Source of the DNA: Thermanaerosceptrum fracticalcis
GTDB taxonomy: Bacteria; Bacillota; Peptococcia; DRI-13
Assembly: GCF_000746025.2 (NCBI RefSeq)
Contig: NZ_CP045798.1
Span: forward strand, 668,501-732,500
Direction of reading: 5' to 3'
DNA length: 64,000 nucleotides
Shown here: piece after piece, positions 1-64,000 of the stretch
Position numbering within the stretch: position 1 is the stretch's first letter
How the letters are laid out: every line of letters begins with the position of its first letter
Program-made: the position numbers and the translations under genes
Notes under the pieces: generated by a model
The model's database searches: none
Told to the model about the DNA's origin: nothing
The model's input: the letters and a program-made list of their open reading frames with translations, nothing else

Positions 1-4
1 TGAA

Positions 5-499
5 TTGGTATTTTCAAAGGAATTATATGAAATAAATGAATACTTAAATGAATTAAAAAAGTATAGTAAAGAAGGACCCAACAAGTATCAACTAGAACAA
101 TATAGAGAATATATTAATCAATTTACTCACCCAAATTATAAAATTGATCTTCATACGTTACCTATTAAGGATATTAACACTTTTACTATCAAAGGAGACT
201 TATTGCAAGAAACTATTATATCAGGTGGTGGTGGAGGGGGATCTTCATTAGGAGGGGCAGTTGTAGGAGCATTAATTGCTGGACCAACCGGAGCAATTAT
301 AGGCAGTAGAAAGTCAATAAACCCCATTCATAGTAAAACAGTTACACATGATGAAAGAGAAACATTAATTGAATTCTTTTACGAAGGGAAAAAGCAATAT
401 ATGTTTCTAGATTCCCAAAGTTATGCAGCATTAATTAAACTCATACCAGAGAAAGAGTACAGTATCGTTTTGAAAAATAGCTTACTCAAATCACTATAA
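5..499 (+). CDS. Hypothetical glycine-zipper protein, probably 5'-truncated by the window edge
   Basis: The frame is open from the window edge and its first possible start is a TTG with no visible ribosome site, so the true start is probably upstream. The visible 164 residues have a charged, helical first half, six glycines in a row at about 74-79, and a small-residue stretch (GGAVVGALIAGPTGAIIG, about 83-100) of the glycine-zipper type seen in membrane-inserting proteins. The hydrophilic C-terminal part ends at residue 164. I do not recognise the family. It lies beside a mobile-element cluster and has no neighbour that suggests a role. Only the existence of a coding frame is firm. Confidence 0.6.
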   Translation: MVFSKELYEINEYLNELKKYSKEGPNKYQLEQYREYINQFTHPNYKIDLHTLPIKDINTFTIKGDLLQETIISGGGGGGSSLGGAVVGALIAGPTGAIIGSRKSINPIHSKTVTHDERETLIEFFYEGKKQYMFLDSQSYAALIKLIPEKEYSIVLKNSLLKSL

Positions 500-717
500 A
501 ACTAACTAAATGAGGAGAGACATATCATACCCACCAGAACTTCAAGAAAAAGGTGAAATATGGTGGCTAAAGATGTCAAGGCATTTTTTTGACCTTGTTT
601 AAGGTGGTTTTTCTACCTCCTTAGTGTATTTTGTAAGTAAAATATTGTTAATAATAACATTTGTTAACTGGTAATTATGTCACGTTTTACCAGACAAAAT
701 ACTACCTGACTCCTGTT
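500..717. other. Non-coding gap between the first gene and the IS3 tail
   Basis: No convincing gene. A 30-codon frame (510-602) starts with ATG but has no ribosome site. An AT-rich stretch ends in short T runs near 585-615. At 686-698 the bases ACCAGACAAAA resemble ACTAGACAAAA read inward from the other side of the IS3 element (minus strand near 2060-2074), so one terminus of that element may lie here. Confidence 0.35.
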
Positions 718-878
718 CGTCAAGTTCGTAATCGACGTACTGACTCTTAGCGACCACCAGGGAGCTTAGAGTCAGTAGGAGGCTTCGAACTTGACGGAGT
801 AGCCAGGATTATACTGGTCAGAGGGGGTTTGGACACCAGAGTGGCCAATACCCCCTAAATGCTCTATAATCCTCGGCT
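718..878. other. Two consecutive bipartite hairpins downstream of the IS3 transposase
   Basis: The first fold has outer arms 718-728 and 786-796 (CGTCAAGTTCG with its complement). Inside it is a 14-bp stem, 738-751 with 764-777, that has one mismatch and a 12-nt loop. The second fold pairs 801-813 with 865-878 (13 pairs, one bulge) around an inner G-rich/C-rich stem, 822-832 with 844-856. The segment lies between the orfB stop and the probable end of the IS3 element, so it is likely element-borne. It could be a structured transcript, a transposition-end structure or a remnant of a second small element. I recognise no family. Confidence 0.6.
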
Positions 879-894
879 TAATAGACTCGAAATG

Positions 895-1620
895 TTATTG
901 GAAGTGTTCCAAGGTATAATTGCCGAAGTAGACTTCGGCCGGAGTCAAATTTTTCAGTGCCTGATGCGGCCTGTAGTTGTTGTATTTTTCAAAGAACCTG
1001 GCAAGACCGAGACGGGCTTCACGGGGGCTTGTATAGTCGTTTATGTAGACCTCCTGGTACTTAACTGTACGCCAGAGTCTCTCGGTAAAAATGTTGTCCA
1101 TAGCACGACCTCGCCCGTCCATGCTGATTTTGATCCCTTTACTCAGTAATGCTGTGGTATACCGCTCGCTAGTAAACTGGCTTCCCTGGTCACTGTTGGC
1201 AATCTCAGGCTTGCCAGTCCGCAATGCCCTATGGAGAGCTTCCAGCACAAAATCGACTTCAAGAGTACAGTCCAGTTCCCAGGCTACTACGAACCTCGAG
1301 AACCAGTCTAGAAAAGCCACCAGGTACAACCAGCCCTTTCTGAGGCGGATAAAGGTGATATCAGTACCCCAAATGTGGTTGGGGAAGGATGCCTTAACGC
1401 CGCGAAGCAAATAGGGATAGACTTTATGCTCGTGGTTCCGGCGGCTGAGGTTCGGCCCTGGCCTGATTGCAGATATCCCCATTTCCCGCATATACTTCTG
1501 TACCGTGGGTCGACTGATGCAAAAGCCTTCCCGGTTCAGAATCGCGGTAATCGGGCGAGAACCCAAGTAGGGGTCCTCCGTATAAATGCGGTCGATTCTA
1601 TGCTTGATAGCAATTTCCAA
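895..1620 (-). CDS. IS3-family transposase OrfB (DDE integrase domain)
   Basis: This catalytic half of an IS3-type transposase cuts and joins element ends. An N-terminal HTH_21-like part is followed by the rve integrase core, with the DDE triad visible as GTDITF, NSDQGSQF and ERLWR. The open frame continues upstream of the TTG at 1620 to about 1707 and encodes the typical linker ELPLTAQAELLSLNRSSLYY, so the protein is normally made as an OrfAB fusion by frameshifting. Here the linker is out of register with the frameshift product LVDFENP by one base. This copy is probably dead unless the base is a sequencing error. Confidence 0.85.
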   Translation of the reverse strand: MEIAIKHRIDRIYTEDPYLGSRPITAILNREGFCISRPTVQKYMREMGISAIRPGPNLSRRNHEHKVYPYLLRGVKASFPNHIWGTDITFIRLRKGWLYLVAFLDWFSRFVVAWELDCTLEVDFVLEALHRALRTGKPEIANSDQGSQFTSERYTTALLSKGIKISMDGRGRAMDNIFTERLWRTVKYQEVYINDYTSPREARLGLARFFEKYNNYRPHQALKNLTPAEVYFGNYTLEHFQ

Positions 1621-1737
1621 AGGCGATGGTGGTACTGGCCGGTAATAAAGACTCGAACGGTTGAGCGAAAGTAGTTCTGCCTGAGCTGTTAATGGTAGCT
1701 CGGGTTCTCAAAATCCACCAGTTCAATTCTTTCAGCT

Positions 1738-2037
1738 CTAGTCCAATTTGAGGCCAGATTTTTTTTTAAGCCAGTTGAGCTTAGTTGTCAACTCGCCAAT
1801 CTCTGCATAAAGTTCTTGAATCTTGTTCTTTAAGGTCTCTTTCTCCTTGTCACCCTTTCTGCGACCATCTTCAAGAACTTCCACCAGAGCACCTATTGCC
1901 TCTTTCTTCCATTTAAGCAATTGATTTGGATGTATCTCATACTCCGAAGCAATCTGGGATATGGTTTTTTCTTCCTTGAGAATTTCCAGTACAACCTTGG
2001 CTTTAAACTCCCCAGAATATGATTTTCTCATGGTCAC
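1738..2037 (-). CDS. IS3-family OrfA (helix-turn-helix DNA-binding subunit)
   Basis: This 99-residue protein has the HTH_Tnp_1 pattern of IS3 OrfA: a basic start (RKSYSGEFKAKVVLEIL), the helix-turn-helix ISQIASEYEIHPNQLLKWK, and a C-terminal leucine-rich coiled coil that mediates multimerisation. The gene ends just after a run of nine A residues (minus strand), a usual slippage site for making OrfAB. Slipping back one base gives a product ending LVDFENP, which is the expected junction. It binds the element's ends and limits transposition. Confidence 0.85.
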   Translation of the reverse strand: MTMRKSYSGEFKAKVVLEILKEEKTISQIASEYEIHPNQLLKWKKEAIGALVEVLEDGRRKGDKEKETLKNKIQELYAEIGELTTKLNWLKKKSGLKLD

Positions 2038-2167
2038 AATCCACCTTAAAGAAAGCTGTTTTTTTGTCTAGTTTTCTTTATTGTAAACGTCAATATCAAA
2101 TGTACCAAAAACGCTAATATTTTTTGTACCACTTTGAGCCAATTTCTACCAATAAAATTCCCAGTAA

Positions 2168-2923
2168 TTAATTTCCAAAAATGGTTCTTCGATTTTCTAG
2201 TCTGTAGCTTGGGCCATCCAGGGTAAATATCTCACACTGGTGGGCCAGACGGTCGAGGATTGCGGCGGTTATCATACTGTCACCTATGAACTCACTCCAT
2301 TCCTCGAAGCTTTTGTTACTGGTCAAGATGATAGATGTTTTTAGATACAGTAAATTCACTAATTCATATAGCTTGTTCGCGTCCTGTTTAGAGATGGGCA
2401 AGAAGCCCACCTCGTCCAGGATGACCAGATCACTGTTCTTTATGGCCTTGACCCTTCTTGCGGCCCTAGGGCTGATTTCCGAAGTCTTTAGAATCCGCAT
2501 CAACTCGTCAAGACTGATGAATGATACGTGATATCCGGCCTCTACCGCCTTCAACCCGAGTCCGATTGAAAGCCTCGTTTTGCCGAGCCCGGTAGGACCC
2601 AGGAACATGATGTTATAAGCCTTCTCCAGCCAGGCCAATTCAGCCAGTTGTTTGATGTGAGCTTTGCTTATCCCTGTAAAACCCTTACGGTTAAAATCAA
2701 AGCTGTCTAATCCTTCTACATAGGGGAAACAAGCAGCTTTCAGCCTTTTTGCTTTTCCTTTGGCGTTTCTGCCGTCAATTTCAAGGTTTAATAACTTATC
2801 CAATACATCAAGCGGTGTCTTGTTGGCCAAGGCCGCCTCCGCAACAACCGTCTCGAGACTGTGGGAAGCTTCGATAAGGTTCAGTTGTTTCAGCTTGGAC
2901 GCCACAACAGTTAATTCAGCCAT
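2168..2923 (-). CDS. istB: IS21 helper ATPase IstB
   Basis: This AAA+ ATPase of 251 residues assembles on target DNA and stimulates the IstA transposase. The Walker A motif is GPTGLGKT (about 108-115), with an LVILDEVGF Walker B. The family is related to DnaC. The start overlaps the end of istA by 13 bases, as usual for translationally coupled IS21 genes. The protein is identical to that of copy 2, so the two copies separated recently or are being homogenised. Confidence 0.95.
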   Translation of the reverse strand: MAELTVVASKLKQLNLIEASHSLETVVAEAALANKTPLDVLDKLLNLEIDGRNAKGKAKRLKAACFPYVEGLDSFDFNRKGFTGISKAHIKQLAELAWLEKAYNIMFLGPTGLGKTRLSIGLGLKAVEAGYHVSFISLDELMRILKTSEISPRAARRVKAIKNSDLVILDEVGFLPISKQDANKLYELVNLLYLKTSIILTSNKSFEEWSEFIGDSMITAAILDRLAHQCEIFTLDGPSYRLENRRTIFGN

Positions 2924-4473
2924 GTTCCGGCGCCCCCTTTCAGGCAGTTGATCATATCCTGCAGATTTCTTTTGGCCACTTTAAGGCTGGGCAAGCTTGA
3001 ATTGTTTGTGGTATGAATATCCGAGGGGACCGGCTTGTTCTCTGTTTCCTTTATGCCCTGGCTAAAATGGATGACCGCATCCCGAAAATCAACCGCACTG
3101 TTAAGTTCATTTGTCAGGCAATACTGCAGGGCCGCGTCCACAGCCTCGCTGCTGTATTGACTGATGGTCTTTTCGATTAACTGGAACTGATCCCTGACAT
3201 ATCTTTTCTTCCCTGCATGTATCCGATCAAGATACTTTTCAGCTGTAGCAGGGTTTAAAAATCTGGCTTTTAAAGCCTCTTTCATGCCGGCAATCTTAAT
3301 GTTCTTGTTTCTGAGATGATTGTTGTTTTGAATTAATTTACCCTTTTCCAAGCATATCTTGTGCCTGGCCAGCAGTATATCGCAAAAACCAGCATATATA
3401 AGCAGTTCATCTGCCTGAATCTGCAATTGGACATCTTCATAAACTCCAAAACTTCCGGTGGGTACGGTATATCTGTTGCCCTCATACATGACGGTGTTGT
3501 CTTTTCTGATTTTTCGCAGTAATATATTACTATCAGGATTTTCTATTTTGTATGATACCGGAGTGAGGTAGCCACGTTCTATTTCGAACACCTCAGCCGG
3601 TATTTTCTTTGTAATTGAGTGTTTTTTGGCGTTACCGGTTCTGTGAAGCCATTTTTCAAATTCCTCGTCCCATATCCATTGTTCGGAATATTGCCGGTAT
3701 CTTGCGAAATTGTACTTAAAGAATTTTACCACAGCTTCAATCCGGCCCTTACTTGGCGGATCGCCTTTCCGGCAGAGGTAGATATTCAGTTTCTCGTTTT
3801 GTCTGAACGATTCAAACTCTTTTGTATAAATTATATCGCCATAGTTTTCATCCACTGCAATCAGCCTGTCCTGGTCAAATACCAATTCTTTAGGCTTGCC
3901 GCCCATCCATTCAAAACAGCTTCTGATAGCATTTACCATATCCTGTGCCTCGGGTGGCTTCGGGAACCATACCCCGTACTTATATCTTGAATTTGAAAGC
4001 ACAAACCCAATACAGTAAAGTTTCTGATATCGCCTTGTCCGAACATTTTCGACTGATATGGTCCCAATATCAACCTGCATCTGCAATCCCATGGGAGGAT
4101 CCAGGACTGCTTCATAGTTACGGTCATCACCTTCCGGCTTGATATTGTAATCTATCCGCAACATTCGGACATATCTTCTGACACTGTTTTCTGCCAGAGT
4201 CAGGTTGTACTTTTCTTTTAACCAATCATGAATTTGGGCAGAGGTTATTTCACGATAAGTCCGCAACCATGAGATAATCAACTCTTTATGTTGCTCAAGA
4301 CTGGATTTCTTAGCCGGTTCGAGGATTGTCTCCTGAAACTCATCAGGTGTCATATCCCAGTATTTCTTAACAGTATTACGATGAATCTGTAGCATTTTTG
4401 CCACCTTACGTTGTTTAAAACCTTCACTTTTCATTACCTGAATTTTACTGTACATGTGCCACCTCTTAATCAT
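2911..4473 (-). CDS. istA: IS21 transposase IstA
   Basis: This DDE transposase of 520 residues has an N-terminal helix-turn-helix (KVAKMLQIHRNTVKKYW) and a catalytic core with aspartates in MQVDIGT and VFDQDR and a glutamate in KGRIEAVVKFF. The C-terminal part contacts IstB. It is intact. It differs from copy 2 at a few residues, including SAQIHDW versus AAQIYDW and PPEAQDM versus PPDAMDM. It acts at the TGTAAA termini of this element. Confidence 0.95.
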   Translation of the reverse strand: MIKRWHMYSKIQVMKSEGFKQRKVAKMLQIHRNTVKKYWDMTPDEFQETILEPAKKSSLEQHKELIISWLRTYREITSAQIHDWLKEKYNLTLAENSVRRYVRMLRIDYNIKPEGDDRNYEAVLDPPMGLQMQVDIGTISVENVRTRRYQKLYCIGFVLSNSRYKYGVWFPKPPEAQDMVNAIRSCFEWMGGKPKELVFDQDRLIAVDENYGDIIYTKEFESFRQNEKLNIYLCRKGDPPSKGRIEAVVKFFKYNFARYRQYSEQWIWDEEFEKWLHRTGNAKKHSITKKIPAEVFEIERGYLTPVSYKIENPDSNILLRKIRKDNTVMYEGNRYTVPTGSFGVYEDVQLQIQADELLIYAGFCDILLARHKICLEKGKLIQNNNHLRNKNIKIAGMKEALKARFLNPATAEKYLDRIHAGKKRYVRDQFQLIEKTISQYSSEAVDAALQYCLTNELNSAVDFRDAVIHFSQGIKETENKPVPSDIHTTNNSSLPSLKVAKRNLQDMINCLKGGAGTWLN

Positions 4474-4756
4474 TTTTCGCCTCCCATAATATTACTTTTT
4501 TGGTTCCGCACCAATTAAGATAATACCATGAAAAGCCATAATATTTGCCATTACTGGCTTATTTTAGTGGCACACTTTTCATTAGCGTTTTTGGTACACT
4601 TTATTTTAGCATTTACACTTTATCCATTATAAAACTCTAATCGCCTAAAATCAGCCAGTGGCTCAATATTAAAATAATGGTAAATTCCGTTAAAAAATAT
4701 TTCCACTTATATTATAAAAAGTCAATTGGTAATGAAAAAAATCTCTGTCATCATAG

Positions 4757-4785
4757 TTGGCATGGTATTATTAAAATTATAAACT
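4757..4785 (+). promoter_or_regulatory. Candidate sigma-A promoter for the BcgI-like operon
   Basis: TTGGCA (4757-4762) and TAAACT (4780-4785) are 17 bases apart, followed about 15 bases later by the ribosome site AGAAGGAG in front of the ATG at 4815. The match to -35/-10 consensus is fair. No operator-like repeat is evident. Confidence 0.45.
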
Positions 4786-6794
4786 ACATTATCGTTTAGA
4801 AGGAGAACCGCTTTATGAATTTTTCGGAGGCTAAAATCAAATTTGATACGGAATATAAAAACAAAAATGTATTATCGAGGTCTCTTGTAACGGTTGATGG
4901 AAAATATCTTGATAACATCAAGATTAAAGATATTAATGGTAATCCGAACGAAGAGTATTATAAATGGCAGTTTATTTTTTCATTGATTGCCTCAGGTTTG
5001 TATTCACGTGATTATATTGGAACAGAAATTTATTTCCCTAAAGGAAATATTAAATCAAGTCCAATAAAGATAGATGCTGTCATCTTTAGTTCATTAGAAT
5101 GGATAGATTTTTATAAAAAATATCGGGAAGATAATGACCAGGATGCACTTAATCGTCTTAGAGAGTTAGCCATTTGCGTTATAGAGTTTAAAAGAAATGA
5201 CAAAAAAATTGAACAAGTTTTTAATTCTCAGATTAAAGCTTCCATAAAAGAACCTGATGCTAATTTTGTACTAGGTATTTACTACGATACAGGAAGACTT
5301 TATTTATTTAAGAAAGTAAATAATGAAATAACTCGTTATGATAACTCTAAAAATTTTCTTTCAAGTCAACGCATCTTAGAAAAGTATCAACTTGAAATTA
5401 CCGACCCTTATTATCTAATTCCAAGCTTTAAAAACTTAATTAAACGGAATAGTACCACTATTATTAATAAAAGAGAATTAAAGGTTGAAGACCTCGACAT
5501 TGTTCATACTATTACTGATGAAAATATCAAACTGGCGTTAAGTCATATTCTGAGAACATTGGAATCAGTTAGTTTATTTAACGAAGAAGGCTATCAGATT
5601 CTTATTCAGATGATTGCAATAAAAATATTTGATGAGAAACAATCAGATTTACATGGGAGTTATATAAGATTCTTCGTGGATGATAGCGAAATATTACGTG
5701 ATACCTTGTCAAATAAAGATGTTCAATCTTTCATTACAAGAATGCAAGATTTATATTCTGAAGCTAAAAGATATTATAAGAATATTTTATCAACAAGCCG
5801 AATTGATTGGAAAAACATAAGACATGTTAGAGTTGTAACCGAGATTGTTAGACAATTTGAGAAGTATTCATTTGTTCGTTCTCGAAGAGGTGACTTGTAT
5901 CAACTTGTATTCTATAACTTCGCAACTAAGTTCAAAAAAGATGAAAATGCCCAGTTCCTTACTCCGTTACCCATCATCGAGTTCATGGTTAATATAGTAA
6001 ATCCTCGAAGAACAGAAACGGTATGTGACCCTTGTTGCGGAATTGGTGATTTTTTATCAATGAGTTATGTAAACGCTAATGCAAAACTTGATGATAGGAA
6101 TTTATATGGTTTCGATAAAGACTATGATATGACTGTTTTAGCACAATTAAATATGCTATTAAATGGAGATGGAAATGCGGTTATCAAATACGTGCCCGAC
6201 TCAGGTTCTATTAATCAAAAATTATCGACTGAAGGGGAAATTGTTACCTTAAATAATGATGAGCATCGGTTTGGGAATTGGGATAATTGGTTTGATACAA
6301 CTGAGTTAATGAAATATGATGTAATTTTAACCAATCCTCCCTTTGGAAAAGGAAGAAGTCTTGATTTAAGCAATCCAGCACACCGAAATCTAGCGGAACT
6401 TTATGAATTATATCAACTGTATGTTGAGGAAAACCCTAAATCAGGTCTTGATTTAGGAGTCGTTTTTCTTGAGAATGCAGTCAGAACTATTAAAGAAGGC
6501 GGCAGATTTGGAATCGTGTTAAGTAATAGTATTGCTTCCAATAATACATGGACTTTCGTGAGAGAATGGCTCATGAAAAATGTAAGACTTGTTGCCTTAT
6601 TTGATTTGCCCCCCAATGTATTTGCGGAGACAGGGGTTAATACCACAATAATAGTTGCGTATAAACCATCTAAGAATCGATTGAATGAGCTAATTGAAAA
6701 TAATTATTCTGTTTTTGTTAGAGAAATACACAATGTAGGTTATATTAAGAAAACCTCAAATCGTAATGTTATTTTTGAAAAAGACTACTTACTT

Positions 6795-8425
6795 ACAGTA
6801 GTTATGCAGTTTCAGGATAATTTTTCCAATTCCATAACCTAAGTTCCAAAGAATGTGGCCAGAATTTATCAATAAGCCTTGAAAAACGCTGGGTTGCCGT
6901 GTCAAAATAGACTTGGATCAACTGCTCGCAACAGCGGATCCGACAACCGGCGTTGAAGAAGTACCTTATCACTTCGCAGAGGGAGGGGGCTTGTTCGGCG
7001 CCTTCTTTATTGCACTCCCAAGAGGCATAACAAAGAAGGGTCTTCGCTGTAAACAAGAGCTCCACATGTGCGAAATGAGCTGTTTCAGACTGAGCATAGC
7101 AAGATGTTAAACCAAGATTCTGTTTAGCGGTGCGGTAAAAAACTTCTATTCTCCATCGTTTAGCATAGGCAGTTGCAGCTTCTTCCGGCGTATCTACGCG
7201 ATTGCTTATCAGGAGATACGCATCCTTGAAGGTTGCCGGGCATTCTTCCTCCGGAAGAACTATGCTGCCCTCGACAGCCTGCTTCTCATAAGTGGCTGCA
7301 ATGGCAGCTATGGGTAAAAAACGTTGTCTAGTAATGGGTTTTCCCTTGCGTGTTAAGGTCTCATAGGGCATTTTGATGTAAATGTCCGGAATACTGAGAA
7401 CCGATTCTTTGCCAAGGACCCGAAGCTGGGAATAAACTTCTCGCAGCAGTTGCTTCGGATTAAGTTTAATGTAGCGTTCCTTTCCTAGTACCGGGTCGTA
7501 GATTTTCCTGAATAGCGCCGTGTTACGTTTGGCTTTGGTAACCCAGTCAAAATTTTGACCCATCAGCCAGTTCAGGAACTTTTTACACAAAAACCAGCGA
7601 TCCATGGCTACCCAGAGTCTGGCCTTGTTCAACTGACGCACCTCTGCGAGCATCTGTTTAGCAAGATCAAGCTTGGTTTGTTTTTCATTCTCCTGGCCAT
7701 TTTTAACCCAGAAGCGCCACAGCATAGGATATTCGAGCCCATTCTTTAAGACAGCCAGGGTCGACACAAGATTAATGCACCATACATGGCACTTATCCGA
7801 ACTGTCAAAGAGCCAACAGAGAAAGGGGATTTTTTTACCGTGAGGATGCTCAATTTTAGTATCGTCTAAGGCAATGATATCGCCGTCGGTCAGCCTGCTA
7901 TCCGTGTTTTCTTGTAACCTGGCAAATCTGCCCAAAGAGAACCGGAGCCACTGAAAGGGCTTGGAGAGAAACCGGCTGAAGGCACTTTGAGAGATGATTT
8001 GCCCGGAAAGCAGTTGTTGTAAAAATGGAGCTTCCGTTGAAAACTTAGCATTTTGATTTGCAGAACTTGAATGATTAGCAAGGCCGCAGATGTAGGCAAA
8101 AGCCAGGAGCCACGCTGGAATTCCGGAGTGTTTGCGTATTCCGGACTGGGAAAACAGCAGAGACAGGTCAAACAAATCCCAAATTGTCTTGAGTACCGGG
8201 ATTCCGGCACCTTGACCGTGATCCTTTTTTTCGAAAGTTGGTTTACACAGTTTCTTCATCAACATCACCCATATCGCTAGAGTGATGGTAAAAAATACCA
8301 TCCAAAGCGATTATGGGGGCTTTTCGAAAAAGTCAAGACCTTTTTTGTCGAAAATTAGGATCTTTTTTAAAATATTTTTTGAGTTATTATTTTCTATTTA
8401 TTTCCACCAACTGCATAACTCCTGT
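6795..8425 (-). mobile_element. IS4-group element, copy 1 (1631 bp, intact transposase)
   Basis: The ends are ACAGTAGTTATGCAGTT and the complement of ACAGGAGTTATGCAGTT, an imperfect terminal inverted repeat shared by all three copies in the window. A 5-bp target duplication TACTT lies at 6790-6794 and 8426-8430. It sits inside the restriction-modification gene. Its transposase frame is the only unbroken one of the three copies, so this is the likely source of transposase for the others. Confidence 0.93.
6802..8301 (-). CDS. IS4-group DDE transposase, full length
   Basis: The protein has 499 residues. The catalytic aspartates are in ALDDTKIEH and AMDRWF, and the glutamate is in the IS4 signature Y-x2-R-x3-E-x6-K, visible as YAKRWRIEVFYRTAK. 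The N-terminal half is a helical DNA-binding region. The reading frame runs almost to both ends of the element, and the stop lies inside the terminal repeat. The exact IS4 subgroup (IS4, ISH3 or IS701) cannot be settled by eye. Confidence 0.93.
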   Translation of the reverse strand: MVFFTITLAIWVMLMKKLCKPTFEKKDHGQGAGIPVLKTIWDLFDLSLLFSQSGIRKHSGIPAWLLAFAYICGLANHSSSANQNAKFSTEAPFLQQLLSGQIISQSAFSRFLSKPFQWLRFSLGRFARLQENTDSRLTDGDIIALDDTKIEHPHGKKIPFLCWLFDSSDKCHVWCINLVSTLAVLKNGLEYPMLWRFWVKNGQENEKQTKLDLAKQMLAEVRQLNKARLWVAMDRWFLCKKFLNWLMGQNFDWVTKAKRNTALFRKIYDPVLGKERYIKLNPKQLLREVYSQLRVLGKESVLSIPDIYIKMPYETLTRKGKPITRQRFLPIAAIAATYEKQAVEGSIVLPEEECPATFKDAYLLISNRVDTPEEAATAYAKRWRIEVFYRTAKQNLGLTSCYAQSETAHFAHVELLFTAKTLLCYASWECNKEGAEQAPSLCEVIRYFFNAGCRIRCCEQLIQVYFDTATQRFSRLIDKFWPHSLELRLWNWKNYPETA

Positions 8426-8572
8426 TACTTAATGAAGAAACTTTCGAGACCATTATTAATGAGCATGGTGAATCAGTTCTTAATGAAGATTTCAGTATAA
8501 TTGTCCGTGAATTTAAGGAATGGTGCTTGTTCCAAGAAGCCGAGTTAAAAAAATTATTTTTGGAGTAGAAAT

Positions 8573-10081
8573 ATGCATAATATACTAATACCTGATGAAA
8601 TTCTATTTGAAAATATTATTAAGAAAAAGTCTCTTTCACCAAACAACTATAAACAAATATCCATTAAAAGAAAGTTGAAAACTAAGATTTCAACATTTTT
8701 ATCGGAGAATGTACCATATGTTAAGGGTGAAGAACCGGGAAGTATAACGTATGTTAAGAAATCAGCAATACGATTTTTAAGAAACAGTTGCATTAATAAA
8801 CTCAACGTAACTTTCGAACAAGATAAGTTGATTTATCTTAATCCGCATTATGGTTTCAAGAATATGGTTAATAATTTCGATATTTTAATGTGTAAAGATG
8901 CTAATATCGGTGATGCTTGTTTATATATTGATGACTCGAATGAGGAAACAATCATCTCATCGGGGGTTTTAAAATTAAACTTTAGGGAAGAGAAATTTAA
9001 ATATTATTGCTTAGCTTTCATGAAAGATGACTACTTTTTAGAGCAATTGGATTCAAAAACACCAAAAGGTTCTACAATTAGGCATTCCGGCGATTTATTT
9101 ATGGAATGCTTTATACCTCAGATTAGACCAGAAGAAGAATGGGTATATGATATTTTTGAAGCTTTAATCAAAAACTTGGCGTTTTCCGAGAAATGCTCAT
9201 ATCAAAAGCTTAGGGCTTCTGAAAATATGATTGAAACTGAATTAATGCAACATAAAGTGAATTATGAGAACCCTACAATTCTCAAACTTTTAAAAGAAAA
9301 AAGGGTTGATGCGGGTATATATTCAAAAGAAGTATTTGAATTAAATGAGAATGTAAGAAAGTACAAAAATGGTTATTTTAGTATCGAAGAGTTTGGTTTC
9401 AAATTAAAGAGGGGACCAAATTTAGCAAAAAGAGATTTAGGACGTTCGATACAAACCAAAGAATATAGACCCAATTATCACATCCTTGTTTACCCAAGTG
9501 ATATTTCAGAAGGTGGATACATTTTAGAGAATAGTTATATTGGAGCTAGAAACCCTGTTTGGTATTTAGAACATGGCAATATTTTGTTTTCCGCAGAGGG
9601 GACAGTTGGAAAGATATTTATTATTTGTGATGATGAACTCAAGTTCACAACAAATTTTCATGGCATGATAATTTGTCCAAGTAATAAGAATTCACCAATA
9701 GAAAAATCAATTTTCTTAGGATTGTATTTAAATTATTTACGAGCTAAAGGTATTTTTAAAAAATTGTCTGTAGGCGGACAGGGAGGAAGTTTTGCGGTTG
9801 GTTATTGGAATACGATTAACATACCTAATTTCACAAACGATTTAATCATGAAATTAGCAAAACTTTATCATAATATTGTTGAAATCCAACCATTCAAACA
9901 CGAACCTGAAAAGCTTAAAGAAGCAGGTATATTTGAGCTAAATAATTTTAGAATATTATGCTTCGCCGCTCTTAAGAAAATAGTGGCTGATATTAAAAAC
10001 GATAATTTAAAGGATAAGGATTTTTATTTAAACAAAATATGGACCCCAAGCCATCACACGGGCCGTATTTGCCCACTCTAG
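8573..10081 (+). CDS. BcgI-like/type I DNA specificity subunit, C-terminus replaced
   Basis: This is the target-recognition subunit expected to pair with the upstream nuclease-methylase. The 502 residues read as two similar halves, each a variable target-recognition domain followed by a helical conserved region, as in HsdS. Features include KTPKGSTIRHSGDLF near the end of half one and SVGGQGGSFAVGYWNTINIPNF near the end of half two. The last dozen residues (from about 10035) are not native, because the DNA there switches to the 3' end of a dinB gene read in another frame. Only a short tail may be lost, so function is possible, but its partner gene is broken. Confidence 0.8.
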   Translation: MHNILIPDEILFENIIKKKSLSPNNYKQISIKRKLKTKISTFLSENVPYVKGEEPGSITYVKKSAIRFLRNSCINKLNVTFEQDKLIYLNPHYGFKNMVNNFDILMCKDANIGDACLYIDDSNEETIISSGVLKLNFREEKFKYYCLAFMKDDYFLEQLDSKTPKGSTIRHSGDLFMECFIPQIRPEEEWVYDIFEALIKNLAFSEKCSYQKLRASENMIETELMQHKVNYENPTILKLLKEKRVDAGIYSKEVFELNENVRKYKNGYFSIEEFGFKLKRGPNLAKRDLGRSIQTKEYRPNYHILVYPSDISEGGYILENSYIGARNPVWYLEHGNILFSAEGTVGKIFIICDDELKFTTNFHGMIICPSNKNSPIEKSIFLGLYLNYLRAKGIFKKLSVGGQGGSFAVGYWNTINIPNFTNDLIMKLAKLYHNIVEIQPFKHEPEKLKEAGIFELNNFRILCFAALKKIVADIKNDNLKDKDFYLNKIWTPSHHTGRICPL

Positions 10082-10138
10082 GATTCCGGCTCTTAGCGGT
10101 GGAGTAGGAGAAGAAGAATATCCGATGATGTCCAGTTT
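10035..10138 (+). pseudogene. dinB 3'-terminal fragment (copy 1)
   Basis: These 104 bases match 57752-57855 with three differences by my count, the last coding stretch of the Y-family DNA polymerase gene at the right side. The junction with the specificity gene falls on the shared bases AAATATGGA, a possible microhomology breakpoint. The fragment is out of frame and non-functional. It marks one boundary of a duplicated chromosomal segment. Confidence 0.9.
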
Positions 10139-10254
10139 CCTATAAAAATATTTCCTGGTAAATAATGTATATATATTTTTCCAGACTTCAGTCTGGGAAG
10201 TCGTCACTGGGCAAAATAGGAATCGGGGATATTAAACAAAACAGATAAACTATT

Positions 10255-10527
10255 GATGTAAACGAAATCACCCTCATCGATGTCCTGGGCACAGATCCTG
10301 ACATTGTTCCAGAAATGGTCCAGAATAATGTGGAATTTGAACAAATGCTTGCACAGATTAAAAATTTAGGAAAAAGAGAAAGAAAAGTTTTAGAATTGCG
10401 CTTTGGCTTGCTAAATGGCATTCGTAAAACACAACGTGAAATTGCTAAAATGTTAGGTATCTCCCGTTCTTATGTTTCTCGAATAGAAAAGAGAGCATTA
10501 GAAAAATTAATAAAGGGATTATCATAG
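10255..10527 (+). pseudogene. C-terminal fragment of a SigE/SigK-type sporulation sigma factor (copy 1)
   Basis: The frame starts inside the protein (NEITLIDVLGTDPDIV) after an in-frame stop upstream, and holds the end of region 3 plus the whole of region 4, including the -35-binding helix-turn-helix (REIAKMLGISRSYVSRIEKR). Regions 1-3 are absent. An internal ATG at 10315 could yield 70 residues but has no ribosome site. Copy 2 at 60451-60723 is the same length. By my count 20 bases differ, only one of them changing an amino acid. SigE and SigK cannot be told apart from this part. Confidence 0.85.
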
Positions 10528-10624
10528 AGCCGTTTAAAAAACTACACGAAATGACTCAATTGCATCATTTGTGGCTTAGTTCTGGCTGTAATACAAAGAT
10601 GTAATAAGCAGAATAGAAGAATAG

Positions 10625-11712
10625 TTTGGGGAACTCTTTGCCCCTCTGGTCAGCGGGGAACAGGAGCAGGTCTTATTTAACACAGTACACCGCCGGAAGG
10701 ACGGTTCCCTGTATCCTGTGGAAATAAATTTACAGCTTTTCGATTACGGGGGAGAAAAATTATGTCTGGCGTTGGTTGTTGACCTGACCGAAAGAAAACA
10801 ATTGGAAGAGGAAAAAAGGCGCAAAGAGGAGCAGAGTCGCCTGATGCTGAAGGGCATTCCCAGTCCGGCCTGGCTGGTATCAAGGGAGCGCCGTATTTTG
10901 GCGCAGAATAAAGCGGCGGCGTCATTATTTGGGACAAAAGTCGGTGATTATTGCTGGGAAAGAGTCCTTGGCGGGGGAAACCTGCCGGATGAATACCGGG
11001 AGGCATTAAAAAAAAAAAAAACGGCTCGCCGCTGCCGGGAACCAAATGCTACTTCTGCCGAGGAGACGAAGCTTTGGTCAGAAATGAGCCGATAAACAGC
11101 GAAGTGGAGTTTGCAGGGGGCATCTGGGATACCTGGTGGATTCCGTTGGGAGAGGAGGTCTATCTTCATTATGCTACTGATGTTACCAGGTACAAAAAAA
11201 TGGAAGAGGAACTCCGCCATTTATCTGTAACAGATGTTTTGACAAACACCTATAACCGACGCTATTTTACGCATAAACTGGAAGAAGAAATAGAGCGCGC
11301 CAAGCGAAGCGGTAATAAGTTTTCCCTGATCATGCTGGATATAGACTGCTTTAAGAGCATCAATGACTGCTTCGGTCACAACGCCGGTGATTTAGTCCTT
11401 AAAAGCATGGCTGAATTGATTAAGAACAGGATCCGCAAAATAGATACCCTGGCCCGCTGGGGCGGGGAGGAATTTATTATACTTCTGCCGGATACAACGG
11501 TAAAAAACGCGGTCCATCTAGCGGAAGAACTGCGGGAAAGTTTAAGCCGCATGGATATACCGGGCGTGGGTAGTGTGACTGCCAGTTTCGGGGTTGCCGG
11601 CTGCTGCCCCGAAGATACGATCGATACATTGGTGAATAGGGCAGACAATATGATGTATGAGGCAAAGGCTGCCGGCAGGAATTGTGTGCGGTATATGAAT
11701 GAATGTGAATAG
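10625..11712 (+). pseudogene. Diguanylate cyclase (PAS-PAS-GGDEF), headless and frameshifted
   Basis: GGDEF enzymes make cyclic di-GMP from two GTP. The open frame begins right after a stop at 10622 in the middle of a PAS domain (VHRRKDGSLYPVEINL) and continues into a second PAS region. It breaks at a run of 14 A (11008-11021). With one base added, the frame continues through GTKCYFCRG into a complete GGDEF domain with active site RWGGEEF and the product-inhibition site RKID five residues before it. The domain from about 11074 could be expressed alone, but the gene has lost its start and sensor region. A homopolymer sequencing error may explain the second lesion only. Confidence 0.85.
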
Positions 11713-11933
11713 CTACTAAGATTAGCGACCCTGTGTAAACCGGGGTTTCTTTTTACAATGCTTAAAGGAAACATATCAGAGAGTTTTCTTTTGACCGCTT
11801 TTCGCCGCTCGAAGCATGTAGAAAGCGTTGCAAGGATTGAGAGGGTGAAAGGATGATGGGTGAAGGGTTTCAGGCGCTTTGCTATATTGAGGGTAAGGAT
11901 AATGAGTGTTCAAAAAAGATATTTTGATAAGAC
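11713..11933. other. Non-coding remnant between cyclase and antitoxin
   Basis: No gene was found. The stretch has short open pieces without ribosome sites. A small AAACC/GGTTT pair before a T run near 11741-11755 could end transcription of the cyclase. Confidence 0.3.
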
Positions 11934-12110
11934 ATGTTTGATGTAAAATATCACGTTGTCTATGTTCTTTTGGATATGCAAGAATACGAAAAACAGTTGG
12001 CGGTGATCAAGCTTTTGTCAAAGTTCTCCGAGGCAGAGGATGCAATCAAAACAGGAGAGGAATGGAAATCCCTTGATGACCTCAAGAAAGCATTGGAGAT
12101 CTTAGCGTGA
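11934..12110 (+). CDS. Antitoxin-like small protein (RelB/Phd-type partner of a RelE/ParE toxin)
   Basis: This is a 58-residue protein beginning MFDVKYHVVYVLLDMQEYEK and ending EEWKSLDDLKKALEILA. The acidic, helical C-terminus and the GTGA overlap with the next frame are typical of an antitoxin that wraps its toxin. No good ribosome site is visible. The toxin gene is reduced to 22 codons, so the antitoxin is orphaned here. The family assignment rests on size, pattern and neighbour. Confidence 0.55.
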   Translation: MFDVKYHVVYVLLDMQEYEKQLAVIKLLSKFSEAEDAIKTGEEWKSLDDLKKALEILA

Positions 12111-12175
12111 AATTCAAAGTAAGAATCAACCCTGTGGCGATTGCCGATGTGCAGGAAATAAAAGCCTACATCTGA
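12107..12175 (+). pseudogene. Truncated RelE/ParE-type toxin stump
   Basis: A GTG start overlaps the antitoxin stop as GTGA. The 22 residues (VKFKVRINPVAIADVQEIKA...) match the usual N-terminus of ParE/RelE toxins, a first beta strand followed by helix one. A TGA then ends the frame and the following DNA is unrelated, so the catalytic part is gone. Confidence 0.55.
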
Positions 12176-12281
12176 ACTATTAATATACCCTTGACAACAT
12201 GGTTTTTCTGCGGGTTTGCATTGGAAGGCTCATATGTAATAATATAGGTGAAATGCCATACGGGACAGAATCCAGTTATGG

Positions 12282-13109
12282 ATGCGAGGCGATATTTTGA
12301 GTGCGCAAAATTTAAGATGGAAGACGCAAATATATTTTTCGCGATCATACAGGCATTTAAAGCCTAATAGCAAGGAACAATTGTTCTTTCTGTTATGGGT
12401 TGTTTTGCCCAGTTTGATCATTTTTCTTTTCTTTTACACAAAAATAAGTTATCTGTTGGCAGTTTGGATTAAGGAGGCGCTTTCGCTTGTTATCCCTGTG
12501 ATTTCTTTAGGCATTGGCTACGGAGAATTTCTTCCGCTCTTTGGCGGCGTCTACTATGTACAGATTCCAAGCAAAATGCCGTCTTTCCAGGAGGTTACAA
12601 CAAATCTTGTGGTTACCCTTCTCCTTCTTTTTATATGCTTCTTTCTCATTAAAAGTAGTAAAAGAGGAACTCCACTCTTAATCTATTTTGCCATTATACT
12701 TTTGATACATCTGGTTGCAGGTACTTATTTTATGTTTGCAAAAGATTCTTACCCTTACTCAGCGACACAGTATTCGGAATTATACATTCAGCAACAGGTA
12801 GGTATTTGGCTGTCTTTTCTGGTTCTATCAGGTCTCATCACTGGAATACTCGGCTACGGCAGTTTGAAAGGCAGGCTTGTTGTCTTTTTCGGAACTATGG
12901 CATATTCATTCATATTTGGGTGCGTGCGCTACTTGGTTTCCATTTTTATTGTATCCAAGGCCTCCTCACTTTATATGGCATCGCTGTTTTTTTCATTGGG
13001 GCCGATGTTTGATTTCTTATATCTTGTATGTTTCTATAGTATTTATATTAATCAGCAGATTAAGCGACTTGGCCAAGGCGAGGGGAGAGCGATGTGGCAT
13101 TGGCTGTAA
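12282..13109 (+). CDS. Polytopic membrane protein of an exopolysaccharide-type locus
   Basis: The protein has 275 residues with about seven or eight hydrophobic segments (for instance FFLLWVVLPSLIIFLFF near 34-51, VVTLLLLFICFFLI and FFGTMAYSFIFGC) and a positively charged end (QQIKRLGQGEGR). It is an inner-membrane protein of unknown function. A conserved-looking FGCVRYLVSIFIV stretch lies in a late membrane segment. The gene overlaps the glycosyltransferase gene by 16 bases, so the two are co-translated, and a role in export or assembly of a polysaccharide is inferred from that. The start is uncertain because no clear ribosome site precedes the ATG. Confidence 0.65.
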   Translation: MRGDILSAQNLRWKTQIYFSRSYRHLKPNSKEQLFFLLWVVLPSLIIFLFFYTKISYLLAVWIKEALSLVIPVISLGIGYGEFLPLFGGVYYVQIPSKMPSFQEVTTNLVVTLLLLFICFFLIKSSKRGTPLLIYFAIILLIHLVAGTYFMFAKDSYPYSATQYSELYIQQQVGIWLSFLVLSGLITGILGYGSLKGRLVVFFGTMAYSFIFGCVRYLVSIFIVSKASSLYMASLFFSLGPMFDFLYLVCFYSIYINQQIKRLGQGEGRAMWHWL

Positions 13110-14380
13110 CTGTCTTAAAAGCATATTTTGTGTTTATCGTGATTTTGATGCTTGTTTATGCGGTTCGCCATTTCATTTTCTCCTATAACCGAATCTTTGG
13201 GCGACAGAGGATGTATTACAGCGATATATACGATAGCGAATTGCCATTCGTATCGGTACTTATTCCCATGCATAACGAGGAGAATGTCCTGCAATATGTA
13301 CTGGACGCGTTACTGGAATGTAATTATGAAAAAGACCGCTTTGAAATCATCCCTATTAACGATAATTCGTCCGATGCAACGGGGAAAATGCTGGATGAAT
13401 ACCACCGCAGGCACCCCCTTATCCAACCGCTGCACCGTTATTCGGAAGAGCGCGGCAAGCCTGCAAGCCTAAACGATGCAATGCAGCTAGCAAAGGGGGA
13501 AATCATCATAGTCTTTGATGCGGACTACCGCCCGGGCAAAGATCTGCTGCGGCAGCTTGTCCTTGCCTTTGCAGACCCTGAGGTTGGTGCAGTGATGGGC
13601 AGGGTGATTCCCTATAATACAAATAAGAATTTGTTAACGAGGCTGCTTAATCTGGAACGCTCGGGAGGGTACCAAGCGGACCAGCAGGCGCGGTATAATT
13701 TAAAGACTATACCGCAATATGGCGGTACTGTGGGTGGTTTTCGTAAAAGTATAATAATAGAAACAGGAGGGTTTGACCCGCGCGTCCTTGCTGAGGATAC
13801 AGAGCTGACATACCGGCTTTATACCAAGGGATGGAAAGTGGTCTATGCCAATGCTGCCGAATGTTACGAAGAAGTTCCTGAAACGTGGAAGGCACGGGCT
13901 AAACAGGTGCGGCGCTGGTCCCGTGGTCATAACGCTGTTATGTTCCGTTATTTTTTACCGGTGATTTTTTCGAAGCATATGACCTTGCGTGAAAAGATAG
14001 ATGGATTGCTGCTCTTGATTGTGTATGCGGTACCATTTTTGTTTGCTCTTGGACTGATTGACTCTATCGCTCTGTTTTTTCTGGGAGAGATGAACGTTTT
14101 TTCAGGATGGTGGGCAATCTTTTTTGTTGGTGCCTATAACAGTTTCGGAAATTTTGCCCCTTTTTACGAAATCGCCATAGCGCTAATGGTTGATGGAGTA
14201 AAAAGAGACATTTTGCTATTACCGCTTATAGCATTCAATTATTATTACTATTTGTGGTACATCAGTTTAGGATTCCTGGATGCTGTGATTGACCTCATAA
14301 CTAAGCGTGATGTGAAGTGGGTAAAGACTAAACGGTTTGAGAATAGTGTTAAGGCAGGAGTGACACAGCATTGGCATTAA
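13094..14380 (+). CDS. Processive family 2 glycosyltransferase (membrane)
   Basis: This 428-residue enzyme is of the cellulose/poly-N-acetylglucosamine/hyaluronan synthase type. It adds sugars from a nucleotide-sugar to a growing chain on the cytoplasmic face and probably extrudes the chain. There is an N-terminal membrane helix, then the GT-A fold with SVLIPMHNEEN (about 54), the metal-binding FDADY (about 140), the catalytic base in AEDTEL (about 233) and the processivity motif QVRRW (about 271). Further membrane helices follow from about 300. It overlaps both neighbours, so the three genes form an operon. The sugar used cannot be read from the sequence. Confidence 0.88.
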   Translation: MALAVTVLKAYFVFIVILMLVYAVRHFIFSYNRIFGRQRMYYSDIYDSELPFVSVLIPMHNEENVLQYVLDALLECNYEKDRFEIIPINDNSSDATGKMLDEYHRRHPLIQPLHRYSEERGKPASLNDAMQLAKGEIIIVFDADYRPGKDLLRQLVLAFADPEVGAVMGRVIPYNTNKNLLTRLLNLERSGGYQADQQARYNLKTIPQYGGTVGGFRKSIIIETGGFDPRVLAEDTELTYRLYTKGWKVVYANAAECYEEVPETWKARAKQVRRWSRGHNAVMFRYFLPVIFSKHMTLREKIDGLLLLIVYAVPFLFALGLIDSIALFFLGEMNVFSGWWAIFFVGAYNSFGNFAPFYEIAIALMVDGVKRDILLLPLIAFNYYYYLWYISLGFLDAVIDLITKRDVKWVKTKRFENSVKAGVTQHWH

Positions 14381-15969
14381 TTTTAGTTTCCATAATAATC
14401 TTCATCATCATGTTGCTCTTCCCAATTCTCTTTAGCCTTGTTTCCCTGCGAAAAAGCAGTGGCGATGTGCTCGACATTCAACAGTCAAAAGTAAAAGACC
14501 CCCGTTATTTTGTTAAATCGTTTACTAGGCTGTTTGACCAACAGTGGGCAAATTATGATGGCTCAGGTAAGATTTTCCTCTCAAGAGAAGAGAATATTTT
14601 GGAAGCCGATGGAATAGCAGAATATCCTCCAGTCTGCCATAGTATCGTATATGCGGAAAATCTGGAATTCCGGCCACCGGCAGGCATCAGCTTTGAAAAA
14701 GAGGTTTATGCTTGCCAAAATGCCTATTTGTTTGGTATTAAGACGGTCAGGGCTATTTGCAGCAAAAAGGACCTGGTTTTAGGCAGTGGTACCCGAGTTT
14801 TACGGTGGGTAGATGCTGAAGGGACGCTCACTGTCTTTGATGACTGTGACCTGGGTATAAGTGCTAGCAGCACCACAAAAATCATAATCGGCAGCAATTC
14901 TCGTTTTAGGCGTTTATTTGCGCCCACCATCTTATTTGGACAAGCACCCGGGGAAGAATCACTGTTTAATGACCGCAGTCAGGATATAAATTTAGAAGCG
15001 GTTGCTTTAGGCTGTTTCCGGAACATAAAATATGTGGACGATGACCTTACAGATGATGCCGGTGTTTTGACAGGGTCCATCATAACCATACACAATATTA
15101 TCGTACTAAACAGCCTTACTGTTAAAGGACATATTCGCTCCCATAAAAGCATAAGACTGTGTGACCATGCGGTGGTTTATGGCAACCTTTTTGCGGAGGA
15201 AGATATTTATCTGGGGCAAAATGCACGTGTATATGGAACGGTTTTCACACAGGGGAACTTGTATGCCGAAAGCGGTGTAACTATTGGCCAACCTGGCAAA
15301 ACAAAATCAGTTATCGCACGGGGAAAGATCATTTTTGAGAAAAACTGCCGAGTCCACGGCTATGTTAATTCAGAAGCGGGTGGAATATGCTGCCCTGATA
15401 ACAACTTTTGCAAAACGGATACAGCCACCTTGCCCGTTTTGTCCCGTCCACGCCCTGAAAAGGAGTACCTGTTGAAAAAACCTTGGCCGGCTGTAATTAG
15501 CGCAGTAGTACTTTTTGCGGTTATCACTACCAGTGTATCTGCCACAGTAATTCTCAAAAAAGTACAGGAATATGAAAGGTTTTTTAAGGATAAGCAGGCG
15601 GTTGCAGAAGAATTCTCTTATGGCATAGATGGCAAACCGGATGGCGGCCAATTGGAAACTGAGCCGGTGCTGATAACAAAGGACCATGTCTATTTTAAGG
15701 ATAGAGTGTTGGAACGATTTCATTATGATACTAACAATATTCTTCAGAATTCCGAAGTTCTAAGGGGTATCATGGCTTCGCTGCCAGAAGGCGTAAACAA
15801 ATACCTGATGCTTGTCCCTGGACGTATCCGATTTGAGAGTGATGCATATCAGCAGTATTCAGATGACGTTATTGGTGCAATCAATGAAGTATATGCCAAA
15901 ATGCCGTCCATGCAGGGTACGGGACGGGTTACTGAGCACGATTTTATGCTGCTTACTCGGCAATCGTGA
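14371..15969 (+). CDS. Membrane-anchored bactofilin-like protein with a truncated DHHW-like extracellular part
   Basis: Membrane helix one is at about 2-26. A long middle region includes bactofilin-like beta-helix repeats (about 220-340, such as VKGHIRSHKSIRLCDHAVVY and YGTVFTQGNLYAESGVTIG). Helix two is at about 372-396 and is followed by a domain starting like DHHW proteins (KYLMLVPGRIRFESDAYQQY). That domain normally continues to a DHHW catalytic-type motif, but here the sequence turns unrelated after AKMPS (about 15908) and stops at 15969. I infer a polymer-export scaffold or modifier whose 3' end was lost. The overlap with the glycosyltransferase supports a shared role. Confidence 0.7.
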   Translation: MALILVSIIIFIIMLLFPILFSLVSLRKSSGDVLDIQQSKVKDPRYFVKSFTRLFDQQWANYDGSGKIFLSREENILEADGIAEYPPVCHSIVYAENLEFRPPAGISFEKEVYACQNAYLFGIKTVRAICSKKDLVLGSGTRVLRWVDAEGTLTVFDDCDLGISASSTTKIIIGSNSRFRRLFAPTILFGQAPGEESLFNDRSQDINLEAVALGCFRNIKYVDDDLTDDAGVLTGSIITIHNIIVLNSLTVKGHIRSHKSIRLCDHAVVYGNLFAEEDIYLGQNARVYGTVFTQGNLYAESGVTIGQPGKTKSVIARGKIIFEKNCRVHGYVNSEAGGICCPDNNFCKTDTATLPVLSRPRPEKEYLLKKPWPAVISAVVLFAVITTSVSATVILKKVQEYERFFKDKQAVAEEFSYGIDGKPDGGQLETEPVLITKDHVYFKDRVLERFHYDTNNILQNSEVLRGIMASLPEGVNKYLMLVPGRIRFESDAYQQYSDDVIGAINEVYAKMPSMQGTGRVTEHDFMLLTRQS

Positions 15970-16210
15970 TGCCGTAGAACTCACTCGCAGTAACGGAAAG
16001 GCTGTCAACCATGTGACTATCAACAGTCACCGTATTCTCCGGAAGCAAGATGAACAAGATGCTTACTGCAGGGAAGAAGAGAGTCGAGTAGCTAAACGGA
16101 AATCCCCGAGCATATAATATTACACTTAAATGGCGCTAGCGATCGGAATGAAGTCAATGCGGGGCTTAAGAGACTTATGGAAGAGATCGTTAGGTTTGTA
16201 ACCAGAGGAG
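15970..16210. other. Gene debris between the exopolysaccharide locus and the glycosylase
   Basis: Short open stretches occur without starts. One, ending in a stop at 16237-16239, reads NGASDRNEVNAGLKRLMEEI and has protein-like composition, so it may be the tail of a lost gene. I do not recognise it. No RNA gene or repeat is visible. Confidence 0.35.
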
Positions 16211-16222
16211 ATGATTCTTCTG

Positions 16223-16744
16223 ATGGATATCCTTCCTGACGTTCTTAAACCGGGCCTTAAGGTGGTTTTCTGCGGGATGGCGGTTGGGAACCGGTCTGCT
16301 GCCATTGGGGCTTATTATGCCGGGCGAGGCAACCAATTCTGGGCAGTACTCTACAGGATTGGCCTAACTCCTCGCCAGTTACAGCCACAAGAATATCGTA
16401 TCCTTTTGAACTATGGTATAGGTCTCACCGATTTAGTGAAAAAGGCTTCAGGGAATGATAATACTTTAAAGAAAGAAGTCTTTAATATTGCGGGTCTTAG
16501 GCAGCGTCTGGAAAAAGCGTCTCCAAAAGTGGTTGTTTTTAATGGCAAGCGAGCTGCTATGGAATTCCTGGGTCGTCCTGTAAAATACGGGTTACAACCG
16601 GAAAGAGTGGGGTCATCGGCTGTTTTCGTCTTACCATCAACCTCGGGTGCGGCACGAGCTTACTGGAATGAACAATACTGGTTGGAACTTGCCGAGTATG
16701 TAGGACGGTATGATAAACAGGGGCACTACACAAGTCCCGAATAA
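16223..16744 (+). CDS. mug: Mug/TDG-family mismatch-specific uracil-DNA glycosylase
   Basis: This enzyme removes uracil or thymine opposite guanine in the base-excision pathway. It has about 173 residues, the usual family size. The family core is visible as VVFCGMAVGNRSA, then GAYYAGRGNQFWAVLYRIGLTP (the nucleotide-pocket and DNA-minor-groove elements), and VLPSTSGAARAYW as the second motif. A first ATG at 16211 sits directly on the GAGGAG ribosome site, so the second ATG at 16223 is preferred. The gene stands alone, and the hairpin at 16828-16857 follows at some distance. Confidence 0.85.
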   Translation: MDILPDVLKPGLKVVFCGMAVGNRSAAIGAYYAGRGNQFWAVLYRIGLTPRQLQPQEYRILLNYGIGLTDLVKKASGNDNTLKKEVFNIAGLRQRLEKASPKVVVFNGKRAAMEFLGRPVKYGLQPERVGSSAVFVLPSTSGAARAYWNEQYWLELAEYVGRYDKQGHYTSPE

Positions 16745-16827
16745 ATAGCGGAATAACCTCTTCCGCAAGAATGGGGTGGAACAGTTTGTTTCAACGGTGG
16801 GACCCCATAGTGACGTAAGCGTAAAAT

Positions 16828-16857
16828 AATCCCCACCTTGCAAATAAGGTGAGGATT
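16828..16857 (+). terminator. Hairpin after the glycosylase gene
   Basis: AATCCCCACCTT pairs with AAGGTGAGGATT with one mismatch around a 6-base loop. There is no proper T tail, so it may be an RNA-stabilising hairpin or a weak terminator. Confidence 0.4.
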
Positions 16858-18230
16858 CTAACTAAACTCATTTTTTTACTCGGCAGTATGAGGGAATAGA
16901 ATCGGACCACGGAAGCAGATTATCCAGGGCGTTCTCTATTTAGCCCCCTAGAACTTTTGGAGAAAATGCACGCATATGATAGTACAGTAGTTGTGCAGTT
17001 TCAGGATAATTTTCCCAATCCCATAACCTAAGCTCCAAAGAATGTGGCCAGAATTTATCAATAAGCCTTGAAAAACGCTGGGTTGCCGTGTCAAAATAGA
17101 CTTGGATCAACTGCTCGCAACAGCGGATCCGACAACCGGCGTTGAAGAAGTACCTTATCACTTCGCAGAGGGAGGGGGCTTGTTCGGCGCCTTCTTTATT
17201 GCACTCCCAAGAGGCATAACAAAGAAGGGTCTTCGCTGTAAACAAGAGCTCCACATGTGCGAAATGAGCTGTTTCAGACTGAGCATAGCAAGATGTTAAA
17301 CCAAGATTCTGTTTAGCGGTGCGGTAAAAAACTTCTATTCTCCATCGTTTAACATAGGCAGTTGCAGCTTCTTCCGGCGTATCTACGCGATTGCTTATCA
17401 GGAGATACGCATCCTTGAAGGTTGCCGGGCATTCTTCCTCCGGAAGAACTATGCTGCCCTCGACAGCCTGCTTCTCATAAGTGGCTGCAATGGCAGCTAT
17501 GGGTAAAAAACGTTGTCTAGTAATGGGTTTTCCCTTGCGTGTTAAGGTCTCATAGGGCATTTTGATGTAAATGTCCGGAATACTGAGAACCGATTCTTTG
17601 CCAAGGACCCGAAGCTGGGAATAAACTTCTCGCAGCAGTTGCTTCGGATTAAGTTTAATGTAGCGTTCCTTTCCTAGTACCGGGTCGTAGATTTTCCTGA
17701 ATAGCGCTGTGTTACGTTTGGCTTTGGTAACCCAGTCAAAATTTTGACCCATCAGCCAGTTCAGGAACTTTTTACACAAAAACCAGCGATCCATGGCTAC
17801 CCATAGTCTGGCCTTGTTCAGCTGACGAGCCTCTGCGAGCATCTGTTTAGCAAGATCAAGCTTGCTTTGTTTTTCATTCTCCTGACCGGTTTTAACCCAA
17901 AAGCGCCACAGCATGGGATATTCGAGCCCATTCTTTAAGACAGCCAGAGTCGACACAAGATTAATGCACCATACATTGCACTTATCCGAACTGTCAAAGA
18001 GCCAACAGAGAAAAGGGATTTTTTTACCGTGAGGATGCTCAATTTTGGTATCGTCTAAGGCAATGATATCGCCGTCGGTCAGCCTGTGTAAATGCTAAAA
18101 TAAAGTGTACCAAAAACGCTAATGAAAAGTGTGCCACTAAAATAAGCCAGTAATGGCAAATATTATGGCTTTTCATGGTATTATCTTAATTGGTGCGGAA
18201 CCAAAAAAGTAATATTATGGGAGGCGAAAA

Positions 18231-19793
18231 ATGATTAAGAGGTGGCACATGTACAGTAAAATTCAGGTAATGAAAAGTGAAGGTTTTAAACAACGTAAGG
18301 TGGCAAAAATGCTACAGATTCATCGTAATACTGTTAAGAAATACTGGGATATGACACCTGATGAGTTTCAGGAGACAATCCTCGAACCGGCTAAGAAATC
18401 CAGCCTTGAGCAACACAAAGAGTTGATTATCTCATGGTTGCGGACTTATCGTGAAATAACCGCTGCCCAAATTTATGATTGGTTAAAAGAAAAGTACAAC
18501 CCGACTCTGGCAGAAAACAGTGTCAGAAGATATGTCCGAATGTTACGGATAGATTACAATATCAAGCCGGAAGGTGATGACCGCAACTATGAAGCAGTCC
18601 TGGATCCTCCGATGGGATTGCAGATGCAGGTTGATATTGGGACCATATCAGTCGAAAATGTTCGGACAAGGCGATATCAGAAACTTTACTGTATTGGGTT
18701 TGTGCTTTCAACTTCAAGATATAAGTACGGGGTATGGTTTTCAAAACCACCGGATGCTATGGATATGGTAAACGCCATTAAATGCTGTTTTGAATGGATG
18801 GGCGGCAAGCCTAAAGAACTGGTATTTGACCAGGACAGGCTGATTGCAGTGGATGAAAATTATGGCGATATACTTTATACAAAAGAGTTTGAAGCGTTCA
18901 GACAAAACGAGAAGCTGAATATCTACCTCTGCCGGAAAGGCGATCCGCCAAGTAAGGGCCGGATTGAAGCTGTGGTAAAATTCTTTAAGTACAATTTCGC
19001 AAGATATCGGCAATATTCCGAACAATGGATATGGGATGAGGAATTTGAAAAATGGCTTCACAGAACCGGTAACGCCAAAAAACACTCAATTACAAAGAAA
19101 ATACCGGCTGAGGTGTTTGAAATAGAACGTGGCTACCTCACTCCGGTATCATACAAAATAGAAAATCCTGATAGTAATATATTACTGCGAAAAATCAGAA
19201 AAGACAACACCGTCATGTATGAGGGCAGCAGATATACCGTACCCACCGGAAGTTTTGGAGTTTATGAAGATGTCCAATTGCAGATTCAGGAAGATGAACT
19301 GCTTATATATGCCGGTTTTTGCGATATACTGCTGGCCAGGCACAAGATATGCTTGGAAAAGGGTAAATTAATCCAAAACAACAATCATATCAGAAACAAG
19401 AACATTAAGATTGCCGGCATGAAAGAGGCTTTAAAAGCCAGATTTTTAGACCCTGCTACAGCTGAAAAGTATCTTGACCGGATACATGCAGGGAAGAAAA
19501 GATATGTCAGGGATCAGTTCCAGTTAATCGAAAAGACCATCAGTCAATACAGCAGCGAGGCTGTGGACGCGGCCCTTCAGTATTGCCTGACAAATGAACT
19601 TAACAGTGCGGTTGATTTTCGGGATGCGGTCATCCATTTTAGCCAGGGCATAAAGGAAACAGAGAACAAGCCGGTCCCCTCGGATATTCATACCACAAAC
19701 AATTCAAGCTTATCCAGCCTTAAAGTGGCCAAAAGAAATCTGCAGGATATGATCAACTGCCTGAAAGGGGGCGCCGGAACATGGCTGAATTAA
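18231..19793 (+). CDS. istA: IS21 transposase IstA (copy 2)
   Basis: This is an intact 520-residue DDE transposase with the same helix-turn-helix, MQVDIGT, VFDQDR and KGRIEAVVKFF motifs as copy 1 and a few substitutions. The ribosome site GGGAGGCG precedes the ATG. It is translationally coupled to istB by a 13-base overlap. Confidence 0.95.
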   Translation: MIKRWHMYSKIQVMKSEGFKQRKVAKMLQIHRNTVKKYWDMTPDEFQETILEPAKKSSLEQHKELIISWLRTYREITAAQIYDWLKEKYNPTLAENSVRRYVRMLRIDYNIKPEGDDRNYEAVLDPPMGLQMQVDIGTISVENVRTRRYQKLYCIGFVLSTSRYKYGVWFSKPPDAMDMVNAIKCCFEWMGGKPKELVFDQDRLIAVDENYGDILYTKEFEAFRQNEKLNIYLCRKGDPPSKGRIEAVVKFFKYNFARYRQYSEQWIWDEEFEKWLHRTGNAKKHSITKKIPAEVFEIERGYLTPVSYKIENPDSNILLRKIRKDNTVMYEGSRYTVPTGSFGVYEDVQLQIQEDELLIYAGFCDILLARHKICLEKGKLIQNNNHIRNKNIKIAGMKEALKARFLDPATAEKYLDRIHAGKKRYVRDQFQLIEKTISQYSSEAVDAALQYCLTNELNSAVDFRDAVIHFSQGIKETENKPVPSDIHTTNNSSLSSLKVAKRNLQDMINCLKGGAGTWLN

Positions 19794-20536
19794 CTGTTGT
19801 GGCGTCCAAGCTGAAACAACTGAACCTTATCGAAGCTTCCCACAGTCTCGAGACGGTTGTTGCGGAGGCGGCCTTGGCCAACAAGACACCGCTTGATGTA
19901 TTGGATAAGTTATTAAACCTTGAAATTGACGGCAGAAACGCCAAAGGAAAAGCAAAAAGGCTGAAAGCTGCTTGTTTCCCCTATGTAGAAGGATTAGACA
20001 GCTTTGATTTTAACCGTAAGGGTTTTACAGGGATAAGCAAAGCTCACATCAAACAACTGGCTGAATTGGCCTGGCTGGAGAAGGCTTATAACATCATGTT
20101 CCTGGGTCCTACCGGGCTCGGCAAAACGAGGCTTTCAATCGGACTCGGGTTGAAGGCGGTAGAGGCCGGATATCACGTATCATTCATCAGTCTTGACGAG
20201 TTGATGCGGATTCTAAAGACTTCGGAAATCAGCCCTAGGGCCGCAAGAAGGGTCAAGGCCATAAAGAACAGTGATCTGGTCATCCTGGACGAGGTGGGCT
20301 TCTTGCCCATCTCTAAACAGGACGCGAACAAGCTATATGAATTAGTGAATTTACTGTATCTAAAAACATCTATCATCTTGACCAGTAACAAAAGCTTCGA
20401 GGAATGGAGTGAGTTCATAGGTGACAGTATGATAACCGCCGCAATCCTCGACCGTCTGGCCCACCAGTGTGAGATATTTACCCTGGATGGCCCAAGCTAC
20501 AGACTAGAAAATCGAAGAACCATTTTTGGAAATTAA
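19781..20536 (+). CDS. istB: IS21 helper ATPase IstB (copy 2)
   Basis: 251 residues, identical in sequence to the copy at 2168-2923. The Walker A motif is GPTGLGKT. The gene is intact, so this element and copy 1 may both be mobile. Confidence 0.95.
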   Translation: MAELTVVASKLKQLNLIEASHSLETVVAEAALANKTPLDVLDKLLNLEIDGRNAKGKAKRLKAACFPYVEGLDSFDFNRKGFTGISKAHIKQLAELAWLEKAYNIMFLGPTGLGKTRLSIGLGLKAVEAGYHVSFISLDELMRILKTSEISPRAARRVKAIKNSDLVILDEVGFLPISKQDANKLYELVNLLYLKTSIILTSNKSFEEWSEFIGDSMITAAILDRLAHQCEIFTLDGPSYRLENRRTIFGN

Positions 20537-21154
20537 TTACTGGGAATTTTATTGGTAGAAATTAGCTCAAAGTGGTACAAAAAATATTAGCGTTTTTGGT
20601 ACATTTGATATTGACGTTTACAGCCTGCTATCCGTGTTTTCTTGTAACCTGGCAAATCTGCCCAAAGAGAACCGGAGCCACTGAAAGGGCTTGGAGAGAA
20701 ACCGGCTGAAGGCACTTTGAGAGATGATTTGCCCGGAAAGCAGTTGTTGTAAAAATGGAGCTTCCGTTGAAAACTTAGCATTTTGATTTGCAGAACTTGA
20801 ATGATTAACAAGGCCGCAGATGTAGGCAAAAGCCAGGAGCCACGCTGGAATTCCGGAGTGTTTGCGTATTCCGGACTGGGAAAACAGCAGAGAAGGTCAA
20901 ACAAATCCCAAATTGTCTTGAGTACCGGGATTCCGGCACCTTGACCGTGATCTTTTTTCTCGAAAGTTGGTTTACACAGTTTCTTCATCAACATCACCCA
21001 TATCGCTAGAGTGATGGTAGAAAATACCATCCAAAGCGATTATGGGGGCTTTTCGAAAAAGTCAAGCCTTTTTTGTCGAAAATTAGGATCTTTTTTTAAA
21101 ATATTTTTGGAGTTATCATTTTCTATTTATTTCCACCAACTGCATAACTCCTGT

Positions 21155-21457
21155 AATAAAGAGAAAATATGATTCAAAGCATAGATAGTAATCATAATTT
21201 TGAGCCTTAATATGGGCTTTTTTGTTAATTTAGCAGTAAAACGATGTAATATTTTGGTATAATTTAGTTGTTTATAATATGAGAATAGTGTTGATGTAGG
21301 AGTTTAAGGTAATCATTGCTCTTAAACTATTACATAATGCTTTATTCAATATCTAATAAAACCATCCCGACTGACAATCTTCTGTCAGTAACAATATGAA
21401 ATAGTTTGCTTACAGGAATCTCAGTTGCTTAATGATATGAAATTGGAGAAATGATAA
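21155..21457 (+). promoter_or_regulatory. Leader region of the large nuclease-helicase cluster
   Basis: After the IS4 end there is a weak hairpin with a T run (AGCC/GGCT, 21203-21222), then an AT-rich stretch with TATAAT at about 21259. The first copy of the cluster palindrome lies at 21371-21388. A -10-like TATGAA follows CTGACA by 18 bases, so the palindrome could cover a promoter. A weak ribosome site GGAG precedes the ATG at 21458. No gene is visible. Confidence 0.5.
21371..21388. promoter_or_regulatory. Cluster palindrome 1 (CTGACAATCTTCTGTCAG)
   Basis: A 7-bp inverted repeat ACTGACA/TGTCAGT surrounds ATCTTC, 87 bases before the TerB-domain gene. The same sequence, including four of six loop bases in fixed order, recurs at 35181 and 41609. 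The size and symmetry fit a dimeric repressor site. A small RNA hairpin is the alternative. Confidence 0.6.
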
Positions 21458-24400
21458 ATGAGTTTTGTTAAGAAAATAATTGATGGAATTAAAAAGGTAT
21501 TTTCAGGCTCAAAATATCGGGTAGTTCTATCCATTGAAAACAAGCGAATAGTTTTAAATACATATAAAGGAACCAGAAAAGTGCCTTTTACTCAGTTATT
21601 GAACAAACATATGGAGTTGGGCAAGCTGTCACCTTGCATAAAAAAGGAGAAAGAACGTTTAGTAATACCGTTTGAAAACTTGGAACAGGTAAAAACGGAA
21701 TTATCCTTTATAAATTCCGTGGATCAGAATAACCAGCTTGAAGTTTTGATACCTGAGGAAATTAAAACGCTAAAACCGATTAATATACCTGCAAAATTTG
21801 AAATTAATTATAGCTGGAGTGATGCAGAGCAAGTTATTCTTCAAAAAATGGAGGGGACATATTTCGGAAAAGGCTGGTTTGTTTCAAAAAATGGCTATTG
21901 GAACATACCAGGACTGAACGAAAACGATGAGTTATGGCTCGATAAAACCAAAATTCAAGGAAAAGAAATTCTTGAGTTCGTCAGCCATGTCATCTCTGAA
22001 TGGGAAAAACGCGGGCTCCCTGTAAAATGCGAGATAAGTACGGGAACGGAACCTGCCTTTATAATTAGGATTAACGAAGTTGGAGAGAACTCAATCGGAT
22101 GTGAAATCCTGTGGAGGGTAAAAGCAGAAAGTATTAGTGAAATACCCTCTGTGGAAGGGTATGTTATTTCAGAACATATTCTTTGTGAGGGGCTTAATGT
22201 AGCAAAGCTTCCTGTAAAACTGCCTTTGCAAAGTAAAAGCTTTTCCCTACTGGGGGATGATATCGCTGTCTTTCAGAAGCATATTCTTCCAAGGATCAGA
22301 AAATGGACACAGGGTAATGTGGAAGAATTGGCTAAGATGCATCGCATCCTGGAAAGTGCCGGGGAGTTAGTTCTATTGGTGGAAAGAAAGGAATTGAACA
22401 GTGTAGGCACCGCTGAAGCAGTTCCGCTTTTTGTTTGTGAAAAAGAACGAGTAAAGGCAGAAGAAATCTCCCGTAAAATTTTACCCGAGACAAAATATAT
22501 CCGGTTGAACACCGGCTGGTATCCAGTGGAAAAACTGAAACAGCTGGGTCTTGGGCCTATGGGGCGACTGATGGATGGGACATCATTAAGCAATTACATA
22601 AAACTTACCACCACTGAAATTCTTCGGAGGGGGTCGGAACGTTTTGATGGCCCTTGGCAGCGTATTGAATTTCCGGAGATAAAGCTTCCGGCTGACGATA
22701 CTCCATATAGTATTGCGCTCAAGCATCTGGATTTTTTGGAGCAATGGGGAATTCCAGGCGGATTTATCGGAACATTTGCCGAATATCAGACTACAGTGCT
22801 TGAAAATCTTGCAAAAGTGCTGCAAAAATCACCAAAAGTCAGGATACTAATAGTAGGGAAAAAAGTCCTTTTTGACGGTATGTCGGAGAAATGGAAACAG
22901 ATCCTTTCCGGAAGATATGATGGGAACAAAAAAGACCCGGAGTTGAAGGCAAATACAGCAGGAGTGTTTGCGGCAACACCCAATGCTTTGGAGCTTTATC
23001 CGGGGCTAAGCCAGGCTAAGTGGGATATTCTTTTGATTATGGAACCTGATGCCTTAGTTAAATCCAGTACATCAAGGTTATTCAACAATCTTGTCTCATG
23101 TAAAGCCCGTGTGGTGCTAGGTGTTTTTACAGGTACTGAATTTTATAGCCACCGGCAGTCCTTTGAAGCGCTTTCAACAATATTTGGCATACAGGATAGG
23201 GAGATAGGCTGGAAATATGGGCTGCGAAACCCTAATGAGAAAAGAGTCGTTTTACCGCCGCCTTACAGACTCAAATACAAACCTGTGAATAACAAGAATC
23301 TACAAGGGTATCCTGCTGAATTAACTGTCAAAAGCGATTTCCCAGATAAAACCATGCCTATTCCGCCTAGAACAGAAAAGAGGATACAGGTTTCTGATAA
23401 AGAAAATTCAGGGATTGTTATCTCCATAAGTATTGAGAACTCCAATCGTTATTACAGTGGAGACAGCTCTTTTGTAGAAGAAGCGAAAAAAAGGGTTGGA
23501 TATGTGGAGTATAGCGCAAAATTCATACCGTTCATGTCTTACTGGCCAACTTATAATTCCATGAGCCGTGAACAGCAAAAATGGTACTTTTACTGGCGGG
23601 GGCAGGTGCGTAAAGGTATCTATCACGATACAGACCTATCGTATATATTTGTGCATGTCTATGAATTGATTAACAACGTAGGTGTTAGAGACCCGATGGA
23701 CGGGTATTGGCAGTTGTATAATGTGTGGATTAATTATCGGGAATGCTTTCCGAAGTTAGACCATTACCTGGTAGACTGGATTACCGATTATGTCGCGTTG
23801 CACAAGTGTAACGTTGACCTTCTTGAGATATATAAACAGCTTGTCAACAGGAATATTTATTCATTTTATCCGGATATACTTCTGGCAAGCTATAGTAAGT
23901 TGGGGTTACCCCAGCTTCCATTAGCTCTGATTAATCAACTGACAGATTATAATGTTCTGCGGAGCAAGTTTTACAACGAAGGCTGCCAGGCCCTTTTAGA
24001 AGAGTATATACCCAAGACCATAGAAAAAGTGAATGCCTACCTGTTACAAAAGCATCATTTAGGAATTCTGGACTTCTTCAAACCAAGTCAGACGGAAAAG
24101 ATCCAAAGAGAGCCCTTCCGCAGTGCTGTTTACTGCCATAAAAGCAGTCGCGAGATTACTATCGAGACTGTTCCTTTCACTAAGCACAAGCCTTTGCGGG
24201 ATTTCCTCACAAGTGTAGTAAAGCACACTGAAAACAAGCTCAGGGAGATTAAAGGGTATACGGGAAGGCTTCGGGGGTATACGATAGAACCCGATATCAT
24301 GAAATGGATAGATGATTATTTAACTTCCGAACTAAAAGGACCGGAAATAACGGTAAAACCGTCTCCCAAGATTGAGATAGACGCTTCAAAGGTGGCACAG

Positions 24401-25120
24401 TTAATCAAAGACTCCGATAAAGTGCGGGATATGCTGATTGCAGACGAAGGTGTTACTGAAGTTCCTGGTAAAGTACAGAATGTTGAACCAACAATAATAG
24501 CTGGTAGAATCGAAAGACCGCCAGGTACGCTGGACAAACTACTCACTGATTTGGAACCTGTCCACCAGATGCTTAGGGTGCTCGACCGCCAGCAATTGCA
24601 TTTGCTCAGAGTCCTGGCAGAACATCAGTGGGAGCTGGGAGACAAAGAACTTAACGGGCTATTTCCGGATATGTTTATTGACCCTGTTGTAGACAGCATC
24701 AATGAGGTATCTCTCAAGTACGTCGGAGATCTGCTTATTGCTGTTGAAAGAGATAAAAAGGTTGTTGCCGACGATTTCCGGGATGAACTGGAGTACCTGT
24801 TGCCCCGTCTGGAAGAACCAACGATTCAAAAGGCGGAAGATACCTACAAGGCTTTAGACTTGCCTGAAGAATGGGAACGCTTCAGAGCGAATATTTCAGC
24901 CTTCCAATATAAAGCCCTTTTAGCCATTGTAAAGCAAGAAGATTTGGTATCAAGCATAAACAGAATTGCCGAGGAGAGCTTTATGATGCCGGAAATGCTA
25001 ATTGATTCCATAAACGAATTAGCACTGGAGAATATTGGAGACATGATTATTGAAGTGGAGTCTTTTCCGCCGGTAATCAATGAAGAATACCTGGAAATGG
25101 TTAAAAAAATTACCGCATGA
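21458..25120 (+). CDS. TerB-N/TerB-C domain protein with a degenerate helicase-like region
   Basis: This large cytoplasmic protein (1220 residues) heads the cluster. The N-terminal 400 residues are not recognised. Residues about 415-590 (LKHLDFLEQWGIPGGF, VRILIVGKKVLF, KWDILLIMEPDALV) resemble one lobe of an SNF2-type helicase without recognisable ATP-binding motifs. From about 690 comes a TerB-N-like domain (SYWPTYNSMSREQQKWYFYWR, cut short here). The C-terminus is TerB-C-like with two copies of a DSINE...IGD motif near 1081 and 1182. Comparative work on tellurite-resistance (Ter) domains has linked such proteins to helicases and DNA processing, and the next two genes fit that. A role as scaffold or sensor is inferred. 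Confidence 0.75.
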   Translation: MSFVKKIIDGIKKVFSGSKYRVVLSIENKRIVLNTYKGTRKVPFTQLLNKHMELGKLSPCIKKEKERLVIPFENLEQVKTELSFINSVDQNNQLEVLIPEEIKTLKPINIPAKFEINYSWSDAEQVILQKMEGTYFGKGWFVSKNGYWNIPGLNENDELWLDKTKIQGKEILEFVSHVISEWEKRGLPVKCEISTGTEPAFIIRINEVGENSIGCEILWRVKAESISEIPSVEGYVISEHILCEGLNVAKLPVKLPLQSKSFSLLGDDIAVFQKHILPRIRKWTQGNVEELAKMHRILESAGELVLLVERKELNSVGTAEAVPLFVCEKERVKAEEISRKILPETKYIRLNTGWYPVEKLKQLGLGPMGRLMDGTSLSNYIKLTTTEILRRGSERFDGPWQRIEFPEIKLPADDTPYSIALKHLDFLEQWGIPGGFIGTFAEYQTTVLENLAKVLQKSPKVRILIVGKKVLFDGMSEKWKQILSGRYDGNKKDPELKANTAGVFAATPNALELYPGLSQAKWDILLIMEPDALVKSSTSRLFNNLVSCKARVVLGVFTGTEFYSHRQSFEALSTIFGIQDREIGWKYGLRNPNEKRVVLPPPYRLKYKPVNNKNLQGYPAELTVKSDFPDKTMPIPPRTEKRIQVSDKENSGIVISISIENSNRYYSGDSSFVEEAKKRVGYVEYSAKFIPFMSYWPTYNSMSREQQKWYFYWRGQVRKGIYHDTDLSYIFVHVYELINNVGVRDPMDGYWQLYNVWINYRECFPKLDHYLVDWITDYVALHKCNVDLLEIYKQLVNRNIYSFYPDILLASYSKLGLPQLPLALINQLTDYNVLRSKFYNEGCQALLEEYIPKTIEKVNAYLLQKHHLGILDFFKPSQTEKIQREPFRSAVYCHKSSREITIETVPFTKHKPLRDFLTSVVKHTENKLREIKGYTGRLRGYTIEPDIMKWIDDYLTSELKGPEITVKPSPKIEIDASKVAQLIKDSDKVRDMLIADEGVTEVPGKVQNVEPTIIAGRIERPPGTLDKLLTDLEPVHQMLRVLDRQQLHLLRVLAEHQWELGDKELNGLFPDMFIDPVVDSINEVSLKYVGDLLIAVERDKKVVADDFRDELEYLLPRLEEPTIQKAEDTYKALDLPEEWERFRANISAFQYKALLAIVKQEDLVSSINRIAEESFMMPEMLIDSINELALENIGDMIIEVESFPPVINEEYLEMVKKITA

Positions 25121-25135
25121 AGATAGGTGGTTTGT

Positions 25136-26464
25136 ATGAGTCAAATGAAGATACCGAAGAGAATCAGTACTGCATTGATTCATTCCTTGTCCGCGGGTGT
25201 GGTTCCCCGCATTGGCTTGGAGTATATTGCTGTGGGACGAAAGGATGAAATTGAATCACTGTTGGCTGACCTTGAAAACGTTGCGGAGGGGGGAGCCTCC
25301 TTCCGGCTTGTAGTAGGGCGATATGGAAGCGGCAAGAGCTTTCTGATGCAGATCATCCGCAATTATGCGATGGAAAGAGATTTCGTGGTTGCAGATACCG
25401 ATTTGTCACCAGAGCGCCGTTTGGTGGGGGCTAAGGGGCAGGGGTTAAGTACATACCGTGATCTCATCACCAACATGTCTACTAAAACCAGGCCTGATGG
25501 GGGGGCTCTGGCCTCAATCCTAGAGCGATGGATATCGGGAATCCAGATGCAAGTAGTTAAAGATACGGGGTTACGGCCTAATGACAACGGCTTTGGAGAG
25601 GCAGTGGAGGTAAAAATCCTGGAGGTTGTCAACAGTATTGAAGGAATGGTGCATGGGTTTGACTTTGCCAATGTTGTGATCACCTACTGGAATGGATACC
25701 GGCAGGGGGATGATGCTAAAAAGAGTGCTGCACTGCGCTGGCTTCGCGGTGAATTTGCGACCAAGACCGAAGCGAGAACTTTCATGAATGTCCAGATGAT
25801 TATTGATGACGAAAGCTGGTATGACTACATCAAACTAATGGCCTCATTTGTCTCGCACATCGGATATAAGGGTTTGGTAATCTTTATAGATGAGGGTGTT
25901 AATCTGTATAAGATTACCAACTCCGTTTCCAGGCAAAGCAATTATGAAAAGCTCCTGACCATGTTTAACGACACTATGCAGGGGAAAGCGCAGAATCTTG
26001 GAATTATTCTGGGTGGAACCCCCCAATTCGTAGAGGACCAGAGAAGGGGGTTGTACTGTTATGAGGCCTTGCGTACCAGGTTCTCGGAAAGCCGGTTTAC
26101 AAAAGACGGTTTTCGTGACCTCACCGGACCCATTATCCGTCTTCAAACCCTAACCCATGAAGAAATATTCGTTCTTTTAAATCGCTTGTTGGAAGTTCAT
26201 AAAAACCACTATGGTTATGAGCCGGCAATCTCCTCAAACGACATAATCGAGTTTATGCAGGCGGTGGCAGGCCGTATGGGTGCGGATGAGCTTTTGACAC
26301 CAAGAGAGGTTGTCAGGGATTTTATTAGCATTCTGAACATACTGCACCAGAATCCGGATATCTCCTTTGGTCATGTTCTGCATGGACCGGATTTCCAGAT
26401 AAAATCAGCCGATAAAGACCCGGACCAGATAGATGAAAGTGAATTTGCGGAGTTTACGTTATGA
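25136..26464 (+). CDS. BrxD-like (DUF2791) AAA+ ATPase
   Basis: This P-loop ATPase of about 442 residues is of the BREX BrxC/BrxD family (PF10923). Walker A is GRYGSGKSF (about 61), Walker B is VIFIDEG (about 248), and a sensor-like region LGIILGGTPQF follows. The ATG at 25136, 6 bases after AGGTGG, is preferred over a GTG at 25127. The stop overlaps the helicase start as ATGA, so the two are translationally coupled. In BREX the relative works with a helicase. Here no PglX, PglZ or BrxC gene is present, so the ATPase belongs to a different assembly. Confidence 0.88.
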   Translation: MSQMKIPKRISTALIHSLSAGVVPRIGLEYIAVGRKDEIESLLADLENVAEGGASFRLVVGRYGSGKSFLMQIIRNYAMERDFVVADTDLSPERRLVGAKGQGLSTYRDLITNMSTKTRPDGGALASILERWISGIQMQVVKDTGLRPNDNGFGEAVEVKILEVVNSIEGMVHGFDFANVVITYWNGYRQGDDAKKSAALRWLRGEFATKTEARTFMNVQMIIDDESWYDYIKLMASFVSHIGYKGLVIFIDEGVNLYKITNSVSRQSNYEKLLTMFNDTMQGKAQNLGIILGGTPQFVEDQRRGLYCYEALRTRFSESRFTKDGFRDLTGPIIRLQTLTHEEIFVLLNRLLEVHKNHYGYEPAISSNDIIEFMQAVAGRMGADELLTPREVVRDFISILNILHQNPDISFGHVLHGPDFQIKSADKDPDQIDESEFAEFTL

Positions 26465-28650
26465 GCGTGAATCCTTTTTACAGACTAGCTCCTTTTATCC
26501 AGGAATACATTTACAATCATGGTTGGACGGAACTGCGGGCAGTCCAGGTTGAAGCCTGCAGGGTTATTTTTGAGTCGGAGGCCCACCTGCTGCTGGCCGC
26601 GGGAACTGCGGCGGGAAAAACCGAAGCCGCGTTTTTACCGGTGATAACCCTGCTCCATGAAAATCCGTCTACGACCATTGGCGCTCTCTATATCGGTCCG
26701 TTGAAGGCCTTAATCAACGACCAGTTCATGCGACTCAACGATTTGCTTGAAGAAGCACACATTCCGGTTTGGCACTGGCATGGAGATGTTTCCCAAAGCC
26801 ACAAAAACAAGATGATGAAAGATCCAAAGGGGATTTTACAGATTACACCCGAGTCTCTAGAGAGTATGTTGATTAACAGGAGCACCGATATTTTGCGACT
26901 GTTTTCCGACCTTCGGTTTATCATCATCGATGAAGTACACGCCTTTATGGGGACAGACCGTGGAAGCCAGGTGCTCTGCCAATTAGAACGGTTGATGCGG
27001 TTGACCTGCATCCAGCCCAGGAGAATAGGACTTTCCGCAACACTGGGCGATTATTCCCTAGCAGAGAAATGGTTGGCCTACGGAACTGGAAAGACGGTTA
27101 TAACACCGAAAATACAGTCTGGGCAGCAAAAGTTCCGTTTGGCTGTAGAACACTTTTACATAGATAACGAAGAGGATGAAGAACCTCAAAGGCAAGCTGG
27201 TTCTCCCTATGACGAATATATTTTTAACCAGTCCATAAACAGGAAATGTTTAATTTTTGCAAATAACCGGGAACAGACAGAGCATACTATTGCTACTCTG
27301 CGTCAGATGGCGGAAGGCAAAAAAATGTCGGATATTTATCATGTTCATCATGGAAGTATCTCAGCTCCTCTCCGGGAAGCAGCGGAGAAGGCAATGAAGG
27401 ATTCACAGGAGCCTTGTATCACTGCTGCTACCGTTACGTTAGAGCTGGGCATTGATCTGGGACAACTGGAACGGGTCATCCAACTGGAAACACCTTTATC
27501 TGTTTCAAGCTTTTTACAGAGGCTGGGGCGTTCGGGAAGAAGGGGTACTCCTTCTGAAATGTGGCTTGTTTGCAAGGAGGAAAAGCCGGTACAAAATGAT
27601 CTACTACCTAACCAGATTCCTTGGTCTCTTCTTCAATCCATTGCCATAATCCAGCTTTATTTGGAAGAAAGGTGGATTGAACCTGTAAAGCAGAAAAAGT
27701 ATCCTTTCAGCCTGCTGTACCATCAGACCATGAGCACACTGGCTGCCATGGGAGAATTGGCTCCCGCGGCACTTGCGCAGAGAGTATTAACGTTGAGTCC
27801 CTTTAAAGACATACCGAATGAAGATTTCAGGCAACTATTACTATACTTGATTGAAATTGACCATATCCAGAAAACAGATGAAAGAGGTCTGCTCATCGGA
27901 TTGGCCGGGGAGCAGGTGGTTGGTAGTTTCCGCTTCTACGCAGTATTTCCGGATAATGAGGAATATTCTGTACGGGATGAGTCAAAGGAAATAGGCAGTA
28001 TTCTATCCCCGCCTCCGAAAGGGGAGCGTTTTGCTTTGGCTGGTCGTACATGGGAGGTTCTTGACATTGATATAAAACGTAAAACTATTTACGCAAAAGC
28101 TGTAAAGGGAAAAATCAAAACATCGTGGAGCGGCGGGAGCGGGAATGTCCATACAAAAATACTCCAGCGTATGAAGAAAGTCTTGCAGGAAGATATGGTA
28201 TACCCTTACCTTCAGCCCGGCGCTGTTGACAGGTTGAATGAAGCCCGCAAGTTAGCACGTGAGACTGGTCTATTGAAAGACAATATACTTTCTCTGGGAG
28301 GAGACAGCTATTGTTTATTCCCCTGGATGGGAACTGTGGCTTACCGGACTCTGGACAGGTGTTTGCGCTATGTTGGAGCAGATTTATTTGGCATACGGAA
28401 TGTAGGAGGTTTTTCGCCTTATTTCCTAATCTTTAGCATGCATGACAGTCAAGGGTTTGAAATTGAGGCTACACTAAGGGAGATTATGGATCGTGTTGTT
28501 GATATTCAGCAGTTAGTAAGCGAGGATGAAGCACCAAAACTGGAGAAATATGATGAATTTATCCCACCAGCTTTGCTCAGGAAAGCGTTCATCTATGATT
28601 ATCTGGACCTGAACGAAGCAAGACATTGGCTGTTTAATCAATTAGGCTGA
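26461..28650 (+). CDS. Lhr/YprA-like superfamily 2 DNA helicase
   Basis: 729 residues with the full DEAD/DEAH motif set: GTAAGKT (48-54), LKALINDQ, TPESLESML, DEVH (157-160), SATLGD, FANNREQTE, TLELGIDLG and QRLGRSGRRG (about 355). The C-terminal 300 residues are family-specific and probably include a winged helix. It should translocate on nucleic acid using ATP. Coupling by ATGA overlap to the BrxD-like ATPase, with the TerB protein before it, makes a three-gene core. TerB-domain, DUF2791 and helicase proteins are known to associate in genomes, but the biochemical task is unknown. Confidence 0.88.
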   Translation: MSVNPFYRLAPFIQEYIYNHGWTELRAVQVEACRVIFESEAHLLLAAGTAAGKTEAAFLPVITLLHENPSTTIGALYIGPLKALINDQFMRLNDLLEEAHIPVWHWHGDVSQSHKNKMMKDPKGILQITPESLESMLINRSTDILRLFSDLRFIIIDEVHAFMGTDRGSQVLCQLERLMRLTCIQPRRIGLSATLGDYSLAEKWLAYGTGKTVITPKIQSGQQKFRLAVEHFYIDNEEDEEPQRQAGSPYDEYIFNQSINRKCLIFANNREQTEHTIATLRQMAEGKKMSDIYHVHHGSISAPLREAAEKAMKDSQEPCITAATVTLELGIDLGQLERVIQLETPLSVSSFLQRLGRSGRRGTPSEMWLVCKEEKPVQNDLLPNQIPWSLLQSIAIIQLYLEERWIEPVKQKKYPFSLLYHQTMSTLAAMGELAPAALAQRVLTLSPFKDIPNEDFRQLLLYLIEIDHIQKTDERGLLIGLAGEQVVGSFRFYAVFPDNEEYSVRDESKEIGSILSPPPKGERFALAGRTWEVLDIDIKRKTIYAKAVKGKIKTSWSGGSGNVHTKILQRMKKVLQEDMVYPYLQPGAVDRLNEARKLARETGLLKDNILSLGGDSYCLFPWMGTVAYRTLDRCLRYVGADLFGIRNVGGFSPYFLIFSMHDSQGFEIEATLREIMDRVVDIQQLVSEDEAPKLEKYDEFIPPALLRKAFIYDYLDLNEARHWLFNQLG

Positions 28651-28665
28651 AAGGAGGTAAGAATA

Positions 28666-29796
28666 TTGAAACCGGTAAAAATACTGCATTGTGCAGACTT
28701 CCATTTCGATACTCCATTTCGTGAACTTTCAGGCACAGTAGCCGAGAAGCGGAAGGAAGATCTGAGAGAAACCTTCGGCAGGGTGGTAAATCTCGCAAGG
28801 CAGGAACGAGTAGACATCATGTTATTATGCGGTGATCTTTTTGATAACCAAATGGTTAGCCGCATGACTATTGATTACCTTATCAGTAAACTGCGCGAAA
28901 TACCGGAAGTACGGGTATTTATTTCACCAGGCAACCACGATCCGTACAATGAAAATTCCTATTATCAGCTGGTTCAGTGGCCGGAAAATATTCATATTTT
29001 TAAGAACACACTAGAAAAGGTAGAGATACAAGAACTTAATACATGTGTCTATGGCAGAGGATTTATCAGGCCGCACCAGCAGGATTCTTTATTGAAAGGA
29101 TTCTCTGTGGATGATTCCACGAAACTTAATATTATGACTCTTCATGGAGACGTTGTCCAACCTGGGCAGTGCAGCGACTACAACCCCATAACCCCTGAAG
29201 AAATCAAGGAAAGCAGACTGGATTACCTGGCTCTTGGCCACCGGCATTCCTATACAAATATTGCTAAAATGGATGACACATCCTGGGCTTACTGTGGTTG
29301 TCCCGAGGGCAGAGCTTTTGACGAACTGGGAGACAAGGGGATACTCCTCGGGGAGCTTCGCAAGGGTAGCTGTAATGTAGTATTTAAGAGTATCAGTAAA
29401 AGAAAATATTTTGAACTTAAAATAGATATAAGCAGTTGTAAGACTTATGAGGAAATAGGAGTAAGCACCCTGGAAAAAGCATCTGTCCTGGAACCGGGCA
29501 AAAACCTGTTTAAAGTAATCCTGCAGGGAGAGATTCCAGAGGATTTTATGTTAAATACCTCGGTGATTAAAGAAAAATTAGAGGATCAGTTTTATTTTCT
29601 TAAGGTTGAGGATGAGACTACAACCAGGGTTGATTCTGAATTGCTGGCAAATGATTTTACACTTAGAGGCGTCTTCGTCAAGAAAATGCTGGAACAAATT
29701 CGGCAAACCCAGGATCAAGCTGATCGTAGAAAAGCTGAATTGGCATTAAAATATGGCCTGCGCATACTCGAACAGGGGGAGGCAGGGATAGAATGA
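28666..29796 (+). CDS. yhaO: YhaO-like Mre11/SbcD-family DNA repair exonuclease
   Basis: Calcineurin-like metallophosphoesterase of 376 residues, expected to be a manganese-dependent nuclease acting on DNA ends. All metal motifs are present: CADFHFD (D11, H13), GDLFDN (about 56), GNHDP (about 89), LHGD and GHRH (about 192). A C-terminal part resembles the capping region that contacts the ATPase. It starts at TTG after a very strong AAAGGAGGT. Its stop overlaps the YhaN-like start as ATGA, the same pairing as yhaO-yhaN in Bacillus, so the two proteins form one complex. Confidence 0.88.
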   Translation: MKPVKILHCADFHFDTPFRELSGTVAEKRKEDLRETFGRVVNLARQERVDIMLLCGDLFDNQMVSRMTIDYLISKLREIPEVRVFISPGNHDPYNENSYYQLVQWPENIHIFKNTLEKVEIQELNTCVYGRGFIRPHQQDSLLKGFSVDDSTKLNIMTLHGDVVQPGQCSDYNPITPEEIKESRLDYLALGHRHSYTNIAKMDDTSWAYCGCPEGRAFDELGDKGILLGELRKGSCNVVFKSISKRKYFELKIDISSCKTYEEIGVSTLEKASVLEPGKNLFKVILQGEIPEDFMLNTSVIKEKLEDQFYFLKVEDETTTRVDSELLANDFTLRGVFVKKMLEQIRQTQDQADRRKAELALKYGLRILEQGEAGIE

Positions 29797-32545
29797 TAAT
29801 TACCAAGCTAAGAATTAAGAATTTTGGAAAGGTAAATGATCTTAAAGTTGAGTTCGGAGAAAAACTGAATGTTGTCTATGGTGCTAACGAAGCCGGCAAA
29901 ACAACAATACTCGCTTTTATTAAGGCCATGCTCTATGGAATGACTTCGCGCAAAAGAGATATCAGAGAAAATGACCGTTTAAGGTTTCAACCCTGGAATG
30001 GAGATTTCGGTGAAGGGGAGCTGTATTTCAGAGACGAAAAAAACGTGAATTTGTAATTAAACGTAAACTGGGGAATGATCGTACCCTAAATGTTTCAGAT
30101 GTTCTAACCGGTCGACGGATACCCAGTTATGAAAGGACCAGCCCAGGCGAGGTTATCCTGGGTCTTGGAGAAGCGGCATTTACCAGGACTATTTACGTTC
30201 CACAGCTTGGCTGTACTGTTTCTCCCGACAGAGATGATGAGATAATGGCCCGCCTTATGAACTTGCAACAAACCGGCGAGGAACAAGTATCCTTGCAAAA
30301 GGCCTTAACTAGTTTAGACAAAGAACGGAAAAAAATCACCATCCGCTCAGGCAATGGTAAGTTGGACAGTTTACGTAATCTGCAGTTTAAATTACGCAAT
30401 GAAAAGGAAAAGGTCCAGAACCTCCATAATGAGAATATTGCTGATCAGTCGGAGTTAAATAATCTTCAGGAAAGAAAAGCTGATCTGCAGAAAAAAACAG
30501 CTGATCTTGAAGAGAAAAGGATCATTCTTAAAAAGCACAAACAGTACTTAGAATATGAGGAACTTAGGAAATACCAGGAAGAATTGAATTCCCTGCAGAA
30601 AGATTTAGAACAAATTGATGAGCATTTGTTGTGTGGAGATAGCTTGGTCGACTCGCAATTTTTGCAGGAAGTACAGACTAACTTAATTGACTGGCAAAAT
30701 AAAGATAAACAGGCCAAGGAACTGGAAAAAGAACTTAAGGAGAAATCTCTGGAGCTGGAAAAGATTGAAGCCGTCCTGGGCGGGTTCCCAGGTTTCGAAG
30801 GACTTGCGGATAATACCGGAGCACAAGTGATCCTTAAAGAGAAAAATAAAGAAACACTAACAGAAAAGCTATCCCTGTTCGAAAAGCAACGTAAAGAAAA
30901 AGAAGAGCTGGAACAGCAGCTCGTGATAAAAAAGTCAGGTCTGGGATTGTTGACTGCGTTCTACGAATTAACTCCAGCGGAAGAGGAGGAGATAGCGAAG
31001 AAAGAAGAATTAAAGCGAAAGCTCGAAGACGAACAGAAAAAAGATTCTCAGGTCGATACCCTCAGACGTGATATTATAAGTGATAAATTAAAGAGCGCAC
31101 AAATCTTTATTGTTTCCGGTCTTGTAGCTGTTGTAGCCGGGATAATCATAGGCTTGGTTTTCCATCCCGTTAGTTACGTTGTCTCCTTATTTGGTGCAAT
31201 TGCAGGTTTCTATGGATTCTCCCAGGCAAAAAAACAAAAAGCTGCCTTGGCTGAAATTGAGAAGCGGCTTTCTACCGCTGGCCAAAGTGATAGTCTGAAG
31301 AAAGAGCTGGAAAAGGTGACTGCCGATCTATCTACTGTCTATCAGCGATTTGGGGCATCGGACAGTCAGCAGTTTGCGGCCCTGAAGAGAGGGTTTGTGT
31401 TAGTAAATAACGAGATAACTATTATTGAAGCTAAAATTCGTGATCGTACAGACCAATTTTCTCCGGAAGAAGAGGAAGAACTTCGCAGCCAGCTGAAAGA
31501 AAGCACTGATTATTTACAAAATATCCTCGCGTTGACTGGCTGTAACTCCGTAAATGATTTTAATGAAAAGCTTAAGAAGTTTTCCGAGCATATCAACTCT
31601 AAGGAAAATATTCGGCGAGAAATTGAAAACTTAAAAAACAGAGTAGATAAGCTTTTCTCTATGATGAGAGAAATTGAAAAAGCTATTTGTGAGAAGCTCC
31701 ATTTGGAGCTTGTCGGCAGGGAAGCTATTGGTAAAGCAGAAACGTTAATAAAAGAGTTTGAGGTAAAGTTAACCAGGAAAAAAGAACTGACAATTCGAAT
31801 TGAGACCAATAAAAAGAATTATCAGGAACGGTTAGCAGGCAGGAGTATGGTGGATATTGCCGCAACAGCTGAAGAATATAAGGCTCAAGATGGTAACGAG
31901 CACGACATAGAAGATGAAGAGGATCTTGAATTGAAGTTGAAGGAACTGAACGAAGAGAGGCTTGATATTGCAAAAAAAATAACCGGTCTGGAAAGCGGGA
32001 TTAGTAACAGGTTTAAAGATTTACGGGATATAGCAACGATTGAAGAAGAGCTGGAGTTAGTTACACAACAAATTAAGCAGTACGAGGAAATACTTGAGGC
32101 TCTGGATTTAGCAAAAAACATGCTGTCAGAATCGTTTGAGGAACTGCAAAACAGTTTCGGCCCCATTCTGAATAATAACGTAGGAAGTATTCTCAAAAAA
32201 ATCACACGGGGCAAATATAGTGATGTGGGAGTAGCTGAGAATTACAGTATAACTATCAAGGATGATACTCAATGGGATAGAGAACTTGAATTCTTTAGTA
32301 ATGGAACCCTGGACCAAGTTTATTTTGCCCTTAGGTTAGGTATCATCGGTTTGGCGTATGACAGTGACATAAAACTCCCCTTAATACTTGATGATACATT
32401 TGTCCAATACGATGATGAACGGTTGGCTTCGGTGCTCGAATATCTATTAGAATACGCTGAACAACACCAAGTGTTATTGTTTACCTGTCACCGGAGGGAA
32501 GCGGAAATATTACAAGGTAAAGAATTTAATTATATTAATATTTAA
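29793..32545 (+). pseudogene. yhaN: YhaN-like Rad50/SbcC-type ATPase with an apparent frameshift
   Basis: SMC-like partner of the YhaO-type nuclease. The N-terminal Walker A is GANEAGKTT (30-38). Long coiled coils surround a hydrophobic pair of segments at about 437-480 (IFIVSGLVAVVAGIIIGLVF), as in YhaN. The signature is SNGTLDQVYFALRL and Walker B is LPLILDDTF. The frame breaks after residue 87 at an A7 run (30037-30043). Restoring one A gives a continuous 917-residue protein, near the usual family length. A second start at 30245 would lack the P-loop. Because the gene is otherwise pristine, a sequencing error or RNA-polymerase slippage is as likely as real loss. Confidence 0.82.
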
Positions 32546-32586
32546 ACATAAGCTTATTTCTAACAAGTAGTGGAAGAGGGGATAAA

Positions 32587-33396
32587 GTGGTTTTTTTTAG
32601 AAATAAGAGCAGGTTTTTCGTAGATTCAGATTTTAAAGCTTTTGACGAATCTCTAGCTCAATCCGAAGATGATCGTGTAATTGCAGCTAGACAATACGTA
32701 GTTGATAATCGGTTTAAGGTATTACATTTTGATCACCAAAGTGGAAATGGTTTAAAGGATTTTTTTCAAACAAATAAACTATACCCTCACTGGCAATTGC
32801 AGCATTTAACAAATGTTTATTGGCCTTATCCTGCTGCAAACGGTGGGTGGGTAGATTATTTACGGATGGGCTACGGGAAAGAAAGGTCATTGGTTCAAGA
32901 TCTTGCAAGAAGGGCTGGCGTATTTAAAGAAATAACAAACTTAGGCGAGAGAGACGCGCTGGCATTCTATTGTGTAACGCAGTTGCAGATAGGATTGAAT
33001 AGTGATTATTGGTGGATTAATCTGTACATTGATAAAAAGGGTTGGATTGAACAGTACAACTTAATAGAGAAGATTAAGGATTTGCACTTAGAGAGTGAGT
33101 TTTATCAGCTGCTTGATAGTATTGCAGAGGAAGGTTATGAGTTTTATATATATCCATACCCCTACGAAGATTCTTTGATTTTTACTGATGGAAGAGATTT
33201 TGTTAAGATGATGCGTGAGTTCAAAAATTTAAAGAAGTCTTGCTCTATAAGCATTGAAAAGACTCATGAACCTAACGATATTAATAATAACCATAACATT
33301 CTAAATTACCTAAAAGGTGAGTTTGCTAAGCTTTTGCCGCTGTATAATTTTATTTCATGGCATCCCAAGAAAAACCATTATTTAATAGGTTTATAA
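32587..33396 (+). CDS. Hypothetical protein within the nuclease cluster
   Basis: 269 residues, soluble, rich in aromatic residues (HWQLQHLTNVYWPYPAANGG and YEFYIYPYPYEDS). The predicted GTG start follows GAGGGG. I recognise no domain. It lies 41 bases after the YhaN-like gene and is followed by a terminator-like hairpin, so it closes the first transcription segment. A role linked to the YhaO/YhaN-like pair is only a guess from position. Confidence 0.7.
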   Translation: MVFFRNKSRFFVDSDFKAFDESLAQSEDDRVIAARQYVVDNRFKVLHFDHQSGNGLKDFFQTNKLYPHWQLQHLTNVYWPYPAANGGWVDYLRMGYGKERSLVQDLARRAGVFKEITNLGERDALAFYCVTQLQIGLNSDYWWINLYIDKKGWIEQYNLIEKIKDLHLESEFYQLLDSIAEEGYEFYIYPYPYEDSLIFTDGRDFVKMMREFKNLKKSCSISIEKTHEPNDINNNHNILNYLKGEFAKLLPLYNFISWHPKKNHYLIGL

Positions 33397-33411
33397 ATGA
33401 CAGTGTTACCG

Positions 33412-33440
33412 GTAGTAGCGATTTATGCTGCTACTTTTTC
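33412..33440 (+). terminator. Intrinsic terminator after the first cluster segment
   Basis: GTAGTAGC (33412-33419) pairs with GCTGCTAC (33427-33434) around a 7-base loop, with one G-T pair, followed by TTTTTC. It separates genes 21458-33396 from the NERD-helicase gene. Confidence 0.65.
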
Positions 33441-33540
33441 CTTTTAATAGATTAGAAAGTGAATAGCTAAGAAGGGAAATATAGCCAGCATGAAGTATTA
33501 TATTGTTTAAACACTACCATGCAAATCGGGGGGATTGGCC

Positions 33541-35184
33541 ATGGCTAAACTTATTCCTGACATTGATCCGGGTACCATTGCTAATGAAGGGGAAAGAGCT
33601 TTTTATTTAGCAGCGAGCCAACTGCCTGAGGAATATGCAGTGCTTTATTCATATAAGTACAAAGGTGATGAATTGGATAAATATGAAGAGCAAATCAGAG
33701 AAGCTGACTTTGTTATTGTCCACGGCAGCTTAGGGTTTGTTGTTGTAGAAGTGAAACAGGGTGAAATAGCTTATATCGACGGTACCTGGCATGAGTTAAA
33801 AAAGTACGGATACCAGCCTCTTCACAAGAATCCGGTTCAACAAGCCCAACAAGCCATGTTTGCTATATTGAAACAATACACCGAGAGAACAGGGAAAAAT
33901 TTCCCCCTGAAGATTAAATACGCAATCTGCTTTCCTGAGTGCAACAAGATTACCGGCCAACTCCCGTCCGATCTGGACCCAAACAGCATTATTCTCTTTA
34001 ATGATTTAGATAGGCTTGAAGACAAAATTTTAGACTTATTCGGTGCTAAAGATATCAGATACCTGAAGGAGGCAGTTGATACTCTCATTAATAAGATACT
34101 TGCACCCAGCTTTAAGGTCTTTGCCAAACTCGAAGATAAAATTGAGATGCATAATCAGAAAACCCACAGAATTCTCACTGAAGAGCAGGAAAGAATCTTG
34201 GATGAGACTGAGCTGGACAAGCGCAAGATATTTTTCGGCGGCGCAGGTTCTGGCAAGACCTTTCTAGCCATGGAAAAGGCCAGAAGGCTTGCTAAAAAAG
34301 GCAGGAAGGTATTATTAACATGCTATAATAAGAACCTTGCCAATTTAATGTTTAACAGTCTGTCTTCTACCGTTACCACGAAAAACTTTCATACTTTTCT
34401 GGATGATTATTTAAGAGAAAATGGGCATGAACTGCCAGTACCCCAAACACCCGAGGAACTGCGGCATTATTTTGATGAAACGTTACCATCCTTGGCTTTC
34501 GATCATTTCATTGACTTATCCGAAGAAAGGAAATTTGATTCAATAATTGTGGATGAGGGCCAGGATTTTAAAGAACACTGGATAACGTGCTTAGAAACCA
34601 TGGTGAAAAAGAATGGGGAATTCTATATCTTTGCCGATCCGAATCAGAGCATATTTAATCAAGAGATCGAGAGAATAAAAAGCATTCCAATTTCCAAACA
34701 CCGGCTCACTAGAAACCTGCGCAACACAGAGGAAATAAATAAGTGGATTGGGGAGTACGTTCCTGGGGATCAATTAAAAAGCGCTATTCCAGGGGGGTTA
34801 CCTGTTGTTTTTTTTAAATGGACATCCCTTCAGGAAGAAAAAAAGCTGATCGAAAATGAGATAGGACGGCTGGTCAGCCAAGGTGTTCAACTGAAAAGAA
34901 TCACTATACTATCTCCTCATACTAAAGAAAAAAGCAGCCTGGCAGGAATAGATAAACTGAAAGAGTGGCATCTGGCGGGAATAGAAACTAATAATGCCAA
35001 TGCCATCAGGTTTTCAACGATACGGGCTTTTAAAGGATTAGAGTCAGACATAGTCTTTCTTATTGGTGTGAAACGGGACAGTCTTGTCTGTACCGATGCT
35101 GATATTTATGTAGGCGGCTCCAGGGCAAAATTTTTACTCTATGTTTTTTATGAAGAAAACTGGAAAAGAGTTAAAAGCTGCTGA
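33541..35184 (+). CDS. NERD-domain nuclease fused to a superfamily 1 helicase
   Basis: About 547 residues. The first 140 form a NERD nuclease-related domain (IVHGSLGFVVVEVKQGEIAY, with the E-x-K core). Then comes a UvrD-like helicase with GGAGSGKTF (about 233), DEGQDF (about 338), FADPNQSIF and a late IRAFKGLESDIVFL motif. Such fusions are thought to unwind and nick or degrade DNA. The ATG at 33541 has a GGGGGG ribosome site at good distance, better than the TTG at 33535. The stop codon lies inside the second cluster palindrome. Confidence 0.87.
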   Translation: MAKLIPDIDPGTIANEGERAFYLAASQLPEEYAVLYSYKYKGDELDKYEEQIREADFVIVHGSLGFVVVEVKQGEIAYIDGTWHELKKYGYQPLHKNPVQQAQQAMFAILKQYTERTGKNFPLKIKYAICFPECNKITGQLPSDLDPNSIILFNDLDRLEDKILDLFGAKDIRYLKEAVDTLINKILAPSFKVFAKLEDKIEMHNQKTHRILTEEQERILDETELDKRKIFFGGAGSGKTFLAMEKARRLAKKGRKVLLTCYNKNLANLMFNSLSSTVTTKNFHTFLDDYLRENGHELPVPQTPEELRHYFDETLPSLAFDHFIDLSEERKFDSIIVDEGQDFKEHWITCLETMVKKNGEFYIFADPNQSIFNQEIERIKSIPISKHRLTRNLRNTEEINKWIGEYVPGDQLKSAIPGGLPVVFFKWTSLQEEKKLIENEIGRLVSQGVQLKRITILSPHTKEKSSLAGIDKLKEWHLAGIETNNANAIRFSTIRAFKGLESDIVFLIGVKRDSLVCTDADIYVGGSRAKFLLYVFYEENWKRVKSC

Positions 35185-35203
35185 CAATCTGCTGTCAGCA
35201 GCT
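35176..35203. promoter_or_regulatory. Cluster palindrome 2, extended to an 11-bp stem
   Basis: AGCTGCTGACA and TGTCAGCAGCT flank the loop ATCTGC, containing the shared core CTGACAATCTGCTGTCAG at 35181-35198. The core starts 65 bases before the AddB-like ATG, the same distance as palindrome 3 from its gene. It overlaps the preceding stop codon. TATGGT 16 bases after CTGACA could serve as a -10 box. Confidence 0.65.
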
Positions 35204-35245
35204 ATGGTAAGAATTATTTTAAAAGCAGATTAAACGGGGGTAAAT

Positions 35246-38200
35246 ATGAGAAACTTCTTGACTTCCCTTAATAAAAAATGTGAAGAGTACCGTTTTGAAG
35301 AGAAAGTCCTTATAGTTCCCTCTCATTCTGCGGGGCAACAGATACTGCAGGCTTTTGCGAGACAGGGCTGTAGCTGTCTTAATCTTAAACCCGATACTCT
35401 TTTTTCACTCGCCGAAGATTTATTAAAACTGTCTCTTTACCGCCGAAGATTAACGTTAATACCTGAGAATTTGGGAAATTATTTACTTTTGCGAGTGTTA
35501 AAAGATCTCTCTTTCCAGCAGAAACTCAATTATTTTACGCAACTTGACATAACGCCTGGTATTAGCAGGTCAATATACTCTGCCATAAACGAGCTGAAGT
35601 TAGCCGGGATTAACTATACAGATATTAAAGATGATATGTTTGTTAACCCTCAAAAGGGGGCTGATTTTAATCTAATCTTTAAAGCGTATGAGGAAACCCT
35701 ACAAAGGAACGGTTTTATTGATGCAGCAGACCTATTGAAAACAGCCATGACTGAAGACATCTTATCCAAGGGTAAGGAAGTATTGTATCTACTACCTGAA
35801 AATCTTAAGCTTTACCCCATGGAAAGACTATTTCTGGAAAAGCTTAGCACTTCCGGTTATCAGGTATTGGAATTTGCTCCTGTACAGGGACTGAATAAGC
35901 CGGAGAAATGTATAGTTTTATCAGGCCAAGAAGGAAAGATAGATGTAAAAACCGATAAAGATCGCTTGTCCTGGTTGTATGACATGGATCATGCTCCAGC
36001 CCCTTTTAATGATAACTCAACCGATTTGTTCCATGCTTATGGTGAAACGAACGAGGTTAAAGAAGTCTTGCGCAGGATTATAAAAAATCAATTACTACTT
36101 GATGAAGTAACGATTAGCTATACATCCCAAGAGCCATACGTACAGCTTTTTTACGACCTATCCCAGCAATATAACATACCTATGACCTTTGGTGAAGGTA
36201 TAGGCATTATAAACAGCCGTCCCGGCAGATTATTTTTTGGTTTATTAGAATGGATCGGGAATAATTACGATGTTTCCCTGCTGATATCCTTGATTAACAA
36301 TGGTGATTTCAGGGTAGATGATGAGAAAGCCGCCCCTTCTAATTCTACAATAATTGCCTTGCTCAGAAATGCAGGAATAGGTTGGGGAAGAGAACGCTAC
36401 AACCAACAATTAGCGATACTTTCCGGGAGCTATGAAGAAAAGGTCGGTAAAGCACAAGAACAAAATAAAAAAGAAAAAAACATCAGGCTTCTTGAAAATG
36501 CAAAGTGGCTCCAAGAGTTTATGGAAAAAATTTTTGTATTGTTACCGGAAGAGATAAACAACAGGGTAGACTATGCTGCATTTTTGCATGGAGTGACAGG
36601 TATTGTTGAGACATTCGGCAATATCACAGGAGATATTGATGGTGCAGCTAAGAAAATTATTATAGACGAATTGAGTTTAATGTCGGCAACGGCCAATGAA
36701 GAAATGAGCCTTGAAGAAGCAATAAAGAGATTAGAAGATCTAGTTTCCGGGATCAGAGTTGGCAGATCAAACCCCAAGCCAGGTGCTATCCATGTCACAG
36801 GCTACCGTCAAGGGCTCTGGGTATTTCGGGAGAATACCTTCGTGGTTGGTCTGGATGCCCATAAGTTTCCCGGGCAATTGAGAGAAGACCCGATCCTGCT
36901 TGATATAGAACGACAAAATATGGGGTTAGGGTTCTTGCAAAGAAAATACCAGGTTAGAGAAAACCTTTACGACATGGTCCAATTATTATCCGCTCTTCCC
37001 GGAAATGTAACGTTAAGTTATTCCTCCTTTGATACTGTTGAAAATAGAGATGTTTTCCCTTCACCGCTTTTGATGCAATATTACCGGTTAAAAACCGGAG
37101 AAAAAACTAAGGACTATTCTCAACTCTTATTAGCCTTTACCGAAAAGAAGGCTTTCGTTCCCAGGAATCTTGCGGATGTTCTAGATCCGACCGAATACTG
37201 GCTAAACCTAAATTTTGTGGCTGGAGGTATAAAAGAACCGGAAAGATCTTTAGTTTCTTGCTACAGGCACTGGGAAAACGGCCTCAAAGCCTGGGAAGCC
37301 AGAAGGAATCATCTATATACATCCTATGACGGCCTAATTAATAGTAACGTTTCCTTAGATCCCCGAAAAAATCATCAACTGGTACTTTCAGCGACCCAGT
37401 TTGAGGACCTGGCTAAGTGTCCCTTTGCTTATTTCCTGAAATATATACTGAGGATAAGCCCGCCGGAAGAACTGGCATTTGACCCGGGAGTTTGGCTTGA
37501 TGCTGCTGCCAGGGGCTCTTTGTTACACAGTATTTTTGAACAATTTTATATGAAACTTATTGACAGGAAAGAAAAACCACAGTTGGGGAAACACCAAGCC
37601 TTAATGTATGAAATAGCCAGCGAATTGTTAAGCAAGCAAAAGGAGATGCTTCCTCCGCCAAGCAGTGTTATTTATGAATTGGAATCCCGCGAAATCCAAG
37701 ATTCCTGCCGGGTGTTTCTGGCCAGTGAGGAAGAAGAATGCCAGGGAGCAGACCCTCGCTTTTTTGAACTGAGTTTTGGAGTTAACGCAGAGGAAACTCC
37801 CGGACTGGGCCAAATTGGTCCGGTATATTTAGAACTCCCCAACGGCGAGGGGCTCTATCTTCGTGGTAGGATAGACAGAGTAGACCAGGTTGGTGATCAA
37901 GTATTCCGGGTACTGGACTATAAGTCGGGGAGCACTTATGTTTTTGAAGAAGGCAAGCCTTTTCAGCGTGGTACCCAATTGCAGCATACTCTCTATGCTA
38001 TGGCCGCAGAAAAAATCCTTTCTCAGTACGGTTTGTTTACAAGCCCTCGTGTGGAAGAAGGTGTTTATGTATTTCCAACCCTGAAAGGTGAAGGGCAAAG
38101 GATTGTCCGGAAATACCACTTGCGGGAAAGACTTCTGGAGATCATTGAAGTCTTGTGTGACATTCTCCATGCTGGCGCTTTTATCATGTCGTTTGAAGAC

Positions 38201-38332
38201 AAACATTGTAAATTTTGTGATTATCCAGAAGTGTGCCGCAGGGAATTATTTGCACCGGTTGTGGAAGCTAAGCTTATAGCCCCTTGTAATCCACAGTTGG
38301 AAAAGGTAAGGAGGTTGGAGGATTATGAGTAG
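35246..38332 (+). CDS. AddB/RexB-like nuclease subunit with an iron-sulphur-type cysteine set
   Basis: 1028 residues. AddB proteins pair with an AddA helicase-nuclease to resect double-strand breaks. The C-terminal PD-(D/E)XK nuclease shows RGRIDRVD (about 874) and VLDYKSG (about 890). One cysteine at about 723 (LAKCPFAYF) and three in CKFCDYPEVC (about 988) form the usual 4Fe-4S staple. The N-terminal helicase-like lobe lacks a Walker A site (VLIVPSHSAGQQI where AddB has one), so it is probably a structural, DNA-scanning module. The gene overlaps the AddA-like gene by 8 bases. A second, housekeeping AddAB would be expected elsewhere in the genome. Confidence 0.85.
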   Translation: MRNFLTSLNKKCEEYRFEEKVLIVPSHSAGQQILQAFARQGCSCLNLKPDTLFSLAEDLLKLSLYRRRLTLIPENLGNYLLLRVLKDLSFQQKLNYFTQLDITPGISRSIYSAINELKLAGINYTDIKDDMFVNPQKGADFNLIFKAYEETLQRNGFIDAADLLKTAMTEDILSKGKEVLYLLPENLKLYPMERLFLEKLSTSGYQVLEFAPVQGLNKPEKCIVLSGQEGKIDVKTDKDRLSWLYDMDHAPAPFNDNSTDLFHAYGETNEVKEVLRRIIKNQLLLDEVTISYTSQEPYVQLFYDLSQQYNIPMTFGEGIGIINSRPGRLFFGLLEWIGNNYDVSLLISLINNGDFRVDDEKAAPSNSTIIALLRNAGIGWGRERYNQQLAILSGSYEEKVGKAQEQNKKEKNIRLLENAKWLQEFMEKIFVLLPEEINNRVDYAAFLHGVTGIVETFGNITGDIDGAAKKIIIDELSLMSATANEEMSLEEAIKRLEDLVSGIRVGRSNPKPGAIHVTGYRQGLWVFRENTFVVGLDAHKFPGQLREDPILLDIERQNMGLGFLQRKYQVRENLYDMVQLLSALPGNVTLSYSSFDTVENRDVFPSPLLMQYYRLKTGEKTKDYSQLLLAFTEKKAFVPRNLADVLDPTEYWLNLNFVAGGIKEPERSLVSCYRHWENGLKAWEARRNHLYTSYDGLINSNVSLDPRKNHQLVLSATQFEDLAKCPFAYFLKYILRISPPEELAFDPGVWLDAAARGSLLHSIFEQFYMKLIDRKEKPQLGKHQALMYEIASELLSKQKEMLPPPSSVIYELESREIQDSCRVFLASEEEECQGADPRFFELSFGVNAEETPGLGQIGPVYLELPNGEGLYLRGRIDRVDQVGDQVFRVLDYKSGSTYVFEEGKPFQRGTQLQHTLYAMAAEKILSQYGLFTSPRVEEGVYVFPTLKGEGQRIVRKYHLRERLLEIIEVLCDILHAGAFIMSFEDKHCKFCDYPEVCRRELFAPVVEAKLIAPCNPQLEKVRRLEDYE

Positions 38333-41300
38333 AATGACACCTCCTGATTATCGTGAACGTGCCAAAATTGAAACCGAACTGGGTAAGAATCTGCTTGTAG
38401 AAGCGGGTGCCGGTTCGGGCAAAACGGCCAGCCTTGTCAAAAGAATGCTTGGTTTAATCAAAGAAGGCCATTGTAAAGTACACGAGATTGCCGCTATAAC
38501 TTTCACCCGTAAGGCCGCTGCGGAACTATGTGAGCGTTTTCAAACAGAATTAGAAAAAGCTTATAACCTAAATTGCGATACTGTACAGAAAGAGAGGCTG
38601 GCTCAGGCACTTTTAGACTTGGACCAGTGTTATATCGGCACTATCCATGCCTTTTGCGCCAAGCTTTTGCGTGAACGACCCGTGGAGGCCGGATTAGATC
38701 CTGAATTTGCAGAATTAGACGAGGTTGAAAACAGGATTTGGAGGGACAAAGCCTGGGATAGTTACATCCTGGAAGTAAAGATAAAGGAACCTTACTATCT
38801 TGAACTGTTTGATAAACTAGGCATTAGTCTAGCTGAACTTAAAACAGGATTCGAAAAACTGAGTGCTTACCCAGATGTTGCTATAGTATACCAAAAGACT
38901 GGAAAACCGGACTTGAAGGAGCCAATTGACAGGCTAGTTTCCTTGGTTGAAAGGGCGAGAGTTGCGATCCCCTATCCTCCCCATGAAAACAGGTATGACA
39001 AATTGCAGGAAGCGGTAAAGAGAGCAAGTAGATATATAAAGTATTTTGACATGGCTCAAGATAAAAATGCAATTAAACTGCTTTCTATCTTTGAAAAAGA
39101 ACCTAGTGTAACTCAAAAGTTGTGGTTAACAACTGCTCAAGGAAAACAATTCAGAGACGAATTCGCTCTTTTGGCAAGGGAGATAATACAACCACTCCTT
39201 CGCCAGTGGCGCGAATATTGTCATGGCAATGTTGTTCAATTCTTGCTGCCTGCTGTCCAATACTACAGCAGGTTTAGGGAAAAACACTCTGTTTTAAACT
39301 TTGAAGACCTGTTAATGAAAACTGCCCAGCTGCTCAAGTCTTATCCTGAAGTACGACAATACTTTCAACAGAAATACCGTTGCCTTCTGGTGGATGAGTT
39401 CCAGGATACCGACCCGATTCAATCGGAAATCATGTTTTACCTGACCGGAGAAAATGCAAATGAACAGGAATGGCAGAAGTTGAAACCCAGGCCAGGTTCT
39501 TTGTTCGTCGTGGGAGATCCTAAACAATCCATTTACCGTTTTCGCAGGGCCGATATAGATATCTATAACCTGGTTAAGAAACTCATTCTACAAAGTGGGG
39601 GAGAGGTATTACACCTTACCGCTAATTTCCGGTCTGTAAATTCTCTGGGGCGGTGGCTTAATCCTGTATTCAAAAAGCTTTTACCCTCTGAAGGAAGCTG
39701 CTACCAGGCCAGCTTTACCTCATTTGATACCATCAAGCCTGATGAGGAAGGAACCGAATCAGGAATAAGAGTTTTAGATATTCCTGAGGAATATAGCAAT
39801 AAGGACGAGGTTATTCCTATAGAAGCTGAATTCATAGCCAGGTATATCAGATGGGCTATTGATGGAAATGTTAGATTGAGAAGAACCCCCAGACCCAAAG
39901 ACTTCATGATTCTTCTCAGGTATAAAGAGGCTATGGATGTATACGCCAGGGCGTTAGAAAAATATGGAATACCTGTCAGTATTGCCGGGGGTAGTTCCCT
40001 TAAACAGACCGAAGAAATCCATGAACTCTTGCAACTGCTGAAAGCCCTTGCCGATCCTCAAAACCAGGTGCATACGGTAGCAGTCTTAAGAGGGCTCTTC
40101 TTTGGGATTAGTGATGCTGACTTATACTCTTTTAAAGAGGCGGGGGGGATCTTCAATATATTTGCACCCGTCCCCGCGGAGTTGGACGAAAGGGTAAAAG
40201 ATATCTTCTTTTATTCCTATGAAAAGTTAACAGAATTCTACGGTTTTACCAGAAGATACACTCCGGCTGTGGCATTAGAAAAAATTATTGACGAACTAGG
40301 CCTAATTCCCTATGCTTTAACTCAACCCCTAAGCAAGAGCCGCTCCGGATATCCATATCAGATTCTTGAATATATCCGGAGAATAGAGAGCACTGAAGCT
40401 TCAAGCTATTCTAAGATGGTGGAACAATTTGGAGCCATCCTGGAAATGGGTGTGGAGGAAGAATTAAACTTGCTTGCAGATGAAGGAGATTCGGTACGAA
40501 TTATGAATCTCCATAAGGCTAAGGGTTTAGAAGCCCCGGTTGTGTTTTTGGCCAACCCTGCAAAGAATCCCAACATACCCCCTGATGCTCATGTCAAAAG
40601 AGTAGATGGCAGTTCACAAGGCTATTTCATCTTTACACGGCCTAAAGGGAATTTTAATAAGGAAGTTATCGCCCAACCCAGGCTATGGGATGAATTTGCA
40701 TCTGAGGAACAGAACTATGCCGATGCGGAAGAAATGCGCCTATTATACGTTGCTGCTACCAGGGCTAAAAACCTCCTTGTTGTCAGCAGGTGCCTCAATC
40801 CTAAAAAGCAAAACTTAAATCCATGGCTTCCTTTGCTGGACAATGAGGAGCAGGTAGAGAGCCTTTGGCTGCCAGAAATAGATAAGGGTTATAGCATTGT
40901 CCAGTCCTTAGGCAAGGAAGATGTGATACCCTCTCATCTGGAAAAGGTACAAACTGAATTAACGCAACGTACGGCTGTTCTCGCCAAACCGAGTTTTATC
41001 TTATCTTCCCCCACGGGAATAAAAGTAGATGAAGATAAGGCTCAAATATTGAGAAAAAGCGGTGGAGGACAGGATTGGGGCAGCGCAATCCACAAGGTTT
41101 TGGAGCAGATGATAAAAGGCTGTAACGACATAGACACACAGATCTTACTAACACTGGAGGAATACTCTTTACCTCTGGAAAGAAAAGGTGAGATACTGGA
41201 TTTCTTAGACAAATTTAAAAACTCTCTGCTGTGGCAGAGAATTCAAAAAGCGGAACAAACCCTTACAGAAATCCCCTTTACTACGAAGATTACCAATGAC

Positions 41301-41579
41301 AGTCCAGTATATAGCTATCTAAAGGCAAAGAATAATGAACCCGTGGTTCTTTCTGGTGTTATTGACCTTGCAATAAAAGAATCCGAGGGTTGGGTTATCG
41401 TTGACTTTAAGACAGACCGGCCTGAGAACCAGGAAGACTTTCAATTGCTGGAGAAAGAGTATTCAACTCAGGTAGCAATTTACTGTAATGTTTGGCAGCA
41501 ACTGAGTGGAGAAAACGTTAAAAAAGGGGAAATTTACTTTACATTCCTTCAAGAAAACAGGGTTGTCTATAGTTGCTGA
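38325..41579 (+). CDS. AddA/RecB-like helicase-nuclease
   Basis: 1084 residues. UvrD-type helicase with AGAGSGKTA (about 27), AAITFTRKAAAEL, GTIHAFCAKLL, VDEFQDTDPIQ (about 357), VGDPKQSIYRFR, MNLHKAKGLEAPVVFL and LLYVAATRAK. It ends in a PD-(D/E)XK nuclease with GVIDLAI (about 1011) and VDFKTD (about 1026). It should drive ATP-dependent unwinding and cutting of DNA ends together with the AddB-like protein encoded just before. Both nuclease sites look intact. The gene ends 95 bases before the vWA gene, in a region rich in TGACA/TGTCA repeats. Confidence 0.88.
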   Translation: MSRMTPPDYRERAKIETELGKNLLVEAGAGSGKTASLVKRMLGLIKEGHCKVHEIAAITFTRKAAAELCERFQTELEKAYNLNCDTVQKERLAQALLDLDQCYIGTIHAFCAKLLRERPVEAGLDPEFAELDEVENRIWRDKAWDSYILEVKIKEPYYLELFDKLGISLAELKTGFEKLSAYPDVAIVYQKTGKPDLKEPIDRLVSLVERARVAIPYPPHENRYDKLQEAVKRASRYIKYFDMAQDKNAIKLLSIFEKEPSVTQKLWLTTAQGKQFRDEFALLAREIIQPLLRQWREYCHGNVVQFLLPAVQYYSRFREKHSVLNFEDLLMKTAQLLKSYPEVRQYFQQKYRCLLVDEFQDTDPIQSEIMFYLTGENANEQEWQKLKPRPGSLFVVGDPKQSIYRFRRADIDIYNLVKKLILQSGGEVLHLTANFRSVNSLGRWLNPVFKKLLPSEGSCYQASFTSFDTIKPDEEGTESGIRVLDIPEEYSNKDEVIPIEAEFIARYIRWAIDGNVRLRRTPRPKDFMILLRYKEAMDVYARALEKYGIPVSIAGGSSLKQTEEIHELLQLLKALADPQNQVHTVAVLRGLFFGISDADLYSFKEAGGIFNIFAPVPAELDERVKDIFFYSYEKLTEFYGFTRRYTPAVALEKIIDELGLIPYALTQPLSKSRSGYPYQILEYIRRIESTEASSYSKMVEQFGAILEMGVEEELNLLADEGDSVRIMNLHKAKGLEAPVVFLANPAKNPNIPPDAHVKRVDGSSQGYFIFTRPKGNFNKEVIAQPRLWDEFASEEQNYADAEEMRLLYVAATRAKNLLVVSRCLNPKKQNLNPWLPLLDNEEQVESLWLPEIDKGYSIVQSLGKEDVIPSHLEKVQTELTQRTAVLAKPSFILSSPTGIKVDEDKAQILRKSGGGQDWGSAIHKVLEQMIKGCNDIDTQILLTLEEYSLPLERKGEILDFLDKFKNSLLWQRIQKAEQTLTEIPFTTKITNDSPVYSYLKAKNNEPVVLSGVIDLAIKESEGWVIVDFKTDRPENQEDFQLLEKEYSTQVAIYCNVWQQLSGENVKKGEIYFTFLQENRVVYSC

Positions 41580-41627
41580 CAAAAATGTTGTCATTTGCAA
41601 AAATCATACTGACAATCTACTGTCAGT
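41575..41627. promoter_or_regulatory. Cluster palindrome 3 with a neighbouring half-related repeat
   Basis: The core CTGACAATCTACTGTCAG is at 41609-41626, extended by A and T to a 7-bp stem, 65 bases before the vWA start. About 17 bases upstream lies TGACAAAAATGTTGTCA (41576-41592), another TGACA/TGTCA dyad that overlaps the AddA-like stop. Two adjacent dyads suggest cooperative binding of one regulator. Confidence 0.6.
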
Positions 41628-41673
41628 CACCTCGTGTATTCTTATCTTAGAGAGTACAGGAGGTGTTTTTTAT

Positions 41674-42921
41674 ATGAATGAGAAAATGGGTATGGAGTTA
41701 TCTTTAAGCCACAAATACCTAAAACCCGGTAGTTGCCAAGTGGTTTACCTGATGATCCGGCTGAAGCAACCCAGATTTGAGAATGCAAAGCGACTTCCTC
41801 TAAATGTAAGTTTCGTATTGGATCGTTCAGGTTCCATGGAAGGGAAAAAGTTGGATTACACCAAAAAAGCCGTGAAGTTTGCTCTTGAGCACCTGGAGGC
41901 TAAAGATACTGTCTCACTGGTAACTTTCGAGGACCAAGTAGAGGTTCTGGTTCCTGCTGAGAAAGCATTATATAAGGACCAAATAAGCCAGGCTGTCAAC
42001 GGAATCGTGACCGGCGGATGTACTAATCTAAGCGGAGGTTTATTGAAAGGAGCGGCGCAGGTCAAGGCCAATCTGAAGGATGGGCAGGTTAACCGTGTGA
42101 TCCTGTTGACCGATGGGATAGCTAATAAGGGAATTACCAGTCATCATGCGCTTGTTGAAAAGACCAAGGAGATTAAGGCTGGGAATATAACAGTATCAAC
42201 ATTAGGTGTAGGATCAGATTTTCAGGAGGATTTGCTTGTTGACATGGCTGAAGGGGGAGGGGGTAACTTCTATTTCATCGGAAGCCCTGACAGAATTCCT
42301 GAGATATTTGATCAGGAATTACAGGGGCTGCTAAGTATTACAGGTCAGAATCTGGAGTTAGCTCTGCTTCCTGCGGCTGGGGTTAAGATCATGGGTATCC
42401 TTGGCTATGAGCCCGCAGGTTGGCCTGAGGTCAAAATTATGCTCCCAGATATGTATGGAGGCGATACCAAAACTGTTTTAGTGGAAATGCTAGTTAATCC
42501 GGAGGTGGCGGGGAAGACGCAGTTGGTACAAGTGAAATTTCGCTATGACGATGTTTTGGAGAACCTGACCACTGTCAATTATGATGTCACACTCAGCGCT
42601 GAAGTTTCCAATGACCAGGAAAGTATCAATTCAGGCGTAGATATCCAGGTCTTAAAAGAGGTAGAGATTTACCGAACTGCTCAGGCTAAAGAAGAATCAA
42701 TTAAAATGGCCGACCAAGGCAATGTAGCGGAAGCAGGGCGAGTGTTGAAGAATCAGCAAGAAAAACTACAAGAACTGTACAATAGAACGAAAGATGATGA
42801 GATTTTGCAGGAAATCCAAACTTTGGAATCGAATTATACGATTATCTCTGAGAATTGTTATAGTCCGATTAATCGCAAAGAAATGAAATACGCCAGCTAT
42901 GTCTCCCGGAATAAACGATAA
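41674..42921 (+). CDS. von Willebrand factor A domain protein
   Basis: 415 residues from an ATG preceded by CAGGAGGTG. A longer frame upstream to 41506 has no support. The N-terminal vWA domain has a complete metal-dependent adhesion site: DRSGS (about 50), TNLSGG and LLTDG (about 144). The domain fold continues to about 260 and resembles inter-alpha-trypsin-inhibitor/YfbK-type proteins. The C-terminal 100 residues are helical (EEVEIYR..., KNQQEKLQEL). No signal peptide is present, so it acts in the cytoplasm, perhaps as a metal-dependent assembly platform. vWA proteins (TerY) are also partners in Ter systems. Confidence 0.85.
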   Translation: MNEKMGMELSLSHKYLKPGSCQVVYLMIRLKQPRFENAKRLPLNVSFVLDRSGSMEGKKLDYTKKAVKFALEHLEAKDTVSLVTFEDQVEVLVPAEKALYKDQISQAVNGIVTGGCTNLSGGLLKGAAQVKANLKDGQVNRVILLTDGIANKGITSHHALVEKTKEIKAGNITVSTLGVGSDFQEDLLVDMAEGGGGNFYFIGSPDRIPEIFDQELQGLLSITGQNLELALLPAAGVKIMGILGYEPAGWPEVKIMLPDMYGGDTKTVLVEMLVNPEVAGKTQLVQVKFRYDDVLENLTTVNYDVTLSAEVSNDQESINSGVDIQVLKEVEIYRTAQAKEESIKMADQGNVAEAGRVLKNQQEKLQELYNRTKDDEILQEIQTLESNYTIISENCYSPINRKEMKYASYVSRNKR

Positions 42922-42965
42922 AGACCTATTAGAATGGAATTAGGGAAAAGAAGCAAGCGGGAGAG

Positions 42966-43916
42966 ATGAATATGCATGAAGATAGAGTTTTTATCGCCGA
43001 AATGAAGGAAGGGAGCAAAATATCTGCTCCTTTCCTGATCAAATCGAAGAGGCTACTGCCCTTTAAAAACAAGACTGGAAAGTTTCTTAATATGATCTTA
43101 GGCGACAAGACTGGGCAAATTGAGGCCTTTCTTTGGGAAAATGCCGAAGATTGTCTAGCACATTTGGGAGAATGTCTTGTTGCCAAAGTGGAAGGGGAAG
43201 TAGAAACATATCGAGAGAACATCCAGATCAAAGTTAATTCCCTAATACCCTGCGACTGTTATGTTATCGAAGAATTGGTGCCTGTCTCTTCCAAGGATAT
43301 TGGCATCATGCAGGTTGAACTAGGGGATGTAATAGAAACAATAAATGATAAAAACCTAAAATACTTACTTAATATGATCACTAATGATCCTGTGAGATAT
43401 AAACTGTTTTGCCGTGCCCCTGCTGCCCAATTTCACCATCAGGCCTATCTTGGAGGACTATTGGAGCATACTTTGGGTGTTGTCAGGGTATGTACTCGTT
43501 TAGCCGATATATATAAAGATGTTAACCGTGATTTGTTAGTTACCGGGGCCATTCTTCATGACATTGGGAAGACGATTGAGTTATCTTACGATCTTATGAT
43601 TGGTTATACGGACCAGGGTCGTCTGCTAGGTCATATTGTCCTTGGTTCGCAAATAGTTGTTGATTTAATTAAACAGATACCGGATTTCCCCAAAGACTTA
43701 GAACTGAAGATTATACATATGATAGTGAGCCACCATGGTGAGTATGAGTGGCAGTCTCCCAAAAGGCCAAAGTTTTTGGAAGCAATGTTGCTCCACTATG
43801 CAGATATGATTGATGCCAAGGTAGATAAATTTACCCAGGTAAAAGAAGATTTAGGAGAGGGACAGGTCTGGTCGGGATGGATAAAAGGATTGGATCGTTA
43901 TGTCTATCTTAAGTAG
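42966..43916 (+). CDS. yhaM: YhaM-like 3'-5' exonuclease (OB fold plus HD domain)
   Basis: 316 residues. An N-terminal OB-fold nucleic-acid-binding part (FLNMILGDKTGQIEAFLWEN) is followed by an HD phosphohydrolase-type nuclease domain with HHQAYLGGLLEHTL (about 157), ILHDIGK (about 196) and VSHHGEYEW. In Bacillus YhaM degrades single-stranded RNA and DNA from the 3' end and is encoded beside YhaO and YhaN. Here all three relatives occur in one cluster but are separated by the AddAB-like genes. The ribosome site GGGAGAG precedes the ATG. Confidence 0.88.
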   Translation: MNMHEDRVFIAEMKEGSKISAPFLIKSKRLLPFKNKTGKFLNMILGDKTGQIEAFLWENAEDCLAHLGECLVAKVEGEVETYRENIQIKVNSLIPCDCYVIEELVPVSSKDIGIMQVELGDVIETINDKNLKYLLNMITNDPVRYKLFCRAPAAQFHHQAYLGGLLEHTLGVVRVCTRLADIYKDVNRDLLVTGAILHDIGKTIELSYDLMIGYTDQGRLLGHIVLGSQIVVDLIKQIPDFPKDLELKIIHMIVSHHGEYEWQSPKRPKFLEAMLLHYADMIDAKVDKFTQVKEDLGEGQVWSGWIKGLDRYVYLK

Positions 43917-43924
43917 GTGAGAAA

Positions 43925-45166
43925 ATGAGCAGGCTGGAGCGGGAGATCCGCATCTACCAGGGGATTGTTGATCAACTGAAAGAGGGCAGAATTGTAGAAA
44001 CCGGTGAGTTATGCACTCTGTTGGGGATTAACGAAAAGACGCTCTTTACTTATCTGGAGTCTGCAGATGCGGCCCTTGATGTGAGCCGGATTTGCCACAA
44101 CGGTAATCTGCTGTGTCGGGAAACTGTTCGACAGTATAACACTGAAAACAGAGTCAGGATCAGCAAGGACATGAACAAATCGGCCCGTCTGGCCAAACTC
44201 ATCAACATTTTAAACCAGCGGACTCCTGCGGGGGGAGCAACACTACAGGAATTGGCGGAGAAGCTGGAAGTTACGGAGAGAACCGTCTACAGGGACCTCT
44301 GTGAGCTTGAGCTGGAGCTAAGCGTGAAAATAATCAGGCCGGACAAAATTGCGGGTAAGAAGGGCAGATACAGGTTGGAGAACACCTACCTTCCTCCCGT
44401 CAGCCCCGATAAAGCCCTCTTCATCTATCTCAGCCTGCTGCAGCAAAAGGGAACGCCTCTTGCCGGCAGAATCACCGAGATCAAGCAAGCCCTGCTGACC
44501 TCCTTGAGCAAGAACCGCTACAGCATCCGGGATATTTCCCTGAACAAGCTGGAGGAGCGCATCCACATTGTTGATCAAAGCCTTTATGAGCAGGAGCGGG
44601 TGGGGCGCTGCTTTCTCACCATCCTGGAAGGACTGGATAAAGGCCTGACATTAAAGATCAAATACTTCGTAGCCTACCGCCTGGAGACGACGGAGCGCCT
44701 GGTGGAGCCCTACGGCCTGATCTGCAAGCATCACAACTGGTACTTAATCGGCAAAAGCCTGGACAAAGGAGAACTGCGCAATTTCCGCCTGGACCAGGTA
44801 GAAGAAGCCCTGCTCTACAGAGAAAAGCCTTTTGTCTACCCCAGGGATTTCTCCGTCAGCGATTATGCCCATGACAGCTGGGGCGTCATCCAGGACGAAG
44901 AAGTCGTGGAAGCCATCCTGCGCTTCACCCCGGAAGGGGGCTACCGCCTGAAGAAAGTCCAGTACCACCCCAGCCAGGAGATCCTGGAAGAAAAGCCCGA
45001 CGGTTCCGTGGTTGTCCGCTTTTGCCTGACGGGTACGGTGGAATTCATCAGCTGGCTTTTGCAGTGGGGGAACAAGGTGGAGGTGCTGGCCCCGTCGGAG
45101 CTGCGAGAGCAGGTGTTAAAAACGGTAGAGGGGATTGTGAAGGTTTACAACAATACGTGTATTTAG
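43925..45166 (+). CDS. WYL-domain transcriptional regulator
   Basis: 413 residues. A first helix-turn-helix (LCTLLGINEKTLFTYLES) is followed by an HTH_11-type one (LQELAEKLEVTERTVYRDL, about 108-126), then a WYL domain (YGLICKHHNWYLIGKSL, FRLDQVEEALLY) and a WCX-type C-terminus. WYL proteins bind ligands, often nucleic acids, and repress defence operons (BrxR, CapW types). It starts 8 bases after the YhaM-like stop and 11 before the next gene. It is the only clear transcription regulator in the block and the best candidate to bind the three palindromes. From about 44200 on, the bases look more GC-rich than in the genes before it. Confidence 0.9.
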   Translation: MSRLEREIRIYQGIVDQLKEGRIVETGELCTLLGINEKTLFTYLESADAALDVSRICHNGNLLCRETVRQYNTENRVRISKDMNKSARLAKLINILNQRTPAGGATLQELAEKLEVTERTVYRDLCELELELSVKIIRPDKIAGKKGRYRLENTYLPPVSPDKALFIYLSLLQQKGTPLAGRITEIKQALLTSLSKNRYSIRDISLNKLEERIHIVDQSLYEQERVGRCFLTILEGLDKGLTLKIKYFVAYRLETTERLVEPYGLICKHHNWYLIGKSLDKGELRNFRLDQVEEALLYREKPFVYPRDFSVSDYAHDSWGVIQDEEVVEAILRFTPEGGYRLKKVQYHPSQEILEEKPDGSVVVRFCLTGTVEFISWLLQWGNKVEVLAPSELREQVLKTVEGIVKVYNNTCI

Positions 45167-45177
45167 GGGGTGCATCA

Positions 45178-46248
45178 ATGAATTTTAATCCTGAAGAACT
45201 GACTCCCATTTTTCATTCAGAAATATCCAGTAGCTACATCCTGATGGAGTTTCTGCGCCAAGGAGAAAACTGCCTTAAGTTTTTAGCATACATGTACAAA
45301 AAAGGCCTGGGTCCGTTAAATCCCCAGAATTACCGGGTGGAGTCTATAGAACGTGAAAAGATGTATAAAGGCAAGGGGGCCATCGATATCTACATCAGGC
45401 TGAAACACGCATCTGGCAGGTCGATTATTGTGCTGATTGAGGTTAAGGTCCATGACTACGACAGCTACAAGTTCAACCAGATCGGGACCTATTTCGAGGC
45501 AGCAAGAGAAAGCGAGGACAGCCAGGATATCTACTTCATCTACCTGACACAGTTTAATAAGCAGTGCTTTCAGGACAAAACCGACGTCTCCCAGCCGGGA
45601 ACAGTCGAGGAGTTTCGCGGGGCAGAGACGGACTATCCCGGCCGGATTGCGCATGTCAGCTGGCCCGACTTCTACGCCTTTATCGACGAGAAGATTGCTA
45701 CCATCACACCCACACTAGAGCATCTTGTCATTCTGCAACGCACATGGATAACGGATAAGATCAAAAGGGACCTGGCAAAGTATGCGGTTAACACTCTGGA
45801 TCGGGAATTCGGTTACTATTTTCCCAATACCCAACAGCGCATGCAGGAGTTGAAGGAATTGGGCGAAGAGAAAGCCAAACGCGGCGCAAAAGTGTTGGAG
45901 ATTGACTTAAAGAAGCTCTCGGCGGATGAGGTCATGAAGATCGCCGAGGTAATTGAGCATTACGCCGACAGCAAGGATGTGGAACGCAAGGCAAGCTACG
46001 TGACTGGAGAAGATACATTGAATGCAGTCCGAAAATTTCTCGGGGAGCTTGTCCTCAGACCTGAGAACTGGTCGCTTTTGTCCTTCTACTTCAGGGTGTT
46101 TTCCATCTTCCAGACCCGGTCATATCTACTCTTGAACGGTACGGGTTCGCAAGGGTACTCTGTCAAGCTAAAGACCGTCACAGCCAGGGAAATTAGCCTG
46201 TGTACACTGTGGAAGAACCATGTTATTGATTTTCGGCTGGCGAGGTAG
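45178..46248 (+). CDS. PD-(D/E)XK nuclease family protein
   Basis: 356 residues from the ATG at 45178 with ribosome site GGGGGTG. The earlier frame at 45022 overlaps the regulator gene and is rejected. The nuclease core is visible as GAIDIYIRL (D), then IVLIEVKVHD (E-x-K), and a downstream glutamine region QIGTYFEA, as in the PDDEXK_4/restriction-like group. The C-terminal half (EELGEEKAKRGAKVLEIDL..., cut here) is helical with no assignment. It probably cleaves DNA as an accessory or as the restriction arm of the cluster. It has a GC-rich style like the end of the WYL gene. Confidence 0.78.
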   Translation: MNFNPEELTPIFHSEISSSYILMEFLRQGENCLKFLAYMYKKGLGPLNPQNYRVESIEREKMYKGKGAIDIYIRLKHASGRSIIVLIEVKVHDYDSYKFNQIGTYFEAARESEDSQDIYFIYLTQFNKQCFQDKTDVSQPGTVEEFRGAETDYPGRIAHVSWPDFYAFIDEKIATITPTLEHLVILQRTWITDKIKRDLAKYAVNTLDREFGYYFPNTQQRMQELKELGEEKAKRGAKVLEIDLKKLSADEVMKIAEVIEHYADSKDVERKASYVTGEDTLNAVRKFLGELVLRPENWSLLSFYFRVFSIFQTRSYLLLNGTGSQGYSVKLKTVTAREISLCTLWKNHVIDFRLAR

Positions 46249-46299
46249 AACTTAACGATGTGTTAGGAGGAAGAATTTTGATCGAATTGGGGTGTTGAT

Positions 46300-47121
46300 T
46301 TGAGAATTCTGTGTACTGGAGATCTCCATTTGGGACGTAAACGTAGAAGACTCAACCCAGATATGTTAATAACAGGAGATACCAAAATACTGGATAATAT
46401 TGTACATACCGCCAAGGAAGAACAGGTTGATTGTCTGTTTATACTAGGAGATCTGTTTGACTCAGATGATATTAGTTCAAATATTAAGGAGATTTGTTTA
46501 GATAAGTTCAGCCAACTTAAAGAAACCCATATCTATATCTTTCCCGGAAACCATGATTTAGGAATTAATCTTAACTCACCCCAAATCACATTTTTTAATG
46601 AATCCATGGCAAGAAAGATATCTGATGACATAACAGTTTACGCCTATGACCATAAAAAAGGCTTAGATTTAGCTGACTGGAATGAGGATAAGAAGAGTGG
46701 GTTTAACATCATTTGTGGGCATTTAGCTGTTAGAGAACTTCAACTTGACAAACAACGAAATGCTGGAATCAGTGTGAGTACGCATGATATTGCTCATTGG
46801 AAGGCAGATCTGGTGTTATTAGGCCATGATCATAACACCAGATTCTTGAAACAAGGAAATAAAATACTCGCTACTTATGTTGGTGCTCCATATAACATAT
46901 ATGAAAACGAGTTAGTTGCTAGGGGAGTAGTCATTTGTGAAATTGATAAAGGTCAAGTCAATTTAAGATTTAGGAGACTTGAATGTCCGCCCGAGTTCAA
47001 GGTTAAAGCAGCCCATATGCGTACAGCAGAAGAGATTAATACTAGATATGGTCCGGTTACAGTTGGGGAATACACTTGGAAATTGATTGGCTCCCATGTA
47101 GTTAACAATTTTTCAATGTGA
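46300..47121 (+). CDS. Second Mre11/SbcD-like metallophosphoesterase
   Basis: 273 residues with CTGDLHLG, LGDLFDS, FPGNHDLG, ICGHLAV and LGHDHN, the full set of metal-binding motifs. It starts at TTG after GGGGTG. It is shorter than YhaO and lacks the long C-terminal ATPase-binding part, so it looks more like phage or plasmid SbcD-type nucleases. No second Rad50-like gene is next to it. The DNA is clearly more AT-rich than the two genes before it, which points to a separate origin from the 44-46 kb genes. Confidence 0.82.
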   Translation: MRILCTGDLHLGRKRRRLNPDMLITGDTKILDNIVHTAKEEQVDCLFILGDLFDSDDISSNIKEICLDKFSQLKETHIYIFPGNHDLGINLNSPQITFFNESMARKISDDITVYAYDHKKGLDLADWNEDKKSGFNIICGHLAVRELQLDKQRNAGISVSTHDIAHWKADLVLLGHDHNTRFLKQGNKILATYVGAPYNIYENELVARGVVICEIDKGQVNLRFRRLECPPEFKVKAAHMRTAEEINTRYGPVTVGEYTWKLIGSHVVNNFSM

Positions 47122-47167
47122 TTATTTTGGGATATTTTGTATACGAGGTTATACGAGGTGTAATGAT

Positions 47168-47992
47168 ATGGCCGATCAACAACACAATAACTATCCGGAT
47201 ACGTTAATGTTAATTCAAAACAGCTTCACAACAATACTTCTAGACGCTATTCAGTTTTATCCTCAGGAGTCAAAAAGACATAAAGCTGAGTCGCATGGTC
47301 TTTTATTTGGTAATATTCAAAAAGGTATTTTTGAGTGTGATTATATTTTCCCTGTTGGGAATGTAGCATATAGAAAAGACGATGAAATAAAAAATAACCC
47401 CAAAGTGGATGAGGCTATTAAGAATGCAAAACATTTATTATCTACCTCAAAATGTTACGGTGACTATCATAGTCACCCAAATACTTTGAGCTTTAATGGT
47501 TGGGCCGGACCTAGTAACATGGATGTTTTATATGCAAAAAGTTTAAAACTACCTTATATGATTATCATCGCAATTTCAAGAAGTTCATTATTCGAAAAAC
47601 AACTGTCCATCGAATGTTTACGTAGTAAAAGAAAAGAATACCACTACGAAAAAAAGGCAGGAGACCATGATTGCCCTCGTGAGGAGTTAATTGAAGGTGA
47701 ATCCGCTTATATCGAGGGTAGGTTCAAAAAATATAAGTTTGAAATGAGGGCCTACAAATACGAGGCTAATTGTCTTCGAGAGATAAATCTAATCTCATCA
47801 GAGGCGGAGATGCTGATTGAATTAATTAAGAATGATATAGATATTGAAAATTTAATGCCAGAGATGACTTATGGGCTTCGGAAGATCGAGTATGATTTTA
47901 GAGTACTTGGCACACAAGATAATAACAATATGGAAAGAGCAAAGCAAAATTTACTATACCATATAAATAGAATTAAAGGACTAAAGGGGTAA
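47168..47992 (+). CDS. JAB/MPN-domain metalloprotease-like protein
   Basis: 274 residues. The JAMM zinc site is visible as glutamate in ESHGLLFG, HSHP in GDYHSHPNTL (about 98-107) and the serine/aspartate pair in GPSNMD. JAMM proteins remove ubiquitin-like tags or amino-acid extensions, and in bacteria they occur in defence operons with E1/E2-like enzymes. No ubiquitin-like, E1 or E2 gene is present in this window. The rest of the protein (about 150-274) is helical and unassigned. It lies 46 bases after the Mre11-like gene, so the two may form a small unit. An IS4-group element follows directly. Confidence 0.8.
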   Translation: MADQQHNNYPDTLMLIQNSFTTILLDAIQFYPQESKRHKAESHGLLFGNIQKGIFECDYIFPVGNVAYRKDDEIKNNPKVDEAIKNAKHLLSTSKCYGDYHSHPNTLSFNGWAGPSNMDVLYAKSLKLPYMIIIAISRSSLFEKQLSIECLRSKRKEYHYEKKAGDHDCPREELIEGESAYIEGRFKKYKFEMRAYKYEANCLREINLISSEAEMLIELIKNDIDIENLMPEMTYGLRKIEYDFRVLGTQDNNNMERAKQNLLYHINRIKGLKG

Positions 47993-48075
47993 TGGGAAGT
48001 TTAATTTTTTAAGATTCGCTTAAGTATGAGGAGGGGACAAGCCCCAATCCCGTCCTAAAAAGAATACAATTAATT

Positions 48076-49704
48076 ACAGGAGTTATGCAGTTGGTGGAAA
48101 TAAATAGAAAATAATAACTCAAAGAATATTTTAAAAAAGATCCTAATTTTCGACAAAAAAGGCTTGACTTTTTCGAAAAGCCCCCATAATCGCTTTGGAT
48201 GGTATTTTCTACCATCACTCTAGCGATATGGGTGATGTTGATGAAGAAACTGTGTAAACCAACTTTCGAGAAAAAAGATCACGGTCAAGGTGCCGGAATC
48301 CCGGTACTCAAGACAATTTGGGATTTGTTTGACCTTCTCTGCTGTTTTCCCAGTCCGGAATACGCAAACACTCCGGAATTCCAGCGTGGCTCCTGGCTTT
48401 TGCCTACATCTGCGGCCTTGTTAATCATTCAAGTTCTGCAAATCAAAATGCTAAGTTTTCAACGGAAGCTCCATTTTTACAACAACTGCTTTCCGGGCAA
48501 ATCATCTCTCAAAGTGCCTTCAGCCGGTTTCTCTCCAAGCCCTTTCAGTGGCTCCGGTTCTCTTTGGGCAGATTTGCCAGGTTACAAGAAAACACGGATA
48601 GCAGGCTGACCGACGGCGATATCATTGCCTTAGACGATACCAAAATTGAGCATCCTCACGGTAAAAAAATCCCTTTTCTCTGTTGGCTCTTTGACAGTTC
48701 GGATAAGTGCAATGTATGGTGCATTAATCTTGTGTCGACCCTGGCTGTCTTAAAGAATGGGCTCGAATATCCCATGCTGTGGCGCTTCTGGGTTAAAACC
48801 GGTCAGGAGAATGAAAAACAAACCAAGCTTGATCTTGCTAAACAGATGCTCGCAGAGGTGCGTCAGCTGAACAAGGCCAGACTGTGGATAGCCATGGATC
48901 GCTGGTTTTTGTGTAAAAAGTTCCTGAACTGGCTGACGGGTCAAAATTTTGACTGGGTTACCAAAGCCAAACGTAACACGGCGCTATTCAAGAAAATCTA
49001 CGACCCGGTACTAGGAAAGGAACGCTGCATTAAACTTAATCCGAAGCAACTGCTGCGAGAAGTTTATTCCCAGCTTCGAGTCCTTGGCAAAGAATCGGTT
49101 CTCAGTATTCCGGACATTTACATCAAAATGCCCTATGAGACCTTAACACGCAAGGGAAAACCCATTACTAGACAACGTTTTTTACCCATAGCTGCCATTG
49201 CAGCCACTTATGAGAAGCAGGCTGTCGAGGGCAGCATAGTTCTTCCGGAGGAAGAATGCCCGGCAACCTTCAAGGATGCGTATCTCCTGATAAGCAATCG
49301 CGTAGATACGCCGGAAGAAGCTGCAACTGCCTATGCTAAACGATGGAGAATAGAAGTTTTTTACCGCACCGCTAAACAGAATCTTGGTTTAACATCTTGC
49401 TATGCTCAGTCTGAAACAGCTCATTTCGCACATGTGGAGCTCTTGTTTACAGCGAAGACCCTTCTTTGTTATGCCTCTTGGGAGTGCAATAAAGAAGGCG
49501 CCGAACAAGCCCCCTCCCTCTGCGAAGTGATAAGGTACTTCTTCAACGCCGGTTGTCGGATCCGCTGTTGCGAGCAGTTGATCCAAGTCTATTTTGACAC
49601 GGCAACCCAGCGTTTTTCAAGGCTTATTGATAAATTCTGGCCACATTCTTTGGAGCTTAGGTTATGGGATTGGGAAAATTATCCTGAAACTGCATAACTA
49701 CTGT
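48076..49704 (+). mobile_element. IS4-group element, copy 3 (1629 bp)
   Basis: The ends are ACAGGAGTTATGCAGTT (48076) and the complement of ACAGTAGTTATGCAGTT (ending 49704). The flanks TAATT and TATTT do not form an exact 5-bp duplication. It is oriented opposite to copies 1 and 2. Its transposase has the same one-base deletion as copy 2, so it cannot make its own full-length enzyme. Confidence 0.93.
48199..49697 (+). pseudogene. IS4-group transposase with an N-terminal frameshift
   Basis: The frame from 48199 reads as in copy 1 to WDLFDL, then shifts because one G is missing (GACCTTCTCTG versus GACCTGTCTCTG, near 48330). Restoring the base gives 499 residues. The 377 codons from 48564 keep all catalytic motifs (ALDDTKIEH, AMDRWF, YAKRWRIEVFYRTAK) but lack the DNA-binding N-terminus. 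Confidence 0.9.
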
Positions 49705-49820
49705 TATTTAATTGCCAGTTTTTTTGACTTAAACCTTGTTCTATACGGAGTTTGATTTAGGCTCAGGGACCATCAGTAAGCAGAACCGTTAGCTGAAATC
49801 ACTTTGAATGGAAAAGGAGC

Positions 49821-50582
49821 ATGAATATGGAAAGTATACTTAAAATGATTACAACATTCTGGTATCTCTGGCTATTAGTTTTATTAGTGGGTCTTTATTC
49901 CATATTTAAGCCGAGGATTAAAGGATATATGGGAGAGAAGGCTATTTCAGCTATTCTTGCTATGTTAGATTCCAACAAGTATAAAGTAATTAATGATGTC
50001 GTTTTATGTGTAGAAGGGAAAACCTCACAAATAGATCATGTTGTGGTATCTAATTATGGGATATTTGTGATTGAAACAAAGAATTATAAAGGGTTAATAT
50101 ATGGTGACGATTATAGTGATTATTGGACTCAGGTCATATTTAAAAGAAAGGAAAAACTCTATAACCCAGTGAGACAAAATTATGGACATGTCCAAGCTCT
50201 TAAACAACACCTTGTGGAGTATCCGGACATTCCGTATATACCCATAGTTGTATTTTCAATAAATGCAGATTTGAAGGTAAAGACAAACTCAGAGGTTGTT
50301 TACTCAGTGAATCTATTAAAGACAATCAAGAAGTACGAGACAATATTAATAAGTGATTATGATAAAGACCTTATATATTCAAAAATTATGGAACTAAATA
50401 ATAACACTAAAGAAGTAAGAAAGCAGCACGTTCAAGCGATTCATAAAAGGAAAGAAGAAAAAGAAATAAAGATTGACGAGAATGTTTGTCCCAAATGTGG
50501 AAGTAAATTAGTTGTTAAAAAAGGTAAGTACGGTGAATTCAAAGGTTGTAGTAGTTATCCTAAGTGTAGATTTACAGTGTAG
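49821..50582 (+). CDS. Membrane-anchored NERD-domain protein with a topoisomerase-type zinc ribbon
   Basis: 253 residues. One N-terminal membrane helix is at about 12-30 (FWYLWLLVLLVGLYSIF). A NERD nuclease-related domain follows (GEKAISAILAML, QIDHVVVSNYGIFVIETKNY with the D and E-x-K residues, about 40-150). A C-terminal C4 zinc ribbon follows (CPKCGSKLVVKKGKYGEFKG, continuing to CSSYPKCRF) like those of topoisomerase I. It probably binds and cuts or processes DNA at the membrane. A good AAAGGAGC precedes the ATG. It stands alone between an insertion sequence and a hairpin. A link to the NERD-helicase of the main cluster is possible but unproven. Confidence 0.85.
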   Translation: MNMESILKMITTFWYLWLLVLLVGLYSIFKPRIKGYMGEKAISAILAMLDSNKYKVINDVVLCVEGKTSQIDHVVVSNYGIFVIETKNYKGLIYGDDYSDYWTQVIFKRKEKLYNPVRQNYGHVQALKQHLVEYPDIPYIPIVVFSINADLKVKTNSEVVYSVNLLKTIKKYETILISDYDKDLIYSKIMELNNNTKEVRKQHVQAIHKRKEEKEIKIDENVCPKCGSKLVVKKGKYGEFKGCSSYPKCRFTV

Positions 50583-50655
50583 ATTTACATTTTTAACAAC
50601 CTATAATATCAAAGAGCAATTGAAAAGGAGTGCAAGTTTTTGAATTTTAAATGCA

Positions 50656-50695
50656 TTGACATACTCCCACGAATTCATTCGTGGGAGTATGTCAA
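50656..50695. repeat. Perfect 19-bp palindromic hairpin
   Basis: TTGACATACTCCCACGAAT is followed, after the two bases TC, by its exact complement. A CCCACGA.../TCGTGGG hairpin of this style is typical of IS200/IS605-group ends and their palindrome-associated remnants, but no transposase or TnpB remains beside it. It could also end transcription of the NERD gene, though the T tail is poor. Confidence 0.75.
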
Positions 50696-50802
50696 AACTT
50701 TTCGAGAGTATCCGACAAAATTTCCTATAGATACAGCTTAGCGATTTAAGTAAAATTTTGTATGTGAATTAATTTGTTAGCTAAGAAGGAAGTAGAATTG
50801 CT

Positions 50803-50961
50803 TTGGAATATAGGAGAAATAAGTTGCTTTATGTTATCGAAAAGTTGCGTCAACAACTTAATGAGCTAGCAAAAAATAAGTATCTCACGGATCCTGAGGT
50901 GGTAAGATTAAGTCAACGCCTGGACCGATTGTTAAATAAGTATTCGGGAAAGCAGGGCTGA
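50803..50961 (+). CDS. Spo0E-family aspartyl phosphatase (small)
   Basis: 52 residues. Spo0E proteins dephosphorylate Spo0A~P and delay sporulation. The family pattern is clear: an N-terminal helix IEKLRQQLNELA, then LTDPEVVRLSQRLDRLLNKY, with the conserved SQxLD catalytic motif. It begins at TTG (50803) after AAGAAGGAAG, and no ATG is available in frame. It lies alone between the NERD gene and an IS1380 remnant. Its presence supports a spore-forming host. Confidence 0.8.
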   Translation: MEYRRNKLLYVIEKLRQQLNELAKNKYLTDPEVVRLSQRLDRLLNKYSGKQG

Positions 50962-51351
50962 ATAAATAAATTGGGATTTAATTCTTGTAGCTCAGACATG
51001 TTTAAAACTGCACGGGCCGTAGAGAAATATGTTACCATAGTGGCAGGACTCTCTTTTCGGTAAGTGTGGTCGCAGACATAGCATTTCACCGACAAGGTTT
51101 TTTCCATTTTAGGATTTTTTAACAAAAAGTTTCTTAAACTCAGGAATACCAACAATTTGCGGGTTTTTAAATTAAGCTACATGCCTAGTGTAGGATGAAA
51201 AATTGGATAGGCTACACAAATGGTGATAGAAATGTGGAGTTTTGTCGTCAAATTTATATTTTGGTGACAGTTAGCAAAGGAAATGATTAACATTTGCTCC
51301 TAAAAGTATAGCCTTTAGAAAGTTTACTACACTTTACTTAACTGTTTTCTT
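50962..51351. other. Gap with no recognisable gene
   Basis: AT-rich with scattered stops in all frames. A long minus-strand frame here (50913-51155) overlaps the Spo0E gene and has no ribosome site. Nothing else can be supported. Confidence 0.4.
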
Positions 51352-52200
51352 TTAATCCAAAATCAATCTCAATGCATATTGGAGGCATTGATCTTCAAGA
51401 TAATTAAAGTTCTTTTCATCAAAGAAACCTTTATCCATCCGTACTCCATGGGCAACAAAACGTTGGGGAAGCATCGCCAGGCTCTGTTTTAAGAATTTTA
51501 AGAAGCAACCATTGCTGGCTGTTTTTCCGTTATATATACCCAGGTTAAGCAGTTCCCCTGTTTCGGAAATGAAACCAACTTTTACCTTGTATGAAGGTCT
51601 CCCGTGATAACGGGGATTGTAGCCTACGACACTTCCCTCCTAGCTGCCAAAAACCGTGATCACAGTATCATCTAAATCCAGCCAGACTTCCCTGGGTTTT
51701 TCCATAGATGCCTTCAAGGACAAAAGGGATTGATTGATTTTTTGCAGTTCTAAAATGTTTTCGTCAGTTAATTGGGAAAGCAGGTATCGCACCGTACTTT
51801 CATCCGGAACCTTACCGCCACGAAAATTCTTAAGCATTTTGTACCCTGGGTCGGATTGAAGCCCGTCCATGTGATAAAAACGAAAAAGTCCTACAGAAAT
51901 ACTGTCTATAAAAAAATCTATTAATTCTGAAGTACTGTAATAACAGTTGTGATGCCTTTTCACATTAAGGGTGCTATTAATTATTTGAGTCAGGCCAATA
52001 GATTTCTTAAATGCCTCAAAATAACCGAATGGGCCGTAAGCAGTTACAGTATTATTGTCAAATGAAACCGGTAGAGAAAATTTCTTCAGCACTTTTTTGA
52101 GTTTTGATTCTTCTTTCTTTTGCATGCGCTCCAATTTACGCTTCTGTTGTCTTGTTAAAATTGTATCTTGAAAAACTTCACCAGTAAGTGGTAACCTCAT
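51352..52200 (-). pseudogene. IS1380-family transposase remnant with an in-frame stop
   Basis: The first 186 codons (52200 down to 51643) match the N-terminal half of IS1380 transposases (YFEAFKKSIGLTQIINSTLN, then WLDLDDTVITVFGS). A TAG at 51640-51642 stands where the family has glutamine in GSQEGSVVGYNPRYHGRPSY, and the frame continues beyond it to a stop at 51352. The final third of the protein is missing, so the copy is dead and 3'-truncated. Neither end of the element could be placed. Confidence 0.85.
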
Positions 52201-52516
52201 TTAGAGGGCACTCCCTTTGCTTTCGGATGGTTTGTTTTAGGCACTTACTAATTCCGCAAAACATAGGTGTGTTCTTCTTTTTTGCTAAAATTTTTACAAA
52301 AAATATTGTCTTAAAACCCTTATGGGATATGGATTTAAACCAGATTATTCAAGTTTACTTTACGAATCTAAGATTAAATGACTAGTACCTAAGTCTGACA
52401 ATTGATAAAAAATTATAGGGAGAACTTTCCGAGTGGCCCCCGGAGAGGATAATAGGTTCTCAATATTCATTTAAGTTTACAGAATAGCTTGGCTTTGATG
52501 GAGGGGATAAAAATAC
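52201..52516. other. Upstream region of the dynamin-like gene
   Basis: No gene was found. The DNA next to 52200 is likely the end of the IS1380 remnant. A good ribosome site GGAGGGG lies before the ATG at 52517. No clear operator is seen, although the encoded protein carries its own helix-turn-helix and may regulate this region. Confidence 0.4.
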
Positions 52517-55450
52517 ATGGCTACGAATTTCAAAATATTCCGGGAAAAACGTGGAATCAGCTGTAAGGAAATAGCCGCCCGTCTTGATATGACTGAAGAA
52601 GAATATCGAGAAATAGAAGAAGGCAAATTCGAGCCCCCTGTTAGGTTTTTAACCAAATATTGTAAGATTGTTGAGATAGATCCAAATACTATTTTGGAAT
52701 ATGACTCGCCAAAAATCAAAAAGATGCAGATGAATGATGTATACAGAGAAGTGCGATTGCGCAAACGTTTGTTAGATAGTTATGTGAAGCCTGCGATAGA
52801 AGACTATAAAGCAGATGAATATACTAAAGCTGAGGTCGGCCGCATAGAAGAACTATATCGTTTTATAGATCAAGCCATTGCAAAACCAGTAGTTGCTTTT
52901 CTTGGTCCTAGTGATGCAGGGAAAAGCACCCTTATTAATGCCATTACGGGGCTTGATGCCCTGCTAACTCAGTGGACACCTACTACAGCAGCAACAGTAC
53001 TGTTAAAACATATTGATGATAAACCTTCATGGATGAACAATGATGTCGTGTGGATTTTTAAAGCAGAAAACCAGGACAATGGATGGGACTTCAGACGTTT
53101 TAATGATTATGATTACTGTAAGTCTCTGAAGTTGGCGGGGGGAGATTTGTCAATATTAAACGATTACTGTAACCGAAACAAGAGTTCAAAAAGTAAATCC
53201 GTTGACTCTGCGGTTGTTTTTTTGGATTCAGAAGTGTTAAGAAGTTGTGACATTATCGATTTGCCAGGTTTTGGTACAGAAAGTTATGCTGAAGACTTAC
53301 AGGCCCAAAGAGCTAGGGAAAAAGCTGATATAGTTGTCTTCTGTTGTCAGGCCAATGGGTTTTTTAACAAGAATAATGATATTATTTTCCTAAAAGATGT
53401 GATCCATAACCTACCTACTATTCGACTTAATGAGGATGCACAACCATTGTCAAACCTTCTAATTGTTGCTACCCAAGCGCATATTGTGGGAGAAAAAAAT
53501 CTCCTTGCAATATTCCAAAGAGGGAAAGACGCCTTATATGAGCAGTTGTCTGATGAGGTAATCAGAAAACAGTTCGAGATGGACAAAAGCACATTTGTTA
53601 ATTACCTGGAGAAGCGATTCTTCTCCTATTCCATCGAAAACTCTCTGCTGCGACAGGAGTTTGAAAGAGAATTAATACATATACTTAGTGAGGTCATGCC
53701 TAAGTACCGTACTCAGGTAATGGATAAAGGAATTGCTGAGTTCAAGGCAAAAACCAAAAAAGAACTCGGGCAACAAATCAAAAAATATGAATCAATGCTG
53801 GAGGATAGAAGTCGGGTAATTGCTGAGTACCGGATCAAAAAGGACAACAGGAATTCATTCGTAAAAAAAGTAAACGAACAGAATGAACGGTTGGTAAATC
53901 TTGCCAATCATTTCCGTAAGACCGATTGTGAAGACTTAAAAAGATGGGAAACTGAAGTAGTGACCCCAAAATTCATTGAACGGATAATCAGGGACAAGCA
54001 ATATGATAAGAAAAAGGCACAGGAATATATCGCTTCAAATGTAGCGGACCTTTATTTGGCCAAAACATCAGAGTTGGTGAAAGTATCAGTCTTAGAATTC
54101 CAGGTACAAGTGGAAAAGGCAATTGCTGATTTAGAGGCTAGCATGGATGAATGGGACAAAACAGACGTAGGCAGGATAGAAATCCCATTTGATGTAAAAG
54201 GCGCATGGGTAGGTGGCCTGGCTGGAGCTGGGGTGCTTGGAGCACTTAGTCTTAGCGCTGCATCTTTTGGTAGTCTGGGAGGATATATCCTGGTAGCCAA
54301 AGGGGTAAGTATACTTTCAGCATTGGGTATCTCAGTGGGTGGTACGGCTGCTGCCAGTTCTTTTGTGGCAGCAATAGGAGGACCGGTCACAATTGCGATT
54401 GCACTTAGCGTAGGAACTTTTCTATTATTCAAAAAAATATTCGGCGAAAAATGGGAAAGCAGATTAGCAAAGCAGGTACACGAGACTTTCATAATAGAGA
54501 AAGTGTTGGAGCAGTATCAGGAGAAAATAAAGCAACTATGGGATGAAACTGTACAAGCACTTAATAATGTAACCCAAAGTGTGATTCAAAAGTATGATGA
54601 AGAACTTGAAAACATGGAACACATTATTAACGCCAATGACGAAGAGGAACTGAAAATTTATGTTGAGAGGTATAGGGAAATTCGCGATTTTTTCGCCGAA
54701 CTCCCCTGGGGTGGGAGTGATATCTATTATGTGCAACTGAACCTTCTCAATGCGATTGCTCAGAAACACCAGGATACATTTGACATTAAAGAAATTAAAA
54801 AATTATTGGAAGGTTCCATAGATACAGCAGCTAATTCAAAACTAATCCTTAATGAGGTTGAACGAATTTTAGCAGAAAAATTGGAAGTAAAGAAAAACAT
54901 TAGTGTTCAACAGATTAAGGAAGTTATTCGTGAGACAATATATGATCTTTTTAAACAAATTGTTAGTATTAACAATGTTCGTTTTTATAGGAACGAAGAT
55001 ATCCGTCATAAGATGATAGAAGGCCTTAAGATTGCCAAAACAGAAATAGACATTGCCTGTGCTTGGATCACGAGTTATGCGCTCGATAAAGAAGTAGAAA
55101 AACTCATGGAGAAAGCCATGGAGAGAGGTGTTATCGTTAAGATACACTATGGCATTCATGGTTATTCGGGGAACTCAGGAGGAAAAGATAGAAGCAAAAT
55201 AACTGACAAAGTTGCGGAGAAACTTCATCAAAAATTTAGTAAGTTCGAAAAGTCTGGCCAGTTTAAAACTTTTAAAGGAAACACCCATACAAAAATTTTT
55301 ATCTGTGATGACAAATTCTATCTTCAAGGAAGTTATAACTTCCTTTCATACAATCCTTTTATATATGAGGACGGTAGGGAAGAGATCGTACAGTATTCTG
55401 AAGATCCCAGTAGAATTAAGGAATTACGGGAATGGTATTTTGCATTTTAA
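52517..55450 (+). CDS. XRE helix-turn-helix / dynamin-like GTPase / phospholipase-D-like fusion
   Basis: 977 residues. An XRE-type DNA-binding domain (about 5-60) is followed by a dynamin-family GTPase with P-loop GPSDAGKST (about 130), a T-rich switch (WTPTTAA) and DLPGFG (about 249). A long helical stalk follows, with a glycine/alanine-rich hydrophobic hairpin (about 566-640, GLAGAGVLGALSLSAASFG and the following helix) that should insert in membrane, and a second coiled stalk. From about 840 there is a PLD-like domain with one HxK motif, THTKIFICDD...GSYNFL (about 924). Bacterial dynamin-like and PLD proteins each occur as abortive-infection effectors. All three modules in one chain is unusual. 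I infer a self-regulated, membrane-acting defence effector. One HKD motif implies a dimer. Confidence 0.82.
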   Translation: MATNFKIFREKRGISCKEIAARLDMTEEEYREIEEGKFEPPVRFLTKYCKIVEIDPNTILEYDSPKIKKMQMNDVYREVRLRKRLLDSYVKPAIEDYKADEYTKAEVGRIEELYRFIDQAIAKPVVAFLGPSDAGKSTLINAITGLDALLTQWTPTTAATVLLKHIDDKPSWMNNDVVWIFKAENQDNGWDFRRFNDYDYCKSLKLAGGDLSILNDYCNRNKSSKSKSVDSAVVFLDSEVLRSCDIIDLPGFGTESYAEDLQAQRAREKADIVVFCCQANGFFNKNNDIIFLKDVIHNLPTIRLNEDAQPLSNLLIVATQAHIVGEKNLLAIFQRGKDALYEQLSDEVIRKQFEMDKSTFVNYLEKRFFSYSIENSLLRQEFERELIHILSEVMPKYRTQVMDKGIAEFKAKTKKELGQQIKKYESMLEDRSRVIAEYRIKKDNRNSFVKKVNEQNERLVNLANHFRKTDCEDLKRWETEVVTPKFIERIIRDKQYDKKKAQEYIASNVADLYLAKTSELVKVSVLEFQVQVEKAIADLEASMDEWDKTDVGRIEIPFDVKGAWVGGLAGAGVLGALSLSAASFGSLGGYILVAKGVSILSALGISVGGTAAASSFVAAIGGPVTIAIALSVGTFLLFKKIFGEKWESRLAKQVHETFIIEKVLEQYQEKIKQLWDETVQALNNVTQSVIQKYDEELENMEHIINANDEEELKIYVERYREIRDFFAELPWGGSDIYYVQLNLLNAIAQKHQDTFDIKEIKKLLEGSIDTAANSKLILNEVERILAEKLEVKKNISVQQIKEVIRETIYDLFKQIVSINNVRFYRNEDIRHKMIEGLKIAKTEIDIACAWITSYALDKEVEKLMEKAMERGVIVKIHYGIHGYSGNSGGKDRSKITDKVAEKLHQKFSKFEKSGQFKTFKGNTHTKIFICDDKFYLQGSYNFLSYNPFIYEDGREEIVQYSEDPSRIKELREWYFAF

Positions 55451-55513
55451 TTAGGGTGCTGTTTACGGGATTATAAAAACTGGTAAGCGTCAAAAAGAAC
55501 ACACCTATCCCCT

Positions 55514-55688
55514 AAGCGTTTGATCCATATCCAGTGTTTTCTTTTGCTTGCTTTTCACAGTCCGAAGCACATCGAGTGCGTAGTATCGCTCAAAAGAAAA
55601 CACAGCTCATAAAGCCTTGCATAGCAAGGCTTTATGAGCTTTTGGGAGGAAATGGATATGTTTCCGTGGGCGAGGGGAGAAAACGCTT
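55514..55688. ncRNA. Nested multi-branch palindromic element, possible structured RNA
   Basis: Four complementary pairs are properly nested: AAGCGTTT (55514) with AAACGCTT (55681), and CATATCCA (55526) with TGGATATG (55653). Inside these are two side-by-side stems, GTGTTTTCTTTTG (55534) with its complement (55591-55603), and the 17-bp hairpin 55604-55620/55624-55640. The result is a three-way junction closed by two outer helices. The 17-bp hairpin alone could terminate the dynamin gene. Coding frames across this stretch are not credible. No known RNA family is recognised. Confidence 0.55.
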
Positions 55689-55872
55689 GATATTTTATCT
55701 TCTTCTGATTAGCATGTTTTGTTATTTAATCGGTCTTTTTTGCAGGAAAATAATGCAAATGTGTGGAATTTTCAACAGGAAATACCTTTGTCAAAATATT
55801 AACACCACACTGGACTTGAACGCACGAAACAGTAATCGCATTTAAAATATTTTACAAGAGAGGGGATCAAAA

Positions 55873-56938
55873 ATGGCTGACAACAGAAAAGAACAAGAAC
55901 GCGCGGAACTGCACCGCACGATATGGAATATTGCCAATGAATTAAGAGGCAGTGTGGACGGATGGGATTTCAAACAATATGTGCTCGGAATGCTTTTTTA
56001 TCGCTACATATCAGAGAATATAACAGCCTATATTAACGCTGGAGAGCACGAAGCGGGAAATACTGACTTTGACTATGCAAAACTCTCCGACAGCGAAGCA
56101 GAACTGGCCCGGGAGGATTTGGTAAAGACAAAAGGCTTCTTTATTCTGCCAAGTGAACTTTTTGAGAATGTCCGCGCACGCGCCAAGTATGATGAAAACT
56201 TAAACGAAACCCTGGAGCGTGTCTTCAGTAATATTGAGGCGTCGGCTCAAGGAACGGACAGCGAGGATAATTTAAAGGGCCTGTTTGACGATATCGACGT
56301 TAATAGCAACAAACTCGGCAGCACAGTAGCAAAACGTAATGAAAAGCTGGTCAAGATAATGAATGCCATTGCTGAAATGAAGCTTGTTGACTATAAAGAC
56401 AATACAATCGACGCCTTCGGTGATGCCTATGAATTTTTGATGGGTATGTATGCCTCCAATGCCGGAAAGAGCGGCGGTGAGTATTTCACACCGCAGGAAG
56501 TATCTGAATTGCTAACCCGCATTGCATTAGTGGGGAAAACCGAGGTTAATAAGGTCTATGACCCTGCCTGCGGATCAGGTTCCCTGTTGCTGAAGTCTGC
56601 TAAAATTCTTGGGAAAGAAAATGTTCGCCTTGGCTTTTTCGGGCAGGAAATCAATATCACCACTTACAACCTGTGCCGAATTAATATGTTCCTGCACGAT
56701 ATTGATTATGACAAGTTTGACATAGCTCTGGGCGACACACTGACTGACCCTCAGCACTGGGATGAAGAACCATTCGAGGTCATTGTTTCTAATCCCCCCT
56801 ATTCCATCAAATGGAAAGGCGATAGCGATCCGATTCTGATAAACGATCCTCGCTTCTCGCCGGCTGGGGTGCTTGCACCTAAATCAAAAGCAGACCTTGC
56901 ATTTATTATGCACAGTCTTTCATGGCTGGCAACCAATT
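55873..56938 (+). pseudogene. hsdM: Type I restriction HsdM methylase, 3'-truncated
   Basis: Adenine methylase subunit of an EcoR124-like type I system. The N-terminal helical domain is intact. Then come [15 protein letters not shown], motif [11 protein letters not shown] (about 230) and motif [10 protein letters not shown] (about 308). At about residue 352, after HSLSWLATN, the DNA switches to dinB and the frame ends 3 codons later (TGA at 56947-56949). About 150 residues, plus any hsdS and hsdR genes, are missing. The ribosome site AGAGGGG precedes the ATG. The junction shares the bases ACCAAT with what dinB would have there. Confidence 0.88.
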
Positions 56939-57862
56939 TCAATAGATGAATGTTTCCTGGACTATACCGGAATGGAGAAGCTTTTTGGCTATCCTGTAGA
57001 AGCTGCTCATGTAATAAAAAACCGTATCCGGGATGAGCTGGGTTTTACCGTAAACATCGGCATTTCAAATAATAAGCTCCTCGCCAAGATGGCCGGGGAG
57101 CTTTCAAAACCCGATAAGGTTCATACTCTTTATCCCGAAGAAATTCCGGAAAAGATGTGGCCTCTTCCGGTAGAAGAACTGTATATGGTTGGCTGGGCCA
57201 CTGCACCTAAGCTGCATATGTTAGGTATAAGGACTATTGGCGACTTAGCCAGATATGATGTAAAAAGTCTGGAGATGAGACTCAAAAGTCATGGAGTGTT
57301 GATCTGGCAATATGCAAATGGGATAGAAAACTCATTAGTCCGAAATAGTCATATTGGCATCAAAGGTATAGGCAATTCAACTACAACTCCCTTTGATGTT
57401 GAGGATATAAAGACGGCTAATAAGTATCTTTTGTCATTGACTGAAACGGTAGCAACACGTCTGAGGGAGGCTGGTTTCTGCTGCAGCCTGGTCTCGGTCG
57501 GGCTCAAAAATAGCAATTTCAGATACTATTCTCACCAGCGAAAACTGCAATCACCGACAGATTCCACAGATGAAATATATTGTACTGCAAAGGAGCTTTT
57601 TAAGGAGATGTGGAAAGGGGAACCCCTTCGGCATTTAGGAGTTCGTGTTTCTGACCTATCACCTAGTAATTATGTGCAATTGTCTCTGTTTTCTCATAAG
57701 GACCCGGTAAAAATGCGGGCACTGGATAATGCTGTAGATTATATAAGGTCGAAATATGGACCCCAGGCCATCACCCGGGCCGTATTTGCCCACTCTAGGA
57801 TCCCGGCTCTTAGCGGTGGAGTAGGAGAAGAAGAATATCCGATGATGTCCAGTTTATTGTAA
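56930..57862 (+). pseudogene. dinB: Y-family DNA polymerase (DinB/Pol IV type), 5'-truncated
   Basis: Translesion polymerase lacking its first 100 or so residues. The coding sequence begins right at the catalytic [12 protein letters not shown] motif (56936 on) and continues through the palm (IGISNNKLLAKMAGELSKPD), thumb and little finger to the clamp-binding motif QLSLF near the end and a normal stop at 57860-57862. The missing part contains the first catalytic aspartate, so no active enzyme can be made. Upstream DNA is the truncated hsdM gene. Its last 104 bases before the tail recur at 10035-10138. Confidence 0.9.
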
Positions 57863-57874
57863 TCGTACTATCCC

Positions 57875-57937
57875 AAATAAATCGAGTGAGGTAAAGCCGA
57901 AGCAAATTACTTCGGCTTTACCTCACTCGATTTATTT
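57875..57937. terminator. Strong 28-bp hairpin terminator after dinB
   Basis: A perfect 28-bp stem (57875-57902 with 57910-57937) around a 7-base loop is followed by GTTTTATTTG. Such length and perfection suggest a bidirectional terminator, possibly once serving the gene on the other side before the IS110 element arrived. Confidence 0.8.
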
Positions 57938-58079
57938 GTTTTATTTGTATGGAATCTTTTGTCATTGTTCATAATATATAGTACGAAAATAACCCTATCA
58001 AATAATCAATATGCTTGTAAGGCAAAAAAGACAATAACGAACTAGCAGATGCAAGTTCAGGATATAACTGTTAGACAGC

Positions 58080-59326
58080 TTACTGGACTTCTCTCACCTC
58101 CAGACCGAGTTTTTTAGCTTCGGCAATAATTCTTTTTACACGGAATTTTTCCTGTTTTTGTTTAGCTTTTTCAAAGGATGTCTCGTCGTAGTCAACATCT
58201 TTCTTCAATAAGTTGTAAATGATCACGAGGAGCTTTCTGGCTAATGCAATGAGAGCTTTCTTGGCCCCGCGGCGTTGTTTTATCTTCCAGTACCAAGACG
58301 ATAAATAGCTATCGCGTATTCGGGTGATGCACCAGGCAATTTCGCAAAGGATTCGTTTTAGATAGGTGTTGCCATGGGTGGTACGGGTGGACTTTTTTTT
58401 CCTGCACTTTCATTATTACCAGGACTTAAGCCCGCCCAGGAACAGATATGTTCCGCGGTTTTGAATCGGCTCATATCAATGCCGATTTCCGCCAAGATTG
58501 CAGCAGCGGCGGTTTTGTCAATCCCCGGGATGCCGTCCAGTTGCTCCAGTTGTCTTTGATATTGCTTGAGTTTTTCCTCAAGCTTTTGCTCTACCTGGTG
58601 AAGATGCTCGTAGTGCTGATCCAGCCACCCTAGCAAAAGCTTGAGGAACTCCCTTTGGTGAACATCCATTTTACCATTGACAGCCTGTTTGATCTCATGG
58701 AGCTTGCTCTTAGCGCGCCCCTTTACAAATGTTTCTACTTCGCGGGCAGATATCTTCCCGTAGCAGCAAAGGTGATCTATAATTGCTCGGCCTGATACGC
58801 CGAATATATCGGTGAGAAATGTTGACAGCTTAAAGCCGCAGCTTTGTAAGTGCTTTTCAATCCGATTTTTCTGGGAAGTAATTTCCTCGACGATGCTTTT
58901 ACGGTACCGGGTCAGATTACGGAGTTCCCGGATAGGTTTCGAGGGGATAAAACTTCCTTCTAACAATCCGGCACGCAAGAGAGTGGCTATCCATTCAGCG
59001 TCCTTCATGTCGGTCTTTTTGCCAGGAACATTCTTCATGTGCCGGGCGTTGGTAACAATCAAAACCATACTGCCGTCAAAGGCTTCTTCCAGTACGTTAT
59101 ATACAGGCTGCCAATAAACACCAGTACTTTCCATAGCCACATTCCGGCAGTTTTCCTCTTCCAGCCAGGCTTTTAGTTCATCAAGTCCAGCAAGAAGGGT
59201 GGAAAAAGTGCGGATGGTTTTAACTGGTTCCCCGTCAACATTGCCTTTTAATAAGCAGGCGACAACAGTTTCCTTGTGGACATCAAGACCACAACAAATT
59301 TCCAGAATGTCTTGCATACGACTCAC
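58080..59326 (-). pseudogene. IS110-family transposase with an apparent frameshift
   Basis: IS110 enzymes carry a RuvC-like DEDD domain and a C-terminal Tnp domain and are guided by a bridge RNA. The N-terminal DEDD domain (CGLDVHKETVVACLL, AMESTGVYWQPV, TDMKDAEWIATLL) and the helix-hairpin-helix (LDGIPGIDKTAAAAILAEIG) with AGLSPGNNESAGK are intact. At the T8 run 58393-58400 one base appears missing. Restoring it gives THGNTYLKRILCEIAW and on to a stop at 58080-58082, 415 residues in all. Loss of the C-terminal 100 residues would inactivate it. Confidence 0.87.
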
Positions 59327-59640
59327 TCCTGCTCCAATGGATTTCAGGGATGATTGCCCGAGAAAATATGGAGTTTAGTACCCGTGCTGTTCCCAAGTCC
59401 TTAAAAACAAGGGGCGACAATTGGCCGTGCTCAAAGGCAATCAGGTTAGGTTTTTAGTCGAGGTTATACCATCAAAATACAATCAACCTTTGTCCCTGAT
59501 AATTCCAATGTAGCAGAAAATTAGACCATTGTAATCACTTCTACATATTTTCATAATTGGTTGTGCCTTCTAGGCATGGGTGGTTTTTAGGAAAATTATA
59601 GTGATGTTGAGGAATTTTTCTTGACGGAGATTGGTGGTGT
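59327..59640 (-). other. Non-coding end of the IS110 element, candidate bridge-RNA region
   Basis: No gene is visible over about 310 bases upstream of the transposase start. IS110-group elements encode their bridge RNA in the non-coding end upstream of the transposase, so this is where one would be expected. By eye I can see short complementary pieces but cannot draw the two-loop fold. The element's outer boundary was not located. Confidence 0.35.
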
Positions 59641-59682
59641 TATATAATGAGAACAAGAAGATCAGGAGGGAGGAATAACAAA

Positions 59683-59859
59683 GTGAAAACAGCAATTGCT
59701 ATTGAGAAGATAGCTGCTGGGCATATTACTCGCTCTAAAATTAAAACAGCTCTTGAAAAATTAATGGAGAATGGAAAAAAATATTCAAAGAGCATGGGCT
59801 TAACAAAGGAAGAAGTACGAAAAAGAGTATGTGAGGCCCGTCAAGAGTTATGGAAGTAG
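59683..59859 (+). CDS. Antitoxin of a PIN-type toxin-antitoxin pair
   Basis: 58 residues from a GTG start preceded by the very strong AGGAGGGAGG. A longer frame from ATG 59647 contains this ribosome site and is less likely. The sequence is basic and helical (IEKIAAGHITRSKIKTALEK, ending EEVRKRVCEARQELWK). No exact family is recognised. The 10-base overlap with the downstream PIN gene and the small size fit an antitoxin that represses its own operon. Confidence 0.65.
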   Translation: MKTAIAIEKIAAGHITRSKIKTALEKLMENGKKYSKSMGLTKEEVRKRVCEARQELWK

Positions 59860-60287
59860 TAGTTGATACCAATGTCCTTATTAATGGACTTTTTTGTATA
59901 GACCCACACGCCGCAAGAATACTTGATTTAATATCAAATGGGACTCTTAAAATGGTATATTCTGAAGGAATCAGAAAAGAATATGCCTATATCTTAGGAA
60001 AGAAATTTCCTGAGTTTCTTAGCGCTGAAAATTTATTACAATTAAGGATATTACTGGAAAATTCTAAAATGGTATCTCCTTCTTTTAATTTAATAATTTC
60101 ATCAGATCCCTCTGACAATATGTTTATGGAATGTGCTGTTTGCGCTAAGGCTAACGCTTTTATCACATCTGATTATAAGAATGATTTAATAAGATTGGCA
60201 ATATATAGAAGCGTGAGAATTTGTGACCCAGCCACGTTCTTAAGGGAAAAGGGTTTTTTGCATTTAAAGATTGGTGTTTTGACTTGA
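59850..60287 (+). CDS. PIN-domain ribonuclease toxin
   Basis: 145 residues. PIN toxins cleave RNA with a four-acidic-residue site. Visible are VVDTNVLINGL (first aspartate), a central glutamate in EGIRKEYAYIL, SDPSDNMFMECA and AFITSDYKNDL, the pattern of the putative-toxin PIN_3 group. The start overlaps the antitoxin gene, so translation is coupled. The pair sits between the IS110 element and the sigma-factor fragment and looks intact. Confidence 0.83.
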   Translation: MEVVVDTNVLINGLFCIDPHAARILDLISNGTLKMVYSEGIRKEYAYILGKKFPEFLSAENLLQLRILLENSKMVSPSFNLIISSDPSDNMFMECAVCAKANAFITSDYKNDLIRLAIYRSVRICDPATFLREKGFLHLKIGVLT

Positions 60288-60293
60288 GGACAT

Positions 60294-60336
60294 AGCCGCC
60301 GCATCCTTCCCATTTTAATGGGGAGTCAAGGCGGCT
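60294..60336 (+). terminator. Hairpin after the toxin-antitoxin pair
   Basis: AGCCGCC (60294) pairs with GGCGGCT (60330-60336), enclosing CCCATT/AATGGG. A short AAATTTCTT tail follows. It is a probable terminator for the PIN operon. Confidence 0.6.
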
Positions 60337-60374
60337 AAATTTCTTAAGAACACTTGTTTTTACAGTTTCTGTCA

Positions 60375-60406
60375 TAGACCGCAAGGGTTTTAACCCTGGC
60401 GGTCTA
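60375..60406. terminator. Second hairpin before the sigma-factor fragment
   Basis: TAGACCGC (60375-60382) pairs with GCGGTCTA (60399-60406), with the inner AGGG/CCCT pairing after one unpaired base on each side. The sequence ATTTCCTGGTAAATA that follows is also found near 10150 before the other sigma fragment, so the repeat begins at about this hairpin. Confidence 0.5.
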
Positions 60407-60444
60407 TAACATTTCCTGGTAAATAGTATATATTAAACAGATAA

Positions 60445-60723
60445 AATATTGATGTAAACGAAATCACCCTCATCGATGTCCTGGGTACAGATCCTGACAT
60501 TGTTCCAGAAATGGTTCAGAATAATGTGGAATTTGAACAAATGCTTGCACAAATTAAATATTTAGGAAAAAGAGAAAGAAAAGTTTTAGAATTGCGCTTT
60601 GGCTTGCTAAATGGCATTCGTAAAACACAACGTGAAATTGCCAAAATGCTGGGAATTTCCCGTTCTTATGTTTCCCGCATTGAGAAGAGAGCCCTGGAAA
60701 AATTGATAAAAGGGCTATCATAG
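60445..60723 (+). pseudogene. C-terminal fragment of a SigE/SigK-type sporulation sigma factor (copy 2)
   Basis: The frame opens after a TAA at 60442 without a start codon and encodes NEITLIDVLGTDPDIV onwards, the end of region 3 and all of region 4 with the helix-turn-helix REIAKMLGISRSYVSRIEKR. The N-terminal half is not in the window. It precedes chromosomal-looking genes and could be the original 3' part of a sigma gene split by a skin-like element, or a relic. An internal ATG at 60511 lacks a ribosome site. Compare with 10255-10527. Confidence 0.85.
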
Positions 60724-60847
60724 AACCGTTTTCTATTATTTCCTTTCACCTATTATTGCTGTCGAAAAAAACTGCAGGTGAGAATAGTAAATTATAGAAG
60801 GAAAACCTTCACCTCCGCCGAAATTAATACATAAAGGAGGGGGTAAC

Positions 60848-61084
60848 ATGACAAATAGCGTCATCAGCGGGGAAAATGCCTGCAGGCTATGTAATGACAA
60901 ACTGGTATGGGCCGCTTCGTTTCCTGTCCAGGCACAAGCAGCAGAGGAAGGGGTTATTGTGCCTGAGATTGTTACCACGGATTTCTTAAATGGTGCAGAT
61001 GGGGTTTATCTAAAAGTTAAGGTTAATGTTAAATGTCCTCAATGTGGAATAACGAACCGTTACGATAAATTGATGAAAAAATAG
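60848..61084 (+). CDS. Small cysteine-motif protein of unknown function
   Basis: 78 residues with two CxxC pairs, CRLCNDKL near the start and CPQCGITNRY near the end, likely binding one zinc ion as a treble-clef or ribbon fold. The ribosome site AAAGGAGGGGG is excellent, and a clean terminator follows at 61092. It is a single-gene unit. The function is not recognised. Confidence 0.75.
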   Translation: MTNSVISGENACRLCNDKLVWAASFPVQAQAAEEGVIVPEIVTTDFLNGADGVYLKVKVNVKCPQCGITNRYDKLMKK

Positions 61085-61091
61085 AAAGAAA

Positions 61092-61118
61092 AAGGCTGAC
61101 CCCGCAGGGTCAGCTTTT
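61092..61118 (+). terminator. Intrinsic terminator
   Basis: GCTGACCC (61095-61102) pairs with GGGTCAGC (61107-61114) around CGCA, flanked by AAAAAGG and TTTT, a standard bidirectional terminator shape. Confidence 0.85.
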
Positions 61119-61326
61119 AAAATAATTTATATAAATAAGGAAAGATATAAGTTCACTTAAAAGTATACAACAAAAAGCTTTAAAAGTAAATGTTGTCAGT
61201 CAAAAATATGGAAAAAACTCTTTCCCTTACCAGTAATATTTGGTATTAACTGTAACTTGTGTTAAACTATTAAAGTCGCACGAATAACCAACGTCTTTCA
61301 AAACAGTGTCTAAAAGGGAGGTAAAG
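61119..61326. promoter_or_regulatory. Upstream region of yqeG
   Basis: AT-rich with no gene. TTAACTGTAACTTGTGTTAA near 61246-61265 is a loose dyad. The ribosome site AGGGAGGT lies just before the ATG at 61327. No firm promoter call is possible. Confidence 0.3.
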
Positions 61327-61812
61327 ATGAGATATTTTCAACCGGCAGAGATTTCGGGGTGTCTCGCTTCTATTAATCTGAAAAAACTCTGGGATATGGG
61401 GAAGCGCGGTATCATTCTGGATTTGGATAATACCATTACTCCCTGGCGTACCGAGGAAATAACAGCAGAAGCTGATACCTTTATTAGGTCTGCTTTAAAT
61501 TTAGGCTTTTCCCTGTGTTTATTATCTAATGCAACCAGGAGCAGGGCAAAAAAAATAGCTGATTTTTACCAGTTACCCTTTTTGGCTCCAGCGTTAAAAC
61601 CTTGTCCTTTATCTTTTAAAATTGCACTAAAGATCCTCCAATTACCCAGTGCTCAAGTGGTGGTGGTGGGGGATCAGATTTTTACCGATATACTTGGGGG
61701 TAACCTGGTAAAATGTTATACTATATTAGTGCCACCTTTACTGAACAAAGAATTTATCGGTACCAGATTCATGCGCTTTCTGGAACGTAAGGTGATGAGA
61801 CGCAATCTATAA
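61327..61812 (+). CDS. yqeG: YqeG-family HAD phosphatase (class IIIA)
   Basis: 161 residues from the ATG at 61327. The GTG at 61306 contains the ribosome site and is rejected. HAD motif I is LDLDNTIT (catalytic aspartate), motif II is CLLSNAT, and motif III/IV is KPCPLSF then VVVGDQIFTDI. The family dephosphorylates phosphatidylglycerophosphate or a small phospho-substrate, depending on the lineage. It is a common neighbour of aro genes and competence/pilus genes in clostridia, which fits the genes to the right. Confidence 0.92.
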   Translation: MRYFQPAEISGCLASINLKKLWDMGKRGIILDLDNTITPWRTEEITAEADTFIRSALNLGFSLCLLSNATRSRAKKIADFYQLPFLAPALKPCPLSFKIALKILQLPSAQVVVVGDQIFTDILGGNLVKCYTILVPPLLNKEFIGTRFMRFLERKVMRRNL

Positions 61813-61825
61813 AGTATATACATAA

Positions 61826-61859
61826 AAATGACCATCATTAGGCGTAATGATGGTCATTT
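61826..61859. terminator. Convergent terminator between yqeG and the small minus-strand gene
   Basis: AAATGACCATCATTA (61826) pairs perfectly with TAATGATGGTCATTT around GGCG, with A and T flanks, so it can stop transcription from both sides. Confidence 0.85.
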
Positions 61860-61865
61860 CCCTAA

Positions 61866-62009
61866 CTAATCTTTAGTATAGGCCAGGACAATGATTTCTT
61901 TACCTGCTTCCGTGTTAAGCTTTTGTTCGACTTCCCGTAATTTTTGCAGTTGAGAGTCGCTAAGGTTGGCAAATTGATAGTCTTTCCGGGGTGTAGTTTG
62001 CGTAGTCAT
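61866..62009 (-). CDS. Conserved-looking 47-residue small protein
   Basis: Begins at the ATG at 62009-62007, preceded by a perfect GGAGGTGTTTT, and ends at TAG. The sequence (MTTQTTPRKDYQFANLSDSQ, then LQKLREVEQKLNTEAGKEII and VLAYTKD) is a charged amphipathic helix protein. It is convergent with yqeG and shares its terminator. The ribosome site and codon pattern argue for a real gene. The family and function are not recognised. Confidence 0.7.
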   Translation of the reverse strand: MTTQTTPRKDYQFANLSDSQLQKLREVEQKLNTEAGKEIIVLAYTKD

Positions 62010-62220
62010 AAAACACCTCCTTAATCATTTTAATATAGTATGAACAAAAAATAGTTTAGACTATGCGTACCATTTGTCGAAATTAGCTTGCAAAAGCTAT
62101 AATTTTTGTGCAATTTGTCTCAAAGTGTTGCTAAAAAGTTTATGGCAAAAAAAGGAAAATAAACCCCGCCAGGTGAATTATTTTTAAGTGTTACTTAATA
62201 TTCACAAGGGGGGTTCTAAT

Positions 62221-62691
62221 GTGGAAAAAAAGCTGACAGCTAAAGAAGCTGCACGAATTTTGCAAGTAGAAGAAAGCACTGTACGTTTTTGGGAAAAGGA
62301 GTTTGCGGAATTCCTGCTGATCAAGGCCGACAAAGGTCAAAGAAACCGTTATACCCAGGAAAACATAGAGATGTTTACCAAAATTCGTGAATTACTTCAT
62401 ACAGAGTTGTATACTATAAAGGGGGCCAGGCGCCGTTTGGAGTTGGACCGGACAGTGGGTGATTCCCTGGGAGTGGATCATAACTTTAAGACTACCGTTG
62501 TTTTTATGTTTTCTTCCATCCTTTCGGAGCTCCAGGAGGCACGTAAAGAAGCGGATAAGTTATCCCGTGAAGTACAAAACTTAAAGCGGGCCAAAAACGA
62601 GATAGAAGAGAAATTGTGGGAGGAACAGAGCAGGGGGCTTTTAGGATTTTTCCGTACCAGGTTAAGGGTTAAACAAATAGAAGGAGAATGA
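62221..62691 (+). CDS. MerR-like helix-turn-helix regulator with coiled-coil tail
   Basis: 156 residues from the GTG at 62221, chosen because GGGGGG lies at the right distance. The MerR-type DNA-binding domain is LTAKEAARILQVEESTVRFW with QRNRYTQENIEMFTKIREL, and the YTIKGARRRLEL stretch completes the winged helix. The tail (about 100-156) is a coiled coil, and no effector-binding domain is present. It resembles chromosome- or stress-associated MerR-like proteins rather than metal sensors. It lies 39 bases before aroK. Confidence 0.85.
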   Translation: MEKKLTAKEAARILQVEESTVRFWEKEFAEFLLIKADKGQRNRYTQENIEMFTKIRELLHTELYTIKGARRRLELDRTVGDSLGVDHNFKTTVVFMFSSILSELQEARKEADKLSREVQNLKRAKNEIEEKLWEEQSRGLLGFFRTRLRVKQIEGE

Positions 62692-62729
62692 TTTTTTTCA
62701 TATGACTGACAGAAGACAAGGCAGGTGAG

Positions 62730-63278
62730 ATGATGAAAACGAATATCGTACTGGTGGGTTTTATGGGTACCGGTAAAACGGCTGTGGGTAAAAGACTGGC
62801 CGCGGTGTTAAATAAGGAGTTTTATGATACAGATCAGGAAGTTGAAGCTGTAACAAATATGACTATTCCCCAGCTGTTTGCCAAATATGGAGAAGTGCGT
62901 TTCCGCTCCGAGGAGCAGCTGGCTATTAAAAGGCTTTCCCAAAAAGAAAACTGTGTGATTGCCACCGGCGGAAGTATGGTTTTGGATAAGGAGAATATCG
63001 AGATGCTGGCGGAAAAAGGAATTATCATCTGTCTTTCCGCCCACCCTCAGGTTATTTATGAAAGGGTGAAAAGGCGTAATAACAGACCTCTTTTAAAAAA
63101 AGGGGATCTTTACGAAACCATTGTAGAACTCATGAAACAGCGGGAAGAATTATATAAATGTGCAGACGTTCATATTGATACCTCTAACCTGGATTTTCAC
63201 GAAGTAATTGAAAAAATACTGGCTTTCCTGGAAAAATACGAGTCCCAAGAACAGGATGATAAAGAATGTAAAACTTGA
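62730..63278 (+). CDS. aroK: Shikimate kinase
   Basis: Phosphorylates shikimate at the 3-hydroxyl with ATP in aromatic amino-acid synthesis. 182 residues, the normal size. Walker A is GFMGTGKT (about 10-17), then YDTDQEVE (metal/shikimate aspartate), RFRSEEQ (shikimate-binding arginine), ATGGSMV (glycine motif) and the lid RRNNRPLL. AGGTGAG precedes tandem ATG codons. It is encoded just upstream of the pilus ATPase gene. Confidence 0.95.
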   Translation: MMKTNIVLVGFMGTGKTAVGKRLAAVLNKEFYDTDQEVEAVTNMTIPQLFAKYGEVRFRSEEQLAIKRLSQKENCVIATGGSMVLDKENIEMLAEKGIIICLSAHPQVIYERVKRRNNRPLLKKGDLYETIVELMKQREELYKCADVHIDTSNLDFHEVIEKILAFLEKYESQEQDDKECKT

Positions 63279-63369
63279 GCTGCAAGGCTCTTTTCTTTTT
63301 CCCCAAAATAATAGATGAGAGGAATTTGCTGTTTGCTGTCGAAGAAGAAGGGAGGGAAGGAGTGGTTCC

Positions 63370-64000
63370 ATGATACCACGTGAAAGAAAACGCTTGGGCG
63401 ACCTTTTGGTGGAAGCCAATGTCATAACCCGGGAACAATTGCAAAAAGCCCTGGAGATCCAAAGAAGCAGCGGCAAAAGATTGGGAACAGTGTTGATAGA
63501 AAATAACATTGCCACAGAAGAACAAATCATTACCACCCTGGAATTCCAGTTAGGGATTCCCCGTCTCTACCTGCACCGCCTGACTCCCGATAAAGCGTTG
63601 CTGGAGAAAACACCTGAATCACTGGTACGGAGACATAAGGTTTTTCCTGTGGGAGTACAGGGGGCCAAAGTGCTGGTGGCCATGAGCGATCCTTTAAACC
63701 TGGTAGCCATCCAGGACCTGGAACTGGCTTTGGGGTTAGAGGTGGAAGCGGGCATTGCCACAGAAAGGGAAATAGAACTTGCCATTCAGCGTTATTATGG
63801 TCTGCCTGAAGAACTGAAAAGTGCCTATGAGAGCAGCAAGACGGAAACAGTCAGTTTTTTTAATATTGACCAGGGCAGTACCAGCACAGATGACGCTCCG
63901 GTGATCAAAGCCGTTAATACTATTTTACAAACTGCGGTCAAAGAAGGGGCCAGTGATATTCACATTGAACCCCGGGAGCATGACCTCAGGGTAAGACTGC
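63370..64000 (+). CDS. pilB: Type II secretion/type IV pilus assembly ATPase (GspE/PilB), 3' end outside the window
   Basis: The frame from ATG 63370 (ribosome site GGAAGGAG) is open to the last base, giving 210 residues. The N-terminal MshEN/T2SSE_N domain is clear: RLGDLLVEANVITREQLQKA, GTVLIENNIATEEQI, LRRHKV-type region VRRHKVFPVG, and MSDPLNLVAIQDLE. The start of the ATPase core follows (APVIKAVNTILQTAVKEGAS, DIHIEPRE). The Walker A motif is beyond the edge. The protein powers pilus extension or pseudopilus assembly at the inner membrane face. Confidence 0.93.
   Translation, partial: MIPRERKRLGDLLVEANVITREQLQKALEIQRSSGKRLGTVLIENNIATEEQIITTLEFQLGIPRLYLHRLTPDKALLEKTPESLVRRHKVFPVGVQGAKVLVAMSDPLNLVAIQDLELALGLEVEAGIATEREIELAIQRYYGLPEELKSAYESSKTETVSFFNIDQGSTSTDDAPVIKAVNTILQTAVKEGASDIHIEPREHDLRVRL

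What the first reader, a model, noticed from the sequence alone, without database searches (positions are those of the whole stretch)
21458..47992. A 26-kb one-strand cluster of DNA-end-processing machines around a TerB/BrxD-like/helicase core
Seen: fourteen adjacent same-strand genes with gaps of at most about 150 bases and four overlaps, encoding TerB-N/C, DUF2791 ATPase, Lhr-like helicase, YhaO- and YhaN-like proteins, NERD-helicase, AddB-like, AddA-like, vWA, YhaM-like, WYL regulator, PD-(D/E)XK, a second Mre11-like and JAB proteins. Known: TerB domains have been linked to DNA processing, DUF2791 belongs to BREX, and WYL proteins control defence operons. Inference: this is a large composite defence or break-processing system, bringing Mre11-Rad50-like and AddAB-like resection engines under one regulator. 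I know of no described system with this composition.
Basis: partly seen in the sequence, partly recalled or inferred. Interest (0 to 1): 0.9.

Follow-up and report, generated by a model that had tools for sequence, protein, structure and literature searches.

The report
Shango defence genes in mosaic island
The 26-kb gene block is a bacterial antivirus island in which a known three-gene defence system (Shango) sits next to several separate nuclease and regulator modules; it is not shown to be one new giant machine, although the Shango here has an unusual extra-long subunit.

Summary
The "TerB / BrxD-like / helicase" core at 21458-28650 is Shango (sngABC), an anti-phage system published in 2022-23, so the core is not undescribed. 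In 94 other Shango loci the other genes are absent, apart from one Mre11-like/JAB pair. Conversely, a divergent AddB-AddA pair, a YhaO-YhaN-like pair, NERD-helicases and a vWA-WYL pair all occur elsewhere without Shango.

The block is a mosaic. Against one distant relative (G038), the YhaO-YhaN segment is 92.7% identical in DNA, while the AddAB and vWA-YhaM-WYL parts sit at background divergence. G038 carries homologues of every gene type, spread over three contigs. Two of these contigs preserve overlapping fragments of the window's gene order, so the assembly is not pure chance. The YhaN-like gene is frameshifted, a terminator-like hairpin splits the block, and inverted copies of one IS bracket it.

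The one unusual feature is SngA: 1220 residues against about 530 in the PADLOC model. Its extra N-terminal half folds like a ZorD/SNF2 helicase lobe whose ATPase motifs are missing. About 11 of 91 loci have an SngA of similar length.

The parts
21458..25120 (+). SngA, long form (1220 aa): residues about 20-600 fold like a degenerate ZorD/SNF2 half, then TerB_N (661-866) and TerB_C (to 1215)
   Evidence: Pfam TerB_N 1.8e-45, TerB_C 8.5e-22; PADLOC SngA 2.5e-125, best stretch residues 617-1114; structure m5f79d0bd8e7b pLDDT 85, Foldseek top hit ZorD 8qy7
25127..26464 (+). SngB, BrxC/BrxD-type ATPase (445 aa), Walker A GRYGSGKS
   Evidence: PF10923 3.9e-172; PADLOC SngB 5e-199, BrxD 1.1e-52; motif
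26461..28650 (+). SngC, Lhr/BrxHI-type SF2 helicase (729 aa), DEVH box
   Evidence: PADLOC SngC 1.1e-255, BrxHI 1.8e-129
28666..29796 (+). YhaO/SbcD-like Mre11-type metallophosphoesterase (376 aa), GDLFD/GNHD/GHRH intact
   Evidence: PF00149 1.8e-16; Mre11/SbcD chains in the PDB; motifs
29793..32545 (+). YhaN-like SMC/Rad50-type ATPase gene, frameshifted near 30040 (87 aa with Walker A + 766 aa)
   Evidence: intact 918-aa ortholog in G038 (L151:12022-14778)
32587..33396 (+).
   Evidence: No Pfam, PADLOC or NCBIfam match; one other of 398 genomes (24% identity) and a fragment in G038 C7
33411..33445 (+). Terminator-like hairpin between the 269-aa gene and the NERD-helicase
33541..35184 (+). NERD nuclease-UvrD helicase fusion (547 aa)
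   Evidence: PADLOC RTasNERD-Hel 1.7e-77; Walker A and DEGQ present
35246..38332 (+). AddB-like protein (1028 aa), PD-(D/E)XK with AddB/Cas4-type Fe-S cysteines
   Evidence: PF12705 1.8e-33; TIGR02773 76.7 bits against cut-off 903.7; CPFAY and CKFCDYPEVC
38325..41579 (+). AddA-like UvrD helicase-nuclease (1084 aa)
   Evidence: PF00580 2.9e-58; PDB AddA 1.2e-50; TIGR02785 305 bits against cut-off 707.65
41671..42921 (+). vWA-domain protein (416 aa from ATG)
   Evidence: PF00092 1.3e-21; 57-59% homologues near WYL genes in G003 and G038
42966..43916 (+). YhaM-like OB-HD 3'-5' exoribonuclease homologue (316 aa)
   Evidence: PF01966, PF01336; PDB YhaM 3.1e-39
43925..45166 (+). HTH-WYL-WCX regulator (413 aa)
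   Evidence: PF13280, PF25583; PADLOC WYL 2.3e-35
45175..46248 (+). PD-(D/E)XK_4 nuclease (357 aa from ATG)
   Evidence: PF14281 2.9e-7
46300..47121 (+). Second Mre11/SbcD-like phosphoesterase (273 aa)
   Evidence: PF00149 8.6e-14; followed by JAB in G038 C41 as well
47168..47992 (+). JAB/JAMM peptidase (274 aa), HSHP...SNMD intact
   Evidence: PF14464 3.6e-6; 79% homologue in G038 C41
16983..21160 (-). Left IS4-like copy B (interrupted by an IS21-like element 18086-20622), about 99% identical to copy C
   Evidence: Self-comparison
48069..49704 (+). Right IS4-like copy C; inverted relative to B, the two bracket the block

Best explanation
This is an IS-bracketed defence island assembled from separable modules. 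Module 1 is a complete Shango system (SngA-SngB-SngC), the part most likely to act against phage; its SngA is a long variant whose N-terminal half is a degenerate ZorD-like SNF2 lobe, which I infer binds or senses DNA for the SngC helicase and SngB ATPase. The other modules were added laterally: a YhaO-YhaN (Mre11-Rad50-like) pair, now frameshifted; a NERD-nuclease/helicase; a divergent accessory AddB-AddA helicase-nuclease pair; a vWA-YhaM-WYL cassette, probably regulatory; a PD-(D/E)XK nuclease; and an Mre11-like/JAB pair. Shown: module identities, separability, mosaic divergence, frameshift, IS brackets. Inferred: phage defence by Shango in this host, DNA sensing by the SngA extension, WYL regulation of its neighbours, and nuclease activity of the accessory modules (catalytic motifs present).
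For: Shango identity. Separability: in 94 Shango loci, SngB and SngC are in all, SngA in 91, and none of the other block families appears at clear identity except an Mre11-like/JAB pair in G038. The divergent AddB family is in 25 of 398 phylum genomes including the window's own; in 27 of its loci there is no Shango, no YhaO-YhaN and no JAB in the stretches held. YhaO-YhaN-like pairs occur with no Shango in the stretches held in G014, G016, G025, G053, G068. NERD-helicases occur without AddAB in G010, G031, G062, G053. vWA-WYL in G003 precedes a 1579-aa protein and a Druantia DruE-like helicase instead. Mosaic: window vs G038 is 92.7% DNA over 28584-33396, but 64% over AddB-AddA and 58-66% over vWA/HD/WYL, while the canonical AddB of the two genomes is 49% identical in protein. 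Canonical AddB is present elsewhere in this genome (1248 bits), so the island copy is accessory. Frameshift. Terminator-like hairpin. IS brackets.
Against: In G038 two contigs carry overlapping fragments of the same order: SngC tail-YhaO-YhaN-269aa-NERDhel start on C7; NERDhel end-AddB-AddA-(about 12.5 kb of mostly metabolic genes)-vWA-YhaM-WYL-Mre11-like on C91. The Mre11-like/JAB pair lies a few kb behind a Shango on C41. So neighbours recur more than a random pile-up predicts, and G038 holds several genes that are very rare in 150 relatives (vWA 4, JAB 2, second Mre11-like 2). No expression or phage data exist here.
Confidence: 0.8

Rival explanations
1. One composite break-processing defence system: Shango senses or unwinds foreign DNA, and Mre11-Rad50-like and AddAB-like nucleases resect it, all under the WYL regulator.
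For: Tight same-strand packing; intact catalytic motifs in the nucleases; fragments of the same order in G038.
Against: Shango occurs without these genes in 94 other loci, with one partial exception, and the modules occur without Shango. YhaN is frameshifted, there is a terminator-like hairpin inside the block, and divergence is uneven. Shango gives phage protection as three genes in P. aeruginosa (PMC10250203).
Confidence: 0.08
2. The second half (NERDhel-AddB-AddA-vWA-YhaM-WYL-Mre11-like) is a conserved accessory defence or repair unit, independent of Shango, in which a regulatory or signalling cassette (vWA-YhaM-WYL) controls an AddAB-type nuclease.
For: Same order in G038 C91 at background divergence. 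WYL genes lie near the AddB-AddA pair in 5 of 27 AddB-family loci (L193, L194, L201, L219 and Salinibacter pSR116 L115).
Against: In G038 about 12.5 kb of mostly metabolic genes separate AddA from vWA. In G003 vWA-WYL sits by a DruE-like helicase, without YhaM or AddAB. Most AddAB loci lack vWA, YhaM and NERDhel.
Confidence: 0.2
3. The block is a composite transposon moved as a unit by the two inverted flanking IS4-like copies.
For: Inverted IS copies B and C, about 99% identical, end at 21160 and begin at 48069, immediately outside the block.
Against: The outer flanks share no target duplication. Copy C has its own imperfect 7/9 flanking match, suggesting independent insertion, and copy A lies elsewhere in the same window.
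Confidence: 0.1
4. A set of host DNA-repair genes (housekeeping AddAB, SbcCD-like and YhaM) that happens to lie beside Shango.
For: A YhaO-YhaN-like pair lies among ordinary housekeeping genes in Monoglobus (L116). In some AddB-family carriers no canonical AddB passes the cut-off.
Against: This genome has a canonical AddB elsewhere (1248 bits). The island AddA and AddB fall far below the AddAB cut-offs and are patchily distributed. The YhaO-YhaN segment was laterally shared.
Confidence: 0.07

Closest known systems
Shango (SngA TerB, SngB BrxD-like ATPase, SngC helicase)
   Same: Three genes, same order, same domains; PADLOC E-values 2.5e-125 / 5e-199 / 1.1e-255
   Different: SngA is 1220 aa. 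The PADLOC SngA model (528 positions) matches best over residues 617-1114; the N-terminal half is a degenerate SNF2/ZorD-like lobe seen only by structure
ZorD of Zorya (SNF2-type helicase-nuclease)
   Same: Top Foldseek match of SngA 1-650 (8qy7, E 4e-10, prob 1.0; 319 residues aligned over model 21-592)
   Different: SngA has one SNF2 lobe without recognisable Walker A or DEAH in all 10 homologues, joined to TerB domains; no sequence match
AddAB helicase-nuclease (B. subtilis type)
   Same: AddA-like gene overlapping behind AddB-like gene; PD-(D/E)XK in both; Fe-S-type cysteines in AddB; PDB AddA E 1.2e-50
   Different: Far below equivalog cut-offs (76.7 of 903.7 and 305 of 707.65 bits); accessory, patchy; a canonical AddB is present elsewhere in the genome
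YhaO-YhaN(-YhaM) of Bacillota, SbcCD/Mre11-Rad50-like
   Same: Metallophosphoesterase followed by SMC-type ATPase, as in several Bacillota genomes
   Different: The ATPase gene is frameshifted here; a YhaM homologue lies 10 kb away in another module
BREX (BrxD/BrxHI)
   Same: SngB and SngC resemble BrxD and BrxHI
   Different: No PglX, PglZ or BrxL gene in the block

Membership tests
Shango | TerB-domain SngA | tested here: met
   PADLOC SngA 2.5e-125; TerB_N and TerB_C over Pfam cut-offs
Shango | BrxD-type ATPase SngB with Walker A | tested here: met
   5e-199; GRYGSGKS
Shango | DEAD/DEAH-type helicase SngC adjacent, same strand | tested here: met
   1.1e-255; 4-bp overlap with SngB
Shango | Protection against phage | not testable with these tools
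   Shown for the PA14 system in PMC10250203, not for this locus
AddAB (canonical) | AddB equivalog score (TIGR02773 at least 903.7 bits) | tested here: not met
   76.7 bits; a canonical copy elsewhere scores 1248
AddAB (canonical) | AddA equivalog score (TIGR02785 at least 707.65 bits) | tested here: not met
   305.4 bits
AddAB (canonical) | Two adjacent subunits with helicase motifs in AddA and nuclease domains in both | tested here: met
   8-bp overlap; Walker A AGAGSGKT and DEFQ in AddA; PDDEXK_1 in both
YhaO-YhaN / SbcCD-like pair | Intact SMC-type ATPase gene next to the phosphoesterase gene | tested here: not met
   One-base frameshift separates Walker A from the rest; slippage on the A-run could rescue it, untested
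BREX | PglX methyltransferase and PglZ in the locus | tested here: not met
   None among the block's proteins
   94 Shango loci and 27 AddB-family loci; only partial linkage, in G038

The most novel reading that the evidence does not exclude
The long SngA defines a Shango subtype in which a catalytically dead ZorD-like SNF2 lobe serves as the DNA-sensing head of a TerB protein, linking Shango and Zorya mechanistically. In addition, vWA-(YhaM)-WYL would be a portable control cassette that is placed in front of different nuclease or helicase defences (Druantia-like in G003; PD-(D/E)XK and Mre11-JAB here).
Probability: 0.25. Interest if true: 0.55.

Novelty: new variant of a known kind. Interest (0 to 1): 0.38.

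Why it matters
It removes a claimed giant system from the list and replaces it with a known system plus separable modules. It also flags a Shango subtype whose large SngA carries a sequence-invisible, structure-visible SNF2/ZorD-like lobe. The mechanism of Shango was not given in the papers read here, so this is a concrete handle on it. The G038 comparison shows defence islands exchanging a 4.8-kb nuclease segment between distant lineages while neighbouring modules stay at background divergence.

Tried and rejected
Composite transposon: the outer IS ends share no target duplication, so this was not claimed. The 269-aa protein: no family match, and the single-sequence model was unusable (pLDDT 37), so no fold is claimed. 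SngA N-terminus by sequence: no PADLOC match and no meaningful PDB match; only the fold search gave a lead. Plasmid searches: the 269-aa protein, JAB and the second Mre11-like protein gave nothing; AddB gave three hits, the best a Salinibacter plasmid with a WYL gene upstream; vWA hits are numerous and distant, and the one examined sits in another context. Viral contigs: JAB and AddA gave nothing. Promoter-like sites in the block were at the level of shuffles (40 against 39.2) and were not used. Literature: no paper was found for the sngABC mechanism or a long SngA, but only open-licence papers are held. Organism names are not given for G handles, so the host species is not stated.

Full report
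WHAT IS THERE. The run 21458-47992 is real: 15 genes on the + strand, most gaps under 100 bp. Three corrections matter. A 269-aa gene of no known family (32587-33396) was overlooked. The YhaN-like gene is split by a frameshift near 30040: the G038 ortholog reads through as 918 aa, and the window is one base shorter in an A-rich stretch. A terminator-like hairpin (-12.3 kcal/mol, z -2.3) follows the 269-aa gene in the largest intact gap, 144 bp.

THE CORE IS KNOWN. The first three genes match PADLOC SngA, SngB and SngC at 2.5e-125, 5e-199 and 1.1e-255. [quoted passage not shown] aeruginosa cDHS1 and from E. coli (PMC10250203).

ARE THE OTHER GENES PART OF IT? tblastn of all block proteins found SngB and SngC in all 94 and SngA in 91. 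The other block families were absent except two weak AddA-like hits (26-27%), two weak WYL hits (21%), and an Mre11-like gene in G038 C41 at 53-56%, which is followed there by JAB at 79%. In the other direction, the AddB family occurs in 25 of 398 phylum genomes including this one, nearly always with AddA directly behind. In 27 such loci there was no Shango, YhaO-YhaN, vWA or JAB within the stretches held; five had a WYL gene nearby and three a NERD-helicase hit. Flanks were limited to about 10 kb and some contigs were short, so more distant linkage was not tested.

A PARTIALLY SHARED ORDER IN ONE RELATIVE. G038 (same class, different family) is the exception, and it is informative. Its contig C7 holds a 4.8-kb segment 92.7% identical in DNA to window 28584-33396. 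The segment begins with the last dozen or so codons of SngC (with an in-frame stop), continues through the YhaO-like gene, an intact YhaN and a broken copy of the 269-aa gene; after a roughly 1.4-kb insert come the first codons of the NERD-helicase. Contig C91 holds the last 90 codons of the NERD-helicase, then AddB (49%), AddA (53%), about 12.5 kb of mostly metabolic genes, then vWA (59%), YhaM-like (64%), WYL (50%) and an Mre11-like gene (35%) in the window's order. Contig C41 holds a diverged Shango (SngB 52%) and, a few kb on, Mre11-like and JAB. The canonical AddB of the two genomes is 49% identical, against 54-57% between the window's genome and three same-order genomes. So the AddAB and vWA-YhaM-WYL parts sit at background divergence, while the YhaO-YhaN segment moved recently between lineages. 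My reading is that fragments of one gene order exist in both genomes but have been assembled, broken and exchanged piecemeal. That is more structure than chance and less than a conserved system.

MODULES SWAP NEIGHBOURS. In G003 the vWA-WYL pair (57%, 56%) precedes a 1579-aa protein and a DruE-like helicase of Druantia, with no YhaM and no AddAB. YhaO-YhaN-like pairs stand without Shango in the stretches held in G014, G016, G025, G053 and G068 and among ordinary chromosomal genes in Monoglobus. NERD-helicases up to 72% identical stand without AddAB in G010, G031, G062 and G053. Canonical AddB is present elsewhere in this genome (1248 bits), and in 9 of 20 AddB-family carriers a canonical AddB passes the cut-off. 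The island AddB and AddA score 76.7 and 305 bits against cut-offs of 903.7 and 707.65, so the pair works like AddAB by anatomy but is not a member of that equivalog family.

ISLAND SETTING. Two inverted, about 99% identical copies of an IS4-like element end at 21160 and begin at 48069, bracketing the block; the left copy is itself interrupted by an IS21-like element. No target duplication joins the outer ends, so movement as a composite transposon is not shown. The surrounding window holds a methyltransferase, specificity-like and truncated HsdM genes, a dynamin-PLD protein resembling MkoB/LeoBC, and more transposases. It is a typical defence island.

THE UNUSUAL PART. SngA here is 1220 aa, and the PADLOC model matches best over residues 617-1114. 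An alignment of ten long homologues gave a confident model of residues 1-610 (mean pLDDT 85). Foldseek's best PDB match is ZorD of Zorya (8qy7, E 4e-10, prob 1.0), and residues 409-597 superpose on SNF2 ATPase lobes (Z about 18, rmsd about 3.1, 184 residues). The ZorD global superposition is poor (rmsd 36.8, TM 0.22), so the shared arrangement is less certain than the lobe itself. None of the ten homologues shows a Walker A or DEAH motif in the lobe, and no sequence search finds the relation. SngA lengths across 91 loci are mostly 500-710 aa, with a separate group of 11 at 1185 aa or more and a few intermediates; nine of those 11 were aligned here. I infer a dead SNF2 lobe used to bind or sense DNA; this is untested.

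VERDICT. The interpretation as a single composite system is not supported, though the defence role is. The finding is a mosaic defence island around a Shango variant.

Noticed in passing
window 21458-23300 (SngA residues 1-610): Long SngA with a degenerate SNF2/ZorD-like N-terminal half; shared by Desulfosporosinus, Chloroflexi, Deltaproteobacteria and Terriglobia loci (L002, L003, L005-L008, L013, L023, L064)
   Followed up: yes
window 16983-21160 and 48069-49704 (also 6795-8433): Three copies of an IS4-like element; two are inverted and bracket the whole block, and the left one is interrupted by an IS21-like element that has a 98% copy at 2082-4618
   Followed up: partly
L210 (G003:C35) 1-12110, - strand: vWA-WYL pair followed by a 1579-aa unknown protein and a DruE-like helicase; WYL and vWA are 56-57% identical to the window's
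   Followed up: partly
window 29793-32545: Frameshift in the YhaN-like gene within an A-rich run; could be decay, sequencing error or a slippage site
   Followed up: partly
window 52517-55450: HTH-dynamin-PLD fusion protein resembling MkoB, LeoBC and DrmC models, a possible further defence gene
   Followed up: no
window 49821-50582: NERD plus topoisomerase zinc-ribbon protein just outside the block; a 62% homologue lies about 7 kb beyond SngC in Desulfosporosinus hippei (L005)
   Followed up: no
L260:13711-18369: 1553-aa protein with no Pfam match directly behind the diverged Shango of G038
   Followed up: no
L009-L081: SngABC found in very many Paenibacillus species, closer to a genus-wide feature than a rare defence system
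   Followed up: no

Follow-up and report, generated by a model that had tools for sequence, protein, structure and literature searches.

The genes described here resemble parts of several known systems. In Bacillus, the YhaN protein of the yhaONM cluster is SbcE. Among the genes of the LexA/SOS regulon, PMC3896406 lists the clustered yhaONM genes of Bacillus pumilus. Among WYL proteins, BrxR and CapW belong to defense systems and are described as repressors that act on inverted repeats at one or two promoters (PMC9122601, PMC9122588), and PafBC and SiwR act at -26 according to PMC10693628. Shango, AddAB (RexAB) and the ARG/ARPP-1 systems were also compared.

Homologs of all three yhaONM genes, including the yhaO-yhaN overlap, were found in the window, which is the whole 64,000-nucleotide stretch of Thermanaerosceptrum fracticalcis DNA that was analyzed. 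In contrast to Bacillus, yhaM is part of a vWA-YhaM-WYL unit at a distance of 10 kb. A sequence-only reading had placed it about 10 kb downstream of the YhaN-like gene, past NERD-helicase, AddB/AddA-like and vWA genes, and the coordinates bear this out. That reading holds in part: the YhaN-like gene is interrupted in this sequence, and the block is only part of a larger cluster. We propose that this cluster is probably a defense island of separately moving modules, which would be run as one regulon by a WYL activator.

Gene content of the cluster

The cluster is flanked by IS copies in inverted orientation, and all its genes are on the forward strand. It opens with Shango (21458-28650), where SngA, SngB and SngC are adjacent and match the known system in order and profiles. 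The SngA-like gene (21458-25120; PADLOC, 418 bits) has Pfam TerB_N and TerB_C domains. It is followed by a SngB-like ATPase of the BrxC/D family (25127-26464; 660 bits for SngB vs 178 for BrxD) and a SngC-like helicase (26461-28650; 849 bits). Unlike Shango itself, this set has a palindrome before SngA and continues into YhaON-like genes.

The YhaO-like gene (28666-29796) starts after a gap of 15 bp and encodes an Mre11-type metallophosphoesterase, with a Pfam Metallophos domain and structure matches to SbcD/Mre11. As the earlier reading had noted, it is coupled to the YhaN-like gene by ATGA, its stop overlapping the next start at 29793-29796. Next to it is a Rad50-like ATPase gene (29793-32545), which would make the two an Mre11/Rad50-type pair, but the ATPase frame has a single break near 30040. 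Translation from 29793 meets a stop at 30054-30056, the remainder lies in another frame up to 32545, and a slippery-looking A-rich heptamer is left in frame. In a genome of another family (G038), the relative is uninterrupted over 918 aa and matches Rad50 at its N-end; the difference is a single base within an A-rich run. Third-position bias was present downstream of the break, which shows that the YhaN protein was under selection. Programmed -1 frameshifting is considered unlikely, as the folding of the RNA downstream does not exceed that of shuffled sequence (z 0.50) and the G038 relative needs no shift. A base-call error or a recent mutation is as likely a cause as frameshifting.

Next is a gene for a 269-aa protein (32587-33396; 89% and 96% to L050:4820-5627), which had no Pfam, PADLOC or NCBIfam match at 0.001. 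Its counterpart also follows yhaN in G038, where it is split in two. A Lamassu identity for these genes was rejected. The YhaN part is only LmuB-like (48.7 bits), and the full match lists of this part, of YhaO and of the 269-aa protein contain no LmuA effector model; for three longer cluster proteins, the lists covered the first 25 matches. A weak terminator-like hairpin from a consensus scan lies 3' of the 269-aa gene (33411-33435), although the region has no more such hairpins than expected by chance (18 vs 14.2 in shuffles).

A NERD nuclease-helicase (33535-35184; PADLOC RTasNERD-Hel, 260 bits) comes next, and a remnant of it (79%) lies ahead of AddB in G038. Pfam and NCBIfam matches identify a divergent AddB-like nuclease (35246-38332) and a divergent AddA-like helicase-nuclease (38325-41579). 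The vWA gene (Pfam VWA; 41674-42921) probably starts at 41674, where a ribosome-binding-like sequence precedes the ATG, and not at 41506. The YhaM-like gene (42966-43916), with OB and HD domains, and a WYL regulator (43925-45166), starting 8 bp past its end, follow.

Sources of the YhaO-YhaN, AddB-AddA and YhaM-like genes

A copy of YhaO/YhaN, 92% identical, was found in G038 near BREX, about 5 kb after BrxL. There was none in the one same-genus genome compared (G001, 80% complete). YhaO relatives were also seen on plasmids, in 89 records, all below 60% identity. Its neighbors, Shango here and BREX in G038, show that YhaO/YhaN probably travels independently, as a mobile companion.

The earlier reading had offered insertion of the AddAB-like genes into an ancestral yhaONM operon, or recruitment into a defense cluster. 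Only the latter fits. In G038, the gene order AddB-AddA ... vWA-YhaM-WYL is repeated, with vWA (59%) before YhaM (64%) and YhaM between vWA and WYL, and YhaO-YhaN is on another contig, apart from YhaM as in the window. In the YhaO tree, the window protein groups with those of G038, G014, G016 and G025, apart from the YhaO of sampled yhaM-linked and yhaM/addBA operons. On these two grounds, a split yhaONM operon was rejected, and YhaM would belong with vWA and WYL, as in G038.

Gene order in other lineages speaks for the earlier reading. Since yhaM-yhaO-yhaN-addB-addA runs on one strand exist in G086, G126 and partly G160, these functions are not grouped by accident. An ancestral operon of this kind could have been broken up, with its pieces drifting within one locus. 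The yhaO-yhaN-yhaM order in G209, a YhaO-YhaN relative one gene upstream of AddBA-like genes in L278 and a YhaO directly ahead of AddB-AddA in G056 agree with this. In the YhaM tree, the window protein is not set apart from that of the operons, and the two may be kin. However, the window YhaO is only 21-25% identical to those of G086, G126 and G160 and falls in another clade, its AddB is about 25% identical to theirs vs 33-49% to members of the other family, and in G038 YhaM and YhaON each occur without the other. We consider this rearrangement improbable.

The AddB-AddA pair resembles AddAB in its gene order and domains, with a UvrD helicase and PDDEXK nuclease in AddA and a PDDEXK nuclease with conserved cysteines in AddB. 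The PDDEXK residues and four Cys columns of AddB were invariant in 15/15 aligned sequences. It differs in forming a separate family far below the curated NCBIfam cut-offs (305.4 bits vs 707.65 for AddA; 76.7 vs 903.7 for AddB), and canonical AddA is encoded elsewhere in the genome (1329 bits; 1332024-1335734), with a neighboring AddB match (1336336-1337448). The window YhaM (176.6 bits) is also under its cut-off of 460, as is a second YhaM in the genome (268 bits; 631573-632481). Because the genome has this canonical AddA, an AddB match and a second YhaM, the AddAB and YhaM of the window are extra, divergent copies. The earlier reading had asked for a second addAB and yhaONM; of the latter, a second YhaM is present, but a second YhaO was not found in the genome. 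The analysis thus separates housekeeping-type YhaM and AddAB from defense-linked versions.

A first contig scan with a single protein as the query gave no AddB relatives; an alignment scan of genome contigs gave 227, of which the best 80 were kept. Of the 74 named loci that have an AddB frame, 71 have AddA after it. An Omnitrophota contig (L297) likewise carries a complete Shango set close to AddB-AddA, its Shango genes being identified by profile scan, as were RecQ, HIRAN, RecJ-like and ARPP-1 in this study. A phage origin of AddB was also considered, and a pattern scan of viral contigs gave no relative.

Another possible explanation is that the locus serves core DNA repair rather than defense. 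At a threshold of 1e-30, an AddA-profile match was not found in 8/18 genomes with an AddB relative, and thus in those genomes AddAB of this type may serve ordinary repair, perhaps as the only AddAB. Also, a RecJ-like DHH gene lies directly ahead of addB in 8/80 named loci. This genome, however, has canonical AddA and an AddB match, the cluster starts with Shango and is flanked by the inverted IS copies, and the spread of the family is sporadic and interphylum. Core repair is, therefore, quite improbable.

A palindrome before three proposed units

The palindrome TGACA-N6-TGTCA occurred exactly three times in the window vs 0.05 expected, and three copies were reached in 0/100 shuffles. The proposed WYL operators are exact copies 70 bp before SngA (21372-21387; distances are from the last palindrome base), before AddB (35182-35197) and before vWA (41610-41625). 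An N7 variant is also found before vWA (41577-41593). The NERD-helicase lacks its own palindrome. Since the palindromes precede SngA, AddB and vWA, at least three transcription units are suggested, and the hairpin at 33411-33435 fits this. Unit 1 would hold Shango, YhaO-YhaN and the 269-aa protein, unit 2 the AddB-AddA pair, and unit 3 vWA, the YhaM-like exonuclease and the WYL regulator. In the whole genome, six palindromes were found (three in the window) vs three for a reversed control pattern; outside the window, the palindrome is at chance level. A LexA box was considered as its identity and set aside, six sites being all that this genome has.

The same palindrome would head each unit, spanning roughly -39 to -24 relative to the predicted promoter. 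A -10-like hexamer lies 11 nt downstream of the AddB site, and this +11 spacing was seen at 16 of 20 sites vs a maximum of seven in 500 shuffles. At the SngA site, the hexamer is at +12, leaving the fixed spacing at two of the three window sites. The 20 sites are not independent, with four in G319, three each in G055 and the window, two each in G038 and G225, and near-twins in G289 and G312. The count leaves out L231:2186, L230:9267, L301:9469, the 9/10 sites that precede AddB in L268, L272 and L283, three remote sites of this genome, the N7 variant (41577), places that recur in another locus, and near-WYL sites (exact in L365; 9/10 in L358, L360, L361, L364 and L366).

In other genomes, the palindrome also lies ahead of AddB, vWA, YhaM, ARPP-1, RecQ, HIRAN and McrBC genes. 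Palindromes of at least 9/10 preceded AddB in 6/73 loci vs 0.7% of random 320-bp stretches, with G038 itself (L234) among the six; most AddB relatives lack the palindrome, the other 67 being below 9/10. The 73 loci are the best 80 of 227 minus seven without both a plus-strand AddB frame and 300 bp before it, and L270 (G403), with a 147-aa gene between palindrome and AddB, was left out of the count. For YhaM, no palindrome was found within 420 bp before the gene in 27 of the top 30 loci, including the window.

The WYL regulator

The regulator has HTH, WYL and WCX domains like DriD, PafBC and SiwR, and its putative site would likewise fall in the -26/-35 region. Its best PDB match was DriD 9pfq, tied with 8tp8, and PafBC 6sj9 also matched; DriD and PafBC are activators that sense ssDNA. 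The regulator differs in being tied to defense genes, where theirs are repair, checkpoint or dinB-like genes. This WYL type was found at E<=1e-30 in 8/8 genomes with the palindrome vs 1/13 others. In five of the eight (G038, G403, G319, G289 and G312), the nearby WYL gene was already known; G055, G101 and G225 were picked by the palindrome, a partial match in G225 (L356) having been seen earlier. L232 and L236, with palindromes before AddB, were left out. Full-length WYL genes lie on another contig in G101 and G225, and 28 kb from the palindrome unit in G055.

In the preferred explanation, the WYL protein, as the proposed master switch, would bind the palindromes; ssDNA binding and activation of the DriD/PafBC kind are predicted from similarity. 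Phage attack or DNA breaks would expose ssDNA, and the WYL protein would bring RNA polymerase to each of the three units. The enzymes then made, with activities predicted from their domains, would unwind and degrade linear or broken DNA alongside Shango. The AddAB-like pair would act from ends, the Mre11/Rad50-like pair at ends or hairpins, and the YhaM-like protein would trim 3' tails.

Alternatively, the WYL protein could be a repressor of the BrxR/CapW type, released on phage infection. This assumes the same modules and operators, and its probability overlaps with that of the preferred explanation. Like BrxR and CapW, which repress through inverted repeats, the protein is a WYL regulator with palindromic sites in a defense island (PMC9122601, PMC9122588), and a palindrome at about -39 to -24 could block RNA polymerase. 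The CapW sites, however, overlap the -10 (PMC9122601, PMC9122588), whereas the fixed 11-nt spacing to the -10 here fits an activator, as do the nearest structures, DriD and PafBC. Repression is less likely, but has a fair probability. BrxR/CapW regulation also differs from the window, which has the same exact operator on three unlike defense units, the third of which includes the candidate regulator. The arrangement bears on the joint switching of defense islands, which is poorly understood, and suggests how many defenses may turn on together.

More tentatively, and with less than even confidence, a WYL activator of the DriD/PafBC kind might run a second SOS-like regulon of defense and DNA-processing genes here and elsewhere. 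A TGACA-N6-TGTCA-N11-(-10) element would switch on the Shango, AddAB-like and vWA-YhaM units of the window; elsewhere, it would do so for RecQ, HIRAN-ARPP-1, ARPP-1-YhaM and McrBC units, with the WYL protein acting in trans in G101, G225 and G055. If this is true, ssDNA arising in a phage attack would induce many nucleases at the same time. The TGACA-N6-TGTCA element lends itself to searches of further genomes. WYL, vWA, HIRAN, ARPP-1 and ADP-ribosylglycohydrolase genes around YhaM loci elsewhere resemble the ARG/ARPP-1 systems of PMC9503650, the main text of which does not mention YhaM. Unlike those systems, the window had no ARPP-1 or ADP-ribosylglycohydrolase among the proteins scanned.

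Within the stretches examined, vWA adjoins WYL in four of 10 other vWA genomes (G161, G155, G188 and G211), and no WYL match was found in the remaining six. The vWA-WYL genes are beside Cas10/CARF in G211 and near Cas5/Cas7 genes in G155. Downstream of the WYL regulator in the window are three forward-strand genes with Pfam matches whose membership of unit 3 is unsure: PDDEXK_4 (frame 45022-46248, start probably later), a second metallophosphoesterase (46300-47121) and JAB (47168-47992). A metallophosphoesterase and JAB are likewise together in contig C41 of G038.

Gene content of the cluster and second copies in the host genome

On the plus strand of the window, SngA (21458-25120), SngB (25127-26464) and SngC (26461-28650) matched the PADLOC Shango profiles with 418, 660 and 849 bits. 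They are followed by YhaO-like (28666-29796) and YhaN-like (29793-32545) genes, a 269-aa protein of unassigned family, a NERD-helicase (33535-35184), AddB-like (35246-38332) and AddA-like (38325-41579) genes, a vWA gene (41674-42921), a YhaM-like gene (42966-43916) and a WYL regulator (43925-45166). Genes for PDDEXK_4, a second metallophosphoesterase and a JAB protein lie 3' of the regulator, in that order and on the same strand. Anti-phage protection by Shango is reported from Pseudomonas (PMC10250203).

A 1.64-kb insertion sequence that encodes a DDE transposase stands on both sides of the cluster in inverted orientation (16984-21160 and 48069-49704; 98-99% identical), an arrangement like that of a composite transposon. 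An IS21 element carrying IstB splits the left copy and occurs again at 2082-4618, and a third copy of the 1.64-kb element lies at 6795-8433. Also, an HTH protein, a dynamin-like GTPase and a PLD-like protein with weak MkoB/Leo profile matches are found at 52517-55450; a relative (31%) is also present in the island of G038, a genome from a different family of the class.

From 29793 the yhaN frame runs into a stop codon at 30054-30056, beyond which the rest of the gene can be read in a different frame. In G038, the gene (L050:2022-4778) forms a single open frame of 918 aa, and the two copies differ by one base inside an A-rich run. Since differences between the window and G038 3' of the break fall on codon positions 1/2/3 as 37/38/127, either selection maintained YhaN up to recent times, or an error in the consensus created the break.

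The host genome is a single contig (3.81 Mb, 99.67% complete), of which the window covers 668501-732500. The sequence-only reading had asked whether it holds a second yhaONM and addAB, which was borne out for AddA with an AddB match and for YhaM, and not for YhaO. A canonical AddA lies at genome 1332024-1335734 (1329 bits, curated cut-off 707.65, compared to 156.8 for the best window piece), with an AddB match adjoining at 1336336-1337448. Another YhaM at genome 631573-632481 scored 268 bits compared to 176 for the window YhaM. No second YhaO was detected at E<=0.001, except the small metallophosphoesterase of the same cluster. Elsewhere in this genome, a UvrD-like helicase lies after an AAA_15 protein (3285905-3288785), a set which we take to be Gabija-like, and frames of 287, 218 and 1131 aa (3100190-3104197) are presumably Wadjet-like.

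Separate modules in the cluster

YhaO-YhaN is a module of its own. YhaO matches at E<=0.001 were found in 38 of 60 relatives, with close copies in G038 (92%), G014 (73%), G016 (62%) and G025 (50%), and none in the sole same-genus genome (G001, 80% complete). All four have yhaN directly next to yhaO, and the 20-40 kb fetched around their yhaO gave no match to window-type AddAB or YhaM. The G038 pair and its 269-aa gene lie about 5 kb past a BREX operon (BrxC, PglX, PglZ and BrxL profiles). In a YhaO tree of 42 rows, the window grouped with these four (100/100), separate from YhaO of yhaM/addBA operons.

Such operons do exist: G086 and G126 carry yhaM-yhaO-yhaN-addB-addA on one strand, G160 has part of this run, and G209 has yhaO-yhaN-yhaM. 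Therefore, the grouping of these functions is meaningful. The full run (L209, L214) is a natural repair cluster. The window proteins are not the nearest kin of these operon proteins, with the possible exception of YhaM, which is 46-51% identical to YhaM of G086, G126 and G160. The earlier proposal that AddAB-like genes were inserted in an ancestral yhaONM operon lost ground to the G038 gene order and the YhaO tree, and the cluster very probably consists of separate modules rather than a split operon.

YhaM belongs to the vWA/WYL group. On G038 contig C91, a NERD-helicase remnant (79%), AddB (49%) and AddA (53%) are separated by 12.5 kb of other genes from a second block of vWA (59%), YhaM (64%), WYL (50%) and metallophosphoesterase (35%); contig C41 carries SngB-SngC (52%, 48%) and a metallophosphoesterase-JAB pair (55%, 79%). 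In a YhaM tree of 35 rows, the window gene and that of G038 grouped together (99/98) and apart from the host's other YhaM; the tree does not settle their wider kinship. vWA relatives at E<=1e-40 were found in 11 of 299 genomes, host included. WYL adjoins vWA in four of the other 10 (G161, G155, G188 and G211, the last at 28% identity only), and no WYL was found within the 12-19 kb fetched in the remaining six. G289 and its near-twin G312 have the order ARPP-1, YhaM, WYL. Some vWA-WYL pairs (L340, L338) lie near CRISPR genes of type III (Cas10, CARF) and type I-B (Cas5, Cas7): Cas5/Cas7 genes are a few kb beyond the pair in G155, and Cas10 and a CARF protein are near it in G211.

The AddAB-like pair represents a divergent family. 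Of the 397 further genomes of the phylum that were sampled, 18 have an AddB relative at >=275 bits. A larger scan matched 227 stretches, of which the best 80 were kept; their record titles name Bacillota as well as several further phyla. Among these 80, 77 had an AddA match, and of the 74 that include an AddB frame, 71 have AddA starting <=400 bp from its end. The PDDEXK residues and four Cys columns were invariant in an alignment of 15 AddB sequences. Among the 18 genomes, a second AddA exceeded the curated cut-off in seven and was weaker in G118, two (G224, G127) had matches far below it only, and eight had no AddA profile match at 1e-30. Because of these counts, the divergent AddAB, an extra copy in the host, may be the sole AddAB elsewhere. 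An Omnitrophota locus (L297:813-16232) has SngA, SngB and SngC (313, 590 and 926 bits), an MkoC-like helicase-nuclease, AddB and AddA in one row, and thus Shango and AddBA-like genes occur together a second time. A RecJ-like DHH/DHHA1 gene lies directly 5' of divergent addB in L242, L246, L247, L250, L252, L253, L260 and L298, at a gap of 0 to -38 bp; these loci are from Syntrophomonadaceae and relatives by record title, and the profile was run on L260.

A shared palindrome and the WYL regulator

Three exact copies of the palindrome TGACA-N6-TGTCA occur in the 64-kb window, upstream of SngA, AddB and vWA (0.05 expected; 0 of 100 shuffles reached three). Allowing one mismatch gave four compared to 1.65 expected. 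Since the whole genome has six compared to three for the reversed control pattern, the excess is limited to this cluster.

The palindrome was also found upstream of AddB and vWA in G038, AddB in L232 and L236, YhaM in G225, G101, G055 and G319 (where YhaM itself is in two frames), ARPP-1 in G289 and G312, RecQ in G225 and HIRAN in G055 and G319. In G403 it precedes a 147-aa gene and then AddB, and in G319 a 121-aa gene and then McrBC-like genes. Scores of >=9/10 upstream of AddB occurred in 6 of 73 usable stretches compared to 0.7% of random 320-bp stretches. Among the top 30 YhaM loci, 27 had no palindrome within 420 bp 5' of YhaM; in the window, G289 and G312 it is upstream of the preceding gene. 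A hexamer with >=4/6 matches to TATAAT starts 11 nt past the palindrome in 16 of 20 sites, while the best other offset had five and the maximum over all offsets in 500 shuffles was seven. Two of the three window sites have this spacing, and the SngA site is off by one. The PafBC promoter motif has the same 11-nt spacing.

A WYL relative was present in all eight palindrome genomes tested (E 1.7e-115 to 3.7e-54), compared to 1 of 13 genomes with YhaM and no palindrome <=420 bp before it (E 6.4e-31); three vWA-WYL genomes completed this set of 24. The relative lies 28 kb from YhaM in G055 and on another contig in G101; in G225, a partial copy shares the contig of YhaM and a full one lies on a different contig. 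One WYL operator is probably common to the units. The best structure match of the window WYL was the DriD-ssDNA-RNA polymerase structure 9pfq (E 1.1e-16, tied with 8tp8; PMC12340889), and PafBC 6sj9 (1.1e-13) ranked behind three unnamed WYL chains. PafBC and SiwR are described as working at the -26 region (PMC10693628), DriD sites as overlapping a poor -35 (PMC12340889), and BrxR and CapW as repressors (PMC9122601, PMC9122588). The sequences themselves establish which genes are present, that the modules are independent, the palindromic operator sites with their spacing, and the joint occurrence with WYL. Beyond this, we slightly favor an activator: the WYL protein would bind the palindromes and activate transcription, possibly in response to ssDNA from phage attack or breaks, and the induced products would degrade DNA ends. 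Neither the operator nor a vWA-YhaM-WYL cassette was described in the Shango, YhaONM, AddAB and WYL literature searched, judged mostly by titles and the starts of abstracts, and our search found no literature joining AddAB, defense island and Mre11. Coordinated defense in pseudomonads is the subject of a 2025 preprint (PMC11888443).

Two palindrome-YhaM loci (G319, G101) contain ADP-ribosylglycohydrolase genes, at L316:12584-13537 and L348:10436-11089; ARG systems, as described in PMC9503650, likewise include such genes.
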